NCBI GenBank assembly: GCA_900175165.2 | Contig: FWWN02000211.1 | Span: 22,876-86,875 of the forward strand | Direction of reading: 5' to 3' | Source of the DNA: Rhizomucor pusillus | Lineage: Eukaryota > Mucoromycota > Mucoromycetes > Mucorales > Lichtheimiaceae | DNA: 64,000 nt | Part shown: one piece after another, positions 1 through 64,000 of the stretch | Numbering within the stretch: the stretch's first letter is position 1 | How the letters are laid out: each line of letters begins with the position of its first letter | Notes under the pieces: generated by a model | Told to the model about the DNA's origin: nothing | What the model saw: the letters and a program-made list of their open reading frames with translations, nothing else | Database searches by the model: none | Made by a program: the position numbers and the translations under genes

Positions 1-932
1 TTGATGCAGATGTGCGGGAAGGAAAAGAAAAAAGAAGAGGATGAGTTTTGGGGATCAGCTTGAAACCCAAAAAATTGCTCGCTGTACACCAAACACCGCG
101 CCCATGCTCCGGCGTTCCTAGATCTCTTCTACCCGTGCGAAAAACAAACGTAGAATCATATGCAAATGTAACCTACACGCGTCGGCTTCATGCCATGTTC
201 CCGCTGCTAACATTCACTGCCACGTCACAGCGCCCCCGCGCTTTTCGGCTCGTTTGAATTGGCACGGAAAATTTCTCCTGGTTAGATATCGCCACAAGTA
301 ATCATGCACGATCATCTGGGCGCACAGTTATCTCTGCTGATGTGCAGAGATCATCGTTTAACCGAATAAGGCGGCTTAGTAATGCACAATCCTTTGCTAA
401 ATTACTTGATCGTTACTATCTACTTCTGATGCTAAGTACAACTTTGTCTCGGATCTTTTCTGGGGATTCAATGCCCAGAACTGTTCAAATGATCAACTTG
501 AGTGAGATGGCAGGATTGCTCGTTCGAATAAAGATTATTTTGATAAGAGTCCATTAGAATGGTGGAAACTGTAGAGATCACAGCAGTGCGTAAGGTTTTT
601 GTAGACTCTCGTTTTTGGCGTTTTTCTAGAAATTCGACAGGCAGTTCAAAATGTGAATCAAATGAACAAAAAAAAAAAAACCAGAAAAAATCGAGACAAA
701 CATTCTAAAACGGTTGCCATGGAGCAAACCCCAAATCGACAGCGCTGACGACATGATCAGATCTTCTTCAGTTTCTTGGGGAACCTGCATACGCCATTTA
801 CGCAGAATCCTTTTTTTGGCGAGAGAAAAAAATGGATTTGGATGAGTCAACTTCGCCCAGAAACCCAGAGACCCTCTTTTTTTCATAAAATGGCGACCTC
901 GACGGACTCTCTTTCGGAAGGACGGAAGAAAG
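1..932. other. No gene recognised; upstream region of the biotin gene
   Basis: I see no recognisable protein, RNA gene or repeat family here. The short open frames on both strands lack homology that I can recognise and lack introns that would join them to anything. An A-rich run at about 667-680 is the only simple-sequence feature. The last few hundred bases before the ATG at 933 must hold the promoter and leader of the biotin gene. Confidence 0.4.
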
Positions 933-3517
933 ATGCCTGCGAGATTCCACCCGACAAAGGCATTCCAGGCATACCAGATCTTTGCAGCAAACACGAATGT
1001 CGGCAAGACGATTTTTGCGACCGGCTTGTGTCGCGCCGCGTCAATCGTCGCCAAAGAGAAGAATCGCGAGGTATACTACCTAAAACCTGTGCAAACAGGA
1101 TATCCTGTTGACAGCGACGAAAGGTTCGTAAAACATGCAAGCGCGAATTAAACTCACATGAGGCCCTGAAAAATAATTTCGCGCGTGGAAACAGACATGT
1201 AAAGACCTATGCACTGGACGTCCACACCGAGACTTTGTACACGTATCCTGACCCTGTTAGTCCCCACATTGCAACCGACAAGGTACGTAGCTCGAGAACA
1301 ATAGTTGGGGAGATGGGCTTGGAAGAATAATTTTCCCCGTCCGATAGCCTCCGCTTGATGCAGAGGTCTTGTCCAACGTCAAAGCCAAGTTTCTCGACTA
1401 TGTCCACCAGAGCAGACGCGTCAACGGCGCATATGCTTTCTTGGAAACCGCAGGCGGAATTTACAGCCCTGTTCAGTCAGGCACTCCTCAAGCCGACTTT
1501 TACAGGCCTTTGCGGCTTCCATCTGTGCTTATCGGCGATGGCAACCTGGGTGGTATTTCCACTACCATGACTTCGTATGAGTCGCTGCTGATCCGCGGTT
1601 ACGATATTCCAAGCATCCTGCTTTTCCACACTGACAGATACCGTAACCATGAAATGATTGCTCGTCAGTTAGAGAAGGACAACGTGCTCGTCTGCAACGC
1701 GCCTGCTCCGCCTGCTCCTCTCCAGGATCCTGTCAAAGAGCAAGCGTCTATGGCGAAGTATTACGAACAGCTTGATGAATATTTGTTGCCGGTGATCAAA
1801 CATCTGGACCTGAAGCATCAAGAAAGATTTGAGCGTCTGGAACACATGCAACAAAAATCGCGTGATATCTTCTGGTGGCCATTTACGCAGCACGCAACTG
1901 TCAAGGAAACCACAGTGATTGACTCTGCCTATCAGGACTATTTTGTGACGTACTCGCGCAACAAGGAGACCGGCGAGCTTGTTCCTAATGAAATGTTTGA
2001 CAGCTGTGCTAGCTGGTGGACGCAGGGCTTGGGTCACGCCAACCCAAGGCTTGCACTGGCTGCAGCGCGTGCTGCTGGTCGGTACGGTCATGTCATGTTC
2101 CCTGAAACGTCCAACGAGCCTGCTCTCTCGCTGGCTGAGAAGGTGCTCGCCAAAGATAAATGGGCACAGCGCGTCTTTTTCTCGGACAATGGCAGTACAG
2201 CCCTGGAGGTTGCACTCAAGATGGCCATGAAGGCAACGGCAACCCGGTACAACTGGGCGCACGGTAGTCCCGTTGAAGTGCTCGGTATTGAAGGAGGTTA
2301 TCACGGTGATACGATCGGCGCTATGGACGCCTGCCCACCCAATGTTTACAATGAGCAAGTCCAGTGGTATCAGCCTCGCGGCCATTGGTTGAAACCTCCA
2401 TCCGTGCATATTTCAAAGGGACAAGTCTTTGTCAAACTTCCCGAAGAAATCAAGGCATCCAAACGCCAGTTCAATTACGATACGCTCAATATCGTTTATT
2501 CTGTTGACAAACGAGGCCACGAGCGCGATACCGAGCTATCGAGCATCTATCGGGATTACATCCGTCAAGAGCTCAAGACTCTTCAGGCACAAAAGCGGAA
2601 CATTGGTGCTTTGTTAATGGAACCTGTTATTATGGGTGCTGGCGGCATGATCTTCGTTGACCCATTGTTCCAGAGAGTCTTGGTGGACACGGTGCGGGAG
2701 GAAGGCGCAGAGTTGCTTGGATACAAATCCGCAGAGAAGAATCCAGAAGGTTGGCAAGGTCTCCCGGTGATCTTTGATGAAGTGTTTGCCGGATGGTACA
2801 GACTTGGCCGTCGGTCGGCTGCGGACTTTTTGGGAGTGGTAAGGGCATAAAATAATTGATTAAGAGACATATACAAATCAGATCTTAACATCTTCCCGCT
2901 CCTCAGACACCCGACATCGTTGGTTATGCCAAGACTTTGACGGGAGGACTGATTCCACTTGCATTGACTGTCACAAAGGAATCTATATTTAAGATTTTCC
3001 TGTCCGGTAACAAGCCTGATTGCTTGCTTCACGGCCATTCGTACACTGCACATCCTATGGGATGCTCCGTCGCTGGTGAAACGATCGATGAGCTCGATAG
3101 TATGGCTAAATTGGATGTACCGACCGCGTGGACACCTTACCGCCAAGACTGGGAGGACACGGCAGTCTGGTCCATGTGGAGACGTGACACTGTAAATAAG
3201 CTGTCTCACCTTCCCCAAGTTGAAAGTGTCATGGCTCTCGGTTCCGTTCTAGCAATCGAGCTACGCGACGATCAAAGCAAGGGTAAGTACACATCCGTCT
3301 CGATTCCTTACGCAATATGCTCACGATATTGCCAGGCTACGGTTCCTTTGTTTCCCAGTCGATCATCCAAAAGATGCGTTACAGCGATTTTGATGCAGGC
3401 ATCAATTTGTTTGCTCGGCCACTCGGCAACATTATTTACCTCATGACTTCCCAAATCACGACCCCTGATCGCGTCCGAAAATGCGAGGAGATTTTGTTTG
3501 AATGTCTCAAGCAATGA
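933..3517 (+). CDS. BIO3-BIO1: Bifunctional dethiobiotin synthase / DAPA aminotransferase (BIO3-BIO1 fusion)
   Basis: This protein of about 775 residues carries out two consecutive biotin-synthesis steps: 7-keto-8-aminopelargonate to DAPA, then DAPA to dethiobiotin. Predicted exons are 933-1123, 1195-1282, 1348-2838, 2907-3282 and 3336-3517, and all phases agree. The N-terminal synthase has the P-loop TNVGKT, KPVQTGYP and ETAGGIYSPVQSG. The C-terminal class III PLP aminotransferase has WWPFTQH, GGYHGDT, the aspartate motif IFDEVFAGW and the PLP lysine in AKTLTGG, followed by HSYTAHPMGC. The order synthase-then-aminotransferase is that of plant BIO3-BIO1 and of filamentous fungal fusions, so the fusion itself is not new. 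Intron 1 (1124-1194) was chosen because it gives DSDERHVKTYA; a shorter intron starting at 1128 is possible but would be only 35 nt. No separate targeting peptide is evident. Confidence 0.93.
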
Positions 3518-3571
3518 TCCCGATTTAGCTATAGTTTTCTTTTCTTTCAGGTGTTTCTTTTGTTCATACAT

Positions 3572-4529
3572 TTATTTTAATTCAATTGTCTGAAATCCTT
3601 CCTCATCGAGATGCGCGCCGTTTCGAGTTTTGTATGATGCTGATGGATATGGTGGTTGTAACGTCGTAGTAGTAGTAGTAGTAGTAGCAGGACTTTGATC
3701 ACCTGCAGGTGCTACAAGCTGATGTTTGGTTTTGACTCGATATAATACATAGGCAAATGCGATCTACAGATAGAGTGTTAGTCATTGATATCTCTAAAGA
3801 GAATTCGTATGTATAAGACTTGCATTGCTGGCAAGAGTGGCGATAGTGGTAATGGCTGCCCAGATGACGGACTCTTCCCAACGTCTTGAGCACTGGCTGA
3901 AGCACTCGCCGATGCAGTCTTCAGCCAAGATTTGACCGATGCAGCCAGTGACGAAACGGTCTTTAGCAACACAAAGTATTGTAAGATAGGCACAGCAAAT
4001 GATAAATTCAAAAACTGTCAATATATAATAGATCCACCAGTTAATATTGAGTGACCGAAAGTGATTCTAGAATGGACACATAGTTGTTTCAGGATGTGCA
4101 TATGCAAGCAATCGTAAAACCAGTATTTTTTTTCTCTTACCTTGTACACGCTCCACGTTGCACAGACACTAACGATCATGAATAAAACGCTGAGAATACA
4201 CGATGCATAGATAGTTGGCATGATGTATGAATCGATCAGTGCTAAGACGGCCAAGAACGATCAGTGCATATCCTTCTTTTTAGGAAATGGGAGGGAGACA
4301 ACACTGCTTACGTGGCCATTCGTTGTCAAGACAGCCCCATGTCTCCCACAAAACTCTGATCTATGACACTGTGGTGTGAATAGTAAGGATGACCGCGGTA
4401 TTGAGATAGGTACATACCACTTGGATGCCTGTTAATGTAGCTATGATGCGGCTGGGTTGTACATTTAGGCATTGTTGACGCTGTAGTGTGTAATTTTGGT
4501 GACCCATGGCAGATAGTCAGCAGATTCAA
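3572..4529 (-). CDS. Small multi-pass membrane protein of unknown function
   Basis: Not a family I can name. Five joined exons (4529-4418, 4353-4312, 4241-4141, 4066-3824, 3763-3572; minus strand) give about 229 residues with consistent phase. Three hydrophobic segments are clear: one after WGCLDNEWPP, one starting NWWIYYILTVFEF, and one in VIWAAITTIATLASN running into IAFAYVLYRVK. A cysteine-containing loop (CIGQ, CIGECFSQCSRR) lies before the last helix. The C-terminal tail is hydrophilic and carries a poly-threonine run encoded by ACT repeats. The architecture resembles tetraspan membrane proteins, and a fourth helix may lie in an undetected 5' exon, so the start is uncertain. The last intron (3823-3764) only works with a GC donor (GCAAGT). 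Confidence 0.6.
3668..3688. repeat. ACT/AGT trinucleotide run
   Basis: A near-perfect AGT run on the + strand reads as ACT on the coding minus strand. It encodes a threonine tract in the C-terminal tail of the membrane protein. Confidence 0.85.
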
Positions 4530-5234
4530 CAGGTGTGTTTTAAGCTTTCGTGGCCTGCTGTCATATTTATAGCTGCCGCATTCGACATTCCTTGACAGAT
4601 TTACATTTTGGCTGCCGTCAGTCTGTAGAATTTCGAACCGAAATAATATTAAAGAACAAAGGCACTGCTCTTAAACAACGCGCTATTTTGGAGTGTCTAC
4701 GCACATACATACGTTAACTTTTTGTCCTACAAAGTAGTTAACATGCAAGGAAAAGGATGCATGCATAGCAGAACTGAGACTTACCTTTTAAATCGACCAT
4801 AACAGAAAACATCCTTTGCAAAGGACTAAGGCCCAAATATGACGAGAATATATTCATGGCACGAGCCGTGAATACATCCAGCCATCAGGATATCCGTATT
4901 CTTGCAATTACGTGACGATAATGTGCTGACAATGGGAATCGAATGTGACCTCTGGTAGTCACTGATAAACATAATGAGTGCGCGTGCGTGCAGCTTGCGA
5001 GTTTGTAGCGCCACAGTACACGAAGCCACGCCAAGGCTGTATTTCTCCGCCCTCTGTGTCACCCTGCTGGGCAGGGTTTGTGCTGGAGGAAGAGGGTGCG
5101 AGAAGCACTTCCTTTTCTTTTTTTCCCCTTCTCTACACTCCCAACAGGCTGCATACCCTCTCCCCACGCAAGAAAAAAGAGCTTCTTTCCTTCCCTCTTC
5201 CCCTATATCCTCTCCTCTTTCCAAGTCTTTATCC
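4530..5234. other. Intergenic region between divergent genes
   Basis: This stretch separates the minus-strand membrane protein from the plus-strand zinc-finger gene and must hold both promoters. A possible minus-strand 5' exon ends near 4786 at a good GTAAGT donor after a short ATG-led frame, but I could not connect it in phase. Pyrimidine-rich sequence with repeated CTCTTTCC-like tracts precedes the zinc-finger ATG at 5235. Confidence 0.4.
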
Positions 5235-5477
5235 ATGGCGACAACCCCGGAGTCGTCAACGAAAGCCTATCAGTTCCCAACACAAGAGCAACACGAGCAA
5301 CAGCGACCGCAGCCAGAAACGCCACAGACACAAAAGCAGCAGCAGCAGCAACAGCGAGCATCCATTTCATCCTTGCTTAATGAGAAACAAAGCATAGAAG
5401 AGTATTTACCCACTCCGGTGACTCCAGCCACTGTATACCCTCTGCCCACTGACGCCACATCCTCACCACAAGGCGCA

Positions 5478-5510
<33 letters not shown>

Positions 5511-6495
5511 GACAACGAAGGTGCTAGAAAGCCATATGCCTGCCATAAATGCAATCAAACATTTAGTCGTCCACATAATCTCAAATCACATCTCACCACC
5601 CATTCTTCAGAACGACCTTTTCTGGTAAGTGCCATATATAAATTTTAAGATCGGAAAAGAACCCTTAACCCCATTTTCTAAATTTATAGTGTGACATATG
5701 TCACCGCCTATTTCGACGGCATCACGACCTAAAACGGCACCGCCAATTACACACAGGCGAACGACCGCACGTCTGCTCCACATGCAACCGCTCCTTCGCT
5801 CGTCTCGATGCACTTAATCGTCACTGTCGAGCAGAAAAAGGAACAGCATGCAGCGGCATACAACGGAAAACGCTGCAACAACCACCTCCACCTCCACCAT
5901 CAGCAGCAGCAGCAGTAGCATCGTCAGGCCCTTCCTCTCGTCCAGTCGTGCCGCAGCTCCACATTGCAAACCCAGCGTCGCAGCCTTTGAACAATGAATC
6001 TTATCCAAATCCACCCAACAGAAATCTGCTTCCATCGCCGGGCGCACTGCCACATTTGCCAATATCTGAAAGCACTAATTTGGTACCTATTCAAAAACTG
6101 CATCTTCCCGCTTCCCCAGGAGCATCCCCGACACCCACCGGCTCCTCTGCGTCGCGAATGCTTCCGCCACCGCAGCCACTGCGCTCTCTGGACTATTGGG
6201 AGCGCCTGGACCAGGAGAATAAAGCTCTTCGACAAGAGCTGGAATATTGGCGTTCCAAAGCCGAGATTTTTGATGCGATGCAATCTCAATTGCATGATTT
6301 GCAGGTAGAGGTAAGGAACACAAAAGCAAAACCCAATTCACACATTGTTTTGGCTGACTTTTTTATCTATCACAGAATAAAGTACTTCGGTCGCTGATCA
6401 AGGATTCTACACGTCAATCACAGGATGTTAAGGAGACTAGGAACGAAGAGGGCGTTGAGGAGAACAAGTCAAGGGGTGAAATGATTGAAAAATAA
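5235..6495 (+). CDS. C2H2 zinc-finger transcription factor, three fingers
   Basis: Exons 5235-5624, 5690-6310 and 6376-6495 encode 376 residues. The N-terminal third is low-complexity, with a poly-Gln tract and an 11-residue poly-Thr tract. Three consecutive C2H2 fingers follow: YACHKCNQTFSRPHNLKSH, CDICHRLFRRHHDLKRH and CSTCNRSFARLDALNRH. Standard HTGERP-type linkers separate them, which indicates sequence-specific DNA binding in the nucleus. The last finger runs into a further cysteine (AEKGTAC). A proline-rich region and a leucine/glutamate-rich probable coiled coil (about 310-345, WERLDQENKALRQELEYW) complete the protein and could mediate dimerisation. The in-frame stretch upstream to 4974 is pyrimidine-rich leader, so the ATG at 5235 is preferred. 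The target genes cannot be inferred. The stop lies 23 bp from the stop of the opposing gene. Confidence 0.88.
5335..5353. repeat. CAG repeat encoding poly-Gln
   Basis: A short CAG/CAA run inside the first exon of the zinc-finger gene encodes a glutamine tract. Confidence 0.8.
5478..5510. repeat. Perfect (ACT)11 microsatellite encoding poly-Thr
   Basis: Eleven consecutive ACT codons lie in the zinc-finger gene. The neighbouring membrane-protein gene at 3.6 kb carries an independent run of the same triplet. Confidence 0.9.
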
Positions 6496-6518
6496 AGTTT
6501 GGTGTGGTTGGCTGATCT

Positions 6519-7321
6519 TCACAGCGCGCTGTATCCACCTTCTATAGCTTCATCCTTGTTGAAGCAACCATGCAGATATGCAAACCCAGCGAGTACAAAG
6601 CAGGCAAACGCAACACCTATCATTGGGAGTCCAGGGCCCAGACTTGCTATCAGGTGTGGGTATGTCAAATTGAGCATCTGCGCGCCATTCTGATAGAGCA
6701 CACAGGACTGTGCAATTAAAAGCAGTGCTAACACCGCAGCAGCCCATGCAAAAAAGCCGCGCGAATAGTGAGTATCTGGGAAGCGGTATCCCATCACGAT
6801 TACAAGCAGTCCGATAACCAATGCCGCACCACTGCACAAGAGACACAGCACGGAGGCTGCAAACACTTTGGGATTGTGTACTGGATTGGGTGCCGCCAGC
6901 GGGTACAGGTCCTGATCCAGTTCAACCTCGTCTGTAAAAAGTTGCGGATACGTTTCGTTGAACATTGTCGCAATCACTACGTCTAGATAGGCACCGCAAT
7001 TCTGTGTGAGCTTCCAGCATAGTTATTCATATGGCTTTGCAATCACTAACCAAATGGCGCTTGCATGACACCATCGTCTGTCTTGCATTCAGTGCGACCT
7101 TGATCATCGACGCAGTAACCTTGCCAGCTAACGTACAAAGCAAGGGACCCAGGAGGATTATCGGTCAGTTTTACGAAATGAAGGCCTTTGCCGGAGGGAT
7201 GGCGGCTGCCGACGAGACACAGTAGTGTCAGAAGAAAGCCGACAACAGAGAGCACTGCGCCAATGTAGTTGGTTCGTGAAGGCCTCAAAGGCAGCTCGAA
7301 TTTGCCCTTCTTTTCAGTCAT
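6519..7321 (-). CDS. Four-helix membrane protein, SUR7/PalI-like
   Basis: Two exons (7321-7051 and 6982-6519) with matching phase give about 244 residues. The order is: a short hydrophilic N-terminus, helix 1 (YIGAVLSVVGFLLTLLCLVG), an extracellular-type loop with a cysteine pair (YC and EC), then three more hydrophobic helices, and a short acidic C-terminus. One helix at the N-terminus followed by a loop and three clustered helices is the layout of the fungal SUR7/PalI (claudin-like) plasma-membrane families. Sequence similarity is too weak for me to choose a subfamily. Such proteins act in eisosomes, cortical domains or ambient-pH sensing, so a role here is inference. It is convergent with the zinc-finger gene. 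Confidence 0.65.
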
Positions 7322-7552
7322 GGCCAGTTGAGATCCTGTCTCATATCCTACACTGCAGAGCTGTTAGATTTGGCCTCAGTTGGAAAAGGAAAAAAAATAC
7401 GAGATTGCAGATCGTGTGTCACCTACAGGATCAGAAGAAAAATGCCTCGCACGTGCGAAATGCCGTTTTGCCTGTTTTGAACTTTTTGCCAAGAAAACCC
7501 AAATGATGCCTATCAGCTTTAAGTTTCAAGAAACTTGCTCTTAAGAGTGAAA

Positions 7553-7636
7553 AATGGCGGGAGGGTGGACCATCATCATCGTTGTGGGCTTGATGGTTAC
7601 ACATGCGCACGCAGAATCATCCTTCCCTGCTGCCTG
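7553..7636 (+). other. Possible upstream ORF in the NPRL3 leader
   Basis: An ATG at 7553 opens a 27-codon frame ending at 7636, about 70 bp before the NPRL3 start and in another frame. The encoded peptide is hydrophobic. It could reduce translation of NPRL3 if it lies in the mature leader, but the transcription start is unknown. Confidence 0.3.
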
Positions 7637-7704
7637 AAATTGAGCGGGTGGGCTTCCGGTATGCGGCAACTCAGTTACCTTTGCTCCACCACGCATGTTT
7701 TTAC

Positions 7705-9318
7705 ATGTCGTCTCTGCTTGCCATCTTCCTGGTTGCCAACTCTACAGGTGGGCACCAGTTTGTGCTGAGCTATCCCCCTGATCCGCAAAGACCTACAGCC
7801 GATAAGGACTCTTTGGAGTATCCTGTTGTCCGACCAAAGAATGAGAGCAACACTTCTGACAATCACCGTCTACCACCCAACGCATCAGACGCTCAAGTAC
7901 GGAAAGCTAACAGCAGCGACACTGGAAATACTCCCGCGGAATACAATGCATTTGCAGGGCGAGACTTTATCTTCAACATGGAGGTATCTTTTCTCGCTGA
8001 CGCGCTGGCGCCTGAGCACCCACTTTGCAACCAAAAGTTCCAGCTCACGCTGGATGACTTGACATTCGTTGGTCACCCAGTGACCTTAAGCCAAGGCGAT
8101 TCCAAAAAGCCCCAGATAAAAGATGAGCTATCTCCAGATAAGGAGAGACAAGGATCGCATATGACTCTTTTCCACGTTGTTTTCGTCATGTCACCTCCAG
8201 ACCTGGAATTAAACGCCCAAACAGACGCCATGTACATGCACGTTGTTCGACGATACGCGTCTGCGTTGCAATACGAGCAACAACGATGTGGATACGTCTT
8301 TGCCGAAGTTGAAAATATCCTAGCTATCAAGGATGCCGGAGCGGCAAAAGGCACGCCCTACGACCAAGTCATGAAGAATATTTTGCAAGAATCATCGTTA
8401 GCACGGGATATTAAGGAGATTTACACGGCTATTTCGAGCGACAAGATTGCGCATGTCATCATCAACGACTTTATCGATCTTTCTTTACAATTCCCGCGTA
8501 ATTCTCACTTGACGCAGACCGACCAAGCTTCTGCATCTCTCGTCGACATGTACAGCAGAGACGGAAATGAATTCGACCATTACCCTGTAATTTGTCCATA
8601 TCACGCGCTGTTGCTGCTCGAAGATGCAGAAGAAGTACTCAAGAACATGCCTTTGGATGCGAGCCCGACGTTGGTGCAGTTGGTGCAGATTCTGACTCCT
8701 CGTCACAGCCTTCAGGAACTCCATTTGTTACTCGATTGCTCGCTTGCGCAGATATACCGGTTGGCCGCTCACCTCGTATATTGGCGCAAAGCAAAGTTAA
8801 TACATGCAATCCATGCACGCAATGTATACGTTGTTTCTCCTGAAGCAAAATTAGAGGATTTGAATGCGCTTAATGCCGATTTTAAACTACATACCCCTCA
8901 TCTAGAACTACCTATCTTGCTTTCCCAGCTATCCGTCGCCAAACCACTCCACCTAATTGCGCCCAAAGAACTGCGTGATCAGTACCTCGAAGCAATCACG
9001 TATCTAGTCCGCAAAGATATTGTCATACAACTCCACATGTTTCTCGTACTGCTGCGACCAGTCCAGCACCGTCCATCGTTCACGAGCTTGGAAGAGGAAG
9101 TATCGAGTGCTCCGTCGCCAAATGAGCGCGAACGATCACTGAAGATAACGGAAAAGGCTCCTAAAGAGATCGCTGATTTGTTCGAAAGGCTTACTATATA
9201 TATGGATGGAAAACATCCGATTGAAGAAATCATGTACAGAGAAGGCGTATCTAGAAGACAGCTCGGGCTCGTACTCAAGTATTACAGGGACAGTATCGTC
9301 ACCGTGTATCATTACTAA
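7705..9318 (+). CDS. NPR3: Nitrogen permease regulator 3-like protein (GATOR1/SEACIT subunit)
   Basis: This single exon of 537 residues is recognised as NPRL3/Npr3. The N-terminal longin-type strand LLAIFLVANSTGGHQF is followed by the family hallmark LSYPPDPQRP. Further on are AKPLHLIAPKELRDQYLEA and a C-terminal winged-helix segment with HPIEEIMYREGVSRRQLG. With Npr2 and Iml1 this protein forms the GATOR1/SEACIT GAP complex, which switches off TORC1 at the vacuole or lysosome when amino acids or nitrogen are scarce. The frame is open 34 codons further upstream to 7603, but conservation begins at the methionine at 7705. No intron is needed, unusual among these neighbours. The 3' end converges on the Num1-like gene. 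Confidence 0.92.
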   Translation: MSSLLAIFLVANSTGGHQFVLSYPPDPQRPTADKDSLEYPVVRPKNESNTSDNHRLPPNASDAQVRKANSSDTGNTPAEYNAFAGRDFIFNMEVSFLADALAPEHPLCNQKFQLTLDDLTFVGHPVTLSQGDSKKPQIKDELSPDKERQGSHMTLFHVVFVMSPPDLELNAQTDAMYMHVVRRYASALQYEQQRCGYVFAEVENILAIKDAGAAKGTPYDQVMKNILQESSLARDIKEIYTAISSDKIAHVIINDFIDLSLQFPRNSHLTQTDQASASLVDMYSRDGNEFDHYPVICPYHALLLLEDAEEVLKNMPLDASPTLVQLVQILTPRHSLQELHLLLDCSLAQIYRLAAHLVYWRKAKLIHAIHARNVYVVSPEAKLEDLNALNADFKLHTPHLELPILLSQLSVAKPLHLIAPKELRDQYLEAITYLVRKDIVIQLHMFLVLLRPVQHRPSFTSLEEEVSSAPSPNERERSLKITEKAPKEIADLFERLTIYMDGKHPIEEIMYREGVSRRQLGLVLKYYRDSIVTVYHY

Positions 9319-9440
9319 TGATAGTAGTCAAAGGAGAAAAGAAAGAGAAATTAAAAACATGTACATTAAAAGGGTATGAGCTTGGGATTGATTACTTGGT
9401 TCACAGAAAAGGTGCAATATACGATGTAATAGAGGAGGGC

Positions 9441-12400
9441 TTAAACTGGGGTTCTACGGTGCTGGTAGTGGTGATGTTGCTTTTCAAGTTTCGATACATG
9501 ATGTTTGCCGTTGCAGCACATGCGTACATCTTCCAATGCTTCGTCCTCGTCATCATCTTCTTCTACAATAGAGCTCCCACCAGAATGCAAGGAGCTTTGT
9601 AAACGCTGGAAACTTGGTTTGCGGAATATGGATGCAGGAGGAGCAGTAGATAGAGAATCTGAAATGTCCCGCTCGCGCTTCTCGCTGCCGTTAGCTCGTG
9701 CAATCAAATAGGAGAGAGCCTAGAGAAAGATAATTTACGTCGGCCATTTACGAAGATGTAATGTTCCTGTGGGATGTTACCTCGTGCCATACTTCGTGGC
9801 GTGACATGTCAGGGGCGGTAATTTTGATCTGTCTGTTGCTTGTCTGAATCAACAGACTAACGTTGGGCAAACCAGGCGGCTGCTGTGAATTATCTGGCAC
9901 GGTTGTAATGTTTTCAATGTATGCTAAAACGTACGATTCGGTGAATACGACAAATTTGGGTAGATTTCAATATACTTGTACACACCATTCTTTGCCTTGG
10001 ATTCCTTTCCATCAGTACCAGGTGCATGAGGACCCCAGTACAATGTGCGCGTGTACGGATGGATCCAGAAGAACCGGCGATGCCTGCGCTCGGATAATCC
10101 ATTACCGACAGCTTTGCGGGTATATTTCCACATCCAGTCGCCAATCATAGTCTGCGTGATAAGTGCAATTGCATTTGGATCAGTGAGGCTGTTTGCTGTT
10201 CTTGCAGCTGCATCAATTTGAGACGAAGTCAGAGAAGGACGACGCTCAATGGTTGAGGCACCGCTGGATATGCTGTCCGATCCACGTCGCTCGTCGAATC
10301 GCCGGCTGCTGTATGTTGTCGATTGCGAGCTGACAAGAGCCGTACCGAACCGGCTTTCGGAAGCGCTGGATACAGAAAGAGCACGTGAGCGAGTTGAAAG
10401 TGCCTTGTTCAACAGCGAAGAAGGTGCAGGGCTGGTAGGGCGAGGCGGTGGGATCTCGGGCGATGAGGGTGGATACACTGTGACACTACCAATCTGTTTC
10501 AGTTCTTCCAGACGCTTGCGATACTCTGCCACAGCTGCCTCAACCATCGCCTCTGCTTCGGCGCGAGTAAGCAAATCCGATCGAGATCCTGCCGATTGTG
10601 TATCCGCGGGTGGAGAGCTGTGGACTATCGATGGTATCAAAGACATGGACTGCACATTTTCGGTAGCAAACGTGGGTGGATGAATATTCGATTCGGATGC
10701 AGAAGCGCGCATTGATCCATCAGCCGCATTCTGTGAATTTGTTCCAGATGTAGCTTGTGCAATGATAGCTGCACCAGCCATAGAAGCATGCGCGCCTGCC
10801 GTTTCTGTGTTTGTGCCATGAGATATTCCTCCAAAGCCTGCGCTTTGTGGGATGTGAGGATGGTTGTCAGACGAAAGCATGGATGATTTACTGGCGACTG
10901 TTCCTGTGGAGAAAGTATCCAATTGACCTTGTTGTTCGCGTGGTTGGTTTGAATGGAATGTAATGGATGAGGACTGCACAGGGTCCTCTCGTAAAGTTAT
11001 AGAATTGCTGATATCTACCGATCTGTCGGATCTGGCATTGTTCTGTTTAAAGTCTTCAGTGCTCGATGGTACCGGTGTAATCTCGCAGGATGCTTCCTTC
11101 TGCGAAGCTACACCCTGCTCGCCTGCTGATGCTGGTGCTGTGTCCTTTTGCGCGCTCTGGTGTACATGATCGATAACAGCTGAGGTTGCTTGAGCAGAGC
11201 CGCTGTGCTGTACTGCCTTGAGGGTAGCTTCTGCCCAATTGTCATTTGCTCTTAGAGAGTATCGTTTGATATCCTCATAGCTCATGGATACTGCGTTAGA
11301 CGGAACTGGCGACATATGTTCTGTTGACAAGACTGCTGCCTCCGATGCTCCGGCGTTGGACGCAGATACCAAAGTAGCATCCTGCAACTGAACGTGTTCC
11401 TTGGGAGCATAATTGACAGATTCTAAGGTAGCATCGCGCAACGTGTTACGTTTCAATGGTTCTAGGTTCACAGAATCCAAAGCAAAGTCCTGGAATGATC
11501 CTCGCTCGGCCGGAGTCACGCTCACAGACTCCAAAGTTGCATCGTGTAAAGTATTGCGCTTTGCTGGCGATACGTCTACAGACTCCAGTGTGGCTTCATG
11601 CAAAGTATTGCGCTTCATGGGTGTGACACCGACAAACTCTAGCGTGGCATCCTGCAAAGTATTACGTTTTGTTGGCGACAAGCTTACAGTCTCCAAAGTA
11701 GCCTCATGCAGAGTGTTTCTCTTTACAGGCATGGCGCTCATGCTGGGTATCCGTACTGTTTGTAGAGATGGAGACGTATCCGATGTTTGTATAGACGATT
11801 CCACAACCGTACTAATTGTTCCGTCGGTTTGCGTGGCAGCATCGGTGCGCTGAGCCGGAGAAATTGATGCTTGAGCGCTTTGGTCGATATACTCAACTGT
11901 TGCTCCTGCACCGGATGATACTGCTGCCGTTGCCTGTTTTACATCTGCTTGAGCAAGTTCGGCACCTAGCGAGGTCATGGATGAAGACGACAAATGCTCT
12001 CTCTCGGCAACTTGGGCTAGCTGATCACCCAAGGAAAGCACATGGTTTTGATTGCCCTCGGCTAGCATAAGCTGATCATCCAGTGTTTGTAATCTCTGTT
12101 GGCTCTTGGACAGTTCAGAGGACAAGGTCGTAAAACCTGCTGCGTTAACATTCTGTTCTTCCTCCTCTGCATCCGTCGAGACTTGGCTGTCAGAAATTTC
12201 CTCTTCTTCAATCCATTCCTCGTCGTTTTCTCCTTCCTCTTGCCGTCGGCTACCAACTGCACGTGCTTTTCGAGCTGCTGTGCGACGCTTCTTTTTATGC
12301 TGAGATCTACGTGGAGTTCCTTCAGCTGCACCTCGTCCGCCAGCATCCACCCACATTCGAGGGTCGTTTTGCATCTGCTCAATAGTCTCCTGCGACTCAG

Positions 12401-13749
12401 CAAGCAGTTTCTTGAGCTCGAACTTTTCGGTTTTTTCGCGGTGCAATGTACTTCTTAGATTAGAAACCATTCGGTGGGCGTGTGCCAAGGATGTTTTGAG
12501 CGTCTCAACTTCGAGCATTTGGTTTCCTCCAGAGGTTTGCCGCGGGGAGGATGGTGGAGACGCCTTCGGGCTTGCATGCTCTTTGTCAGACGTGTCGGGA
12601 GACGCAGAGTCTATCCTGTCGGTCTTGGTAACAACTTGTAGATCAGACATGCTCCGCTTATTGATTCGAGTCTGTGCTTTAGCGATAGCAAGTTCGGACA
12701 TGAGAGTCTCAATTTGCTTGGCTTGATCGACTTTTTCTCGCTGTAACCCAGCAGCGTGGCGACGTATAAGCGACATATCATGCTCGTGGCGCGTCTTCAT
12801 GTCTTCAATGGTTTGATTCAGCTTTTCCTCCTTGTCCCGCATTCGTTCCATCTCTGTACTGAGGTCATTGACATGTTTCATCAACCGCGCTTGCTCTGTA
12901 CTCATTCTATTGAGGTTCTGCTGCAACTCGGTGACATTCATGGTCAGCTCTTGCTTTGCAAGCTCCAGGTTCCATGTGTCCTCCTTTAACCTCTCTACAA
13001 AATGGAAATTTGCCTTAGTTTGGAAATCCAATGTCCTTCCATCTACATTTGCTTGCCTTCGTTTTCTTCTCTCTGCCGTAACTGCTTGGCCATAGCTTCT
13101 GCAGCGCGCTCTAGATCAGATTTTTGGATTTCGAGCTGGCTCAGCAGCTCCTCCTTTTCCTGCAACAAGGCCTGCATCTTGCGCACTTCCAGCAGCAAGC
13201 CTTGGCCAATTTCTGTGGCAAATTCGATATCGGTATTGCGTCGGTCAGCATTCGGTACCTTGGACCGGCGTTTTGTCGGCGTGGAGCCTGAGGGCGGCGG
13301 TGGTAAAGGTAACAGAGAATCCTGTAATAGAGATGATGACTGGGTGGGCATCGGTGCCTAAAAGGAGTGTTCAGGGGCATTATCCTTTCTGCGTTCATAG
13401 AAAGTGTCCTTACTCTGGGAGAGCGATAGTTGTTGAGGTCGCGTTCCAAATTACGTAGTTTTTCGAGTGTTCCAGGTGCCAAGTCGTGCTGCTGCCTGCG
13501 CTCAAGGTCCCGTAGCCTCTTTCTGACTTGACTGATTTGTCTTGTAAGCACGTTTTTTTCAATTCCGCTGGTCGTCTCCTCTAAACGTTTCTCGTATTTG
13601 GCAAGGTCTCGCTCAAGCTGCTGCTTCGAGGTGCTGTATGTTGAAAGGGAAGTTGAACTTGAAGGTGTAGGCAACACCACTGGAGCAGAAGGTGTGCTGC
13701 TGGGCTGCCCTGCTGGTGTTGACAATGACGGCTTCGGTGTTGGCATCAT
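9441..13749 (-). CDS. Num1/Mcp5/ApsA-like cortical anchor protein with PH domain
   Basis: Five exons (13749-13414, 13357-13057, 12994-9986, 9923-9781, 9719-9441) give about 1,355 residues. The N-terminal third is coiled coil (EKLRNLERDLNNY; LLQEKEELLSQLEIQ; ERLKEDTWNLELAKQELT). The middle is disordered and holds seven 18-residue tandem repeats. Near the C-terminus is a PH domain starting TQTMIGDWMWKYTRKAV, with RRFFWIHPYTRTLYWG and ending in APDMSRHEVWHEALSYL. This combination is that of Num1/Mcp5/ApsA, plasma-membrane anchors for dynein and mitochondria that bind PI(4,5)P2 through the PH domain. The second intron (13056-12995) needs a GC donor; a GT donor nearby breaks the frame. The start at 13749 is the first ATG of the coiled-coil frame, and the next codon is also ATG. 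Confidence 0.85.
11346..11723 (-). repeat. Seven tandem 54-bp coding repeats
   Basis: Within the Num1-like gene an 18-residue unit, consensus KRNTLHDATLESVSVTPA, occurs seven times head to tail with no spacers. The first, third, fourth and sixth units are closest; the fifth and seventh are most diverged (ERGSFQDFALDSV; EHVQLQDATLVSA). The period is exactly 54 bp, so the reading frame is kept. A weaker related segment (ANDNWAEATLKAV) follows. Confidence 0.85.
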
Positions 13750-14717
13750 ACTTTTAAGGGTATCGTGATCACTTGCAAGAAGCCCAAGATTACTTGTTGA
13801 GCTTATCAGCTAAAGAGAGAGAGAGAAAAGCGTGGTTACTCGTAGGAATTTGTGAGGGGGCAACTTGGCACAGTTTGTGTCAAGTGCGAGGGCAAAAGGT
13901 AAACAAAAGGAATGTAGGTGGAAGGAACAATTGGGGGAGGACCTGGGTCTCGCGGTCAGCAATGTCAAATTGCAGAGGTTACACAGAACCTGAAATTGAC
14001 AATTCATAGAGGAACACGCGAGGAATATCATCCCGTCCACAAAGAGGTTTGAACTCTGCAACACAACAGATATGCCCTTACATGGGATGTATATTATACG
14101 CTATGGATTCAGCAAAAGTGATAAAGGAACCGACCATTTTGACTCTGAATGTACGATTCTGCATGATGTATGTAGATAGCTGGTTCAGATAACTTCGGTC
14201 TACAGAGCCTGTGGTCTCGTGGCAGGGTCATTTGTTCTAAATATTTTCCATAAATCGATGCAACGATAGAAAATCTATTTTTATTGCTTCAGCGTAACCA
14301 TTCGTGCTGCCTGCCCACCTTGTAGTTGATCTATCACCACATAGTAGACATATATTATTTACTCAACGATGGCCAACTTCCAGTCGTTTTACATCCTGCC
14401 TATTGCTATCTGCAGATTATGTTACGTTTGCAGAATACTGATCTTTTTTACCTTCGAGCTTCTTTGGCATGCCATGTTTGCTTTCAAAGTCAACTCTGCA
14501 AAGCGATCTCTTGAGGAAAGGAAATACATAGCGTGATAGTGATCCAAGCTAAGACATGTATTTAAAAAGGTTAAAAACATGACAAGAACGAAAAAGACAG
14601 CAGCGAAATGTCACTTATTTCTTTCATGAAGAAGAAAAAAAGGATAAACAAAGAGAAACGAGCAATTGTTAAGGGATAAGAGATACAAAAGACTTTATGC
14701 AGACTACTCGCTTCAGG
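13750..14717. other. No gene recognised
   Basis: This stretch holds the promoter of the minus-strand Num1-like gene next to 13.75 kb. The remainder is AT-rich, with only short open frames and no similarity I recognise. It borders the decayed Fanzor-like element and may be part of the same insertion. Confidence 0.4.
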
Positions 14718-15190
14718 GATCAAATATGTCAGGAATGAAGAACGCAAGTCGTACCAATAAGGTCGTTGATATAAACTTACCAGCCCATCTAATAGCTATG
14801 GACAGCTTTATAGCTTTCTTCATCGACAACGGTCGAGATCCGAGGTCGCCGGTATGCATGTAAATCTTCAGAATACGACGCATATTAATCGCGCCGATAA
14901 CATCGCGCTCCAGTATCTATAAGAAATAGCTTTTATGTATTTATCCATATCCACGGTTCAATAACGATAACTAATTAATAACATACCAGAGGTCCACCAG
15001 CGTGGTTATTGCATTGCTTCAAGCTATGCACCTGTTCGCCCGGAGAGTTTTAGATCAAAAATATTTTCTATGTATTTGCGACATATTCTACAATGCAAGC
15101 TTACCAGTTTGAGTTGCATTAAGGTATTCGCTTGCCAGATACATCATCCTTGTACAATATCCTTTTTCTTCCTCTTCTTCCTGATGCTAT
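14718..15190 (-). pseudogene. Decayed Fanzor/TnpB-like transposon protein, C-terminal part
   Basis: Read on the minus strand, broken frames give in order: MMYLASEYLNATQT, then CRICRKYIENIF, then VHSLKQCNNHAGG, then LERDVIGAINMRRILKIY and GSRPLSMKKA. This is the layout of the C-terminal RuvC-III plus zinc-ribbon region of Fanzor/TnpB proteins: an E-Y/F-x-T-S-type strand, two cysteine pairs, then RDxxAAxNM. At least one frameshift separates the first two blocks and another separates the second from the third. A possible intron (GTATGT...TATAG) lies between the zinc ribbon and RDVIGAINM. Nothing clear of the N-terminal half is left. I therefore call it a dead remnant. The family assignment rests on motif order alone. 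Confidence 0.6.
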
Positions 15191-15590
15191 GATTGTCCTA
15201 TATCTTCTTTCCTAATCAAATTTAACATCCTATCTGAAAGGGACACTGTAGTGGCATCGATCGAGATATTGCGGCTCGTAAACGAGAAGATCTACATTAA
15301 AATATGTCACCAACGGCTGGTGATCGAAACTGCGAACCAACCTCATTCTGAACTTGTCTACATATTGGCAAATAGATTGTCTTGCTAGGCTCTTGGCAAA
15401 ATTCTAGGATTGAATGACTAGTATCCAGTAAATTCTCTCAATATGCAAGTCCTCCACATACTTAAGTTATTCGATGGATTCGTCGCCTTATTTGACCACA
15501 GCTGGATGCTGGCTGTGAAACTTGCCTCAGCGGAATGCAGCAGTGCACCAATTTCGATTCTCTTCCACCAAACCCTTCTCCTCACACCTG

Positions 15591-17831
15591 ATGCCGCGTT
15601 CGCCAGACCGGTATCGCTACCGTGAGCGTAGTCGATCGCGGTCACCATATAGTGATCGAAGCTCACGAAAACATTCAAAGTATGTTTACTATCTATCTTG
15701 TCAATCTGAATGTTTGCGCTGACACGATCTTTAAGACATAAGCGTCGATCTCTTTCACCCGACGATCGACCTCGTAAGCACAAAAAGCACAAAAAAGAAC
15801 GAAAACGGGATTACAGTGACGAGTCTGAGGAAGAGGAAACTTCGAGATCTAGTCCAGCACTTGACAAGCTAGGCTATTCGAACGTGAACAACCCGTTCAA
15901 CGACATCAATCTAGAATCGAAATTCGTATGGTCCAAAAAGAAGGAACGGGACCGGAAACTGTTTGGCAAAGATGCATCAGAGATCAAGAAACGGGAATCA
16001 GAGCGACGACGAGAGACAGAGGAGGAATTGGCAAAGCTAAACAAACGTCGTGCAGAACGAGAGATAGAGATGCAGTTACGTGAGGAAGAACAAACACGAC
16101 AGAGGCGTGAGGCCGAGCTTGCTCAAATGGGTGATTGGCAAGCAAAGGAAGAAGAATTCCACTTGGAGCAAGCCAAACGAAGAGCAGAAATCCGGATAAG
16201 AGACGGTCGAGCGAAACCTATTGACATTTTGGCAATGAATTTGCGCTTAGCCAACGAACCCGACAAAGTAGAGAACGATGTGGAGTTAGAAGTGGATCTG
16301 GATGAACCTTACAACATTTTGAATGCAAGTATCTTGAAAATAGAACGAATCTAGTATATTGACTAACGAGTTGAATATAGAATCTGTCTTTAGAGGAAAC
16401 GGAAGAACTTCATCAAGACATCCAAATGCATTTAAAGCTGGAGAAGAACGAAAAAACATTGGAATTTTGGCGCGCTATGATTGTCGTTGCAGATGACCAG
16501 CTCAACAAACTTAGGGCAGATCCCTCTCAGCGTCTTGCAACAGGTGTTTCAGATGACGTTAAACGAGACGTATATCGCGTACTTTCTGGGAAAACCTACG
16601 CACAGTTGACGGTTCTTCAGGAAGGAATTGTGAAAAAGCTGCAATCCAACAACCCTGTGGATGTCGACTATTGGGAAAACCTCTTGAAGGAGCTGGTCGT
16701 TTACAAAGCAAAGGCCAAACTCAACGATATGCATCAAGAGCTTCTATCCAAGCGTTTGGAACAGCTACGTAAACGTCAACAGGAAGAGGCTCAAAAGGTG
16801 CAAGAAGAGTTGCGCAAAGTTCTTTATGAACAAGAGGTGCAAGTTCATGGACAAGGTGTTGGGCCGGGAGAAGGCATACAGACTGAGCCTGTTGATCAGA
16901 CGATGATGGAGCAACAGGATGCTGCTTTCGAGAAAGAAGCACAAGCTGCGGAGGATACTGCCGTGCAAACATATGAGCGCTCAATGAGCCCTGAACCTTT
17001 GTCGCAGCTCGGTAGAGATGATCGAGACGCACCAATAATAGACCCTATGGATGATCTCCGAGAATTGGTATGTATCAATCACGATAATTAAGTTGCGACA
17101 ATGACAGGAGGCTGATGGACTTTAATAGATGGAACACAGGCACAGAGTTCTGTCACGTAAAATTATACCAAGGAAAAGAGCTCCTCAACCGAAACCTGCG
17201 GCCGAGAAACCAGAGGACGATTCTGTTGCATCTGTGGTGTTGTTTGAACAGGAAGCTGCCAAGGGAGTTGATGAAGATGAAGATATTTTCAACGCTGAAG
17301 CAGAACTTGCCAAGCAAACTTACCTTTGGCAAGACAAATATCGTCCGAGGAAGCCACGGTATTTTAACCGTGTTCACACTGGATACGAATGGAACAAATA
17401 CAACCAAACACACTATGACCTGGATAACCCGCCACCGAAAGGTAAGTTCATCGGTGGAGATTCACGTTTGCAACAGTAGCTGACATCAAATCGAACTACT
17501 ACAGTCGTGCAGGGCTACAAGTTCAATATTTTCTATCCTGACTTGATTGATAAATCCCAAGCACCCACCTACTTTATTGAGAAAGATCCCGAATCCAATG
17601 AAACGGTTTTGATTCGCTTCCGAGCAGGTCCGCCGTATGAGGTAAGCTTCGAGGGGCTAATGCGCAGCAACCTCTTTTGAAACCGATATTAACCTTGCAA
17701 TGTAGGATATTGCCTTCCGTATTGTCAACCGAGAATGGGAATACTCGCACAAAAAGGGATTCAAATGTAGTTTCGATCGGGGAGTGCTCAGCTTATGGTT
17801 CCACTTTAAACGACAATTCTACCGGAAATAA
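15591..17831 (+). CDS. CACTIN: Cactin, spliceosome-associated protein
   Basis: Six exons (15591-15679, 15736-16324, 16381-17067, 17129-17441, 17505-17641, 17706-17831) give 646 residues. An Arg/Ser-rich start (RSRSRSPYSDRSSRKH) is followed by a highly charged helical region. The cactin middle domain has EPYNILN then LEETEELHQDIQMHL. The diagnostic C-terminal domain has YFNRVHTGYEWNKYNQTHYD, VVQGYKFNIFYPDL and FDRGVLSLWFHFKRQFYRK at the extreme end. Cactin associates with the spliceosome and is needed for accurate splicing in fission yeast and animals. The second intron (16325-16380) uses a GC donor (GCAAGT); the nearby GT shifts the frame. The upstream in-frame region lacks the RS character, so the ATG at 15591 is chosen. 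Confidence 0.94.
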
Positions 17832-18045
17832 AGTTTTACCGCTATTCAAACACGGAACCAATTGCCTGGAACACCGTCATTTTGTGCAATTTGCATGATC
17901 GTCGATTTGTGCGATCGTTGAGATCCGCTTCTTTTTCCAATTTTATATCTCAAAAGTGTTGTTGTTGTTGTTGCCACGAATAGTTCCTCTCTTTTCTCGC
18001 ACTCCACACACGAGGGTATTCGCTGTAAAATCCAGTGTCCGAATA

Positions 18046-20547
18046 ATGAGCATGGCTGTGGCAACCGAGCATACCTCGACAACCACCCATGCCCTTGTCA
18101 AGCGAGAGAATGGTCTAGTCGAAGCAGTCGTGATGAACGAAGAAGTTGATGTCAGCAAGATCGTACAGACCACTTATGCACATCCGAATCCAAGAGAATT
18201 CAAAGGACGTATCGGCTACGCGCAAGTATTCATTTTTCTATACAATGTATTTGCGGTCGTTAACAGACAATTCATCTTTCAGCTGTCTTAATACGGTTTT
18301 GAGAAACCAGAAACCTCCTGTGTTTTGCTCCAGGACCTGCCGGTTGGGTACATCCTTCAGAATTGCTCATCAGACGTTTGATTGTATGCTGAGAACCACA
18401 TTCTTCGACATTTAGATACCATCAGACAAAAGGGCATGGATTTTCTCAAAGAGCTTGGATTGCAGGTAAATTTTTGTGGATGCGAGCAATCTTCTCCATC
18501 GTCATATTTATCATGCTATTACTATTTGTCTAGAATTTGCGTGACTTGAAGACGCTTATTGAATGGAATGAAGGTAATGTGTGCCGCTGTTTTCAAAAGG
18601 AATGAGTGGCTGACAATGTTCTGGATATCAGCGCATGGGATCAAATTTATGCGGATATCCAGCGAATTATTCCCTTTTGCCAGCCATGACACCGTTGGAT
18701 ATTCTTTGGAATATGCCAAGGATGAGTTGAAACAAGTGGGCGAGTTGGCCGCCAAGTATAATCATCGCCTTGTAAGTAACGTCAATGTTGCCCAACTTTT
18801 AGTGCATTCGTTTTGCTGAATCATACTTTGCACATCCTCAGACTACGCACCCAGGACAATATAATCAGCTTGGCTCTCCGAACCCCACGGTTGTTGCAAG
18901 AACGATCAAAGATTTGACATGTATGTACTATTGCGGAAGATTTATTAGATCTGTGAGGATTACAGGTTATTAACACCTTTTAGATCATGCATCTATGTTG
19001 GACTATATGGGTTTACCACCGGATTCGATCATGATAATGTATGTACCAAATACAATACCATTCTTCTGCTAGTAATACTAAACTTCTTTTGCGTACAGTC
19101 ATATGGGCGGCGTTTACGGTGACAAGGAAGCTGCAATGTTGGTAAGTACGAACATGAGGCGTACATGGATACCGTGTATAACCATTGATTCTCTAGCGTT
19201 TCGAGGAAAACTACAAGAAACTACCTGAACAGATTAAACGCCGTCTGGTAGTTATCGTCATACAAACAATATATATGTACGTAGATGGGCTGACGATCAT
19301 TCTATAGGTCCTCGAAAACGATGAATTAGGGTATTCTGTTAGCGATTTGCTACCAATCTGTCAGAAATTAGGTATACCCCTCGTACTCGATTGGTAAATT
19401 GATCACGTCGTTTCTGCTATTTTTTATATAATACTGACATGTTTTTTAAGGCACCATTATAGGTAGAAGTTGAACGCACGAAAGAGATTCGCGATGCAGG
19501 AATTTTACTAACAACAACATTTTAACAGCATAAATCCAGGAACTATTGAATATTTGCCCGATATTATCCCAGCTATCAATGAGACATGGACACGAAAGGG
19601 TCTCAAACCGAAGGTATGCTATACCCTATCAATCCTTGCTTATTCCATCATGGTTACCAACAGTATCTTCTCTGCGTAGCAACATTATTCTGAATCGCGG
19701 CCTGGAGCATTCTCGGCAATGGAGAGAAGGGCGCACAGTGATCGGTAAGTGTATGGGAAAACCAACCATTGCAAAGGCTGCTAACGCCTTAACTATTAGC
19801 GTCGTTAATTTGCCACCGGTAACTGATGATGTCGATCTTATGATTGAAGCTAAAGATAAAGGTAAATCTGAGCATTTTCATTTTGTAATTTGACACAACT
19901 CAACTTTATGTCTTTCCAAAGAGCAAGCTGTATTTCAACTTTACAAGCTATATGACTTACACCCCGTCGACGATGAAGTATGGGTAGAAGCTGGTCCGTT
20001 CAAGCCCAAAGAAAGGAAAACTCGGAAGCGTAAAGTCAAGAAAGCGGAAACCGTAGCAGATGAAGAAGAGGAGATAGAAGCACCCATAGATGAGAGCAAC
20101 TATGCCAGTGAGGCTTTAAACATGCTGCGCAGGTCACGGAGAAAAACGGAGCAAGTCTCGTACCGGGAAGTCGATGTCGATATTGACTTGGAAGAGTCGG
20201 TGGAAGATGTTGCTCCTCGTAAACGCAAAAGAGAAACTAGAAAAGATGCAGATGTTGGTAACGATAATGCCACTGAAGCAGCGACAACGCGCAAGAAAAC
20301 TTTGAAAGCAAGGAAGAAGGTTCAGATGGGAAACGAACAACACCACTCCAAGAGGAAGGCTGCAAAAGCTTCAGTCGTCAAAAATGCAGTAAACGGTACA
20401 AATAACGTACCAAAACCCGCGAGAGCCGCAAGTCCTGCTAGGAAGCGTACAAAGCCTACCTCAGGTCAAGAAAATGAAAACCTGAAAGATCTAGAAGGGC
20501 AATCAGGGGAGGCGCTCGGAATTTGCAAGAAAAAGAGCATATTATAG
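18046..20547 (+). CDS. UVE1: UV-damage endonuclease (UVDE)
   Basis: Fifteen predicted exons, all phase-consistent, give about 544 residues. UVDE is a TIM-barrel enzyme that nicks DNA 5' to UV photoproducts and starts excision repair independently of NER. Conserved blocks occur in order: RIGYACLNTVLR, VFCSRTCRL, LGLQNLRDLKTLIEWNE, FMRISSELFPFASH, TTHPGQYNQLGSP, IIHMGGVYGDKEAA, LVLENDELGYS, LVLDWHHYSINPG and KQHYSESRPGAFS. These contain the metal-binding His/Glu/Asp residues. After the barrel (about residue 340) comes a Lys/Arg-rich tail of roughly 200 residues, a plausible nuclear or DNA-binding extension. Intron 1 (18222-18282) uses a GC donor, and exon 11 (19451-19462) is only 12 nt. Upstream in-frame sequence has no ATG. 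Confidence 0.93.
19451..19462 (+). other. UVE1: 12-nt microexon of UVE1
   Basis: The bases between a TTTTTTAAG acceptor and a GTAGAAG donor add one base to complete Trp, then His-His-Tyr, then two bases of Ser. Including them yields LVLDWHHYSINPG, the conserved metal-binding strand of UVDE; skipping them removes the paired histidines. Confidence 0.75.
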
Positions 20548-20666
20548 AGCCTGTGAAGCACAAAACGAAGAGAAGTACGAAGGTGAAATTCACAAAATAG
20601 AATTATATGTGACGTTAACGATATATATAAAATGCTTTCATGTATTCAATCATTCAATTGTTTAAT

Positions 20667-23539
<2,873 letters not shown>

Positions 23540-23809
23540 AAGCTTTGAGAATTGAAAGGAGAATAAGAAGCCACTAGAGAACCTCCGCCATTTCTGCGCA
23601 TATATCGGTTGACATGAATTGCCGCAGGAACATTGATCGACATTGATGATTATGAATGATATATGCGGGGAGGAAAAAGGCAAGTGGATGGAGAGAGTAT
23701 GGATCCTACATTGTTGTCGGTTCAATAGGCGTAAAGATCTCTCAAGAGATGCAAAGCTGGGAAGTCGGAATGTGTTGTATCTTCATAGGAAAGGAATCGA
23801 TTTTCTTCT

Positions 23810-24777
23810 TTACTGTATTGCATCAACTGCTGCAATAATTCTTTCGTGCAAATCATGCTCTGTCTCTTCTTTTGATGCATCCATCATTAGGGTATCCTCG
23901 TCAGCGTTCTTATCTAGTGCCATTTCTACGACCATTTTTGACTCCTCGTTTTGTAACGGTTGGGTAATTTCGTGTCCAAATGTTTGCAGCATGGTCAGGG
24001 TCTCGGCGCACTTCCTACGATAAAGTAATACAAGTTTAAAAGTGGATCCAAAGTGAACGGTATATACATTTGTTACCTTCGTATTTCTGCAGTTTTTTCC
24101 TTCTTCTTTTCCAACTGGTTCTCCATTAACAGTCGTAGAGTCTCCCTAGCTTGGTGAGGGCGATATTCATTCAAAATGTGATGCATATTAATGAAGATCG
24201 TGCTTATATTTTCTATCCGTTGGCCATACTGTCACGCCATATTAGTGCAGTACACGATTTCACTCATATCAATATACTTGTACCTGTTCTGGATCCTTAA
24301 CCAAAACATCTAATAAATCCAGGAATTGTACGATAAGTGTTCGATTTAGTTTTTTCAATTCCTTTATACGATCTTTACAAATGATTCAGTGCAATGATTT
24401 CAGAAACGCACAGCACACAACCATCCGTACCTATAGGTCCTGAAGGAAACAGTTGTTTTACACCGAGATCTTCAAGAGTCTGTAGCTGCTCAATAACCTA
24501 ATCGCGCGTCTGTTACGATATTTGTTGCAGTTTCTCTGTAATATGTAGTGCACACCTGCCAGCGTTGATCAAAGACCGTGTAAGCGTCAGTTGGAGGAGC
24601 AGGTGGTTCGAGTGATTGGATGGTGTAATCAGGAAATGGCGGCTGGCTCAGAGGTGTGGTTGGGTACACTCCAGTCTTCCTTGCTTCTTGTAACTTTTCC
24701 CAGTTCTCAGCAGTATACCGTTTGTAGAGATAAGGTGGCTCGGGCCATGCGCTGCCAGACGCTTGTTGATCGTTCAT
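23810..24777 (-). CDS. MED7: Mediator complex subunit 7
   Basis: About six exons encode a protein that starts MNDQQASGSAWPEPPYLYKR, the classic MED7 N-terminus (poly-Pro WPxPPxxYKRYT), followed by YTAENWEKLQ and PPFPDYTIQSLEPPAPP. The middle matches the MED7 helical hinge that pairs with MED21: RIKELKKLNRTLIVQFLDLL, LVKDPEQ, then YGQRIENISTIFINMHHILN and EYRPHQARETLRLLM. The tail is acidic. MED7 belongs to the Mediator middle module and supports RNA polymerase II transcription. An in-frame ATG exists at 24879, but the intervening 34 residues do not resemble MED7, so 24777 is preferred. Introns I checked are canonical GT-AG. Confidence 0.9.
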
Positions 24778-25028
24778 TTGACGCAGTATTCTGGTCGGAA
24801 GAAGTCGTACCGCATAAGTTAGACGCTTCCCAAGAAATAAATTCCAGTTGAAAGGCGCGGATCGGCAAAATGAATGCATACGTTCATAGTATAATTACAA
24901 TACCCAAGTTACGCGCACATGTACATATAAATAAGGGACGTATTGATACCCTCTCTGCCAAAATTTGGATAATTTCCCTTTATATATCACGCTTTTTAAG
25001 TACTGTACAGGAACTGCTATAAGAATAA

Positions 25029-25922
25029 CTAATCATAGTGACGGTCACTACGGCCGTAATAATCGTCATGAGTATGGGAATCATTATGTTCATCTACTCC
25101 TCCTCTCTCTCTTTCTCGTTCTTTTTCTCTCTCCCGTTCTTCTTCACGGCGTCGCCGTTCCTCACGCCTCTTCTCTCGAATAGATAGTCGTTGAGCGTCC
25201 ATCAACTCGTTTCTCAAGCTTCTCGTGGGGTGTCGCAGATGCATAAAGTTGCAGAAACCACCTCTGTTACACTCTGCAATTTCATGCTGTCGGCAGCAGG
25301 CTTCCCTGAAGTCCGTCACCGGTGATAGTTCGGCATACAGCGGTCGACCTAAGGATAATCCGTAATTTAAATACAAGCACTGTTATGACTATCGTCCTGA
25401 AACTCACCAGCATAGAACCTCCTATTCAGATTCTCCACAGCTTTTCCAGCGTCTTCTTCGTATTTGAATTGGCAATACACGTTGCCCACAAGATGGTCAC
25501 CGATATTGTCGCAAACACACATTTCTTCAACTTCTCCAAACTGCGCAAGTTCCATAAAGACATCTTCATAGAATAGATCAAAATCCTTCTGTAATTCCTC
25601 TGGCGTCATTGTACAGGTAGGTTCGTGGCCGGGATTGCGGTACATATTTGCAATCAGGATAGTTTGAGAAAACGTTGGCTTGACATGTTTACGTGAGCAT
25701 CGCTCGCCGTGTCGGCAGGCGCCTATCTATACACGATCGTTAGCAAAGATTGACCCTATTTGTCAAGCATTACGGTCCAAGCTTACCTTGAAGTAAAAGG
25801 AGCAATTGACTCTGAAGACGAAAATAAATGTTAATCGCATTGAGCGCTCACCATTTATACCAGTTCCAAAGTACTTACTTGTCTTTTTCAGTACCATAAA
25901 TACTAGCAAGGTATTCAGCCAT
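25029..25922 (-). CDS. U2AF1: U2AF small subunit (U2AF35)
   Basis: The start [15 protein letters not shown] and the CCCH zinc finger ([20 protein letters not shown]) are near-identical to U2AF35 across eukaryotes. The central UHM/RRM-like domain follows ([39 protein letters not shown]), then the second CCCH finger ([20 protein letters not shown]). The C-terminus is an Arg/Glu-rich alternating tail rather than a long RS domain. U2AF35 recognises the AG at the 3' splice site with U2AF65. The introns (for example AAGTAAGT after codon 14) are GT-AG. It is transcribed divergently from the Hub1 gene; the two starts are about 127 bp apart. Confidence 0.96.
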
Positions 25923-26049
25923 TGTAGAGAGGAATAAAAAGATTCAAGTCAAACCAAGGACAGGACGCCACTTATCAAATGAAAATGTTCGGCTGAGTAT
26001 GAATGGTGTACTCAACACTTTCTGCAAAGAACAGGCTGTTCTGCGCACA
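25923..26049. promoter_or_regulatory. Putative bidirectional promoter, U2AF35/Hub1
   Basis: Only 127 bp separate the ATG of U2AF35 (minus) and the predicted ATG of Hub1 (plus), so both promoters must overlap here or extend into the genes. I see no clear TATA box. The assignment follows from gene orientation. Confidence 0.5.
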
Positions 26050-26731
26050 ATGCTTAAATTCAAGAAACACGACAAAGGTACTGGTGCATCTTATGAAATG
26101 CTGTTCTAGACACTGACTGTGATATATAGAACAGGAGTCTCCTGAGAGAAGGTCTTCGAGAAGAGAAGACGATGAAAAAAGATCCAGCCGACGCCGTGAT
26201 CGTTCTCGATCCCGCTCTCGGTCTCCACGTCGGCGCAAAGGATCGCCATACAGCGCCGAGCGAAGAAGAAGAGGCTCGAGATCACGATCTCCAGGCAGAC
26301 GAGAGAGACGACGATCCCGAAGCCGATCGCCGTCGCGCAGGGAAAAGAGCAAACCTTCTAGCGAAAAGGTAAGACATTGCAGTGGACTAGTATTACAATG
26401 CTAACGTGGAAGTCTGTAGCCAAAGAAACCAAAACCGACACCTCAATATAATCTTATTGAACTGGAAGTAAACGACCGTTTGGGCAAGAAAGTGCGTGTA
26501 AAGTGCAGTCCAAAGGACACAGTTGGCGATTTTAAGAAACTCGTTGCTGCACAAATCGGTACAGATCCTCACAAGATCGTATTGAAGAAATGGTACAAAG
26601 AATACAAGGATCACATCACTTTGGAAGACTGTAAGTTGATACTCCGTTATACGTCATGATACGAAACCTAATTTCGTTACTATGCAGATGAACTGAACAA
26701 CGGCATGAACTTGGAATTATATTACCGCTAG
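26050..26731 (+). CDS. HUB1: Hub1/UBL5 ubiquitin-like protein with an Arg/Ser-rich N-terminal extension
   Basis: Four exons (26050-26077, 26130-26368, 26420-26630, 26688-26731) give 173 residues. Residues from about 100 on are a complete Hub1/UBL5: [52 protein letters not shown] and the terminal [13 protein letters not shown] with its family-typical tyrosine pair and no diglycine. Ahead of it are about 90 residues dominated by Arg-Ser and Arg-Arg ([29 protein letters not shown]). Hub1 binds Snu66/Prp38 HIND helices non-covalently and promotes use of weak or alternative 5' splice sites. The usual protein is about 73 residues with no extension. The RS block is joined to the Hub1 fold across a good intron (GTAAGA...TGTAG) in phase. 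The first 28-nt exon is the least certain part. Confidence 0.82.
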
Positions 26732-26928
26732 CGTGTGGGTGGATGGATTAGACTTTGCAAGCAAACCATTTGATTCAAGAGTGCTATTAATATATTCATA
26801 AAAAAGCGACAATTGTGTCTTTTTAAGGCCACGTGCATCTTTAGTGCAAACTTCACAGGTCGATCTGAATGTCACATTTCGCGAGAATGCAAAGCCGACA
26901 CCCTTTTTTATTTTTATTTTTTTCTTTG

Positions 26929-28515
26929 ATGCCAACCTCATATGCACGACGCAGCCAACGCAAGGATAAAGGTGCCAGTACGGTTACTGGACCTTCTTCT
27001 TGGGCTAGTGATTTGCACCAAGCAATAGACGATCTGAATGTTACTCGATCGAGGCAAATTCTCTTGATCAACGAGTTTGGTCGTTTCTCATGTTAATAGT
27101 GCGATCATGTAGTGTTCGAGAGGAAGCATTAGCAACTATTGTCACAACCTTAAGCCGACACTATGCAGCTTCTGAATTGAGTCAGCGGCACGAGGAGTTA
27201 CTGCTACTTCTTCGTCGCTCACTTAGTAAAGGAGCCACAGCTCGCGAGTCCTCTTTGGCAGCGCATGCCATTTCATTATCATTTATCAACCAAGGTGACC
27301 TTGAACTTACAGATGGAGAAGAATTATACCAGCGTGTATTACCAGCGTTGAAGAGCACGGTCGAAAACACATCAGATACTGATGTTAAATGCAAAGTAAA
27401 CGAAAGATGTAAGATAATTTGCTCTACGTGCAGTTATATTTATTTGAGGAATTTAGTCTCTGTATGCACTCGGAGTGATGACCTCAATTGCTGCTTCGGA
27501 TATCGATGCACAGCTTGTTCGAGACTACATCTATGAGTTGATTGAATCCGAAGGACAAGACATAGACTCTGATGAAGCAGACCAACATAATCTGACAAAA
27601 GCATGCCTACGAGCATATGGTGTCATATTTGTATCCTCTTTTTGCCAAGGTGTTATCGATCCTGATATCGTGAACGAGGAAACTGAAAAGCAAGTTTGTC
27701 TACAGACTCCTTTGGTGACGGTTTATTAATGCCATCTCTCTTGTAGAGTTATGCCAGTTCATGAGCTCCTTTTAGATTCGTCAGATCGAGGTGTACGGAT
27801 AGCTGCTGCGCAGAATATTGGTGTTATATTTGAAACGCTGCGGATATGCAATGGAAAGGTAATTTGAGTCCAAATCATGAAGATAACAGTTCTAATCTCT
27901 TATTGCAAGCAGCCAATCGATGAGAACGAAGAAGAAGATAATACAACGGCGAATATTCCAGAATACGATAATATGGACGGTCTGGTCCATACATTATCAG
28001 AATTATCGCTAGAAACCAATAATGTTGGTGATTATGAGGATGACGAAGATCCTGTCTTCCAAAACGTTTTGGAGACACTGGAAGAAGGGGTGCGACCAGT
28101 TAGAGAGATATCTATCAATGGCAACCTCGTACAGTTGAAAGGATGGGGTAAGTAGAACTTCAACACTTGCGTTTAAGCTGGATTAAAACTAAACCTTTCT
28201 TAGCCAAACTATTGCTGATGGAATGTTTTCGAGAAGTTATTGGTCACGATCTCCAACCTCATCTAAAGGTATTTTGATACTGTGAGTAGTGCGACCAGCT
28301 CAGCGTAGTTATATTAATCTGTTCAATAGGCAAACGAGAACTTTCGGCAGATTTTTGAATATTCAGCACCTTCTATTGAAGAAGAATCTGACGATGATGG
28401 ACAGTCCATGGCTGGGCTCTCCAAAGCTGATAGAATGTTTCTTCATGGCGAAAACAGGAAGTTACGGACAAGAACGATCCGAAACGCAAGATTACGGAAG
28501 AATATCGAGGAATAA
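26929..28515 (+). CDS. Interferon-related developmental regulator (IFRD)-like protein
   Basis: Seven exons encode an all-helical, HEAT/ARM-like protein. The start MPTSYARRSQRKDKG and WASDLHQAIDDLNVTRSS are followed by VREEALATIVTTLSRHYA, typical of the IFRD N-terminal domain. Later blocks are SLYALGVMTSIAASDIDAQ and HELLLDSSDRGVRIAAAQNI. The C-terminal IFRD domain has VFQNVLETLEEGVRPVREI and LKGWAKLLLMECFREVIG, then a basic end (RKLRTRTIRNARLRKNIEE). IFRD1/2 are linked to transcriptional co-regulation and to ribosome inactivation in animals; in fungi the role is unclear. Two of its introns (27054-27112 and 27690-27746) need GC donors; GT alternatives break the frame. The ATG at 26929 follows a T-rich leader. 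Confidence 0.8.
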
Positions 28516-28891
28516 AGCAATTCAAATCATAATCTCCTAAAATTATCATATTCTTGCATTGTCACGAGAATGACAGTCTCTTTTAGTGCACAAACTGTCT
28601 GAAAAGCCAAGTCGCTTCTTTTCCCGTCGTGTGCATCATTATGCAATCGACTGTAGAAGAGTAGCAACGATATAAGTTGAGACTATTGCAAAAGACAGAG
28701 TATCTACTGATAACGCTATCTGCTTTCTTATGGGAGCTTCTCAGGGATAGGATGCTGCCATGATTGTCTTTTTCAATTGTTGATGTTCACACTTGTCCGA
28801 TTCAAGCGGTGATAACACTGGCTCTGGAGCAGGCCAATCAGAGGTGGCTGAATTGCAGATACCGCTTCTTTCACTTCATTCTTTTACGGCC

Positions 28892-31335
28892 ATGAACCCT
28901 GGCGACGCAAGCAGTGGAGCGGCCAAAAATCCAAGGCCTCCAAAGGTATTATTCGGCTCATTCCTTCCTTTCAATTGCATATTGGGCTCATGACTCTCAA
29001 ATATCAGGTCAAGAACAAGAATCCCGCGCCCGTGCAAATCACGGCTGAACAGATCCTTCGGGAAGCTCATGATCGCCGTCTCGAACCTGTTCATTCCATC
29101 CCGCGGCAAAAGATCAGTGATCTTGAAGAGCTTTCCGAATTTCGACAGCGCAAACGAAAAGAGTTTGAAGACAACATCCGTAAGAATCGGCTCAACATCA
29201 GCAACTGGCTCAAATATGCGTCCTGGGAAGAATCACAGCTGGAGTTTCAACGCGCACGATCAGTTTATGAACGTGCTCTGGACGTCGAGTGGCGCAACCC
29301 GGCTATATGGTTGCGCTATGTAGAAATGGAGATGAAAAATCGAAACGTGAACCATGCACGCAACTTGCTCGACCGTGCAACGACGCTTTTACCACGTATG
29401 GACCAATTTTGGTATAAATACACATACATGGAAGAGACGTTGGGCGATGTTCCTCGAGCACGAAATGTTTTTGAACGCTGGATGAAATGGGAGCCGGGAG
29501 AAGCAGCGTGGCAAGCGTATATTCGCATGGAGCTTCGATATAAAGAACACGAACGCGCGCATGCAATCTACGAACGATTTGTGAGCATTCACCCAGAACC
29601 TAAGAACTGGATAAAGTGGGCAAAATTTGAAGAGGAATACAACAATATCGGTAAGAGATAAATCCAGATATCACCGATACGATGCATGAGTACTTAGAAG
29701 AAATCATTTCTTTAGACAAGTGCAGAGAAATTTACACAGAAGCTATTCAATACCTTGGAGATGAAAAGTTGGACCAGAAAGTCTTAGTAGCCTTTGCTAA
29801 ATTTGAAATTAAGATGAAAGAGGTGAGACTAGCTATATTGTGTTAAACGAAGTTTATGCTCAACCAGCCATTGTGTAGTATGAGCGCGCTCGTGTGATCT
29901 TCAAGTATGGTTTGGAGCGCTTACCAAAATCGAAATCCCAGTCGCTTTACAATCAATATACAAATTTTGAAAAGCAATATGGTGACAAGGAAGGCATCGA
30001 AGATGTCGTTGTCGGCAAACGCCGTGTACAATATGAAGAAGAGATTGAAGCGAATCCAAAGAATTACGATGTTTGGTTCGACTATGCAAAATTAGAAGAA
30101 TCAGCTGGTGACCCGACACGAGTAAGAGAAGTGTATGAACGAGCTATTGCACAGGTGCCGCCCGCAAATGAAAAGCGATATTGGCGACGATATATTTATC
30201 TCTGGATTTACTACGCATTATACGAAGAATTGGAAAACGAGGTAATACGAGGACCTAAGGTGCTACATAATCAGGTTTACTTACGTATTCTTTAGGATAT
30301 TGAACGAACACGGGAGATATATACTGAATGCCTCAAACTCATACCTCACAAGCAATTCACGTTTGCAAAGATATGGTTACTCGCTGCGAAATTTGAGATA
30401 AGACAAATGAATCTGCAAGGAGCACGAAAATTGCTCGGTCGTGCAATTGGACAATGTCCAAAGAACAAGCTATTCAAAGGATACATTGAACTGGAGATGC
30501 AGGTTGGTAAAAGGGATTGGAAAATAGGGTATAAGAACTATTGATTGACGAGCTGTTTCAGCTCAGAGAATTTGATAGATGCAGAACATTGTATACGAAA
30601 TTCTTAGAATATGACCCAGCAAGCTGTGCAGCATGGATTAAATTTGCTGACCTTGAGAAACTGCTTGGAGAGACGGAACGTTGCCGTGCTATCTTTGAGC
30701 TCGGCATCAATCAACCAGCTCTTGATATGCCCGAATTACTGTGGAAAGCATGTATTGGTGAGTGTATGATACTCTATAGTTTATTGCGGCGCTTATTAAT
30801 ATCGAGTATAGACTTCGAAATCGGTGAAGAAGAATATGAAAAGACCCGTGAGCTATACCTTCGACTTTTGGAACGTACAGAACACGTTAAAGTATACATC
30901 AGTTTCGCGCAATTCGAATTATCTGTACCGTATAAGGATGGCAGCACTGAAGGTGTTGATCGTGCTCGAAAGATCTTTGAAGATGCTTACGATAACATGA
31001 AGAAGAAAGAACTCAAAGAAGAGGTAAAATAGGCTAGATCAAATGCTTTTACTTTTTGCTTACATGAATCATCACCACTATAGCGAGTATTGTTACTGGA
31101 ATCATGGAAAGACTTTGAAGAAAACTATGGTACGGATGAAACTCAGGAAACCGTCAAAAGCAAGATGCCCAAGGTCGTCAAAAAGAGAAGAAAAGCTGCA
31201 GATTCTACCGAAGACAATGTCATTTGGGAAGAATACTACGACTACATATTCCCTGATGACCAGGTCCAGAACCGCAACCTCAAATTCCTTGCCATGGCTC
31301 ATGCATGGCAGCAGCAGGCAAAACAAAGTCAATAA
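28892..31335 (+). CDS. CLF1: Pre-mRNA splicing factor Clf1/Crooked neck (HAT repeats)
   Basis: About nine exons encode a HAT-repeat protein of about 670 residues. After [18 protein letters not shown] comes [20 protein letters not shown], the signature N-terminus of Clf1/Syf3/CRNKL1. Then follow many 34-residue HAT repeats, for example [40 protein letters not shown] and [21 protein letters not shown] charged C-terminus ends [11 protein letters not shown]. Clf1 is a scaffold of the Prp19/NineTeen complex and joins U4/U6.U5 and U2 in spliceosome assembly. All introns I joined have GT donors (for example 28946 and 31024). The gene is tandem to the IFRD-like gene and ends about 180 bp from the stop of the opposing amylase gene. 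Confidence 0.95.
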
Positions 31336-31517
31336 ATTTCCTGCTCGGTTTTCTACTAAAAAAGGAAGCTTTCTTTTCAAAATGGCGAGTTTGATGCTGA
31401 TGATCGTCAATATAAACGAATACGAAACATCTTTCTAACATTCATGCCATCGACGAAACAAAAGGGTATTTTATGTAATTTTAAAAGCTTTATTTAGATA
31501 GTTCAAAATGGACAAAG

Positions 31518-32991
31518 TTAAGCAGAGGTGAAGATAGCCGGAAGTCCATCTTTAAGGTTGAAAGTGACTGTTCCATCCGAGGACACCGTGGTGGTAATGT
31601 TACTGACAATATCCATGAGGCTTGCGCCGCTATCGAACTTGCCACTAACGCTGAAGCTGACTTGGTTTGTGGAACCTGATCCATAGTTATTGAGAACAAC
31701 CAAAGCATCGCCGTGCTTGAAGGCGTAAGCATTGTCGCCAACATAAATATCCATGTAGACGGCCTTGTTGCTTTTCATGCGGACACTGTTGACTGTCTTG
31801 ATAAATTGGTAGAGATCGCTGGATGTATCATAATTGGTGGTCCACAGCACTTCACGGTTAGCAGGATCCGCTCCTCCGCTGAAACCTTGCTCAGAACCAT
31901 AATACACAATTGGGATGCCTTCACCTAGCAGTACGTATGTGAGAGCGTTCTTGAAGAGAGCCTTGTCGCTTTGACTGTTCAAGAAGCGCGGATTGTCATG
32001 GTTGTCTACAAACGTTGTAAGTACGCTGGTATCCTCAAACGCATTGCGATTTGATCCTAGCATTTCGCTGATGCGGCTGAATCCTTTGCTTTTGGATACA
32101 AAGACGTCGTTCAAAGCGTAATACATTGGGTAATTGATGAGAGATGGCAGGTACTTTTGATAAGGTCCAACGTAGGCCGGATCACCATTGAAGACCCTTT
32201 AGAATTAACACATTGGTCATCAAGTTTGTATATAGATATATATGTGACACTTACTCTCCAGTTGCGAATACGCCGGCAGCTTCTGCGTAGCCTGTCCAAA
32301 AGTCCTTGCGAATATGCTTGACAGTATCAATGCGGATGCCGTCAAAGCTATAGTTACCCACCCAGCCGGAGACGATGTCGTTGAGAATGGCCACGTTATC
32401 AGAATTTTCAGTGTCAATATCAGGCAACTCGTCAGCAACCCAGCATTGCTCAATAGACGTCTGATCATTGTAATCTATGGTGCATTTAGGATGATATAAA
32501 CTTGCATCGCCGAATGTGTAACCCGAGTAGCCATTGCTGGTGGGACCTGCATGATTGGCTACGACATCAAGCATAACATACATGTCACGTTCATGGGCAG
32601 CCTGGATGAGCGCTTTGAGCTGGGATTCATCACCAAAGTTGCTGTTTAGTTGGTAGAAATCTGTAGCCCAGTAGCCGTGGTAGCCTCCATCCGAGTTCTT
32701 GGGAATTGGCGATATCCAGATAGCATCAAAGCCCATACCGGAAATGTAGTCAAGATGCTTCGTAATGCCTTCGTAGGTACCACCACAGTAGTTGGATAAA
32801 TTAGAGCAGTTGCTTGTTGAGTCATCGGCGCGGCCAAATCGATCTGTAAGCAGCTGATAAATGGCCTTGCTTTTCCAGTCATCCGAAGTTGCTCTTTTGC
32901 CATATCGCTGCTGTTGGGGCAAAGGGCTTGCAAGGCTTGTTGCGGCCGCGAAGAGGACAATTGCTGCCGAGAGAGAGATGCTGAATTTCAT
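31518..32991 (-). CDS. Secreted alpha-amylase, GH13
   Basis: Two exons (32991-32255, 32196-31518) encode 471 residues. A signal peptide (MKFSISLSAAIVLFAAATSL then ASPLPQQQRYGKR, with a KR dibasic site suggesting a propeptide) precedes the GH13 barrel. Catalytic blocks are DVVANH (region I), DGIRIDTVKH with the nucleophile Asp (region II), GEVFNGD with the acid/base Glu, split by the intron (region III), and FVDNHDNPR with the transition-state Asp (region IV). The C-terminal domain C is present, and no starch-binding domain follows. It hydrolyses internal alpha-1,4 links of starch outside the cell. An in-frame ATG 17 codons upstream lacks a signal sequence, so 32991 is chosen. Confidence 0.96.
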
Positions 32992-33052
32992 GATATGTTT
33001 ACAGAGACGTTCTTGGTACTTGGTGAGCCTAGGTTCACGCAAAGTACGCGTC

Positions 33053-33059
33053 TTTTATA
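33053..33059 (-). promoter_or_regulatory. TATA box of the amylase gene
   Basis: TATAAAA on the minus strand lies about 65 bp upstream of the amylase ATG, a typical position for a strongly regulated fungal secreted-enzyme gene. Confidence 0.6.
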
Positions 33060-34477
33060 ATGCGCTGAAGAGCCTTCAATTACCCAATGAATTTTAAGTT
33101 TGTAATTAATGTCGTACCTCTGCTGAAAATTTCTGCGGGATGATGCTGGAAGCATTCGTTGCCAAGGGCTGCAGAAACCACACAATCGTAGGACAATCCG
33201 CTCCAAAAAAGCGGTCGTTGCACCCAAAGCCAAAAAATCTCGAGACTTCCGCATTTTCCCAGATGGACATTACCAAAGCAGGACAGCGGACTATGTACAG
33301 TAACATGGAAATCATATGTATGCTGTGGGGTAAACGACAGCAGGACTACTTCTCCATAGCGTCAAGTCTTTTGAAATTGCATCTGCTTTGTACAACACGG
33401 TAAAGTGAAAACTCAAGTCTAAATAACACTGTGAATACGAGTTTCCAGCTAAGTTATCGATTGGAACCTGAAGATTAGCAATGAAAATTTGGTTCCACTT
33501 TCTAAATTTGCATACGGTGCATTAATGGTGACACTTAACAAATGAAGTCACCTGACATGCCTGGACTCGATATTCTTTGCGAGAAAATAACGGCGGCTCC
33601 CATTTTTACAAGGCATTCTTCAGCTTTTACAGAATTTTCACAAGCACACTTTATTCCATCAAGTAGCCTATAGCAGCGAGTATAGAGTATACATGTTTTA
33701 ACAGTGGAAATCTGGGTATCCTTCCACGTTCCGGATAAAATCAGATCCTCTCCCAGGACCGGGTATTGACTTGCATGGCTGCCACTATCCTTCAAGATCC
33801 CGTCTACGGGAAAACGGGACTAATCATATGCAGAAACAAAAGGAAAAAAATTGAAATTTCTAATAGTCTGTTTACCTGGCGAACTCGCATGGATGCATAT
33901 GGTTGCGATAAATCGCTGCTCCTATCAATTTTCCGTCGAATTCAGTACGATCGTTCTACACATGTGAAAATTATGAGAGGAAGCCGCGTAGACGCATCCA
34001 ACAGTATAAGACAGTCAAGGCGGCAGGTATATGATTATGAAGACATGATATTGTAATCATCGTGGACAAGAGTAAGTCGTTGCTACTCAAAGTTCAAAAT
34101 GGTTCGATGTGGAGTAACCAAATTAAATTTGCGCTTGGGTACTAGCACTTCCAGATATCTCTACAGCTTTGATTGTGTAAACGTCAAGACGAGTGCTACC
34201 TGTGAAATCAAGCTCTCACGATTGGTTCTAGATATGATTTTCTGTAAGAATAGTCGTGTTGCAACGTGCTCTAAGCGATATCTCACTCTGGAAAACCATG
34301 GATTGCAAAGCATTCTGTCTTTTACTCTCAGATATATTACTGGAGTGAAATTCTTGCTCCTTCGAATCTTGAATAAATCCTGTAAACTTGTTAGAAAATT
34401 GGACAAGACATGATGAATCGATGGAAGGTGATCCAGTCACTTTATTTTTTGAAAGACATTTTTTACGCCGGACGGAT
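33060..34477. other. No gene recognised
   Basis: The part next to 33.06 kb should be the amylase upstream regulatory region; the rest lies downstream of the CAP gene stop at 34478. Only short open frames occur, none with recognisable domains, and I could not join them into an exon series. Confidence 0.4.
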
Positions 34478-35305
34478 TTAATTGGGGAGGACGTTCTCTT
34501 GGAAGTACGTGCCGCCAACAATGTTACCGGGTTTGTAATAGCTGCAAGTATACAAGGGGCCGTTGGGACATTTGGTGACGCCGCAGCCGAGCTGAGTGGT
34601 ACCCTTCCAGACCAATTGTGTAAAGTGGCCGGTGGCAGAAGAAAAACCAGGGTTCGAGTAATCGTATTCCTTGTATTCGTCGTACCAAGCTGTAATGGCA
34701 TCAGTCCAGCTACCATAGCCCATGGCCAAGTTTTCACCGTAGGGTCCCTATGTGAAATAATATTATTAATACAGGAATTCAGTTACTGTGCAATTGGTTT
34801 TACTTACTTGACTGTGCTCAAAGACGCATCTATCGGACCACTTTTGAGCATATTCGGCCAACTTTGTGCTCCATTCGAGAGCTGGAGCCGAGTGCTTGGC
34901 ACGGAACTCATTGTGGAGCTTCAAGACTTCGGCATCCTCGGAAGACAAGGATGAAGATCCAAAAGACTTCTTGGTGCTGGCACTGGTGCCAGCATGCTTA
35001 GCGCTGGTAGTAGTGGAAGGCACCTGTTGAGTTGCTTTCTTGGTAGCCGTAGGCTTCGCGTGGCTAGGTTTCTTGCGGTGCTTTTTGTGGTGATGATTGC
35101 GAGAGCCGCTACGTTCGCAGCGACGGTCGTAAGAAGCATGGGAGCCAGAACTGTAATGGTGGCCGTGACCAGGAAAAGTTGTAGTATTGACGCCATGGTG
35201 ATAGCCGTTGCCAGGGAGAACGTCAGACTGCGAAGAGACCGGTGCAGCGGATGCAACAGAAGCAATCGCCAGGATTGCAACAGAAATGAAAGAAGTGGAT
35301 ACCAT
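34478..35305 (-). CDS. Secreted CAP/PRY-type protein (SCP/PR-1 superfamily)
   Basis: Two exons (35305-34808, 34747-34478) give 255 residues. A signal peptide (MVSTSFISVAILAIASVASA) is followed by a linker of about 100 residues rich in His, Lys, Ser and Thr (GNGYHHGVN; NHHHKKHRKKPSHAKP). The CAP domain follows: LKLHNEFRAKHSAPALEWS, KWSDRCVFEHSQ, GPYGENLAMGYGSW, FTQLVWKGTTQLGCGVTKC and YTCSYYKPGN. The conserved CAP-cavity His and Glu residues and cysteines are present. Yeast Pry proteins of this family bind and export sterols and fatty acids. The sterol-binding role here is inferred from the family. The intron (34807-34748) is GT-AG. Confidence 0.93.
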
Positions 35306-35382
35306 GATACAAGGAGTGGAAGTGGGGCCCTTTTGGAATGAAGAGATGAAGTTGATACTGCTGGCAACATTTTCTATCATCC

Positions 35383-35391
35383 TTATATACG
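35383..35391 (-). promoter_or_regulatory. TATA box of the CAP gene
   Basis: TATATAAGG on the minus strand lies about 80 bp upstream of the ATG at 35305. Confidence 0.55.
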
Positions 35392-36459
35392 ATAATGGAT
35401 CCAAGACATCGTGAAGTTGGGTGTTACACAGTCATGTCTTGGAGCTTATTAAAGGGCAATCTGGCCAGTCAGAAAAAATGCGGATCAAAGTTTATACACG
35501 CTTGATGAGCATGAACAGTGGGTCGGTTATGCATTGAAGTAATGTTCTGTAATTCGTCAAACATTACACCACTGTAAAATTTGACGTCCTGTCGTTTGAT
35601 CGGAGCGCGCATACTAGATGATGGGTACACAAGCCATTAACATTTATTGAGAGTTTATTATAACCATGGGAACATTGAGGAAATTTACATGATCTCGTGC
35701 ATACTCTATGCGCTCCTTTGGCGTTGCATACGGTACCCAGACGAAGTTGGTCCAAAAATGGATAATTTCAAAGAACTTTTTCCAGGATCCTCATAAATGA
35801 ATGACATGATCTCGCCTGAGGATCGAAGTCGATAACTTAACAATTGATCCATTATAGACCTTCACAGAAAGGATATACCATTATAGTTCTATAGCTGCAA
35901 GTTTGGATCGTATTTGGTCAATTGAAACCTCCAGTAGGCGTTGTAGCCACCTACTTCTTGAAAATCTAGTCAGAGACCCGGCAGTGCAAAACTTTCGCCG
36001 CTTGAACTTAACAATTGTGCTGGTGAGGCCTATACATTAGACGGATGGAAACCGGGGAATGTCAGCGCTACTTGGGCCAGCGCGAGTATCAGATTTTACA
36101 GAACTCGCTTGCTCCCTTTCGCCAATTGATTCTCCTTATATTCGATTCAGGAGGGCAATGACTGTATCGAACATTGCGCTGTACATCCTTATAGCCTTTG
36201 GCATATCTCCTTATCGAGAATCCAATAAGTTATAGACCATCATTTCCTTTCCATCTGTACCATACGTACCATCCAAAGAGTTTGACCACTCAATTAGTCT
36301 TTTGTATTTGTATGGAGTCCTTTACAATTCCTTCTCTTATCTCCAATTTTTGCATTCTATATCTTTATGCCCTGGGTATCTTCGCAACGATTTTCACGGT
36401 TTCACGCACCGCGTCTTGAGACCCTGTAGATCCCTCACCTTCGCTTCGCCTCTTCTTTG
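35392..36459. other. Intergenic region between divergent genes, no gene recognised
   Basis: This stretch contains the upstream regions of the CAP gene (minus) and the Kv channel gene (plus). The open frames are short and show no known domain. Sequence before the channel ATG is pyrimidine-rich (CTTCGCTTCGCCTCTTC). Confidence 0.4.
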
Positions 36460-38413
36460 ATGCGAATATTTCGTAAATCTTCGGCATTTTCAAAACTCGC
36501 AGATGAAGAGGAGCCACTGAGACTCTTGCACCATAACAACAGCGGCTCTGAACTTGGGATCGGAAAGTCTGAAGATCGGACCGATGAGGATGACACAGAC
36601 GAAAAGTACAATGGAGGTGACGATAGACCTCGGCCTCGATGTGACAGATACCAGCGCATCGGTCAGCTGCCAGCAGGCTTCATGTCCATATCGGCTTTGG
36701 TTCGCGACTCTGGTCATCAGGAAAGAGTAGCGGCAGCAGCAACGACAGACGAAGCACACGAGCTCGATGAACACCCTAGTTACTCGCAGGCTGACGAGTT
36801 TCGGAACGACTTTAAACGCAGTCTCTATTTGCTTATGGAGCAACCATCAAGCAGCGCTGCTGCCTTTTGGACGAATGTGATTGTTTCCGTTCTTATTGTA
36901 TCCAGCGCTGTCATGACAACCATAGAAACCATTCCTGCTTTTCGGTCAGCGGAGAGCAACCGAGTCTGGTATGCATCCAATCAAGACCTTAATAGAAACC
37001 GATATTCACTCTGCAACTTGGAACTGGAATCAGGTTTAATCTGGAATCGGCAATGGTGGCGCTGTTTAGTCTGGAATACTTGCTTCGAGTGTTCGCTCAT
37101 TCAGACTCTCTTCAAATGCTTCTGCGGTTTTTCATATGTAAAGATGGAGCAATATTATTCTCGCACGTGCATTGGCTTATAGATCAATCTAGCTCCCTTG
37201 TCGATTATTGATTTCATCGCCATTATACCATTTTATATAGAGTTAATAGCCAGGCGAGATACGGTATGAAATATCTATCTTGCTCCGTACTTCTTGGAGA
37301 CTAATCTTTTGCTATGTAGACATACGAGTTTCGATTTACAATTCTTCGACTTTTTCGTCTCCTTCGACTGTTCAAGTCATACAAATATACCAATGCTATT
37401 ATTATGACAATTGAGGTGATGGTTGTTGCTTTGCGACGGTCAAGTGACGCATTATCCGCCTTATTTGTCTTTTTGGTAACCTGTGTGGTGCTGCTGGCTA
37501 CGTTGCTGTATTTTGCAGAACGTGGTGTGTGGGACGAGAATCTGGAGACATTTGTAGATCCAGATGGAAATCCAAGGTAAAGCCCAACGAGAGAAAGTAA
37601 CATTTTGGACCATCTATTGACGATACTGTAAAATCAGCTCGTTTGACAGCATCCCTGCGGCCTTCTGGTTCGTTCTTGTGACTATCACTACAACTGGCTA
37701 CGGCGACATGGTACCTGCGACATTTATTGGCAAGTTAGTTACATTCCCTGCTATGCTATTTGGCGTATTGGTAAGCAATGATGTAAAATAGACATTGCAG
37801 GGACTGTTATCAATTAACATATTCAAAACAGCTCATTGCACTTCCTTCCATTATCATCGGAAGGAACTTTACGGTTGTTTGGGAGGCTATGCGCAGACGG
37901 CAGTACTATAATCAATTGCTAGAGTCGCAGGGTATTATGCCAGACGAGTCACTGGCGTCAACTAGTCAGAATGGTGAGTATTATCATTAAAATACTTATA
38001 ACATAAGAGTACTAAAGAAACACAAAGGGAATCGATATATGTACGAAGAGAACATAACATCGACTTTCCAGACTGGCACACAGGCTGGACAGCGAACAAG
38101 CACGGGCAACCCAATGTCTTCACCATCGGCCGATCCTCGAAGACGACCCAGTTATGATATACTACAAACTGGTGACGAAGCTATCCTCGACCAGTTGCAG
38201 ACATTGATGGTGATGACTAGGCAGAATCAAGAAGCTATTCAACACATTCTCAGCATCCTAGCGAAACAAGGAAAATACGAAAAGCCCGCAGAAGGGTTGG
38301 AAATGGATCTCGGCCGACAGAATCATGAATATGAAAATCAAGGAGTTCCTACCTCGACAGCAAAGGGGAAAGAGGTTCCACGCAGAGGCAGATCACAGAG
38401 TAGAGGATCATAG
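36460..38413 (+). CDS. Voltage-gated potassium channel, Kv type (six-helix, one pore)
   Basis: About seven exons. A hydrophilic N-terminus of about 120 residues precedes S1 ([20 protein letters not shown]). The S2-S3 region reads [20 protein letters not shown], then LLRFFI joined to [18 protein letters not shown]. The S4 sensor [20 protein letters not shown] has arginines every third position. S5 follows ([20 protein letters not shown]), then the pore [18 protein letters not shown], whose filter has TTGYGD in place of the usual TVGYGD. S6 is [20 protein letters not shown], with PSI in place of the Kv PVP hinge. The cytosolic tail has a charged helix ([20 protein letters not shown]) that may form a coiled coil, and an RS-like end. 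It should conduct K+ on depolarisation. The acceptor of intron 2 was moved to CAATCTAG to keep the conserved PLSIID frame. Confidence 0.88.
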
Positions 38414-38624
38414 ACTCCCTTGTTTGCATGTAAATACGCAGATTAACTTGGCAAAAAGTAAGCGTATCGCATTATGGGTTGCCCATTTCTTTACATATAC
38501 ATATAGCGTATTGCTTGCCATGTAGAGTACATTCAAATAGATTATTGTATTTAAATATCAAGCGCTGTCAATAGCAGCGTTTTGTAAAGGTTTAGCTATA
38601 GAGATAAAATCGTAATATATTCGG

Positions 38625-41527
38625 CTACACGGGACTACTGCACCCAGACTCGGTGGGAGGCGGCGAATCTGGGGGACTTGCGGTATTCCTGTTGCTCAGA
38701 AGGGACATGCGTTTCCTACCTTGCGTACTCCGTCCTTTTTCTGGCTTGGATACCGAAGCAGATTCCACTCCCAGGTCGTTTGCATGTGTAATTACCAAAT
38801 TGAGGCGCTACAATTGCCGTCAGATGTCGAAAACCTGTAAAATAAGTGGGCTGACTTACGATAGCCAATCTATATTCAAACGGATAATTGGAAAAGCTTA
38901 GTGCTGATTCCCAAAGACTGCGTGCACGACTGAAGTCTTGCGTGCGCCAGCAAGTTACACCAGATTCCCTGTGTTCATGCTTGTCAGTTATTGCCCATAA
39001 TTCAAGTAATAAGGAAAAAAGGATTACCAGTAAGAAAAAGGCACAACCCACTTCGTATGGATTCTACTCCTGTTATCCAATATCCAATTCAGGTGTATAA
39101 TGGATTCATGAGAACGACCAAGAGCATTCAGAATGGAAGATTTCACAAGTAGCAATGTAGCTCGCTGGTCGTAATAATCCGGAGGCGGTGTGTCAGGTGC
39201 TATTTGGATCGTCCGAATCTCGTATTCTTGCTTTTCCCGCTGATAAATTTTATCCAGGGTAGCATCCACTAGCTCCAAGGCATTCGCTAGGCATTCGTCC
39301 GTCATGCTTGCAAGCAGGTTCCAGAGTAACAAAATTTCCAATGCTGGCAGGCTTAAATCGAGATCTTGATATCCACTCTGCTCAAAAAAGGCTACACGTT
39401 CCGATACAAACTGCTCCACTTGCGAGCCCCCGTTTACAAGCTTCGATGCCTCGACGAACGCTAATATCGCGTCACTTCTATCGCCCAGAATTTCCATACA
39501 GCAGCCGTAGAAATACTTGATCAACGCTGGCTTGGAGTGACTCGGTTCGAGCTTTGCGAGTTTGTCAGCTGCTCCCTTCCAGTCAAGTTGCATAGCTGAG
39601 TTAAACGCAATCTCATAGTCTGCCAATAGACCCATGGTGACTTCAGCCCAGTCCCCTTGACTGACTTCTTGTGTATACTTGAATGACTGTGATGAAAGTG
39701 GGATACTACGAGTCAAGCGAGATACTCTTCCTGCAAAGTACAAAAAGAATGCAGAGCTCGGGTATGTCTTTTGAGCCTCTAGTAAGCACTCGACGGCCGG
39801 TTGAACCAACTCTTGATCCAATATAAGAGGAGCGTGCGATGTTAAAATCACATAGTACGACAATAACCTATACAACATCATCAAAATTATTGTGAGCTAA
39901 ATATTTTGCTTGAGCATTGTATCATATCATACATCATTGAAGCCAAAGGAGACCGTATCCGTTTGCCCTCCAAGCACAGCTTTAAAAGAGCAAACCCGAG
40001 ATGTTTATCAGCGTTCCATCCAAATGCAGAGACAATTTTCAAAATCTTTGGAGGTAGCGATGACAGCAGTAGATGCACAGAACCGATGCTGTAATAGTTA
40101 AATCGTCAGTCAGGCTCATAAGTGTATATAAAAAGATCATACCCGAACTGAATAGCGGATACAGTGTCCTGATCTATATGCTTATGAAAATCTTGACCCA
40201 TTCGCTTATATTCCTGCCACACAAGACTATATGCGCTGTATGCTGAAAAATAAGAAAATAGCATTAATGCAAGCACGGAGTGGCGCGATGTTTCCACGCA
40301 CCTCTTCGTAGATTCAAACCGGTTTTTAAATAGCCAATCACAGTTTCCTGAGTAAGATGCACAATGGCCATCAAAAGTCCACATTCGGCTTTGATTACAT
40401 GAGCACGCAGCGCACCATTTGGCATAAATTCGGGCTGGTTTTTGAGTTCCTCTTGGTTGAGCGGGCGTGTATTCGTTGGAAGTCGGGTTGTATTGGTTCC
40501 CATCAAATTCGTTATATAATGCGATACGGTATCTTTCAGTGGTTTTTTGGCAGACGCAGCATCTATTTGTGCGTGTGCGAACTGGTAGGTTTCTGTTAAT
40601 GTAGAAATTGCCGCATCAGCATCTAGAGGATTCGAAGACTACAATGACCAACGGTTATATCACGAGATGGGAGGTCGCACTGCAAACAGATACACCTACA
40701 GTTATTGCCTTAATGAAAGCCATAGCGCCTAATCCGAGAGAATACAAAGGATCCCTTTGAAATCATCCAGTTAGATGGATCATAAGTATTCGTTATTGCA
40801 GACTTACTCTCTGGCGTGCGCTTCAAAGATGCCCTTAGCAACCGAAAACTTGTTGTTGAACAATGCATTGATTCCTTCAATCATCTTCTCGTCTGCGAAT
40901 CAATTTGAGCAACAACGGCCACGCCGACGAATTGTTTCGCTAACCTGCAGCTTCTTGCTCGCGTGGACCCAAAGTATTTGCCTTAACATCCTTGAAGTTG
41001 ATGTTTGTTGGTATGAAGGTGTTTGTTCGTGAGTCCGACTCTTCCTCCAGCGCCTTGCGATACTTCGGATCGAAAGTCGGTGGTAATCCTGGGGTAGGTG
41101 GTGTCATATAATCCGCCATATTCTGATGATTCTTTGGGACATCAGGTAAAGGTTTATCTTCTCCATTTTCTGTTTGAAGAGGTGCTGGACGTTTTCGATC
41201 ATCCGTTTGCGTTTGCGCGCTTGTTATCTCAGCTGACGAGTCCTCAACAGGAGCACTTGAGGCAGCACGCTCGATACCATTTTCCACAGTATCCGTATCG
41301 ATCGATTCCATTGCTTTGTCACTTTGCCGCAACTCTTCCTTCGAGTTTTCTTGTTGGTCGAGGTCGAGGTCTGTTTTGACGGTCTCGGCACGCTCAGCTT
41401 CCTTGGCGTTGTCGCTAACTTTAGTTTCTTGGTCGTCCGCTTGACTAGGGTTATTATCATCAAGCGACACAGATTCCAGTGGCAAATCGTCTACTTGAGG
41501 GTCTTTTGTCGAGCAGTCTTCAGTCAT
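38625..41527 (-). CDS. Iml2/TTC39-family TPR protein (inclusion body clearance)
   Basis: About eight exons. A long acidic, disordered N-terminus (residues 1-180, rich in Asp, Glu, Ser) precedes the helical body: KMIEGINALFNNKFSVAKGI, AHVIKAECGLLMAIVHLTQE and GSVHLLLSSLPPKILKIVSA, followed by FGWNADKHLGFALLK. The C-terminal TPR-like part has YPSSAFFLYFAGRVSRL, KPALIKYFYGCCMEILGD and DYYDQRATLLLVKSSILNAL. The FLYFxGR and FGF/W-D-x-xxG motifs are those of Iml2/TTC39 (DUF3808). Yeast Iml2 helps clear inclusion bodies using lipid-droplet-derived sterols. The stop was placed by joining an acceptor at AATTGTAG to a serine/proline-rich last exon. The ATG at 41527 is preferred to an in-frame one at 41638. 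Convergent with the Kv channel gene. Confidence 0.85.
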
Positions 41528-42141
41528 GACGGAATGAAAGCGCGAGGAGCGAAAAGCAGAAAGCAAAGTTTGGTCCGAGACACTTGCCCCGCAATATAAC
41601 ACAAAGAGCCCATCAGCTGACTTGACTGACTCATGCAACGTTGGACAATAGGGTCAAGGAATCATAGCTTGTCTGTGGATTTCCCCTCCCATCAAATTTA
41701 TCATATCAAGTGTAACCGGTGGCATTTTCATCTAAATATCTTCGTCTGGATATCATAGCAATGCTATTGTCCTCATTTGCGCTGTCTGCAATATTGTGAA
41801 ACATGCATCATCCAGAAAAAGACTTTCCTGCGGCGCATGAAAAGTGTTCTTTGCACACGGGTTGCACTACCAGGCAGCAGCTTGACAATTCAACAGAGTC
41901 TCGTTATTGAGGAATCTACAGCCGTCACGTCATCTGCTCAAAAGTAGGAAGCTGTTACTTCGGGAAAGCGTAAAAACGTGCCTATAACCTCATTTGTAGC
42001 TATTAGCACAAAGCTCTTGCTTTTTTGGTCGTCAACACTCGAGAAGGCTGCACTTGTCATCACCAAGGAACTTGAGTGGCAACAGCAAGAAAGAGCATAC
42101 CGCGCATGTTTCAACCCATTCTTCAGTCTTAAACGAATCCT
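41528..42141. promoter_or_regulatory. Shared upstream region, Iml2-like gene and adenylate cyclase
   Basis: The two genes diverge from this 0.6 kb. I see short open frames only and no clear TATA box. It should contain both promoters and leaders. Confidence 0.45.
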
Positions 42142-45100
42142 ATGCTGCCCGGGAATACTCGTAATACAGCCACCAACGGCAAAGGCCAACAAGGCCGGCA
42201 GAAACGGAGCCACGTCCCATTTCCTCGAGGTGGCCGGCATTTCGGTGGCGACGCTATACCAGACAGCAACTACATAGCTCACCCTCCACCGGACATCAAG
42301 CAGAGTGCAACTGAGTCTCAGAAACATACGCAAACAAGCCAACGTAGGAATCTGCTCATATATTTGTGACAACATAAGACATTGCTAATCGTTGATGGCA
42401 AGTAGCTACGGACACGAGTTTGTTATCGGCGAACTTCCCGCATAAGGATAAAAGGAAGCATCTATTCCCTTGGTCAAAGAAGAAAAGTAGGTGCAATCAA
42501 ATATTCATTTACTTGCATTACTGATCATTAATAGGTCGCACAGATCTAAATACGTTATCGCAGGGTCTGTCCAACACTGTAGGTGTCTCGACAGCTCATA
42601 CAACACCCTACTCTGCTGCAGGCGGCAATAGAATGTTTGGGAACTCCTCTATGCCATCACTTGTTAGTCATCCACAAAAGCAACCACACGAATACGATTC
42701 GCGAGCTCAACACCCTCTCGATACGCAAGCCATGGATGATTATTTCCCGCACCATGTACCCGTTTCTCAAACATTTGTGCATGGAGTCTATGATGAGCGA
42801 CGAAAACCGCCAATCTTGCAGTCTCATAGGAAGGCGAAAGAACGTGAGAAATCAGATAGCAGCGTACTTACTACGGGCAGTCGGCACGATGACGTACATA
42901 GGCCCAAGGAAAGCATGGATCGTAAGTGAGAAAGCTTTTGCAATGAAAAATTGGATGTTTTTTGCTTACAGTCTGCCAAAGTTACGGTTGATCAGGACTT
43001 TGGAAGCATGGATGAGATTTTGAATCCTGAATATCGACATCTTGCAAATGGATATATACAGGTAATTGCAGAAACTGGAGAGGCGCAATTTCTTTAAATA
43101 ACACTGGGTAAATTAGCCACGCACACCAGTGCAGGATATTGCTGAGCAATGGGCGCCACCTGATAGCTGGGGTGTACAACCTGCAGAAGGCTCAAATACT
43201 CCTGAGGTTCCTCCATCTATTATGGATGATGACCCTATGGATTACGATGAATATTCAGTGATGGAACCAGAAAAATACAATGGTCCCAAACGAAACGTAG
43301 GTTACACAAAGTTCTGCAATCTATGCATTGTTAATTCAGTCTCCTTCCAGTATTGCATACGCATTTTTCGATCCGATGGTACATTTGCAACTTTGCAACT
43401 TCCATTGACGACGACTGCAGGAGAAATCGTTCAAAAGCTTGCAAGCAAGTTCTTTATGCGGAAAGAAATTGGTCAATTATGCCTCAGGTTGAAACGCAGG
43501 AATCTCGGTGCGTAAAAGTTATGTGTTGAGACGCTTAAACACAGGAGTCTTACAAGCTTTTAGAACGAGTTTTACAGCCTTGGGAGAGGCCATTGCAGAT
43601 TCAAAAAACCCTACTTGAGCACATGGGCTACACGGAGCAGGACAACATCGCCGATGTGGGACGAGAGGATAATTCATATTTGCTGCGATTTGTGTTTGGA
43701 CTCGATACAGCACAAATGCTTCCAAAAGAGATTGAATATGGCAACAACAAGCAACATATTGATTTGCAGGCACGCAACCTTCCCACAGTACCCGTGTTTC
43801 TTTACGATCAAGCAGCGAGTATTATCTCGCTGGATTTATCGAAAAATTTGCACATGGACATACCCGTCGATTTCCTTCGCAATTGTCGACAATTGAAGCA
43901 ACTATGGCTCGCAGATAATGAATACACTGCAATACCCCCATCTGTTCATCATGTCTCTGGACTTGAACATCTCAACATATCCGGAAATCGCCTGCGTGAC
44001 TTGCAGCATGCTCGACTTGACAAGATACCTGGATTGAAAACAATGCGTGCATATAACAATCGACTGGAGAAACTCCCAAATTCATTCGCGATCTTTAAAC
44101 AGATGACAATGCTTTCGATTGCCAACAATAATTTTACCTCGTTTCCTGACGTCATTTGTGAAATGGTTTCACTGACGCATCTGGATGTCAGCTTCAACAA
44201 GATTGATGCCTTTCCGGATGAAATTAGCAACCTTAAAAACCTTACCCGGCTTTTTGCAATTGCTAATCGATTTGCGGGTAGTTTACCACATAGCTTTGCA
44301 CAGTTGGAAAACCTTCGTGAGCTGGATATTCGGCAAAACTCGATCAACGATCTCGATGTATTATGTCGCCTGCCTCGACTCGAAATCTTGTATGTCGGTT
44401 ACAATGCTGTAAGCATTGTCGGTTGCGAATTTAAATCTCTGCGGCAGCTCAAAATGACCAAGAATCATCTAACGCAATTCAACCTGGGAGTTTGCCGCAG
44501 ATCGTCTGAAGAACCGCCAGCAATCCACAGCAACGTTCCTGCATCTATATCCGTCCGCCCAGAAAGCAGTATGTTAACAGAACTCGATCTATCTAGCTGT
44601 ATGCTGTCGTCGCTGCCAGATGATGTATTTTTGGCTGTTCCGAACCTTGAGGAGTTGATCTTAGACAGCAACACGCTTAATTCCATCCCTGCAAGCATCG
44701 GTACTTTACGGAAGCTGGTGCGATTATCGCTCCAAAACAACTTTTTGGATAGTCTTCCAAGCGAGATATCAAACTTAACCGAGCTCAAAATTCTGGATGC
44801 ACAGAAAAATAACCTCAAAATGCTGCCCAACGAAATTTGGCTATGTCCATCATTGCAGACTCTCAATTGCTCTTCTAATCTCCTCGAGGCGTTTCCAAAA
44901 CCTTGTGCTGCGCCGAATATCTCTCTTCATCTCCCAGGAGCCGCCTCTGACAGCGCTTTAGCGTCCGTTATGGGTGGCGTTGTGCCGGATAAAATGATAC
45001 CAACGACTCTTGGTGGGCATGCTGGTCAAGGCATAGTACCTGGCAACCGTCCTTTGCCTGATGGAGACAGCACACATAGCAACCGGTCCATGGATGACTC

Positions 45101-48100
45101 TACAACAGTCAGCGGTAACAGCGGCCTGCAATCCCCACCTAATTTTAATCCGCCATCCTTTTTCGCCAGCCCAAGAAACCATCCTCCACCATTGTCTCTA
45201 TCCTTGCGAAGACTTTTCCTTGGCGATAATAGATTAACCAACGAAATCTGGTCACCATTGATGCTGTTTCTGGAACTACGGACGCTAAACCTGTCTTTCA
45301 ATGATCTCGACGAGATCCCGCCAGAACATCTCTGCCACCAACATCTTTATGAACTGTATCTATCCGGTAACCATTTGACTTCGTTGCCGGCGGATGATAT
45401 CGAGAAGCTGAGCTACTTGCGTGTTCTGGCGGTAAATGGAAACAAGCTTCAGACACTTCCTGCTGAAATTGGCAAACTACGGAAGCTTCTGGTGCTGGAT
45501 GTCGGCAACAATGTGCTCAAGTACAATATTTCCAACTGGCCGTATGATTGGAACTGGAACTGGAACTTGGGCTTAAAGTTCCTTAATCTATCGGGTAACA
45601 AGAGATTAGAGATCAAGAAGACGCACCCGGAGACCCATGCACCTGGGGAGAAGGATTTGGCAGACTTTAGCGCTTTGACCCGACTTCGTATGCTTGGCTT
45701 AATGGATGTTACGATCCTTGGTGTTTCTATACCCGAGGAATCTCCTGATCGGCGAGTACGTACATCTCCATCCGAGGTCAACAACATGGGATACGGCGTA
45801 GCCGACTGGATTGGCACAAACGAGCATTTAGCCACGTGGGATCTGGTTATGCCACGTTTTCGGAATAAGGACGACGAGTGTATTTTTGGTTTATTCGATG
45901 GATGCAAGAGCACACGATTTGGTAGCAAGCTGACAAAGTATTTGAATGATCACCTCACATACCATGTCATGAACGAACTTCGCAAGAACAAGCAAGACGA
46001 CACTGTTGTAACCGCTCTCCGTCGAGCATTCCTTTCCTTAGAAAAGGGACTCGGTGTCAGCGTTAGCGAAGACATCGATACTGGTGCTTCCGCCGTCGTG
46101 TGCTACATAGCCGGTACTAAGCTGTATGTTGCCAATGTCGGTGATGCCATGGCAGTTATATCAAGAAACAATGGGCAAGCGTTCGAAATCACAAACAAAC
46201 ATATTGCTATCAATCCAAGCGAAATTTCTCGTATACGAGCTGCAGGCGGCTTCGTCTCTAATTCTGGCAAAGTCAACGGCGAACTAGTCGTCTCTCGAGG
46301 ATTTGGATACTTTGACCTTGTGCCCATTGTAAACGCCAATCCGTACATTGCAAGCATGGACTTGACAGAAAACGACGAATTTGTTATCATGGCATCCCGT
46401 GGTCTATGGGAAAGGATGAATTATCAAACTGCAGTGGACATTGCACGCACCGAAAAGGACGATTTCATGGCAGCTGCTCAGAAGCTGCGCGATTTTGCTA
46501 TTACATACGGCGCAGAGAAAGACCTTATGGTGATGGTGATAGGAGTTGGTGACCTATTTGACAAACGTGATAAACGGTTCCGCTGGAGACCAGGAAGGGC
46601 GACTGCAACCGCGGAAGCAGGCATTCTATTAGATGATGTTTCTCTTGGAACAGGTGGCATGCTGGTGGGCAAGAACAAACGTCGTGTAAAAGAGGAAGCG
46701 CCTGGTGATTCGGTAAGTTGATTATCTTTGCGGAAATTGTCTAGGTGCTCTTAATAACTCATTCATATTCATTGATTGTATTAGACATTGGCACGCCTGG
46801 ACAGGGAAGTGCCACCGCCAATTAATCAAGTCGTGCTAGTCTTTACGGATATCAAGAGCTCCACGATGCTGTGGGAAACTCAACCAGAAAATATGCGTTC
46901 TGCGATCAAGATTCACGATGCTGTTATGCGCCGAACTTTACGAAATGTGGGTGGATATGAAGTCAAAACCGAAGGCGACGCCTTTATGGTGTGTTTCCAA
47001 AACATTGTATCTGCTCTTTTGTGGTGCTTTACGGTGCAGCTTCAGCTCTTGGAAGCGGACTGGCCGGCAGGCATTCTAGCAACTGAGGAGGGACGCGAGA
47101 TTGAAAAGGATGGAACTGTCATTTATCGAGGTCTTTCTGTCCGTATGGGTGTCCATTACGGTACTCCTGTTTTTGAACGCAATCCAATCACGAAGCGAAT
47201 GGATTACTTTGGGCCAGTTGTGAACAAAGCAAGTCGTATCTGTAATGCGGCAGACGGTGGGCAAATTTGTGTCTCTTCAGATGTAGTGGCTGCACTACGC
47301 AATATACCTGGAATGTTGGACGATAGTGCGGCTGCAACAGATGAACTCAGTACTTCAGTCAGCACTTACCTGCTAAGCCGGGATATTCAGCAGCTCAAAA
47401 GCCTTGGTTTCCAGGTTGTCGAACTTGGAATGCGAAAACTGAAGGGACTAGAGACACCAGAGATGCTGAGTCTCGTATTTCCCAAAAAACTGGCCGGTCG
47501 TATGGAAATGGAAGAACGATTGCCGATATTGGACGAGCAGGCATCTGGTCTGATGAAATCTACTCCCGGTTCTCCACGCTTAACGACAGCCGATACATCC
47601 TTAGCCACCTCACCTAGAATGGGCCCTGACATGTCGCTTGAACCATCACGAGTACCAACACCTACTGAAGATATCGAAGTAGTGGAAACACCAGCAAATG
47701 AAAAACAGGAACCATTGGGTATGCAAGATGTTGGGCGATTAGAGCCTGCCAAGCCAGCGCAACATGCTATCGATCCTGCTCTTGTCAATTCCCTTTGTAG
47801 TTTAGCAATTCGCTTGGAAAGATTAACTACAGGCCATACAATGGCAAGATCGCCTGCTCAACAGGGTGTTCGTCTATCACCCCGTCAAGGATATACAGCG
47901 ACTGTGTTTACAGACACTTCATCAAGCGAGTACGCGTCTATCGGTCAATTGATGGAGCATCATATTATGAACAATGCGTCAGACGAGGAATTAGTGATTC
48001 TAATGGAGAATTTTGTTACCCGCATCGAGGCAAGTGGATATGATTGCAATCGTAGTGAATGATATAATTGACTTTTGAGTAGAATGCCGCATCATCCCTC

Positions 48101-48262
48101 TATTTGAACAAGGTTGGACGTTTTGCTAACGTTTTGGAAAAGCTTGGTGAAGCTATTGAAGTGGATCCCATGCATATATTACGTGCATTGCAAATGTTTT
48201 CTGAAGTTGCTGGGCTGGCGGATATGCCTACTAGTTTGGCTGCTTCACCACATCGCTCTTAA
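42142..48262 (+). CDS. CYR1: Adenylate cyclase, fungal Cyr1 type
   Basis: About nine exons encode roughly 1,900 residues, in the fungal Cyr1 order. A disordered N-terminus of about 310 residues is followed by a Ras-association domain (YCIRIFRSDGTFATLQLPLT ... LLEHMGYTEQDNI). A long leucine-rich repeat array comes next (LISLDLSKNL-type units, about 420-1000), then a PP2C-like domain (ECIFGLFDGCKSTRFGSKL; AVVCYIAGTKLYVANVGDAM). The class III cyclase core has VVLVFTDIKSSTMLWETQ, with the metal Asp, and GGYEVKTEGDAFMVCF. The C-terminal helix SLYLNKVGRFANVLEKLGEA corresponds to the region that binds cyclase-associated protein. It makes cAMP at the membrane under Ras control. The last intron (48030-48082) needs a GC donor; without it about 60 conserved C-terminal residues are lost. 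Confidence 0.95.
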
Positions 48263-48600
48263 CGCAGATAACGACTCAAAAGTAACCTCTCTATTTCAGC
48301 CATTATCCTTGCATTCATCTCCTCATTTCTGTCATCCTTTTCTTCATCACATCCACATCTTCTATGCATACTTGCTTTTTTATTTTTGTTGCAATAATGA
48401 TCAATACTCAGCGTGAACTTTCAAACTAAAGTGATGTAGTTTTTGACCCTCTATTCTTTCGAAATGAGTATGTAAACTTCGGGATGGGTGTCTGTATCAA
48501 TCTTATTCCCTTTTGTATTTCTATCAATCCAGAGGATGTCTATATAGGGAAGGTCATCGGTTCCTTATTTGATCATGTCAATACATAACAGACTGTTGCT
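48263..48600. other. No gene recognised
   Basis: This is the 3' region of the adenylate cyclase gene, with pyrimidine-rich and AT-rich sequence. No domain or RNA gene was recognised. Confidence 0.4.
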
Positions 48601-49010
48601 ATTATAAAGATTCCGCTCAGAAGGAACATATCGGAACCAGATCTTCTGTTCTTGCCAATATCATGGACACTCTGAGCAAGCATGCTATGAAGGATAACGA
48701 AAGGATCCATTAGGCCATTGAGAGTCGAGGTTATCGTTGCGTGTGCTTGACACCATACTCGCCTTTCCTCTATCGTATTCGGGGACTTCTGTCCCAAGGT
48801 CTAAGCTAGAAAGTTCTTTTAAGTTTATGCCGTGAGCTACTGAAGCTTACATATCTGATTTGCTAGGTCTTTGCAGGAGCGAGTTAAGCACCAGGACCAG
48901 TTGACATCTCGTATTACTAAGGCGGCCAAGTTGGTAACAAGGAAGATTGCAGCAAATGGATATACCATGCAGGATCTTTTTTTCCAAACTTGCCACAATA
49001 GGCTCATTCC
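48601..49010 (+). pseudogene. Decayed DDE transposase (Tc1/mariner, DDE_3-like), C-terminal part
   Basis: One frame reads RSSVLANIMDTLSKHAMKDN, then an in-frame stop, then AIESRGYRCVCLTPYSPFLY. This copies the Tc1-like pattern in which a helix before the second Asp is followed by RGYRCVYLPPYSPFLNPIE. The expected NPIE is replaced by YRIR, and the catalytic D of a DNAPIH-type motif is gone. A shifted frame then gives ERVKHQDQLTSRITKAAKLV, matching the C-terminal helix after the catalytic Glu. The in-frame stop and lost catalytic motif show a dead copy. Terminal repeats were not found. Confidence 0.6.
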
Positions 49011-49132
49011 TTTCTCTTCTTGCTCCTGGACTCTTTCTTATTTTATACAAACATAATGAGGAAATAATAACAGGGAACCTGAAACTCTCAGAAGTGACAC
49101 CATGGATTGGTCTTGTGATCAAGGTCCCAACG

Positions 49133-49149
49133 AAAAAAAAAAAAAAAAA
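49133..49149. repeat. Poly-A run
   Basis: About seventeen consecutive A bases lie 70 bp before the kinase ATG. It could be a poly(dA:dT) nucleosome-depleting promoter element or a by-product of the transposon decay next to it. Confidence 0.7.
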
Positions 49150-49215
49150 GTTGTAAGTCTGGTTGTCAGGAACAAACCTGGGAGAAACAGAAAAACTTGA
49201 AAAAAAGCTGGCTTT

Positions 49216-51569
49216 ATGGCTCAGTCTCCCATGCAGAACTCCTTGGCAATCCTCAAGGGCTCTCCAGCCAGCAACTCTGTCCCCTTCCCGGAACCTTCTA
49301 CCTCCGCATCCTCTCGCCGCTCCAGATCCGGCAGCTTCATGTGGCAAAGCAACTTTACGCGACAAGCATCGGATGCTCGACGTTCATCCGACACCGAGTC
49401 GGCTCCTCTCCAAGCAGCTGCTAACATGTCTACGAGCTCGCTGTTATCTGAGACGAACTGGGCAAATAAGCTCGAAGACTTTGACGTAAAGAAGCCTATC
49501 GGCTACGGCTCGTCAGCCGTAGTGTACCGCGCTATTTTCAAGCCATTGAACAAGCCTGTGGCGCTGAAGATGATTGACCTGGATTTATTCGAACGTAACC
49601 AAATTGACGAATTACGGGCAAGTGCGACAACTATACTTCTATTTGAAAGAGAGCCAATATGCTAACGATTAAAGTTATTAATAACAGCGAGAAACCGCAT
49701 TGATGGCACTTTCAAAGCATCCGAATGTACTGCGTGTCTACGGGTCGTTTGTGAATGGATCTAAACTCTATATTGTCACACCATACTTGTCAGCAGGTAA
49801 AAATTTCGTATATTGCTCCTGGACGCAATGCCGCTGAACACGGATATTTGTACCTACTAGGCTCTTGCTTGGACATAATGAAAACTGGATTTCCTCAAGG
49901 CTTTGAAGAATACACCATTGCAACGATTCTGAAGCAAGCTTTGGAGGGCTTAGCATATCTGCACAAGAATGGACATATCCATCGAGATGTCAAGGCAGGG
50001 AATCTCCTGATGGATGATCAAGGTGCTGTCCTGCTAGCTGATTTTGGTGTCTCAAGCTCACTTTCGGAGAAGGGTGATGTCCGCAAGACATTTGTGGGAA
50101 CTGTATGTTTCTGTGTGTGGAAGTGAAAAGGGGAAAATGACGTGGGAGTTGTTTTGTTTGCTTTTCTCACAAACAGACTAGCCATGTTGGATGGCGCCCG
50201 AAGTCATGGAACAAGCTGGCTATGATTTCAAGGCGGACATTTGGAGTTTTGGTATCACCGCTTTGGAGCTAGCTACTGGTCACGCACCGTTTGCAAAGTA
50301 TCCTCCAATGAAGGCATGCAGATTTTCAAAACAGAAAAATCTTAATAGGTTTATTGTTGCTAACATTGGATCGCTAGGTTCTCATGATGACTTTATCGAA
50401 TGATCCCCCGACACTCGACAGAGAAGCAACAGTGCACAAATATAGCAAAGTGTTCAAAGAAATGATTGATATATGCCTGCAAAAAGATCCCCAGAAGCGA
50501 CCTACAGCCGAAAAATTATTGAGTCATCCCTTCTTCAAGCAAGCAAAGAAGAAGGAGTATCTCACTAAATCTGTCCTGGCGCATGTTCCCCCTCTTGATC
50601 AACGACCGCACAAGAAGGTCCCGCAACGTCATATCTCATTTGAGACCACAGAGCAAGCATGGGATTTCGAAAGCGACAACGAGGATGCTCCTCAACCCAA
50701 GCGACATATTTCGTTCGGCGACGTTATCATACGCTCTTCGGACAAAAAGCCTTCACGATTTCTGGCAGCAGAGGAGTCAGGCGAAGAAGTGAGAAAGGGG
50801 AGATTTAGCATAGCGTCGGATGATACTCCTTCACCGATACCATTAACGCGCGTAGGCTCTGAACAACGGAAATCACGCTTTGAAATATCAGACGGTACGT
50901 CACTATCTAGAGAGGATTCCATGTCATCCTCTGGTCTCTCGCGGAACAACTCTACCACGAGCCCGAAACCCAGCCGCTTTGCCGTCGACCACGGTGAGAA
51001 CAGGAAGAAAGGCCGTTTTGAATTGAGCGGAGGAAACATAGATGGTTAGCACAAATTGCATGTGCATGATTTCAAGACAATTCGCTCACATGCCTATTAT
51101 AATATACATTAGCTCAGCACCTAGTAGAACCATCGCCTATTTCATCGGTTTCTGGATCACCGAGTATATCGCCTCAAACATCTTTATCCCGCGATGAAGA
51201 TCCGTCACAAACCCTGATGCTTCAGATGGAAGCATTTTTAAGGACGAATGAATTACAACGACAGTTGATACAAGATATGCTAGCTCATGCACGGAAAGAC
51301 GATACCTCCTCTTCTAGTACCTCGAACGACGCTACCGCCACGCTGGTAAGCTATAAGAGCAAAATATATAACCACCTGCGAAACAACTGGAAATTCAATC
51401 GACTTTGTTTTACTTTTAGGATCACTTGAGACAACTCCTGAATGAATCCGATCGTGAACGCGAGAGACTCGCACGTGACAATGAAGCATTGAAAAAAGAA
51501 ATCGAACAATTGCGCCGCAATCTTTATTATACCAATATCCATCCCACCGAAATTTCAGACAAACAATGA
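49216..51569 (+). CDS. Ste20-family protein kinase, OSR1/SPAK (Fray)-like
   Basis: About eight exons. A serine-rich N-terminus of 85 residues precedes the kinase domain: [16 protein letters not shown] (glycine loop), VALKMIDL (catalytic Lys), [12 protein letters not shown] (catalytic loop), [10 protein letters not shown] (DFG), [16 protein letters not shown] and [20 protein letters not shown]. The [12 protein letters not shown] and [11 protein letters not shown] motifs point to the OSR1/SPAK subgroup. The C-terminal tail is serine-rich with repeated KxRF motifs and ends in a coiled coil ([20 protein letters not shown]); a typical CCT domain is not visible. Animal relatives control ion cotransport, and fungal ones are little studied. 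Two introns (49618-49687 and 50314-50377) require GC donors. The ATG at 49216 is the first in a frame that is open to the kinase domain. Confidence 0.88.
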
Positions 51570-51636
51570 TAGAATAAAAAAAAGGAATCTGGATGCACAG
51601 GAGGAAGGACTAGTATCTTATTGTGTTACATGATCA

Positions 51637-53049
51637 TCATTTGTTACAGTCAGTGTCATCGTCGGGCAGCGCGCGTTTACCAACGGCGTGCACAGGTTCT
51701 GCAGTTAGCAAATACCCGTAATTGACTTTGCCTTGAACAACTAACTTTTTGCTTTCATCAAGTGCATGGCGGTCCCAATCCCAATCGTTGTATCTGAATG
51801 CATACTGCACAGATGAAGGCCGATAATACAACGGCAAGACATATTCGCGTTTGGTGTACGTTTCTTGATCGTCATCGGATATCGGGCATACAACGACCTT
51901 CAACGCGAATCCTCGTACCCAGGATGGCTGAGACATGCCGACTACTTTGACCTTTACTCGAGATCCCAATCCTCCCAAAGGTACTTTGTTTTTGCTGATC
52001 ACGCCAGTATCCAAAATCACTCTGTCTCCGAAGAATTCTGGTCGCTCGGCATACCGACGCCATTCCGGATATTTAGAATCTTGACGCCGTATTGACTTTT
52101 TGTAAGTCTCGTCAAAAACGTCTCGTATCTGTTTGATTGCTTCTTCTGACAAGGCAATTATCGTGGTATCAGCGACGGGTGAAAGTTGGTAGCAGCAGAG
52201 GCATGCATTGGGAGACTGTCTGACACGATTATTGTGATGGTGGCATGCTTTGTCTTCCGTCTTTGCCCTGTATCGCAGCACCGCCTTGTTGTGCGTCTCT
52301 AGTATACAGTGTACTACTTGCTTCTCCCAGGATGAATTGTATCTTGGTCTCACAGCTGGTACATGATAGACCTTGTATGATGCCAGCTTGAGCTTCCCTA
52401 AAAAGGCTTGGAATTTTTTAACGTGGGGCAGCCGATCGTCCCACATATTAATGGTCTTCAGCGACGGAACGACGTTCAACATATGCAGGATGAAAGCGTT
52501 TTTAAAATCCATGGTTGATTTGAAAACGGAGGGTTGGGTATTGTAGCGATGATGAATGTCGGGCATATCGGCAAGCTCCGGGTCAGGTCGTAAGCATACC
52601 ATGTCAAAGTTGAGTTGTTTGGCGGAGAGCATGTCGGGTATGATGCGGTGGAAAGGATGGTATCGTCGTCCGGTCAGCACGACCGTCAATGAGTCCGGAT
52701 CGCCGAGTGATTTTCGAGCTCTTTCAACAATATCTTCATTCCAGTAACCATTCCAAGCTGTCTTTTCCAGATCGGCTTTGGATCCAAGCTCGAGACTACG
52801 AATGTCACGCCACCAGCCGGGTCCAAGGAGATTCTCAGTCGTCACTGCGTTGACAAGGGCTGGATGCCATATAGTTGGACTGAGAAGTGGCGAGAGAAAG
52901 AGCGTCGAGTCAAAGTCGAAGATATCGAGCTTCGTCGGACGACGACGCGATTTGCTCAATTGCTGTGCAAATGGAGATGCAAGGTATTGTCGCTCTAATA
53001 TACTCTGTTCCAGGGCTTTATTAAACAATGGCCTCCACCGGAAGGTCAT
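51637..53049 (-). CDS. Swiss-Army-Knife RNA-repair-like HAD protein
   Basis: A single uninterrupted exon of 470 residues. The N-terminal HAD motif LDIFDFDSTLFLSPLLSP carries the catalytic DxD and is followed by GPGWWRDIRSLELG, VVLTGRRYHPFHRII (motif II Thr) and TINMWDDRLPHVKKF (the DD motif). This is the layout of the fungal HAD_SAK family, predicted to act in RNA repair. A second half (residues 270-470) contains GDRVILDTGVISKNKVPLGG, probably an added nucleic-acid-binding or ligase-associated module, which I do not recognise. The family function is predicted only. Lack of introns is unusual beside its neighbours. Confidence 0.72.
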   Translation of the reverse strand: MTFRWRPLFNKALEQSILERQYLASPFAQQLSKSRRRPTKLDIFDFDSTLFLSPLLSPTIWHPALVNAVTTENLLGPGWWRDIRSLELGSKADLEKTAWNGYWNEDIVERARKSLGDPDSLTVVLTGRRYHPFHRIIPDMLSAKQLNFDMVCLRPDPELADMPDIHHRYNTQPSVFKSTMDFKNAFILHMLNVVPSLKTINMWDDRLPHVKKFQAFLGKLKLASYKVYHVPAVRPRYNSSWEKQVVHCILETHNKAVLRYRAKTEDKACHHHNNRVRQSPNACLCCYQLSPVADTTIIALSEEAIKQIRDVFDETYKKSIRRQDSKYPEWRRYAERPEFFGDRVILDTGVISKNKVPLGGLGSRVKVKVVGMSQPSWVRGFALKVVVCPISDDDQETYTKREYVLPLYYRPSSVQYAFRYNDWDWDRHALDESKKLVVQGKVNYGYLLTAEPVHAVGKRALPDDDTDCNK

Positions 53050-53158
53050 TTCTTGTTTTCTACCTTTTCGATTTCACAGACGTCATTGTATACAGTTTTC
53101 ATCCTTTTGATCAAGGTGAAATGGGGAAAGAAGGTTTTTGTTGCAACCTGTCTGGACT

Positions 53159-53936
53159 TTAAACGTCATGATATTCTTTGATGGTGAACCGTCCTCGAAT
53201 GCCTTTTTTGTTGATGAATAGAAATTCACGCAGATCGTTCTTAAGAGTGACTTCCTGGCTTGGTAATTTGCGATCGTCTCTCAGATCCTTCTCAGGTTGA
53301 ATAACCTTGACATCTAGCTTATAAAGGTATGGTGCCAAGAAAGGGATTGGTTTGTCGGTGACCAGGATAAGCTGGATGACAGATCAAATGTTATGAGCAA
53401 ATTAAACAATGCAGCCAACTCTAATCTTTTTCTTACATTGACGTATTGGAAACCAGGTTTGTGTGGATATGGAATACCTGGAGACACCATCACCTAATAG
53501 TCTGCGGATTAAGGATATAGTCTTGCTGACCAAAACTTTCCTAGCGTATACTTCTTACCTGCTGAACCTTTTTCAAATCAAACTGGGTGTCGAGTTCTAG
53601 CCGATTGACTGCTCGAGCCTTTCTCTCATCGAAATTCGGAACCACACCGCAGTTGATCAACTATGGAAGCACGTTTCAGACCTAGTTCGCATTGGGGTTT
53701 GGCATCTCTTTGTATCATCTTCTTGCCTTTAATGGTATAACCAGTGCACCTGTGCTTCTTATACGGTTCTGTCCAGGCGCTTTTCAGTCTTCTACTATAG
53801 CACGAAGCTTTTTACATAAAATAACAACACATACGCGTTCTTTGTCGATCTGTTCCTGAATCCAGTCCTTGGCACAGACGTCGATTTGCTCTTCTGGGAC
53901 AGGATCTTGCAGCTGCAATTCGCCGTTGTCGGCCAT
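53159..53936 (-). CDS. Conserved-looking protein of unknown function
   Basis: I cannot name this family. The first exon starts MADNGELQLQDPVPEEQIDV and ends QIDKER at a GTATGT donor. Later exons carry LINCGVVPNFDERKARAVNR, LELDTQFDLKKVQQ, VMVSPGIPYPHKPGFQYVN and KDLREFLFINKKGIRGRFTI-like sequence up to the stop at 53159. Phase matches directly from exon 1 to LINCGVV, which implies a first intron of about 170 nt. That intron, however, contains an exon-like frame with WTEPYKKHRCTGYTIKGKK that cannot be joined in phase. Codon use and length look genuine. No signal peptide, membrane helix or catalytic motif is seen. Confidence 0.55.
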
Positions 53937-55017
53937 GGCGATCTGTCAAAGGAGGTAAAAAAATCATTCGTCTGAGGCTGAACACTTTTTGGCAGGCAGG
54001 CGACCCACATCCGCTTCTTTGTTGCATTCAAATCATCGACTTAGGTTTTGTAGGACATACCATCCACAATCCAACAATGTAGCCTGTTCATGTAAGAAAA
54101 TACAAGTCATGCGTTAAAATGTTGCTTAATACTTATTTGGACTCTGGGGTGCCTGGAAACTGTACAGAAGAAGGACAATTGTGGGATTTAGTATAGCGAG
54201 ACCAAGCCTTGTTTGCAATTGCATCGTCCCTTTACCTTGCTTATCCTAGAACATATATGTCTTTAAAAAGATGCGCTGAATCTCATCCATTGCCTCCCCG
54301 CCTCTTACAGATGTAACGCTTTTTGCAATAAAACCATTCCGTTCGTCAGTTACAAGGAAATTTCCCTCGAGATAGCAACCTTGCAATCCCTCCTCACATG
54401 AATTTCCTGCTATTACATCGTGTCATAGAAGATATGCAGCAAGCAGTGACGTGAACAATCCATTTACTTTCCAGTATCAGAGAGACCAAACTTGACCACG
54501 AAACGTTGACTCAATGCAGTCCGGTTCTTCCCGGATTCGGAAGGTATGTATATGCCCAGAGGACGACAAACAATGCAGTACCGAGATTATGGAATGTAAA
54601 TGATAAGGATACCGCAAACGATACGGTATCGATAAACAGCTAGCCATCCGAGAAGTGTAATGACTATTATCTTTGAATAGAAGAAAGGCGAGAGACGACT
54701 TATCGAAAGCGGGCAATAAGGCAAATATTTCGTGACTGACACGAGGTATCCAGTGTCTTACCCTTTTAGGCAGGATGAGACTGAACCGCTATCCTGCTTC
54801 TCAACTGTAGTTGTGGTCTTTATGTATCTTAAGGCCCTTGAACAAAGTCGAGCCTTGCAGTCCTCCTGCTCCATGGCTAGTGTACATGACGGCTTTACCT
54901 ATATCAGTGTTGGCGTAACATGCTCAATTTCACGCCCCGCGGTTTTCCAATTGTAGCAAAGTTGATGCAACCCACCTGGATTTGAAAGAGTTAACAACAA
55001 AGCTTTCCTTTCTCCTA
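53937..55017. other. No gene recognised
   Basis: This is the upstream region of the minus-strand unknown gene and of the plus-strand COX17 gene. Several short open frames exist, but none shows a domain or a convincing exon series. Part of it may hold an upstream leader exon for COX17. Confidence 0.4.
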
Positions 55018-55221
55018 ATGGCCGAACCTGTCAAGACTACTTCTACACATTCCGGTCAATTGCCTATCGGTCCTGACGGCAAACCTCTCAAGCCTTGCTG
55101 TGCCTGCCCCGAGACAAAGAAAGCTCGCGATCAGTGCATTTTCGAGAATGGCGAGGAGAACTGCAAGCAGCTCATTGATGCTCACTTGAAGTGCATGCGA
55201 GACTTGGGCTTCAAGATCTAA
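55018..55221 (+). CDS. COX17: Cytochrome c oxidase copper chaperone Cox17
   Basis: A single exon of 67 residues. The sequence has the copper-binding CCxC in [17 protein letters not shown], and twin CX9C pairs ([11 protein letters not shown] and [11 protein letters not shown]). The end is MRDLGFKI, close to the Cox17 C-terminus of other fungi and animals. Cox17 delivers Cu(I) to Sco1 and Cox11 in the mitochondrial intermembrane space, and the twin CX9C motif directs import by the Mia40 pathway. The start at 55018 gives the usual length; an in-frame upstream stretch (from 54982) would add 12 residues. Confidence 0.97.
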
Positions 55222-55471
55222 TTCATAGACTGAACGAATTGAACCATTACCTTTTGCCATCCCTTGTATAGTAGCATCAAATCAAGGATTTCTCCTTATT
55301 TTTTCCTCAGCATAGATTGTCAATAAACAATACATTTCAGGTGTCAGGATTACTAATACGTATATCAAGCTAGTATTTGGAAGGGACAGGATCAGGGGAG
55401 GAGATGGAGAAGCAAAAGGAGAAAAAAAAAAGGAATAAAGTACATATAAAAAGAATGCGAGGTACTGCATT

Positions 55472-57554
55472 TTACATGCGATGTTGATAGTCGTAATCTT
55501 GGACAGGGTACTCGTCCTCCTTCTCGCTGTTGACATGGACTTCAGCGAAGCGTCCAATAGGATCACGATGAAGTCTTGAATTTCGAATGCCAAAGGTAAA
55601 GTAGATAATCCAGCCGATACCCATCCAGACGAACAAACGCCAGATGGTTGTCACTTCAGCCACAGCGATCAGCAAAACAGAAATAACCATGCCGATGATG
55701 GGGAAGATAATCCATAGGTATTTGCCACCTGGAGTCTTGAACCACCGTTCAACGTCAGGGCGAGTGAAGCGCAGGACAATTACACCAAAGTGGACGATGA
55801 AGAAGGCAAGCAAGGTGCCGACGGAAGTCATGTTGCCGAGCAAATCGACTGGCAAGACAGCAGAAAGGATGGCAGTAATGAAACCAACAAGGATGGTGGA
55901 AATATAAGGAGTCTTGAACCTAGGATGGACTTTGGCAAAGACATCAGGCAGAAGACCGTCCCGGGCCATGGAGAAGAAAACACGAGATTGACCGAGCAAC
56001 ATGATAAGCAACACGGAGGTCAAACCAAAGAGAGCACCGAGCGCAACGATAATGTTGAGCCAGCGGAAACTTTTGCCGGTGCGTAGCTGTGTGAAATCGA
56101 TAGCTACAGTGACGGGAGTGGGGACGTTGAATTCACTGTATGGAGCAGCACCTGTCATGACCGTGCAAAAGGCAATGTAAAGCAGAGTCGTGATGATCAA
56201 ACTTCCAATGATACCGATAGGCAGGTCGCGACGAGGGTTTTTGGATTCCATAGCAGCAGTGGTGACGGAATCGAATCCAATGTAGCTGAAGAACACTGTC
56301 GTTGCAGCGGCAAAGACACCTGGCGCACCAAAGTAGTGCCAGTCGCCAGTAGTGTTGGGTGGAACATAAGGGTTGTAGTTGTCACGATCAACGAAACCGC
56401 AAAGGGAGAAGATGAAAAGGAGGACGACAATAAGTTTGAGTGTGACAATGAAGTTGTTGAACCATGACGATTGGCGAATACTACAAAAGTTTCAATGTAA
56501 GTTCCTGAAATTGTGGCTGGGATGGGAAAGTGCAATGGTAAGATACATACCCAATTACAAGCACCATCGTGACAAGCATGATAATTACAAAGCCAGGTAC
56601 ATTGAAGTAATGTCCAGGTGTATAACTGATGCTTGGAGGACTTTCTGTCCATGTGACTGTAGGCTCGGTCCAGTTCTCGCCAAAGTGTACGTTGAAAGCA
56701 ACATCGAAGAACTTGACAAAGTAACCAGACCAGCCGACACCGACTATAACGAGACAATGTGTCACGCGGTCAGTACAGATTACAAAGACTTATCAGTTCT
56801 TGATTACCTGTAGCAGCTCCGACCATGTATTCGAGAACCAAGTCCCAACCAATCGTCCACGCAACAAACTGTAGCAAACCAAAAGCAGTGGTTAGGATTT
56901 AAGAATCACCAGGTCACTGCAAAATTGTAGCATACCTCGCCCATGGTTGCATATGCATATGTATACGCAGACCCAGACACGGGGATCATGGATGCAAGTT
57001 CAGAGTAACTAATCGCGGCAAAGGCTGGAACATGTTTAATAAGCTTGTCACGTTTGCCTGCAAATGCATTGATACGGCATACATACCAGAAGCGACAGCA
57101 GCGATGATGAAAGAAATTGTAACCGCGGGGCCCGCATTTTTCGCCGCAGCCTGACCAGACAAGACAAAGATACCTAGCATCAATATGCAAATGATTCATG
57201 AGAGACTGTGCACTTAAGAAAAAAGGGAATGATTCAAAGCATTATCGTACCTGTGCCGATAATGGCACCAATACCAATAAACACGAGCGAAAACGCATTG
57301 AGTGCTCGTTTGAGACCAGAGTGATCGTATTCAGCAACCAGGAGCTCAACGGGTTTCAATGTTCCCAATCGGCGACCCCAGTATTGGACGTTAGTCTCAT
57401 CCGGTCGTCGCAAATAACTTGCAGGATCAACTTTGGCATATCGTGCTTGCATTGCCTGGAAGATGCCACGGTACGAGGTACCAGCCTCGACGTGGGGGCC
57501 GCTGGTCTCACCAACATACTCGATCTTCTCCCCACGGAAACTCTTTTCCGACAT
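55472..57554 (-). CDS. Cationic amino-acid permease (APC superfamily, CAT/SLC7-like)
   Basis: About five exons encode a transporter of roughly 600 residues. The hydrophilic N-terminus (MSEKSFRGEKIEYVGETSGP) contains GTLKPVELL. The first transmembrane helix, LVFIGIGAIIGTGIFVLSG, holds the GxG substrate-binding break of the APC fold. Other helices include AISYSELASMIPVSGSAYTY, FFSYIGFDSVTTAAMESKNP and LLGQSRVFFSMARDGLLPDV. The order and motifs (IGFD and ESKNPRRDLP) match CAT-type transporters for basic amino acids. Twelve to fourteen helices are predicted by hydrophobicity, ending in an acidic C-terminus. It should sit in the plasma or vacuolar membrane. Introns are GT-AG. The stop is about 250 bp from the COX17 stop (convergent). 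Confidence 0.9.
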
Positions 57555-60500
57555 TGATGGATGCTGAAAATCTGAGGAAGAGGAAAGAAAGAAGGCGTGA
57601 GAAGCTTGAGGTGAGATGCAAGGTGACTGTCTCTTTTAAATGGTTGTGAGATTCCTCAAGGAACCACGCCCGACTGATTGTCAGTATCACAGCTGAGCGG
57701 TTTCATCGCTTATCACGCCCTGTGCACGAATTGCGAGTAAGAACGAACTTGATTTGGTATGTGTGTGCCAGTGTCACGCGCTCATAAAAGGGAAAGAATG
57801 CACAAAAAAGGAATCTGCCGTAGCACCAACTGCCAATACGGAAATCTGGGTCATATGAAACCTCAACCATGCACCACAACAAAAGGTCGCCACGACTTTG
57901 TTTTTCGATGAAGGTCCAAAAAAACTCTTGATCCGTTCGTCCAGGTATAATGATTTTGCGACCTTTGAATATAGACAGAGTTGATTCGATGCCGCTGGAC
58001 AAATTAAATGCAACTCTGTATCTGCTAGGACAGTCGCAATTTCTTTTTTAATTGTTTCTCTCCCATTCTTTCATAAATCCAGCGCGAATTTCGCTTGCCA
58101 ATAGCTCTCAGAAGCTGAAATGCACTGTACAATAGCTTATGTGCTTTCTTAAAGCAACAGCAAAGCAAGTACACAGCCACGTTGCTGTGCTCTTGCTGGG
58201 TCCTTGTTGACTGGTCGATCCTGCTTTGTATCCACTCGATAAGAGATAGATCGGCTTCAAAACTACGAGTTTACATGGGAACATTATGGTTACACAGCGT
58301 CTACTTGCAATTACAGCTTGTGTTCTGAATGGATGTCTAAGAAAGCTGACACCCATGCTTTCGGCACAGAAAATCCAGTAAACTATCATTTTTCTTGACT
58401 GGATGCCGCATTATTTCGATGCATCAGACCAGATGCACACATGATGGAGTCTACTTTTGACTCAGCCTTCTCATGCGCGTAGCCATCGTCTGCCAGAAAC
58501 AGGATAGTGGCACTCAAAAGAACGATGCGTGTAGATTCGTGCGAAAATCTAAATTTGAAACCTGGGATCGTTCATACCCTTACCAGGGAACGAAAAAATG
58601 TATCACCTAGTGATCTAAGCATCCCTTTAGAAATCAGCCTCGTTTCCAAGGAATCGATATGTTTTTGGTAATTTTCAATCCATGAATCTTCAAGGTTGTG
58701 CTCGATTTTCATCGTATGACGCCTGTAAATAAAGAGCGTTGGGTGGAAGGGTTTAACAGATCAGGAACAAAAAGCCGGTGGCGGTCCTTTTTTGGCATTA
58801 CCCAGACGAGCAACCCCAATGTGAGGTTAGTTTCTGTGTTGGGCAAGCAAATAACAGCAACGAAAAACAGAAAAGCATCAATGTCCGTAGCACAAAAGTT
58901 TTACCACGACTGACCGTGTTGAGAATTCCCAGAGGGTTCATTACATCGCCGTAAGCTTCGTTTCCCTTTTAGATGCATGACAAAATTCGGGCATGCGACG
59001 TACCATCACCTTCTCTTGCACGTTGCTTCAATGTATCCCGATACTTCTAGCCGAAGAAGAAGCCAAGATACTTAAAAAGCGTAAAATCACCGCAACTTCT
59101 TATCAGAACACAATTGATAAGAAATTTGAGGGCGCATTCCTTTTCCAGAGATTATCCAACCCAGCCAAACCCTTTTAAGTGATTTTCGTCACGTTGCTAC
59201 TTTGCTGCTAGTTTTCAGGATTCAGCCTTTACAGTATGCAAATTTCGAAAAGATAAACTGTCACGTATCCTTCTTGATAAGCTTTAATCTGCATCCTAGG
59301 ATCGAATGCTAATGATACAGTAGCATGTCTGATTTCCAAAAGGAGAGGCAACGTCCTATGGTACAATGTCAAATCAATACAATGGAGTAATTAAACAGAC
59401 CCTACATTCAATGGTATTCTCTTATGAACAAGAAAGTTGGATCAAGAGATCAAAGTGTTAAGCGACGGAATACAACCATAGGGACGAGTACTGTACCTTT
59501 GCGTTTAAAGAGGGTGTTGCATTTCTAAGCATTTGTTATTAGAATATCAGTACAATTTACTTGTAGATATGACAGATGTCTTGAATGGAGTTATCAATGC
59601 TTTCCAACGTTCTGCGAACACCTATCTTTCCGATTATGAAGCGTCGTACAAAATCACGTCGGCATTGTCGACTAAGAGTGCAGCAATGAACATTCTGCCT
59701 GATCCTACTAAATCTTTTGGAAGGCAACAACATTCACGGCATGTTTTCCAATCGCTGCACTTGCGCGCTTGTGTCGACTAAAAACATCTGCTGCGAAGTC
59801 CTTATTGTAGATGATTCTTTGGAAGCCGCGTGGCTGTATTCGCGATGAGTATGGTTACTGACATTAGGATGCGCTCGAGAAACGCCAAGCTTCCTGATCA
59901 TCTACTCTATATAACCTTTTGATCTACACAGACACATATCTCAATAGTTTCAAGATAGGTTGCCATGGGTCTTCCCATCCAGGAACAAGCTCTAGGTAAG
60001 TGATCCCCAATCTTCCTCACTACGAGTGTTTTAGCGCTTGCTACAGCTTCTATGCTTATTAATAATGGTACCGCTTCTTGCACTGGAAGTTTATAGTTGG
60101 ATCGTTTAATCGCCCTCCCCGGTGAAAGATCGAAAAAAATTACGCGAGGACTGAAGATAAAGGACCATTCTGCGCAGCATGCAACCCGCGGACGCTTTAA
60201 CAATTTTGACGATCCTCCCAAAAGCATTGAGCATTGGATGAAACGCAGTCTCTTTTGGATCTCTGCATCGATTCGAGGGAATTTGTAGAGTCACCTTCCT
60301 ACGACGGTTTTTTGATATTTCCCTGTCCTTGTTCTAACTCAACATAGCAAGCAATAGAAATACATCTTTAGAATAGCTGTCAAGTCAATATTGCCACTTG
60401 ATTTTATAACTATGCAGCTTCGTTTGGTTGACCTTCCAGGAGTTAAAGCGATTGAGCATTGTCTATTTACATCTGCACGGTACTGGATCGACGACATTAA

Positions 60501-60604
60501 CAGATTAATATTTTGTTTAATCTCCATGAACCATTGTGTCAAAGACTCTCAAAGTGAATGGTTTACGATGTATACTTTTTAAACGTTTCTAATATCGAGG
60601 TGGA
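57555..60604. other. Gene-poor region of about 3 kb, nothing recognised
   Basis: This is the longest gene-free stretch in the window. Open frames on both strands are short; the longest have no domain that I recognise and are not joined by plausible introns. The 57.55-58.0 kb end should hold the permease promoter. A loose cluster of open frames at 59.5-60.3 kb could be a decayed element, but I cannot show it. No tRNA or rRNA was seen. Confidence 0.4.
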
Positions 60605-60706
60605 ATGAGCATGGTGGCGAGTAACAAAAGGTTCCGCCGTTGGCTGGTTCCTGCGGAGCCCGTTTGTTTCATTACACCCCAACCCGGAATCCCTGTTCCT
60701 AGAATA

Positions 60707-61568
60707 ATGGCAGAAATCAAAATTGAGTCAAGGGAACCGTCCCTGCCACCGATCGTCAGCAAAGAAACTTTGGAAAGCATACATGGATCAGAGAGCAAGG
60801 ACGATGAGATCGAGTGGGATGCAAGCATGGAATTAGCGTTACTGAGTGCAGTTGCGCGCTGCAAACCAGTTGGTACGATAAGTCAAGGCATTTTATTCTT
60901 GTTTGTGTCTGAAGGGAGAAATGAGACTTAGAGATATATTGTATATGATAGGAATGCATAAGCATTTCCGCATAGTCAGTATCCAACATCAATTCAAACA
61001 AAGGACCGGCAAGTCGCTATCGTTGAAAGAAATTTGGGAACGCTTAAGTGCCTATTATGGATTGGAAGCGCTAGAAGAGCTGGTAATACAAGCAATGGAA
61101 ACTAATGCTGCTCGAGTCTGGTTATTAATTTTAAATATCTTCTAGGAAGCGGAAGATGAAGAGGAGGCAGCAGAGGAAGGGGATGCAAACCGGTCGACAC
61201 ATGAATTCAGCTTACCGCTAGACGAATATGAGCATATCATATCAGAGCATCGACAAGATGGCACAGCAGAAGCAACTTCACCGTCACCTCCTCCCGCCAA
61301 ACGATCCCGTACCGTTAAGCGAGAAACTTCGCCAACCTCCTCCAGTGCAACGCCGACGCCGGAACCGGAAGAAGGTAAAGGCAGAAAATACGCAGGATAC
61401 AAATTTAAACTAAGATAAGATTGTGGAGCAGGTAAACCTACGACACGGCGTTCTGCCAGAAGCAATACAAAGAAAACAGAGACACGGAAATCGGGACGGA
61501 CTTCTGCATCGACTAGTAGCAGCAAAGGTGGCAGCAGTGGTACGACAAGCCGGAGGAAACGACGGTGA
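60707..61568 (+). CDS. EAF7: NuA4 histone acetyltransferase subunit Eaf7 (MRGBP-like)
   Basis: Four exons (the first 60707-60872). The protein begins MAEIKIESREPSLPPIVS. It then has IEWDASMELALLSAVARCKP, VGMHKHFRIVSIQHQFKQRT and KEIWERLSAYYGLEALEELE, the CT20/MRGBP domain of Eaf7. The N-terminal WDxxxELALxxAxxxxxPVGxxKHF pattern is diagnostic. A glutamate run is followed by a tail with KRSRTVKRE and basic, serine-rich sequence ending TSRRKRR, likely nuclear localisation. Eaf7 works in the NuA4 complex, which acetylates H4/H2A, with Eaf3. An in-frame ATG at 60605 would add 34 residues without similarity. The delta-12 desaturase starts about 200 bp downstream. Confidence 0.87.
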
Positions 61569-61764
61569 AACATGTGAAGTAGGATGGTGGTCAACAATTG
61601 GGGACCGAACCTGGGTCGGGCAAATCCTTCGCATCTGGCTTTTTAAGCTTGTCGAATCACATTGTTGGAAAATAAAAAAAAAATAACACATTTGAACGAT
61701 CTTTCTATCCTCCTGTACCTTTTCTTCTTCCTCTCTTTTCCTCACTCCCTTTGCATTCTTCTCC

Positions 61765-63030
61765 ATGGCGGTCGAAAAGCAGCCTAACATTGACGAGGCC
61801 GTTCAGCGAGGCTGGGAAATACCTGACTTTACCATCAAGGAGATCCGGGATGCTATACCCGCACACTGTTTCCGTCGTGACACGTTCCGTTCCTTTACAT
61901 ACGTCTTCCACGATGTCGCCATCATAGCCTTACTTGCCTATCTCGCTTCCTGGATCGATCACATCCCATCTTCCACTGCTCGTGTGCTTTTATGGCCGGT
62001 TTACTGGATCGCTCAGGGTGTCGTTGGTACTGGTGTTTGGGTAATTGGCCACGAATGCGGTCATCAAGCTTTTAGCCCCTCCAAGGTACTGCATACATCC
62101 AGACGACACGACAATATAGAATCTCTTACTAACCTGAGCTGTAGACTATCAACAACAGCGTCGGCATGGTGCTTCACTCCGCATTGTTGGTACCGTACCA
62201 CTCCTGGAGAATTTCTCACTCTCGTCACCACAAGTCTACTGGACACATGTCAAAGGATCAGGTAAGGAGATAAAGTAAACAAAGTAATCAGGGCGCATCC
62301 CAGGGGCTGATCCGCTCCTACAATTTAGGTATTTTTGCCGGCCACCAGAAGCTCCCTCGGTTTGCCGCCACGAGACAAGGACCCGGAAGGCGATGGTCCT
62401 CACCATGTCTTTGAAGAGACTCCATTAGTCATGCTCTGGAATATGTTCGTGATGTTCGTTTTCGGCTGGCCCCTGTACCTCTTAGTCAATGTATCCGGTC
62501 AACCGTACCCTGGTTGGGCCTCGCATTTCAACCCTAACTGCGCTATCTTTGACAAGACCCAGTACTGGGATGTGATGCAGTCTACTGCCGGTGTCGCCAC
62601 AATGATCAGCATTCTCGTGTACGCCGGTCAGGTCTTTGGCACCGTCGCCGTTATCAAGTTCTACTTGATCCCCTATCTGTTTGTCAACTTCTGGTTGGTC
62701 CTCATCACCTATCTCCAACACACCGATCCTGCTCTTCCCCACTACCGCGAGGGAGTCTGGAACTTCCAGCGCGGCGCTGCTTTGACTGTAGACCGCTCTT
62801 TTGGCATTCTTGACTATTTCCATCATCACATCGCCGACACGCACGTTGCCCATCACTTCTTCTCAACCATGCCACACTATCACGCTCAGGAAGCTACTCA
62901 ACATATCAAGAAGGTCTTGGGCAAGCACTATCATTCCGACAACACCCCGATCGGCCTTGCCCTTTGGAGAGTCTGGCGCGAGTGCCGTTTCGTTGAGGAT
63001 GACGGCGATGTCGTCTTTTACAAACATTAG
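61765..63030 (+). CDS. Delta-12 fatty-acid desaturase (FAD2 type)
   Basis: Three exons (61765-62085, 62145-62261, 62329-63030) give 379 residues. Histidine boxes are HECGHQ, HSRHH and HVAHH, the di-iron ligands of membrane desaturases. Hydrophobic helices surround them ([52 protein letters not shown]). [20 protein letters not shown] and [20 protein letters not shown] are typical of delta-12 enzymes, which make linoleate from oleate in the endoplasmic reticulum. The omega-3 (delta-15) relatives are close, so delta-12 is a best call. The C-terminus has no dilysine ER signal. Intron phases agree and all are GT-AG. Confidence 0.92.
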
Positions 63031-63321
63031 AAAACTGCATTTTTTGATTTCTTTTTGTTTTTCCCTTTCTTTCTATTCCTTTGCATTTTATCAGGATTAT
63101 TGTACTGTCCCTATTGAATCTTCACATTTGTGAGAGTAAACAGATATCTAGTTCCCACTACGGGTCCTCCAAATCGAAAAGCATCGATTAGAATACTTGC
63201 AATGACTGTTTGATAGTATGCCAGCAGGTGGTCATCCTATTTAAAGATTTAAAGCTAATGTCTTGCTTACTCTACGTTCCTGCATTCTGTTCTGGCTCTT
63301 TCCGACAAGCGTACAAAAGCT

Positions 63322-64000
63322 ATGGGGGATCATGGCCTTACCGTCAACGATCGCGTGCAAGTGATCGATGATTGTGCCACGATACGCTTTATTGGACAAG
63401 TAGCGGGCACAAAGGGAGAATGGCTCGGTATAGAATGGGATGACCCTACTCGCGGTAAACATGACGGAACTCATCAAGGTGTCAGATACTTTGAATCGCA
63501 CGGGTAAGTCGTTGACTTGAGCTGTCCGATGTATGCGATCGAGCCTCAACCTGCAAATGTTCTTGTTGAAAGCGGCCCAACGTGCAGCTCATTTATCAGA
63601 TATCAATCCAACAAGGTACTCAGGGGTCGTCCGTTCCTGGATGCATTGAAAGACAAATACCTCGAGGACGATGGCATCTCTACGGAGACAGAATACGACG
63701 CCAAGAAAGACGTTGGACGCGTCACTTTTGGAGGCAACAGGAACATTGAAGTTGAAACAGTTGGTTTTGAGAAGATCCAGAGAATTCAAAGGTAACCGTA
63801 GACAAAAAACGGGGTAGCTATTGCAGTGCAGGCTCGTAACATTCATGTGCGGTCGCACAGACATCTGAATAAACTTCAAGTTGTCGGTTTGGCAAAAATG
63901 CAAATCGCGTCTGCAGGACCGGATGGTGCCATCACCGAACAAGGATTGAGCAAGTATCAGGTATACGGATTATCCTATACTTTGCAACTAACATGCTTTG
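63322..64000 (+). CDS. TBCE: Tubulin-specific chaperone E (TBCE), 5' part
   Basis: Exons 63322-63503, 63573-63791 and at least one more running off the window. The protein begins MGDHGLTVNDRVQVIDDCAT and then has a CAP-Gly domain, GQVAGTKGEWLGIEWDDPTR with GKHDGTHQGVRYFESHG. This is followed by SSFIRYQSNKVLRGRPFLDA and the next block LQVVGLAKMQIASAGPDGAI, which should lead into the LRR domain of TBCE. TBCE works with cofactors C and D in folding alpha-tubulin and in making alpha/beta heterodimers. The sequence is cut by the window edge, so LRR and ubiquitin-like domains are not seen. Confidence 0.88.

Follow-up and report, generated by a model that had tools for sequence, protein, structure and literature searches.

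Introns with GC 5' splice sites appear abundant in the genome of the fungus Rhizomucor pusillus

A preliminary description of a 64,000-nucleotide stretch of Rhizomucor pusillus DNA (the window, meaning the whole stretch that was analysed) proposed that at least nine of its introns, each located there, start with GC instead of GT. The locus raises the question of whether these are real 5' splice sites and, if so, how common such sites are in this fungus.

GC-AG introns in the window

All nine proposed introns begin with GC and finish with AG at the positions listed below, and all fall within the length range of 53-70 nt claimed for them. Nearly all had been said to open with GCAAGT or GCAAGC; this is the case for seven, while the other two start with GCAAAT and GCATGC. 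Minor (U12-type) introns have donors of the form RTATCC, a form that fits none of the nine. The list ends with a further candidate, called by the gene finder only.

3764..3823, minus strand: GC-AG intron, GCAAGT, 60 nt; small gene encoding a predicted membrane protein
12995..13056, minus strand: GC-AG intron, GCAAGC, 62 nt; Num1-like gene 9441-13749 (ab initio)
16325..16380, plus strand: GC-AG intron, GCAAGT, 56 nt; Cactin gene 15591-17831 (fungal homologue profile)
18222..18282, plus strand: GC-AG intron, GCAAGT, 61 nt; UVDE gene 18052-20547 (UvdE Pfam)
27054..27112, plus strand: GC-AG intron, GCAAAT, 59 nt; IFRD gene 26929-28515 (IFRD Pfam)
27690..27746, plus strand: GC-AG intron, GCAAGT, 57 nt; IFRD gene 26929-28515 (IFRD Pfam)
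48030..48082, plus strand: GC-AG intron, GCAAGT, 53 nt; adenylate cyclase gene 42142-48262 (homologue profile)
49618..49687, plus strand: GC-AG intron, GCAAGT, 70 nt; OSR1/SPAK-like kinase gene 49216-51569 (Pkinase Pfam)
50314..50377, plus strand: GC-AG intron, GCATGC, 64 nt; OSR1/SPAK-like kinase gene 49216-51569 (SPAK chains)
53661..53726, minus strand: candidate GC-AG intron, GCAAGA, 66 nt; called gene 53159-53936 (gene finder only)

Genes were called with our own gene finder, in which GC, GA, and GG donors carry nearly equal weights and GA and GG serve as decoys. In the window it called 88 GT, 10 GC, one GA, and one GG donors, about 100 introns rather than the approximately 120 first estimated, and it recovered eight of the nine proposed GC introns. 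The GC call at 26349-26419 was false, as the public R. pusillus Hub1 protein requires a GT intron at 26370-26419. With this call removed, GC accounts for 9/97 of the GT or GC calls, the nine being the eight recovered introns and the candidate at 53661, whose host gene (53159-53936) encodes a protein with no Pfam match. When one extra donor was allowed beside GT, GC added 67.3 nats in the window with 10 calls, compared to 20.6 with six for GA and 16.0 with two for GG. GC shares were similar across intron penalties of -6.5, -5, and -4 (13/192, 17/271, and 19/310, respectively, in the window plus 14 stretches), and a penalty of -4.5 was used for later gene finding. A GT-only model of the Num1-like gene costs 8.1 nats relative to one allowing GC; the corresponding ab initio gain is small for Cactin (1.7 nats) and UVDE (0.8 nats).

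The host gene of the ninth intron, 3823-3764 (-), was not called in the whole-window run. Its ATG lies at 4221 and its first intron, 4140-4067, has a GT donor. When a short region was run, allowing GC returned a weak gene (score 3.7, with another start) and a GT-only model returned none, and the predicted membrane protein has no match in Pfam. The GC join is clearly the best option at this site, with a score of 6.2 versus -5.6 for the top in-frame GT alternative, and an early stop follows if the intron is retained or the GT four bases downstream is used.

The claim that protein families fix the GC join was put to homology at seven of the nine sites, those in the Cactin, UVDE, IFRD, adenylate cyclase, and kinase genes, and holds there. 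At six of these the GC join restored the conserved protein better than the GT alternatives tested by profile, and at the seventh (50314) by OSR1/SPAK chains only. All 13 alternatives were compared at Cactin and all 14 at the cyclase, while the Pfam comparisons took only the best-scoring ones (two of nine at UVDE, two of 31 and two of 22 at IFRD, and two of four and three of 18 at the kinase). Against a profile of fungal homologues, the Cactin GC join (16325), a junction that an alignment to the Cactin homologue also covered, scored 1110.2 bits versus 1093.8 for the best of the 13; for adenylate cyclase (48030), with a profile built on the last 300 residues of homologues, the values were 310.5 and 283.0 for the best of the 14. 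Pfam pieces gave 93.5 bits versus 76.5 and 75.4 at the UVDE site (18222), where one GT alternative is slightly ahead on signal score (3.3 versus 3.1), 65.7 versus 44.8 and 27.2 at IFRD 27054, 63.6 versus 59.8 and 54.8 at IFRD 27690, and 68.5 versus 61.5 and 41.5 with Pkinase at kinase 49618. Generic kinase profiles did not fix the join at 50314: Pkinase gave a tie (92.2 for GC; 92.3, 92.3, and 86.1 for GT alternatives), and PK_Tyr_Ser-Thr favors one GT alternative (66.1 versus 61.9 for GC). The best SPAK chain in the PDB gave 190 bits for the GC join versus 160.8 for the top-scoring of the 18 GT alternatives, the one compared, and the OSR1/SPAK chains favor GC here by 29 bits.

Frequency of GC donors across the genome

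In 17 other 10-kb stretches, chosen non-randomly at round coordinates from long contigs met in the whole-genome motif counts, the gene finder called 207 GT, 13 GC, one GA, and one GG donors; among these 222 introns outside the window, neither GA nor GG rose clearly over the chance level. Stretch L001 overlaps the window and was kept out of all gene finding, and L002-L031, picked by GC motif, were kept out of the rate; two of the 13 outside GC introns are also among the whole-genome motif matches. The GC share is 13/222 with every call retained and, once two doubtful calls (L032 7309 and L037 9433) are dropped, 11/218, or 5.0% (95% interval, 2.5-8.8), which differs from the mean of 1.009% reported for fungi (PMC7072748) with P = 1.7e-5. 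One extra donor beside GT added 88.2 nats with 12 introns for GC, 8.1 with three for GA, and 10.2 with two for GG. Ten of the 13 outside GC introns were put to Pfam, and an above-cut-off family match spans the junction in seven. Whole-genome counts of GNAAGT, demanding a CTAAC branch and a TAG end, gave 319 with T, 188 with C, 46 with A, and 22 with G. The GC donor excess is genome-wide, and on these sequence data GC seems to open roughly 1 in 20 introns, some five times the fungal average. The window is richer in GC than the outside stretches, although not significantly (P = 0.21), which places the rate for the whole genome closer to 5% than to the approximately 7% of the preliminary description. 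Its broader proposal, that GC is a genuine 5' splice site in several percent of introns versus about 1% elsewhere, is supported by the decoy-controlled calls and the motif counts.

A true rate of about 1%, as in the average fungus, would make the high count an artifact of gene prediction. There is a precedent in Heterorhabditis, whose first gene set was reported at 8.87% and a later one at 0.79% (PMC5906903); the gene models here are all ab initio, and curation marked three of the 23 GC calls as wrong or doubtful (two of 13 outside, one of 10 in the window). We give this explanation very little credence, as the curated outside share departs from 1.009% at the P value given above, decoys are few, the motif counts show a whole-genome excess for GC, and seven of the ten outside GC introns tested sit inside Pfam families. 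Slightly less credible still is that the GC introns were misread and that the true donors are GT sites nearby, such as that at +5 of GCAAGT. This motif does hold a GT four bases downstream, and the statement that nearby GT alternatives shift the frame or stop was too strong, since each of the eight sites counted has between 4 and 31 in-frame, stop-free GT alternatives. However, GAAAGT (46) and GGAAGT (22) carry the same downstream GT and are far rarer than GCAAGT (188), and the top tested GT join is 3.8 to 27.5 bits lower at six sites and 29 bits lower against SPAK at the seventh.

Donor strength and the C at the second position

We conclude, with a probability of about 0.92, that in R. pusillus U2-type introns with a GC 5' splice site form an abundant, real class, about 5% of introns, whose C at +2 is probably tolerated through surplus pairing. 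Judged from sequence, these introns are probably removed by the ordinary spliceosome. The C at +2 would be mismatched with an A in U1, and we propose that it is tolerated because the remaining donor bases give surplus pairing: AAGT at +3 to +6 would base-pair first with U1 and later lie opposite the U6 ACAGA box, with exonic AG sometimes adding to this. In a strong donor a change from T to C at +2 would be nearly harmless and could drift in, and in a weak donor it would be purged by selection.

Among curated donors, a comparison biased by the low GC weight in the gene finder, which led mainly strong GC donors to be accepted, AAGT at +3 to +6 is found in 15/20 GC donors versus 65/295 GT donors (P = 2e-6), and AAG at +3 to +5 in 17/20 versus 106/295. 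The exon side is no stronger (AG in 7/20 versus 104/295), and median intron lengths are 63 nt for GC and 62 nt for GT. Mean predicted U1 pairing of the GC donors would be -9.3 kcal/mol if +2 were U and is -4.92 with C, compared to -6.55 for GT donors. The whole-genome motif counts are free of the gene finder's bias: GNATGT, counted for T, C, and G, was found 165, 43, and 29 times, respectively, and after decoy subtraction the C share falls from 0.32 at GNAAGT to 0.05 at GNATGT, the chance level in the ATGT series being set by a single decoy, GGATGT.

An altered U1 snRNA, or a U1 variant, that pairs with the C at +2 would be a simple account of many GC donors. This is very unlikely, as the one U1 locus found (with 41 of 395 first-look candidates scored) has an ordinary 5' end, AUACUUACCUG, and GC use drops in the weaker ATGT context, contrary to the prediction for a C-pairing U1. 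Less improbable, although still doubtful, is that selection keeps the GC donors, a fully complementary GT donor binding too tightly and the C at +2 tuning it down. In its favor, AG beside GTAAGT is strongly avoided (4/99 AAGT donors versus 163/367 others), and C exceeds T, 38 to 22, where exonic AG adjoins GYAAGT (AG/GYAAGT). However, the C share at these sites, 0.63, is close to the background GCAA/(GCAA+GTAA) of 0.61 within introns and 0.62 between genes, such that neutral drift is enough and there is no need to assume that full-strength sites prefer C, a possibility we considered. Tuning by selection is itself a variant of the surplus-pairing explanation and compatible with it.

By donor class, the C share is 38/60 at AG/GYAAGT, 150/447 (0.34) at other GYAAGT, and 43/208 raw (0.21) at GYATGT, the last becoming approximately 0.05 once decoys are subtracted. 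As a tentative extension of surplus pairing, the second intron base may have become practically neutral in any donor whose remaining bases are all complementary. If so, one genome would offer a graded read-out of the surplus pairing that pays for a U1 mismatch, and full-strength GT donors would be rare since exon and intron pairing trade off.

Relation to other GC-AG-rich lineages

The genus Rhizomucor is met in the clinic. With GC donors in several-fold excess, gene predictors that accept only GT-AG introns would leave many genes of R. pusillus broken or wrongly joined. The genome of this fungus, where donor strength provides a scale for measuring how far C at +2 is tolerated, would add a compact fungal example with moderate G+C and an ordinary U1 5' end to the GC-AG-rich lineages already known. 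The genus is also used for enzymes, as reported for R. miehei (PMC4023604).

With U2-type GC-AG introns generally, those described here share the GC donor, the AG acceptor, and a near-consensus donor; they differ in rate, at about 5% of introns versus the reported fungal average of about 1% (PMC7072748). High GC-AG rates are reported for Aureococcus anophagefferens (39.6%), Micromonas pusilla (22.2%), and Chlorella sp. (7.7%), with the U1 5' end described as unchanged where examined, in Aureococcus and two Micromonas (PMC3033335). An unchanged U1 5' end, seen here at one locus, is thus a shared feature, whereas those genomes are very G+C-rich and the window has 45% G+C. Another fungus, Meyerozyma guilliermondii, has a similar percentage on paper, with an annotation reported to hold approximately 6.67% major non-canonical splice sites, but it differs in also holding 13.33% minor ones (PMC7072748). 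Frequent non-GT donors are likewise reported in Eurytemora affinis (PMC5714493), where they include GA and GG, which here are near the false-call level. The nematodes Globodera rostochiensis (3.46%) and G. pallida (3.53%) have a raised GC-AG rate, reported from RNA-seq and manual curation (PMC4901422), and the same consensus, G[T/C]AAGT; the evidence there is RNA-seq-supported and here consists of frame, homology, and decoys. GC sites in humans are described as combining strength at -1G with strength at +5G (PMC11732430), in contrast to R. pusillus, where the exon side of GC donors is no stronger than that of GT donors.

GC donors in the window

The preliminary description had claimed nine introns, in seven genes, that begin with GC in place of GT, and all nine intervals do run from GC to AG and measure 53-70 nt.

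Claimed and candidate introns with GC donors in the window
3823-3764 (-), small predicted membrane protein
13056-12995 (-), Num1-like protein
16325-16380, Cactin
18222-18282, UVDE
27054-27112, IFRD, first site
27690-27746, IFRD, second site
48030-48082, adenylate cyclase
49618-49687, OSR1/SPAK-like kinase, first site
50314-50377, OSR1/SPAK-like kinase, second site
53661-53726, candidate GC-AG intron called by the gene finder

The gene finder combines scores for the coding sequence, the donor, the branch and the acceptor, and permits four donor types; GT keeps its usual weight, and GC, GA and GG are given small and nearly equal weights, which makes decoys of GA and GG. With these settings, 88 GT, 10 GC, one GA and one GG donors were called in the window, and eight of the nine claimed sites were recovered. 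The ninth, 3823-3764, lies within a small gene left uncalled; there the GC join scores 6.2 against -5.6 for the best in-frame GT alternative, retention of the intron leads to an early stop, and use of a GT four bases downstream leads to a frameshift and a stop. The GC call at 26349-26419 is false, as a GT intron at 26370-26419 yields a Hub1 protein matching a public R. pusillus entry.

The further statement that GT alternatives shift the frame or introduce a stop proved too strong, as between 4 and 31 GT-AG alternatives with an open frame exist at each of the eight sites examined. With the GC join, Cactin scores 1110.2 bits and adenylate cyclase 310.5; their top GT alternatives reach 1093.8 (of 13) and 283.0 (of 14), respectively. 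The corresponding values are 93.5 and 76.5 for UVDE, 65.7 and 44.8, and 63.6 and 59.8, for the two IFRD sites, and 68.5 and 61.5 for the first kinase site. Pkinase gives a tie at the second kinase site (GC 92.2, GT 92.3), and PK_Tyr_Ser-Thr favours a GT alternative there (66.1, against 61.9 for GC); the top SPAK chain reaches 190 bits with the GC join and 160.8 with that same GT alternative, because the GC join restores the stretch KYPPMKVLM.TL.NDPPTL. Support at the Num1-like site comes from the gene model, a GT-only gene being 8.1 nats worse. The gain of GC over a GT-only model is small at Cactin (1.7 nats) and UVDE (0.8 nats), and the argument there is therefore carried by homology.

GC-AG rate across the genome

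The gene finder with decoys was also run on 17 10-kb stretches of other contigs, where it called 207 GT, 13 GC, one GA and one GG donors. Allowing a single extra donor beside GT improved the score in these stretches by 88.2 nats for GC (12 introns), 8.1 for GA (3) and 10.2 for GG (2), and in the window by 67.3 (10), 20.6 (6) and 16.0 (2), respectively. Of the 13 GC introns called outside the window, ten were compared with Pfam, and seven have a family match above the cut-off across the junction (DHBP synthase, M28 peptidase, GLE1, short-chain dehydrogenase, transaldolase, 2H phosphoesterase and RhoGEF); the remaining three comprise a BAR match below the cut-off, a weak and unrelated-looking match, and one intron without a match. 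With two doubtful calls dropped, the rate outside the window is 11/218, or 5.0% (2.5-8.8), against a fungal mean of 1.009% (Table 1, PMC7072748; P = 1.7e-5). The window share (9/97) is not significantly in excess of this (P = 0.21). Compared with the rate of about 7% proposed initially for the window, the genome-wide figure is nearer 5%; both the observation of GC introns and their interpretation as a high-rate class stand.

The whole genome (24.45 Mb, 353 contigs) was also searched for donor hexamers with CTAAC and then TAG downstream at intron distances, which gave 319 GTAAGT, 188 GCAAGT, 46 GAAAGT and 22 GGAAGT. A shifted GT donor was considered as the source of the GCAAGT excess, but the decoys GAAAGT and GGAAGT carry a GT at +5 too, and the excess therefore does not arise in this way. 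The word GCAAGT is itself more frequent than the decoy words in sampled DNA (185 against 132 and 98), yet the excess persists given word frequencies (P below 1e-12). Weaker ATGT donors gave 165 with T, 43 with C and 29 with G. The pattern read backwards gave 108 GCAAGT, 170 GTAAGT, 162 GAAAGT and 113 GGAAGT; it differs in composition, and the decoys were used as the control instead.

Elevated GC-AG rates are already known in other lineages, at about 3.5% in Globodera (PMC4901422) and 39.6%, 22.2% and 7.7% in Aureococcus, Micromonas pusilla and Chlorella (PMC3033335), and the annotation of the yeast Meyerozyma guilliermondii has 6.67% major non-canonical sites (PMC7072748); Rhizomucor adds another case. 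A published 8.87% in Heterorhabditis fell to 0.79% after re-annotation (PMC5906903), an inflation guarded against here by decoys and homology. The Rhizomucor miehei genome has 41,834 introns, and the intron and splicing passages of its paper do not mention GC donors (PMC4023604). The terms GC-AG and splice site are absent from the Lichtheimia corymbifera paper (PMC4133162), and no report of GC-AG introns in Mucorales was found in open-licence literature, mostly titles and abstract beginnings. Three open-licence papers contain GC-AG along with Rhizopus and splice sites, and none contains GC-AG, introns and Mucorales at once.

Donor strength and U1 pairing

Among the 41 of 395 U1 candidates scored, one locus lies above the Rfam cut-off, with the 5' end AUACUUACCUG. 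The U1 5' end is reported as unaltered in Aureococcus and two Micromonas (PMC3033335).

A curated set of 20 GC donors (nine from the window, eleven from outside) carries AAGT in 15 cases, against 65 of 295 GT donors. Exonic AG is alike in the two classes (7/20 and 104/295) and intron lengths are equal, while CTAAC occurs more often near GC introns (9/20 against 38/295). Mean U1 pairing of the GC donors would be -9.3 kcal/mol with U at the second intron base (+2) and is -4.92 with C; that of GT donors is -6.55 kcal/mol.

Among GT donors at all loci, exonic AG and AAGT are nearly mutually exclusive (4/99 with AAGT, 163/367 of the others). In the motif counts, AG precedes GTAAGT in 22 of 319 cases, against about 112 expected under independence, and GCAAGT in 38 of 188. 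Such an exon-intron seesaw is known from intron-rich species, where it was interpreted as U5 versus U6 pairing (PMC11732430).

The share of C at +2 climbs with donor strength (trend z 5.9, raw counts), from 0.21 (raw) at GYATGT through 0.34 at other GYAAGT to 0.63 at GYAAGT preceded by AG. The last value is near the background C share in GYAA (0.61 within introns, 0.62 in intergenic DNA), which fits a neutral +2 at full donor strength. The ordinary spliceosome would accept a mismatch at +2 where the donor is strong, and such tolerance by an unchanged spliceosome is, judged from sequence, the best-supported mechanism for the predicted GC introns.

Public proteins and neighboring splicing-factor-like genes

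Published gene models may be disrupted where introns begin with GC. No Rhizomucor protein is among the names listed for Cactin (best 120 of 429) or the adenylate cyclase end (all 48); Mucorales Cactins among the matches listed are 63-78% identical to the window Cactin over the aligned part. The Hub1 search does list a Rhizomucor protein, and the Hub1 gene has no GC intron; its product is 99% identical over the full length to an R. pusillus protein. The fungus is accordingly R. pusillus or a very close relative, with the Hub1 match as the one basis for the species name.

Cactin is one of four splicing-factor-like genes lying, among others, within 16 kb (15591-31335); the other three are as follows.

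25029-25922 (-), CCCH-RRM protein by domain matches, presumably resembling U2AF35
26050-26731 (+), Hub1/UBL5
28892-31335, repeat protein, which we take to be crooked-neck/Clf1-like

In the product of the Hub1/UBL5 gene, Hub1 is joined to an N-terminal region rich in arginine and serine, a layout common to proteins of R. pusillus, Lichtheimia ramosa, Rhizopus delemar and Mucor circinelloides.
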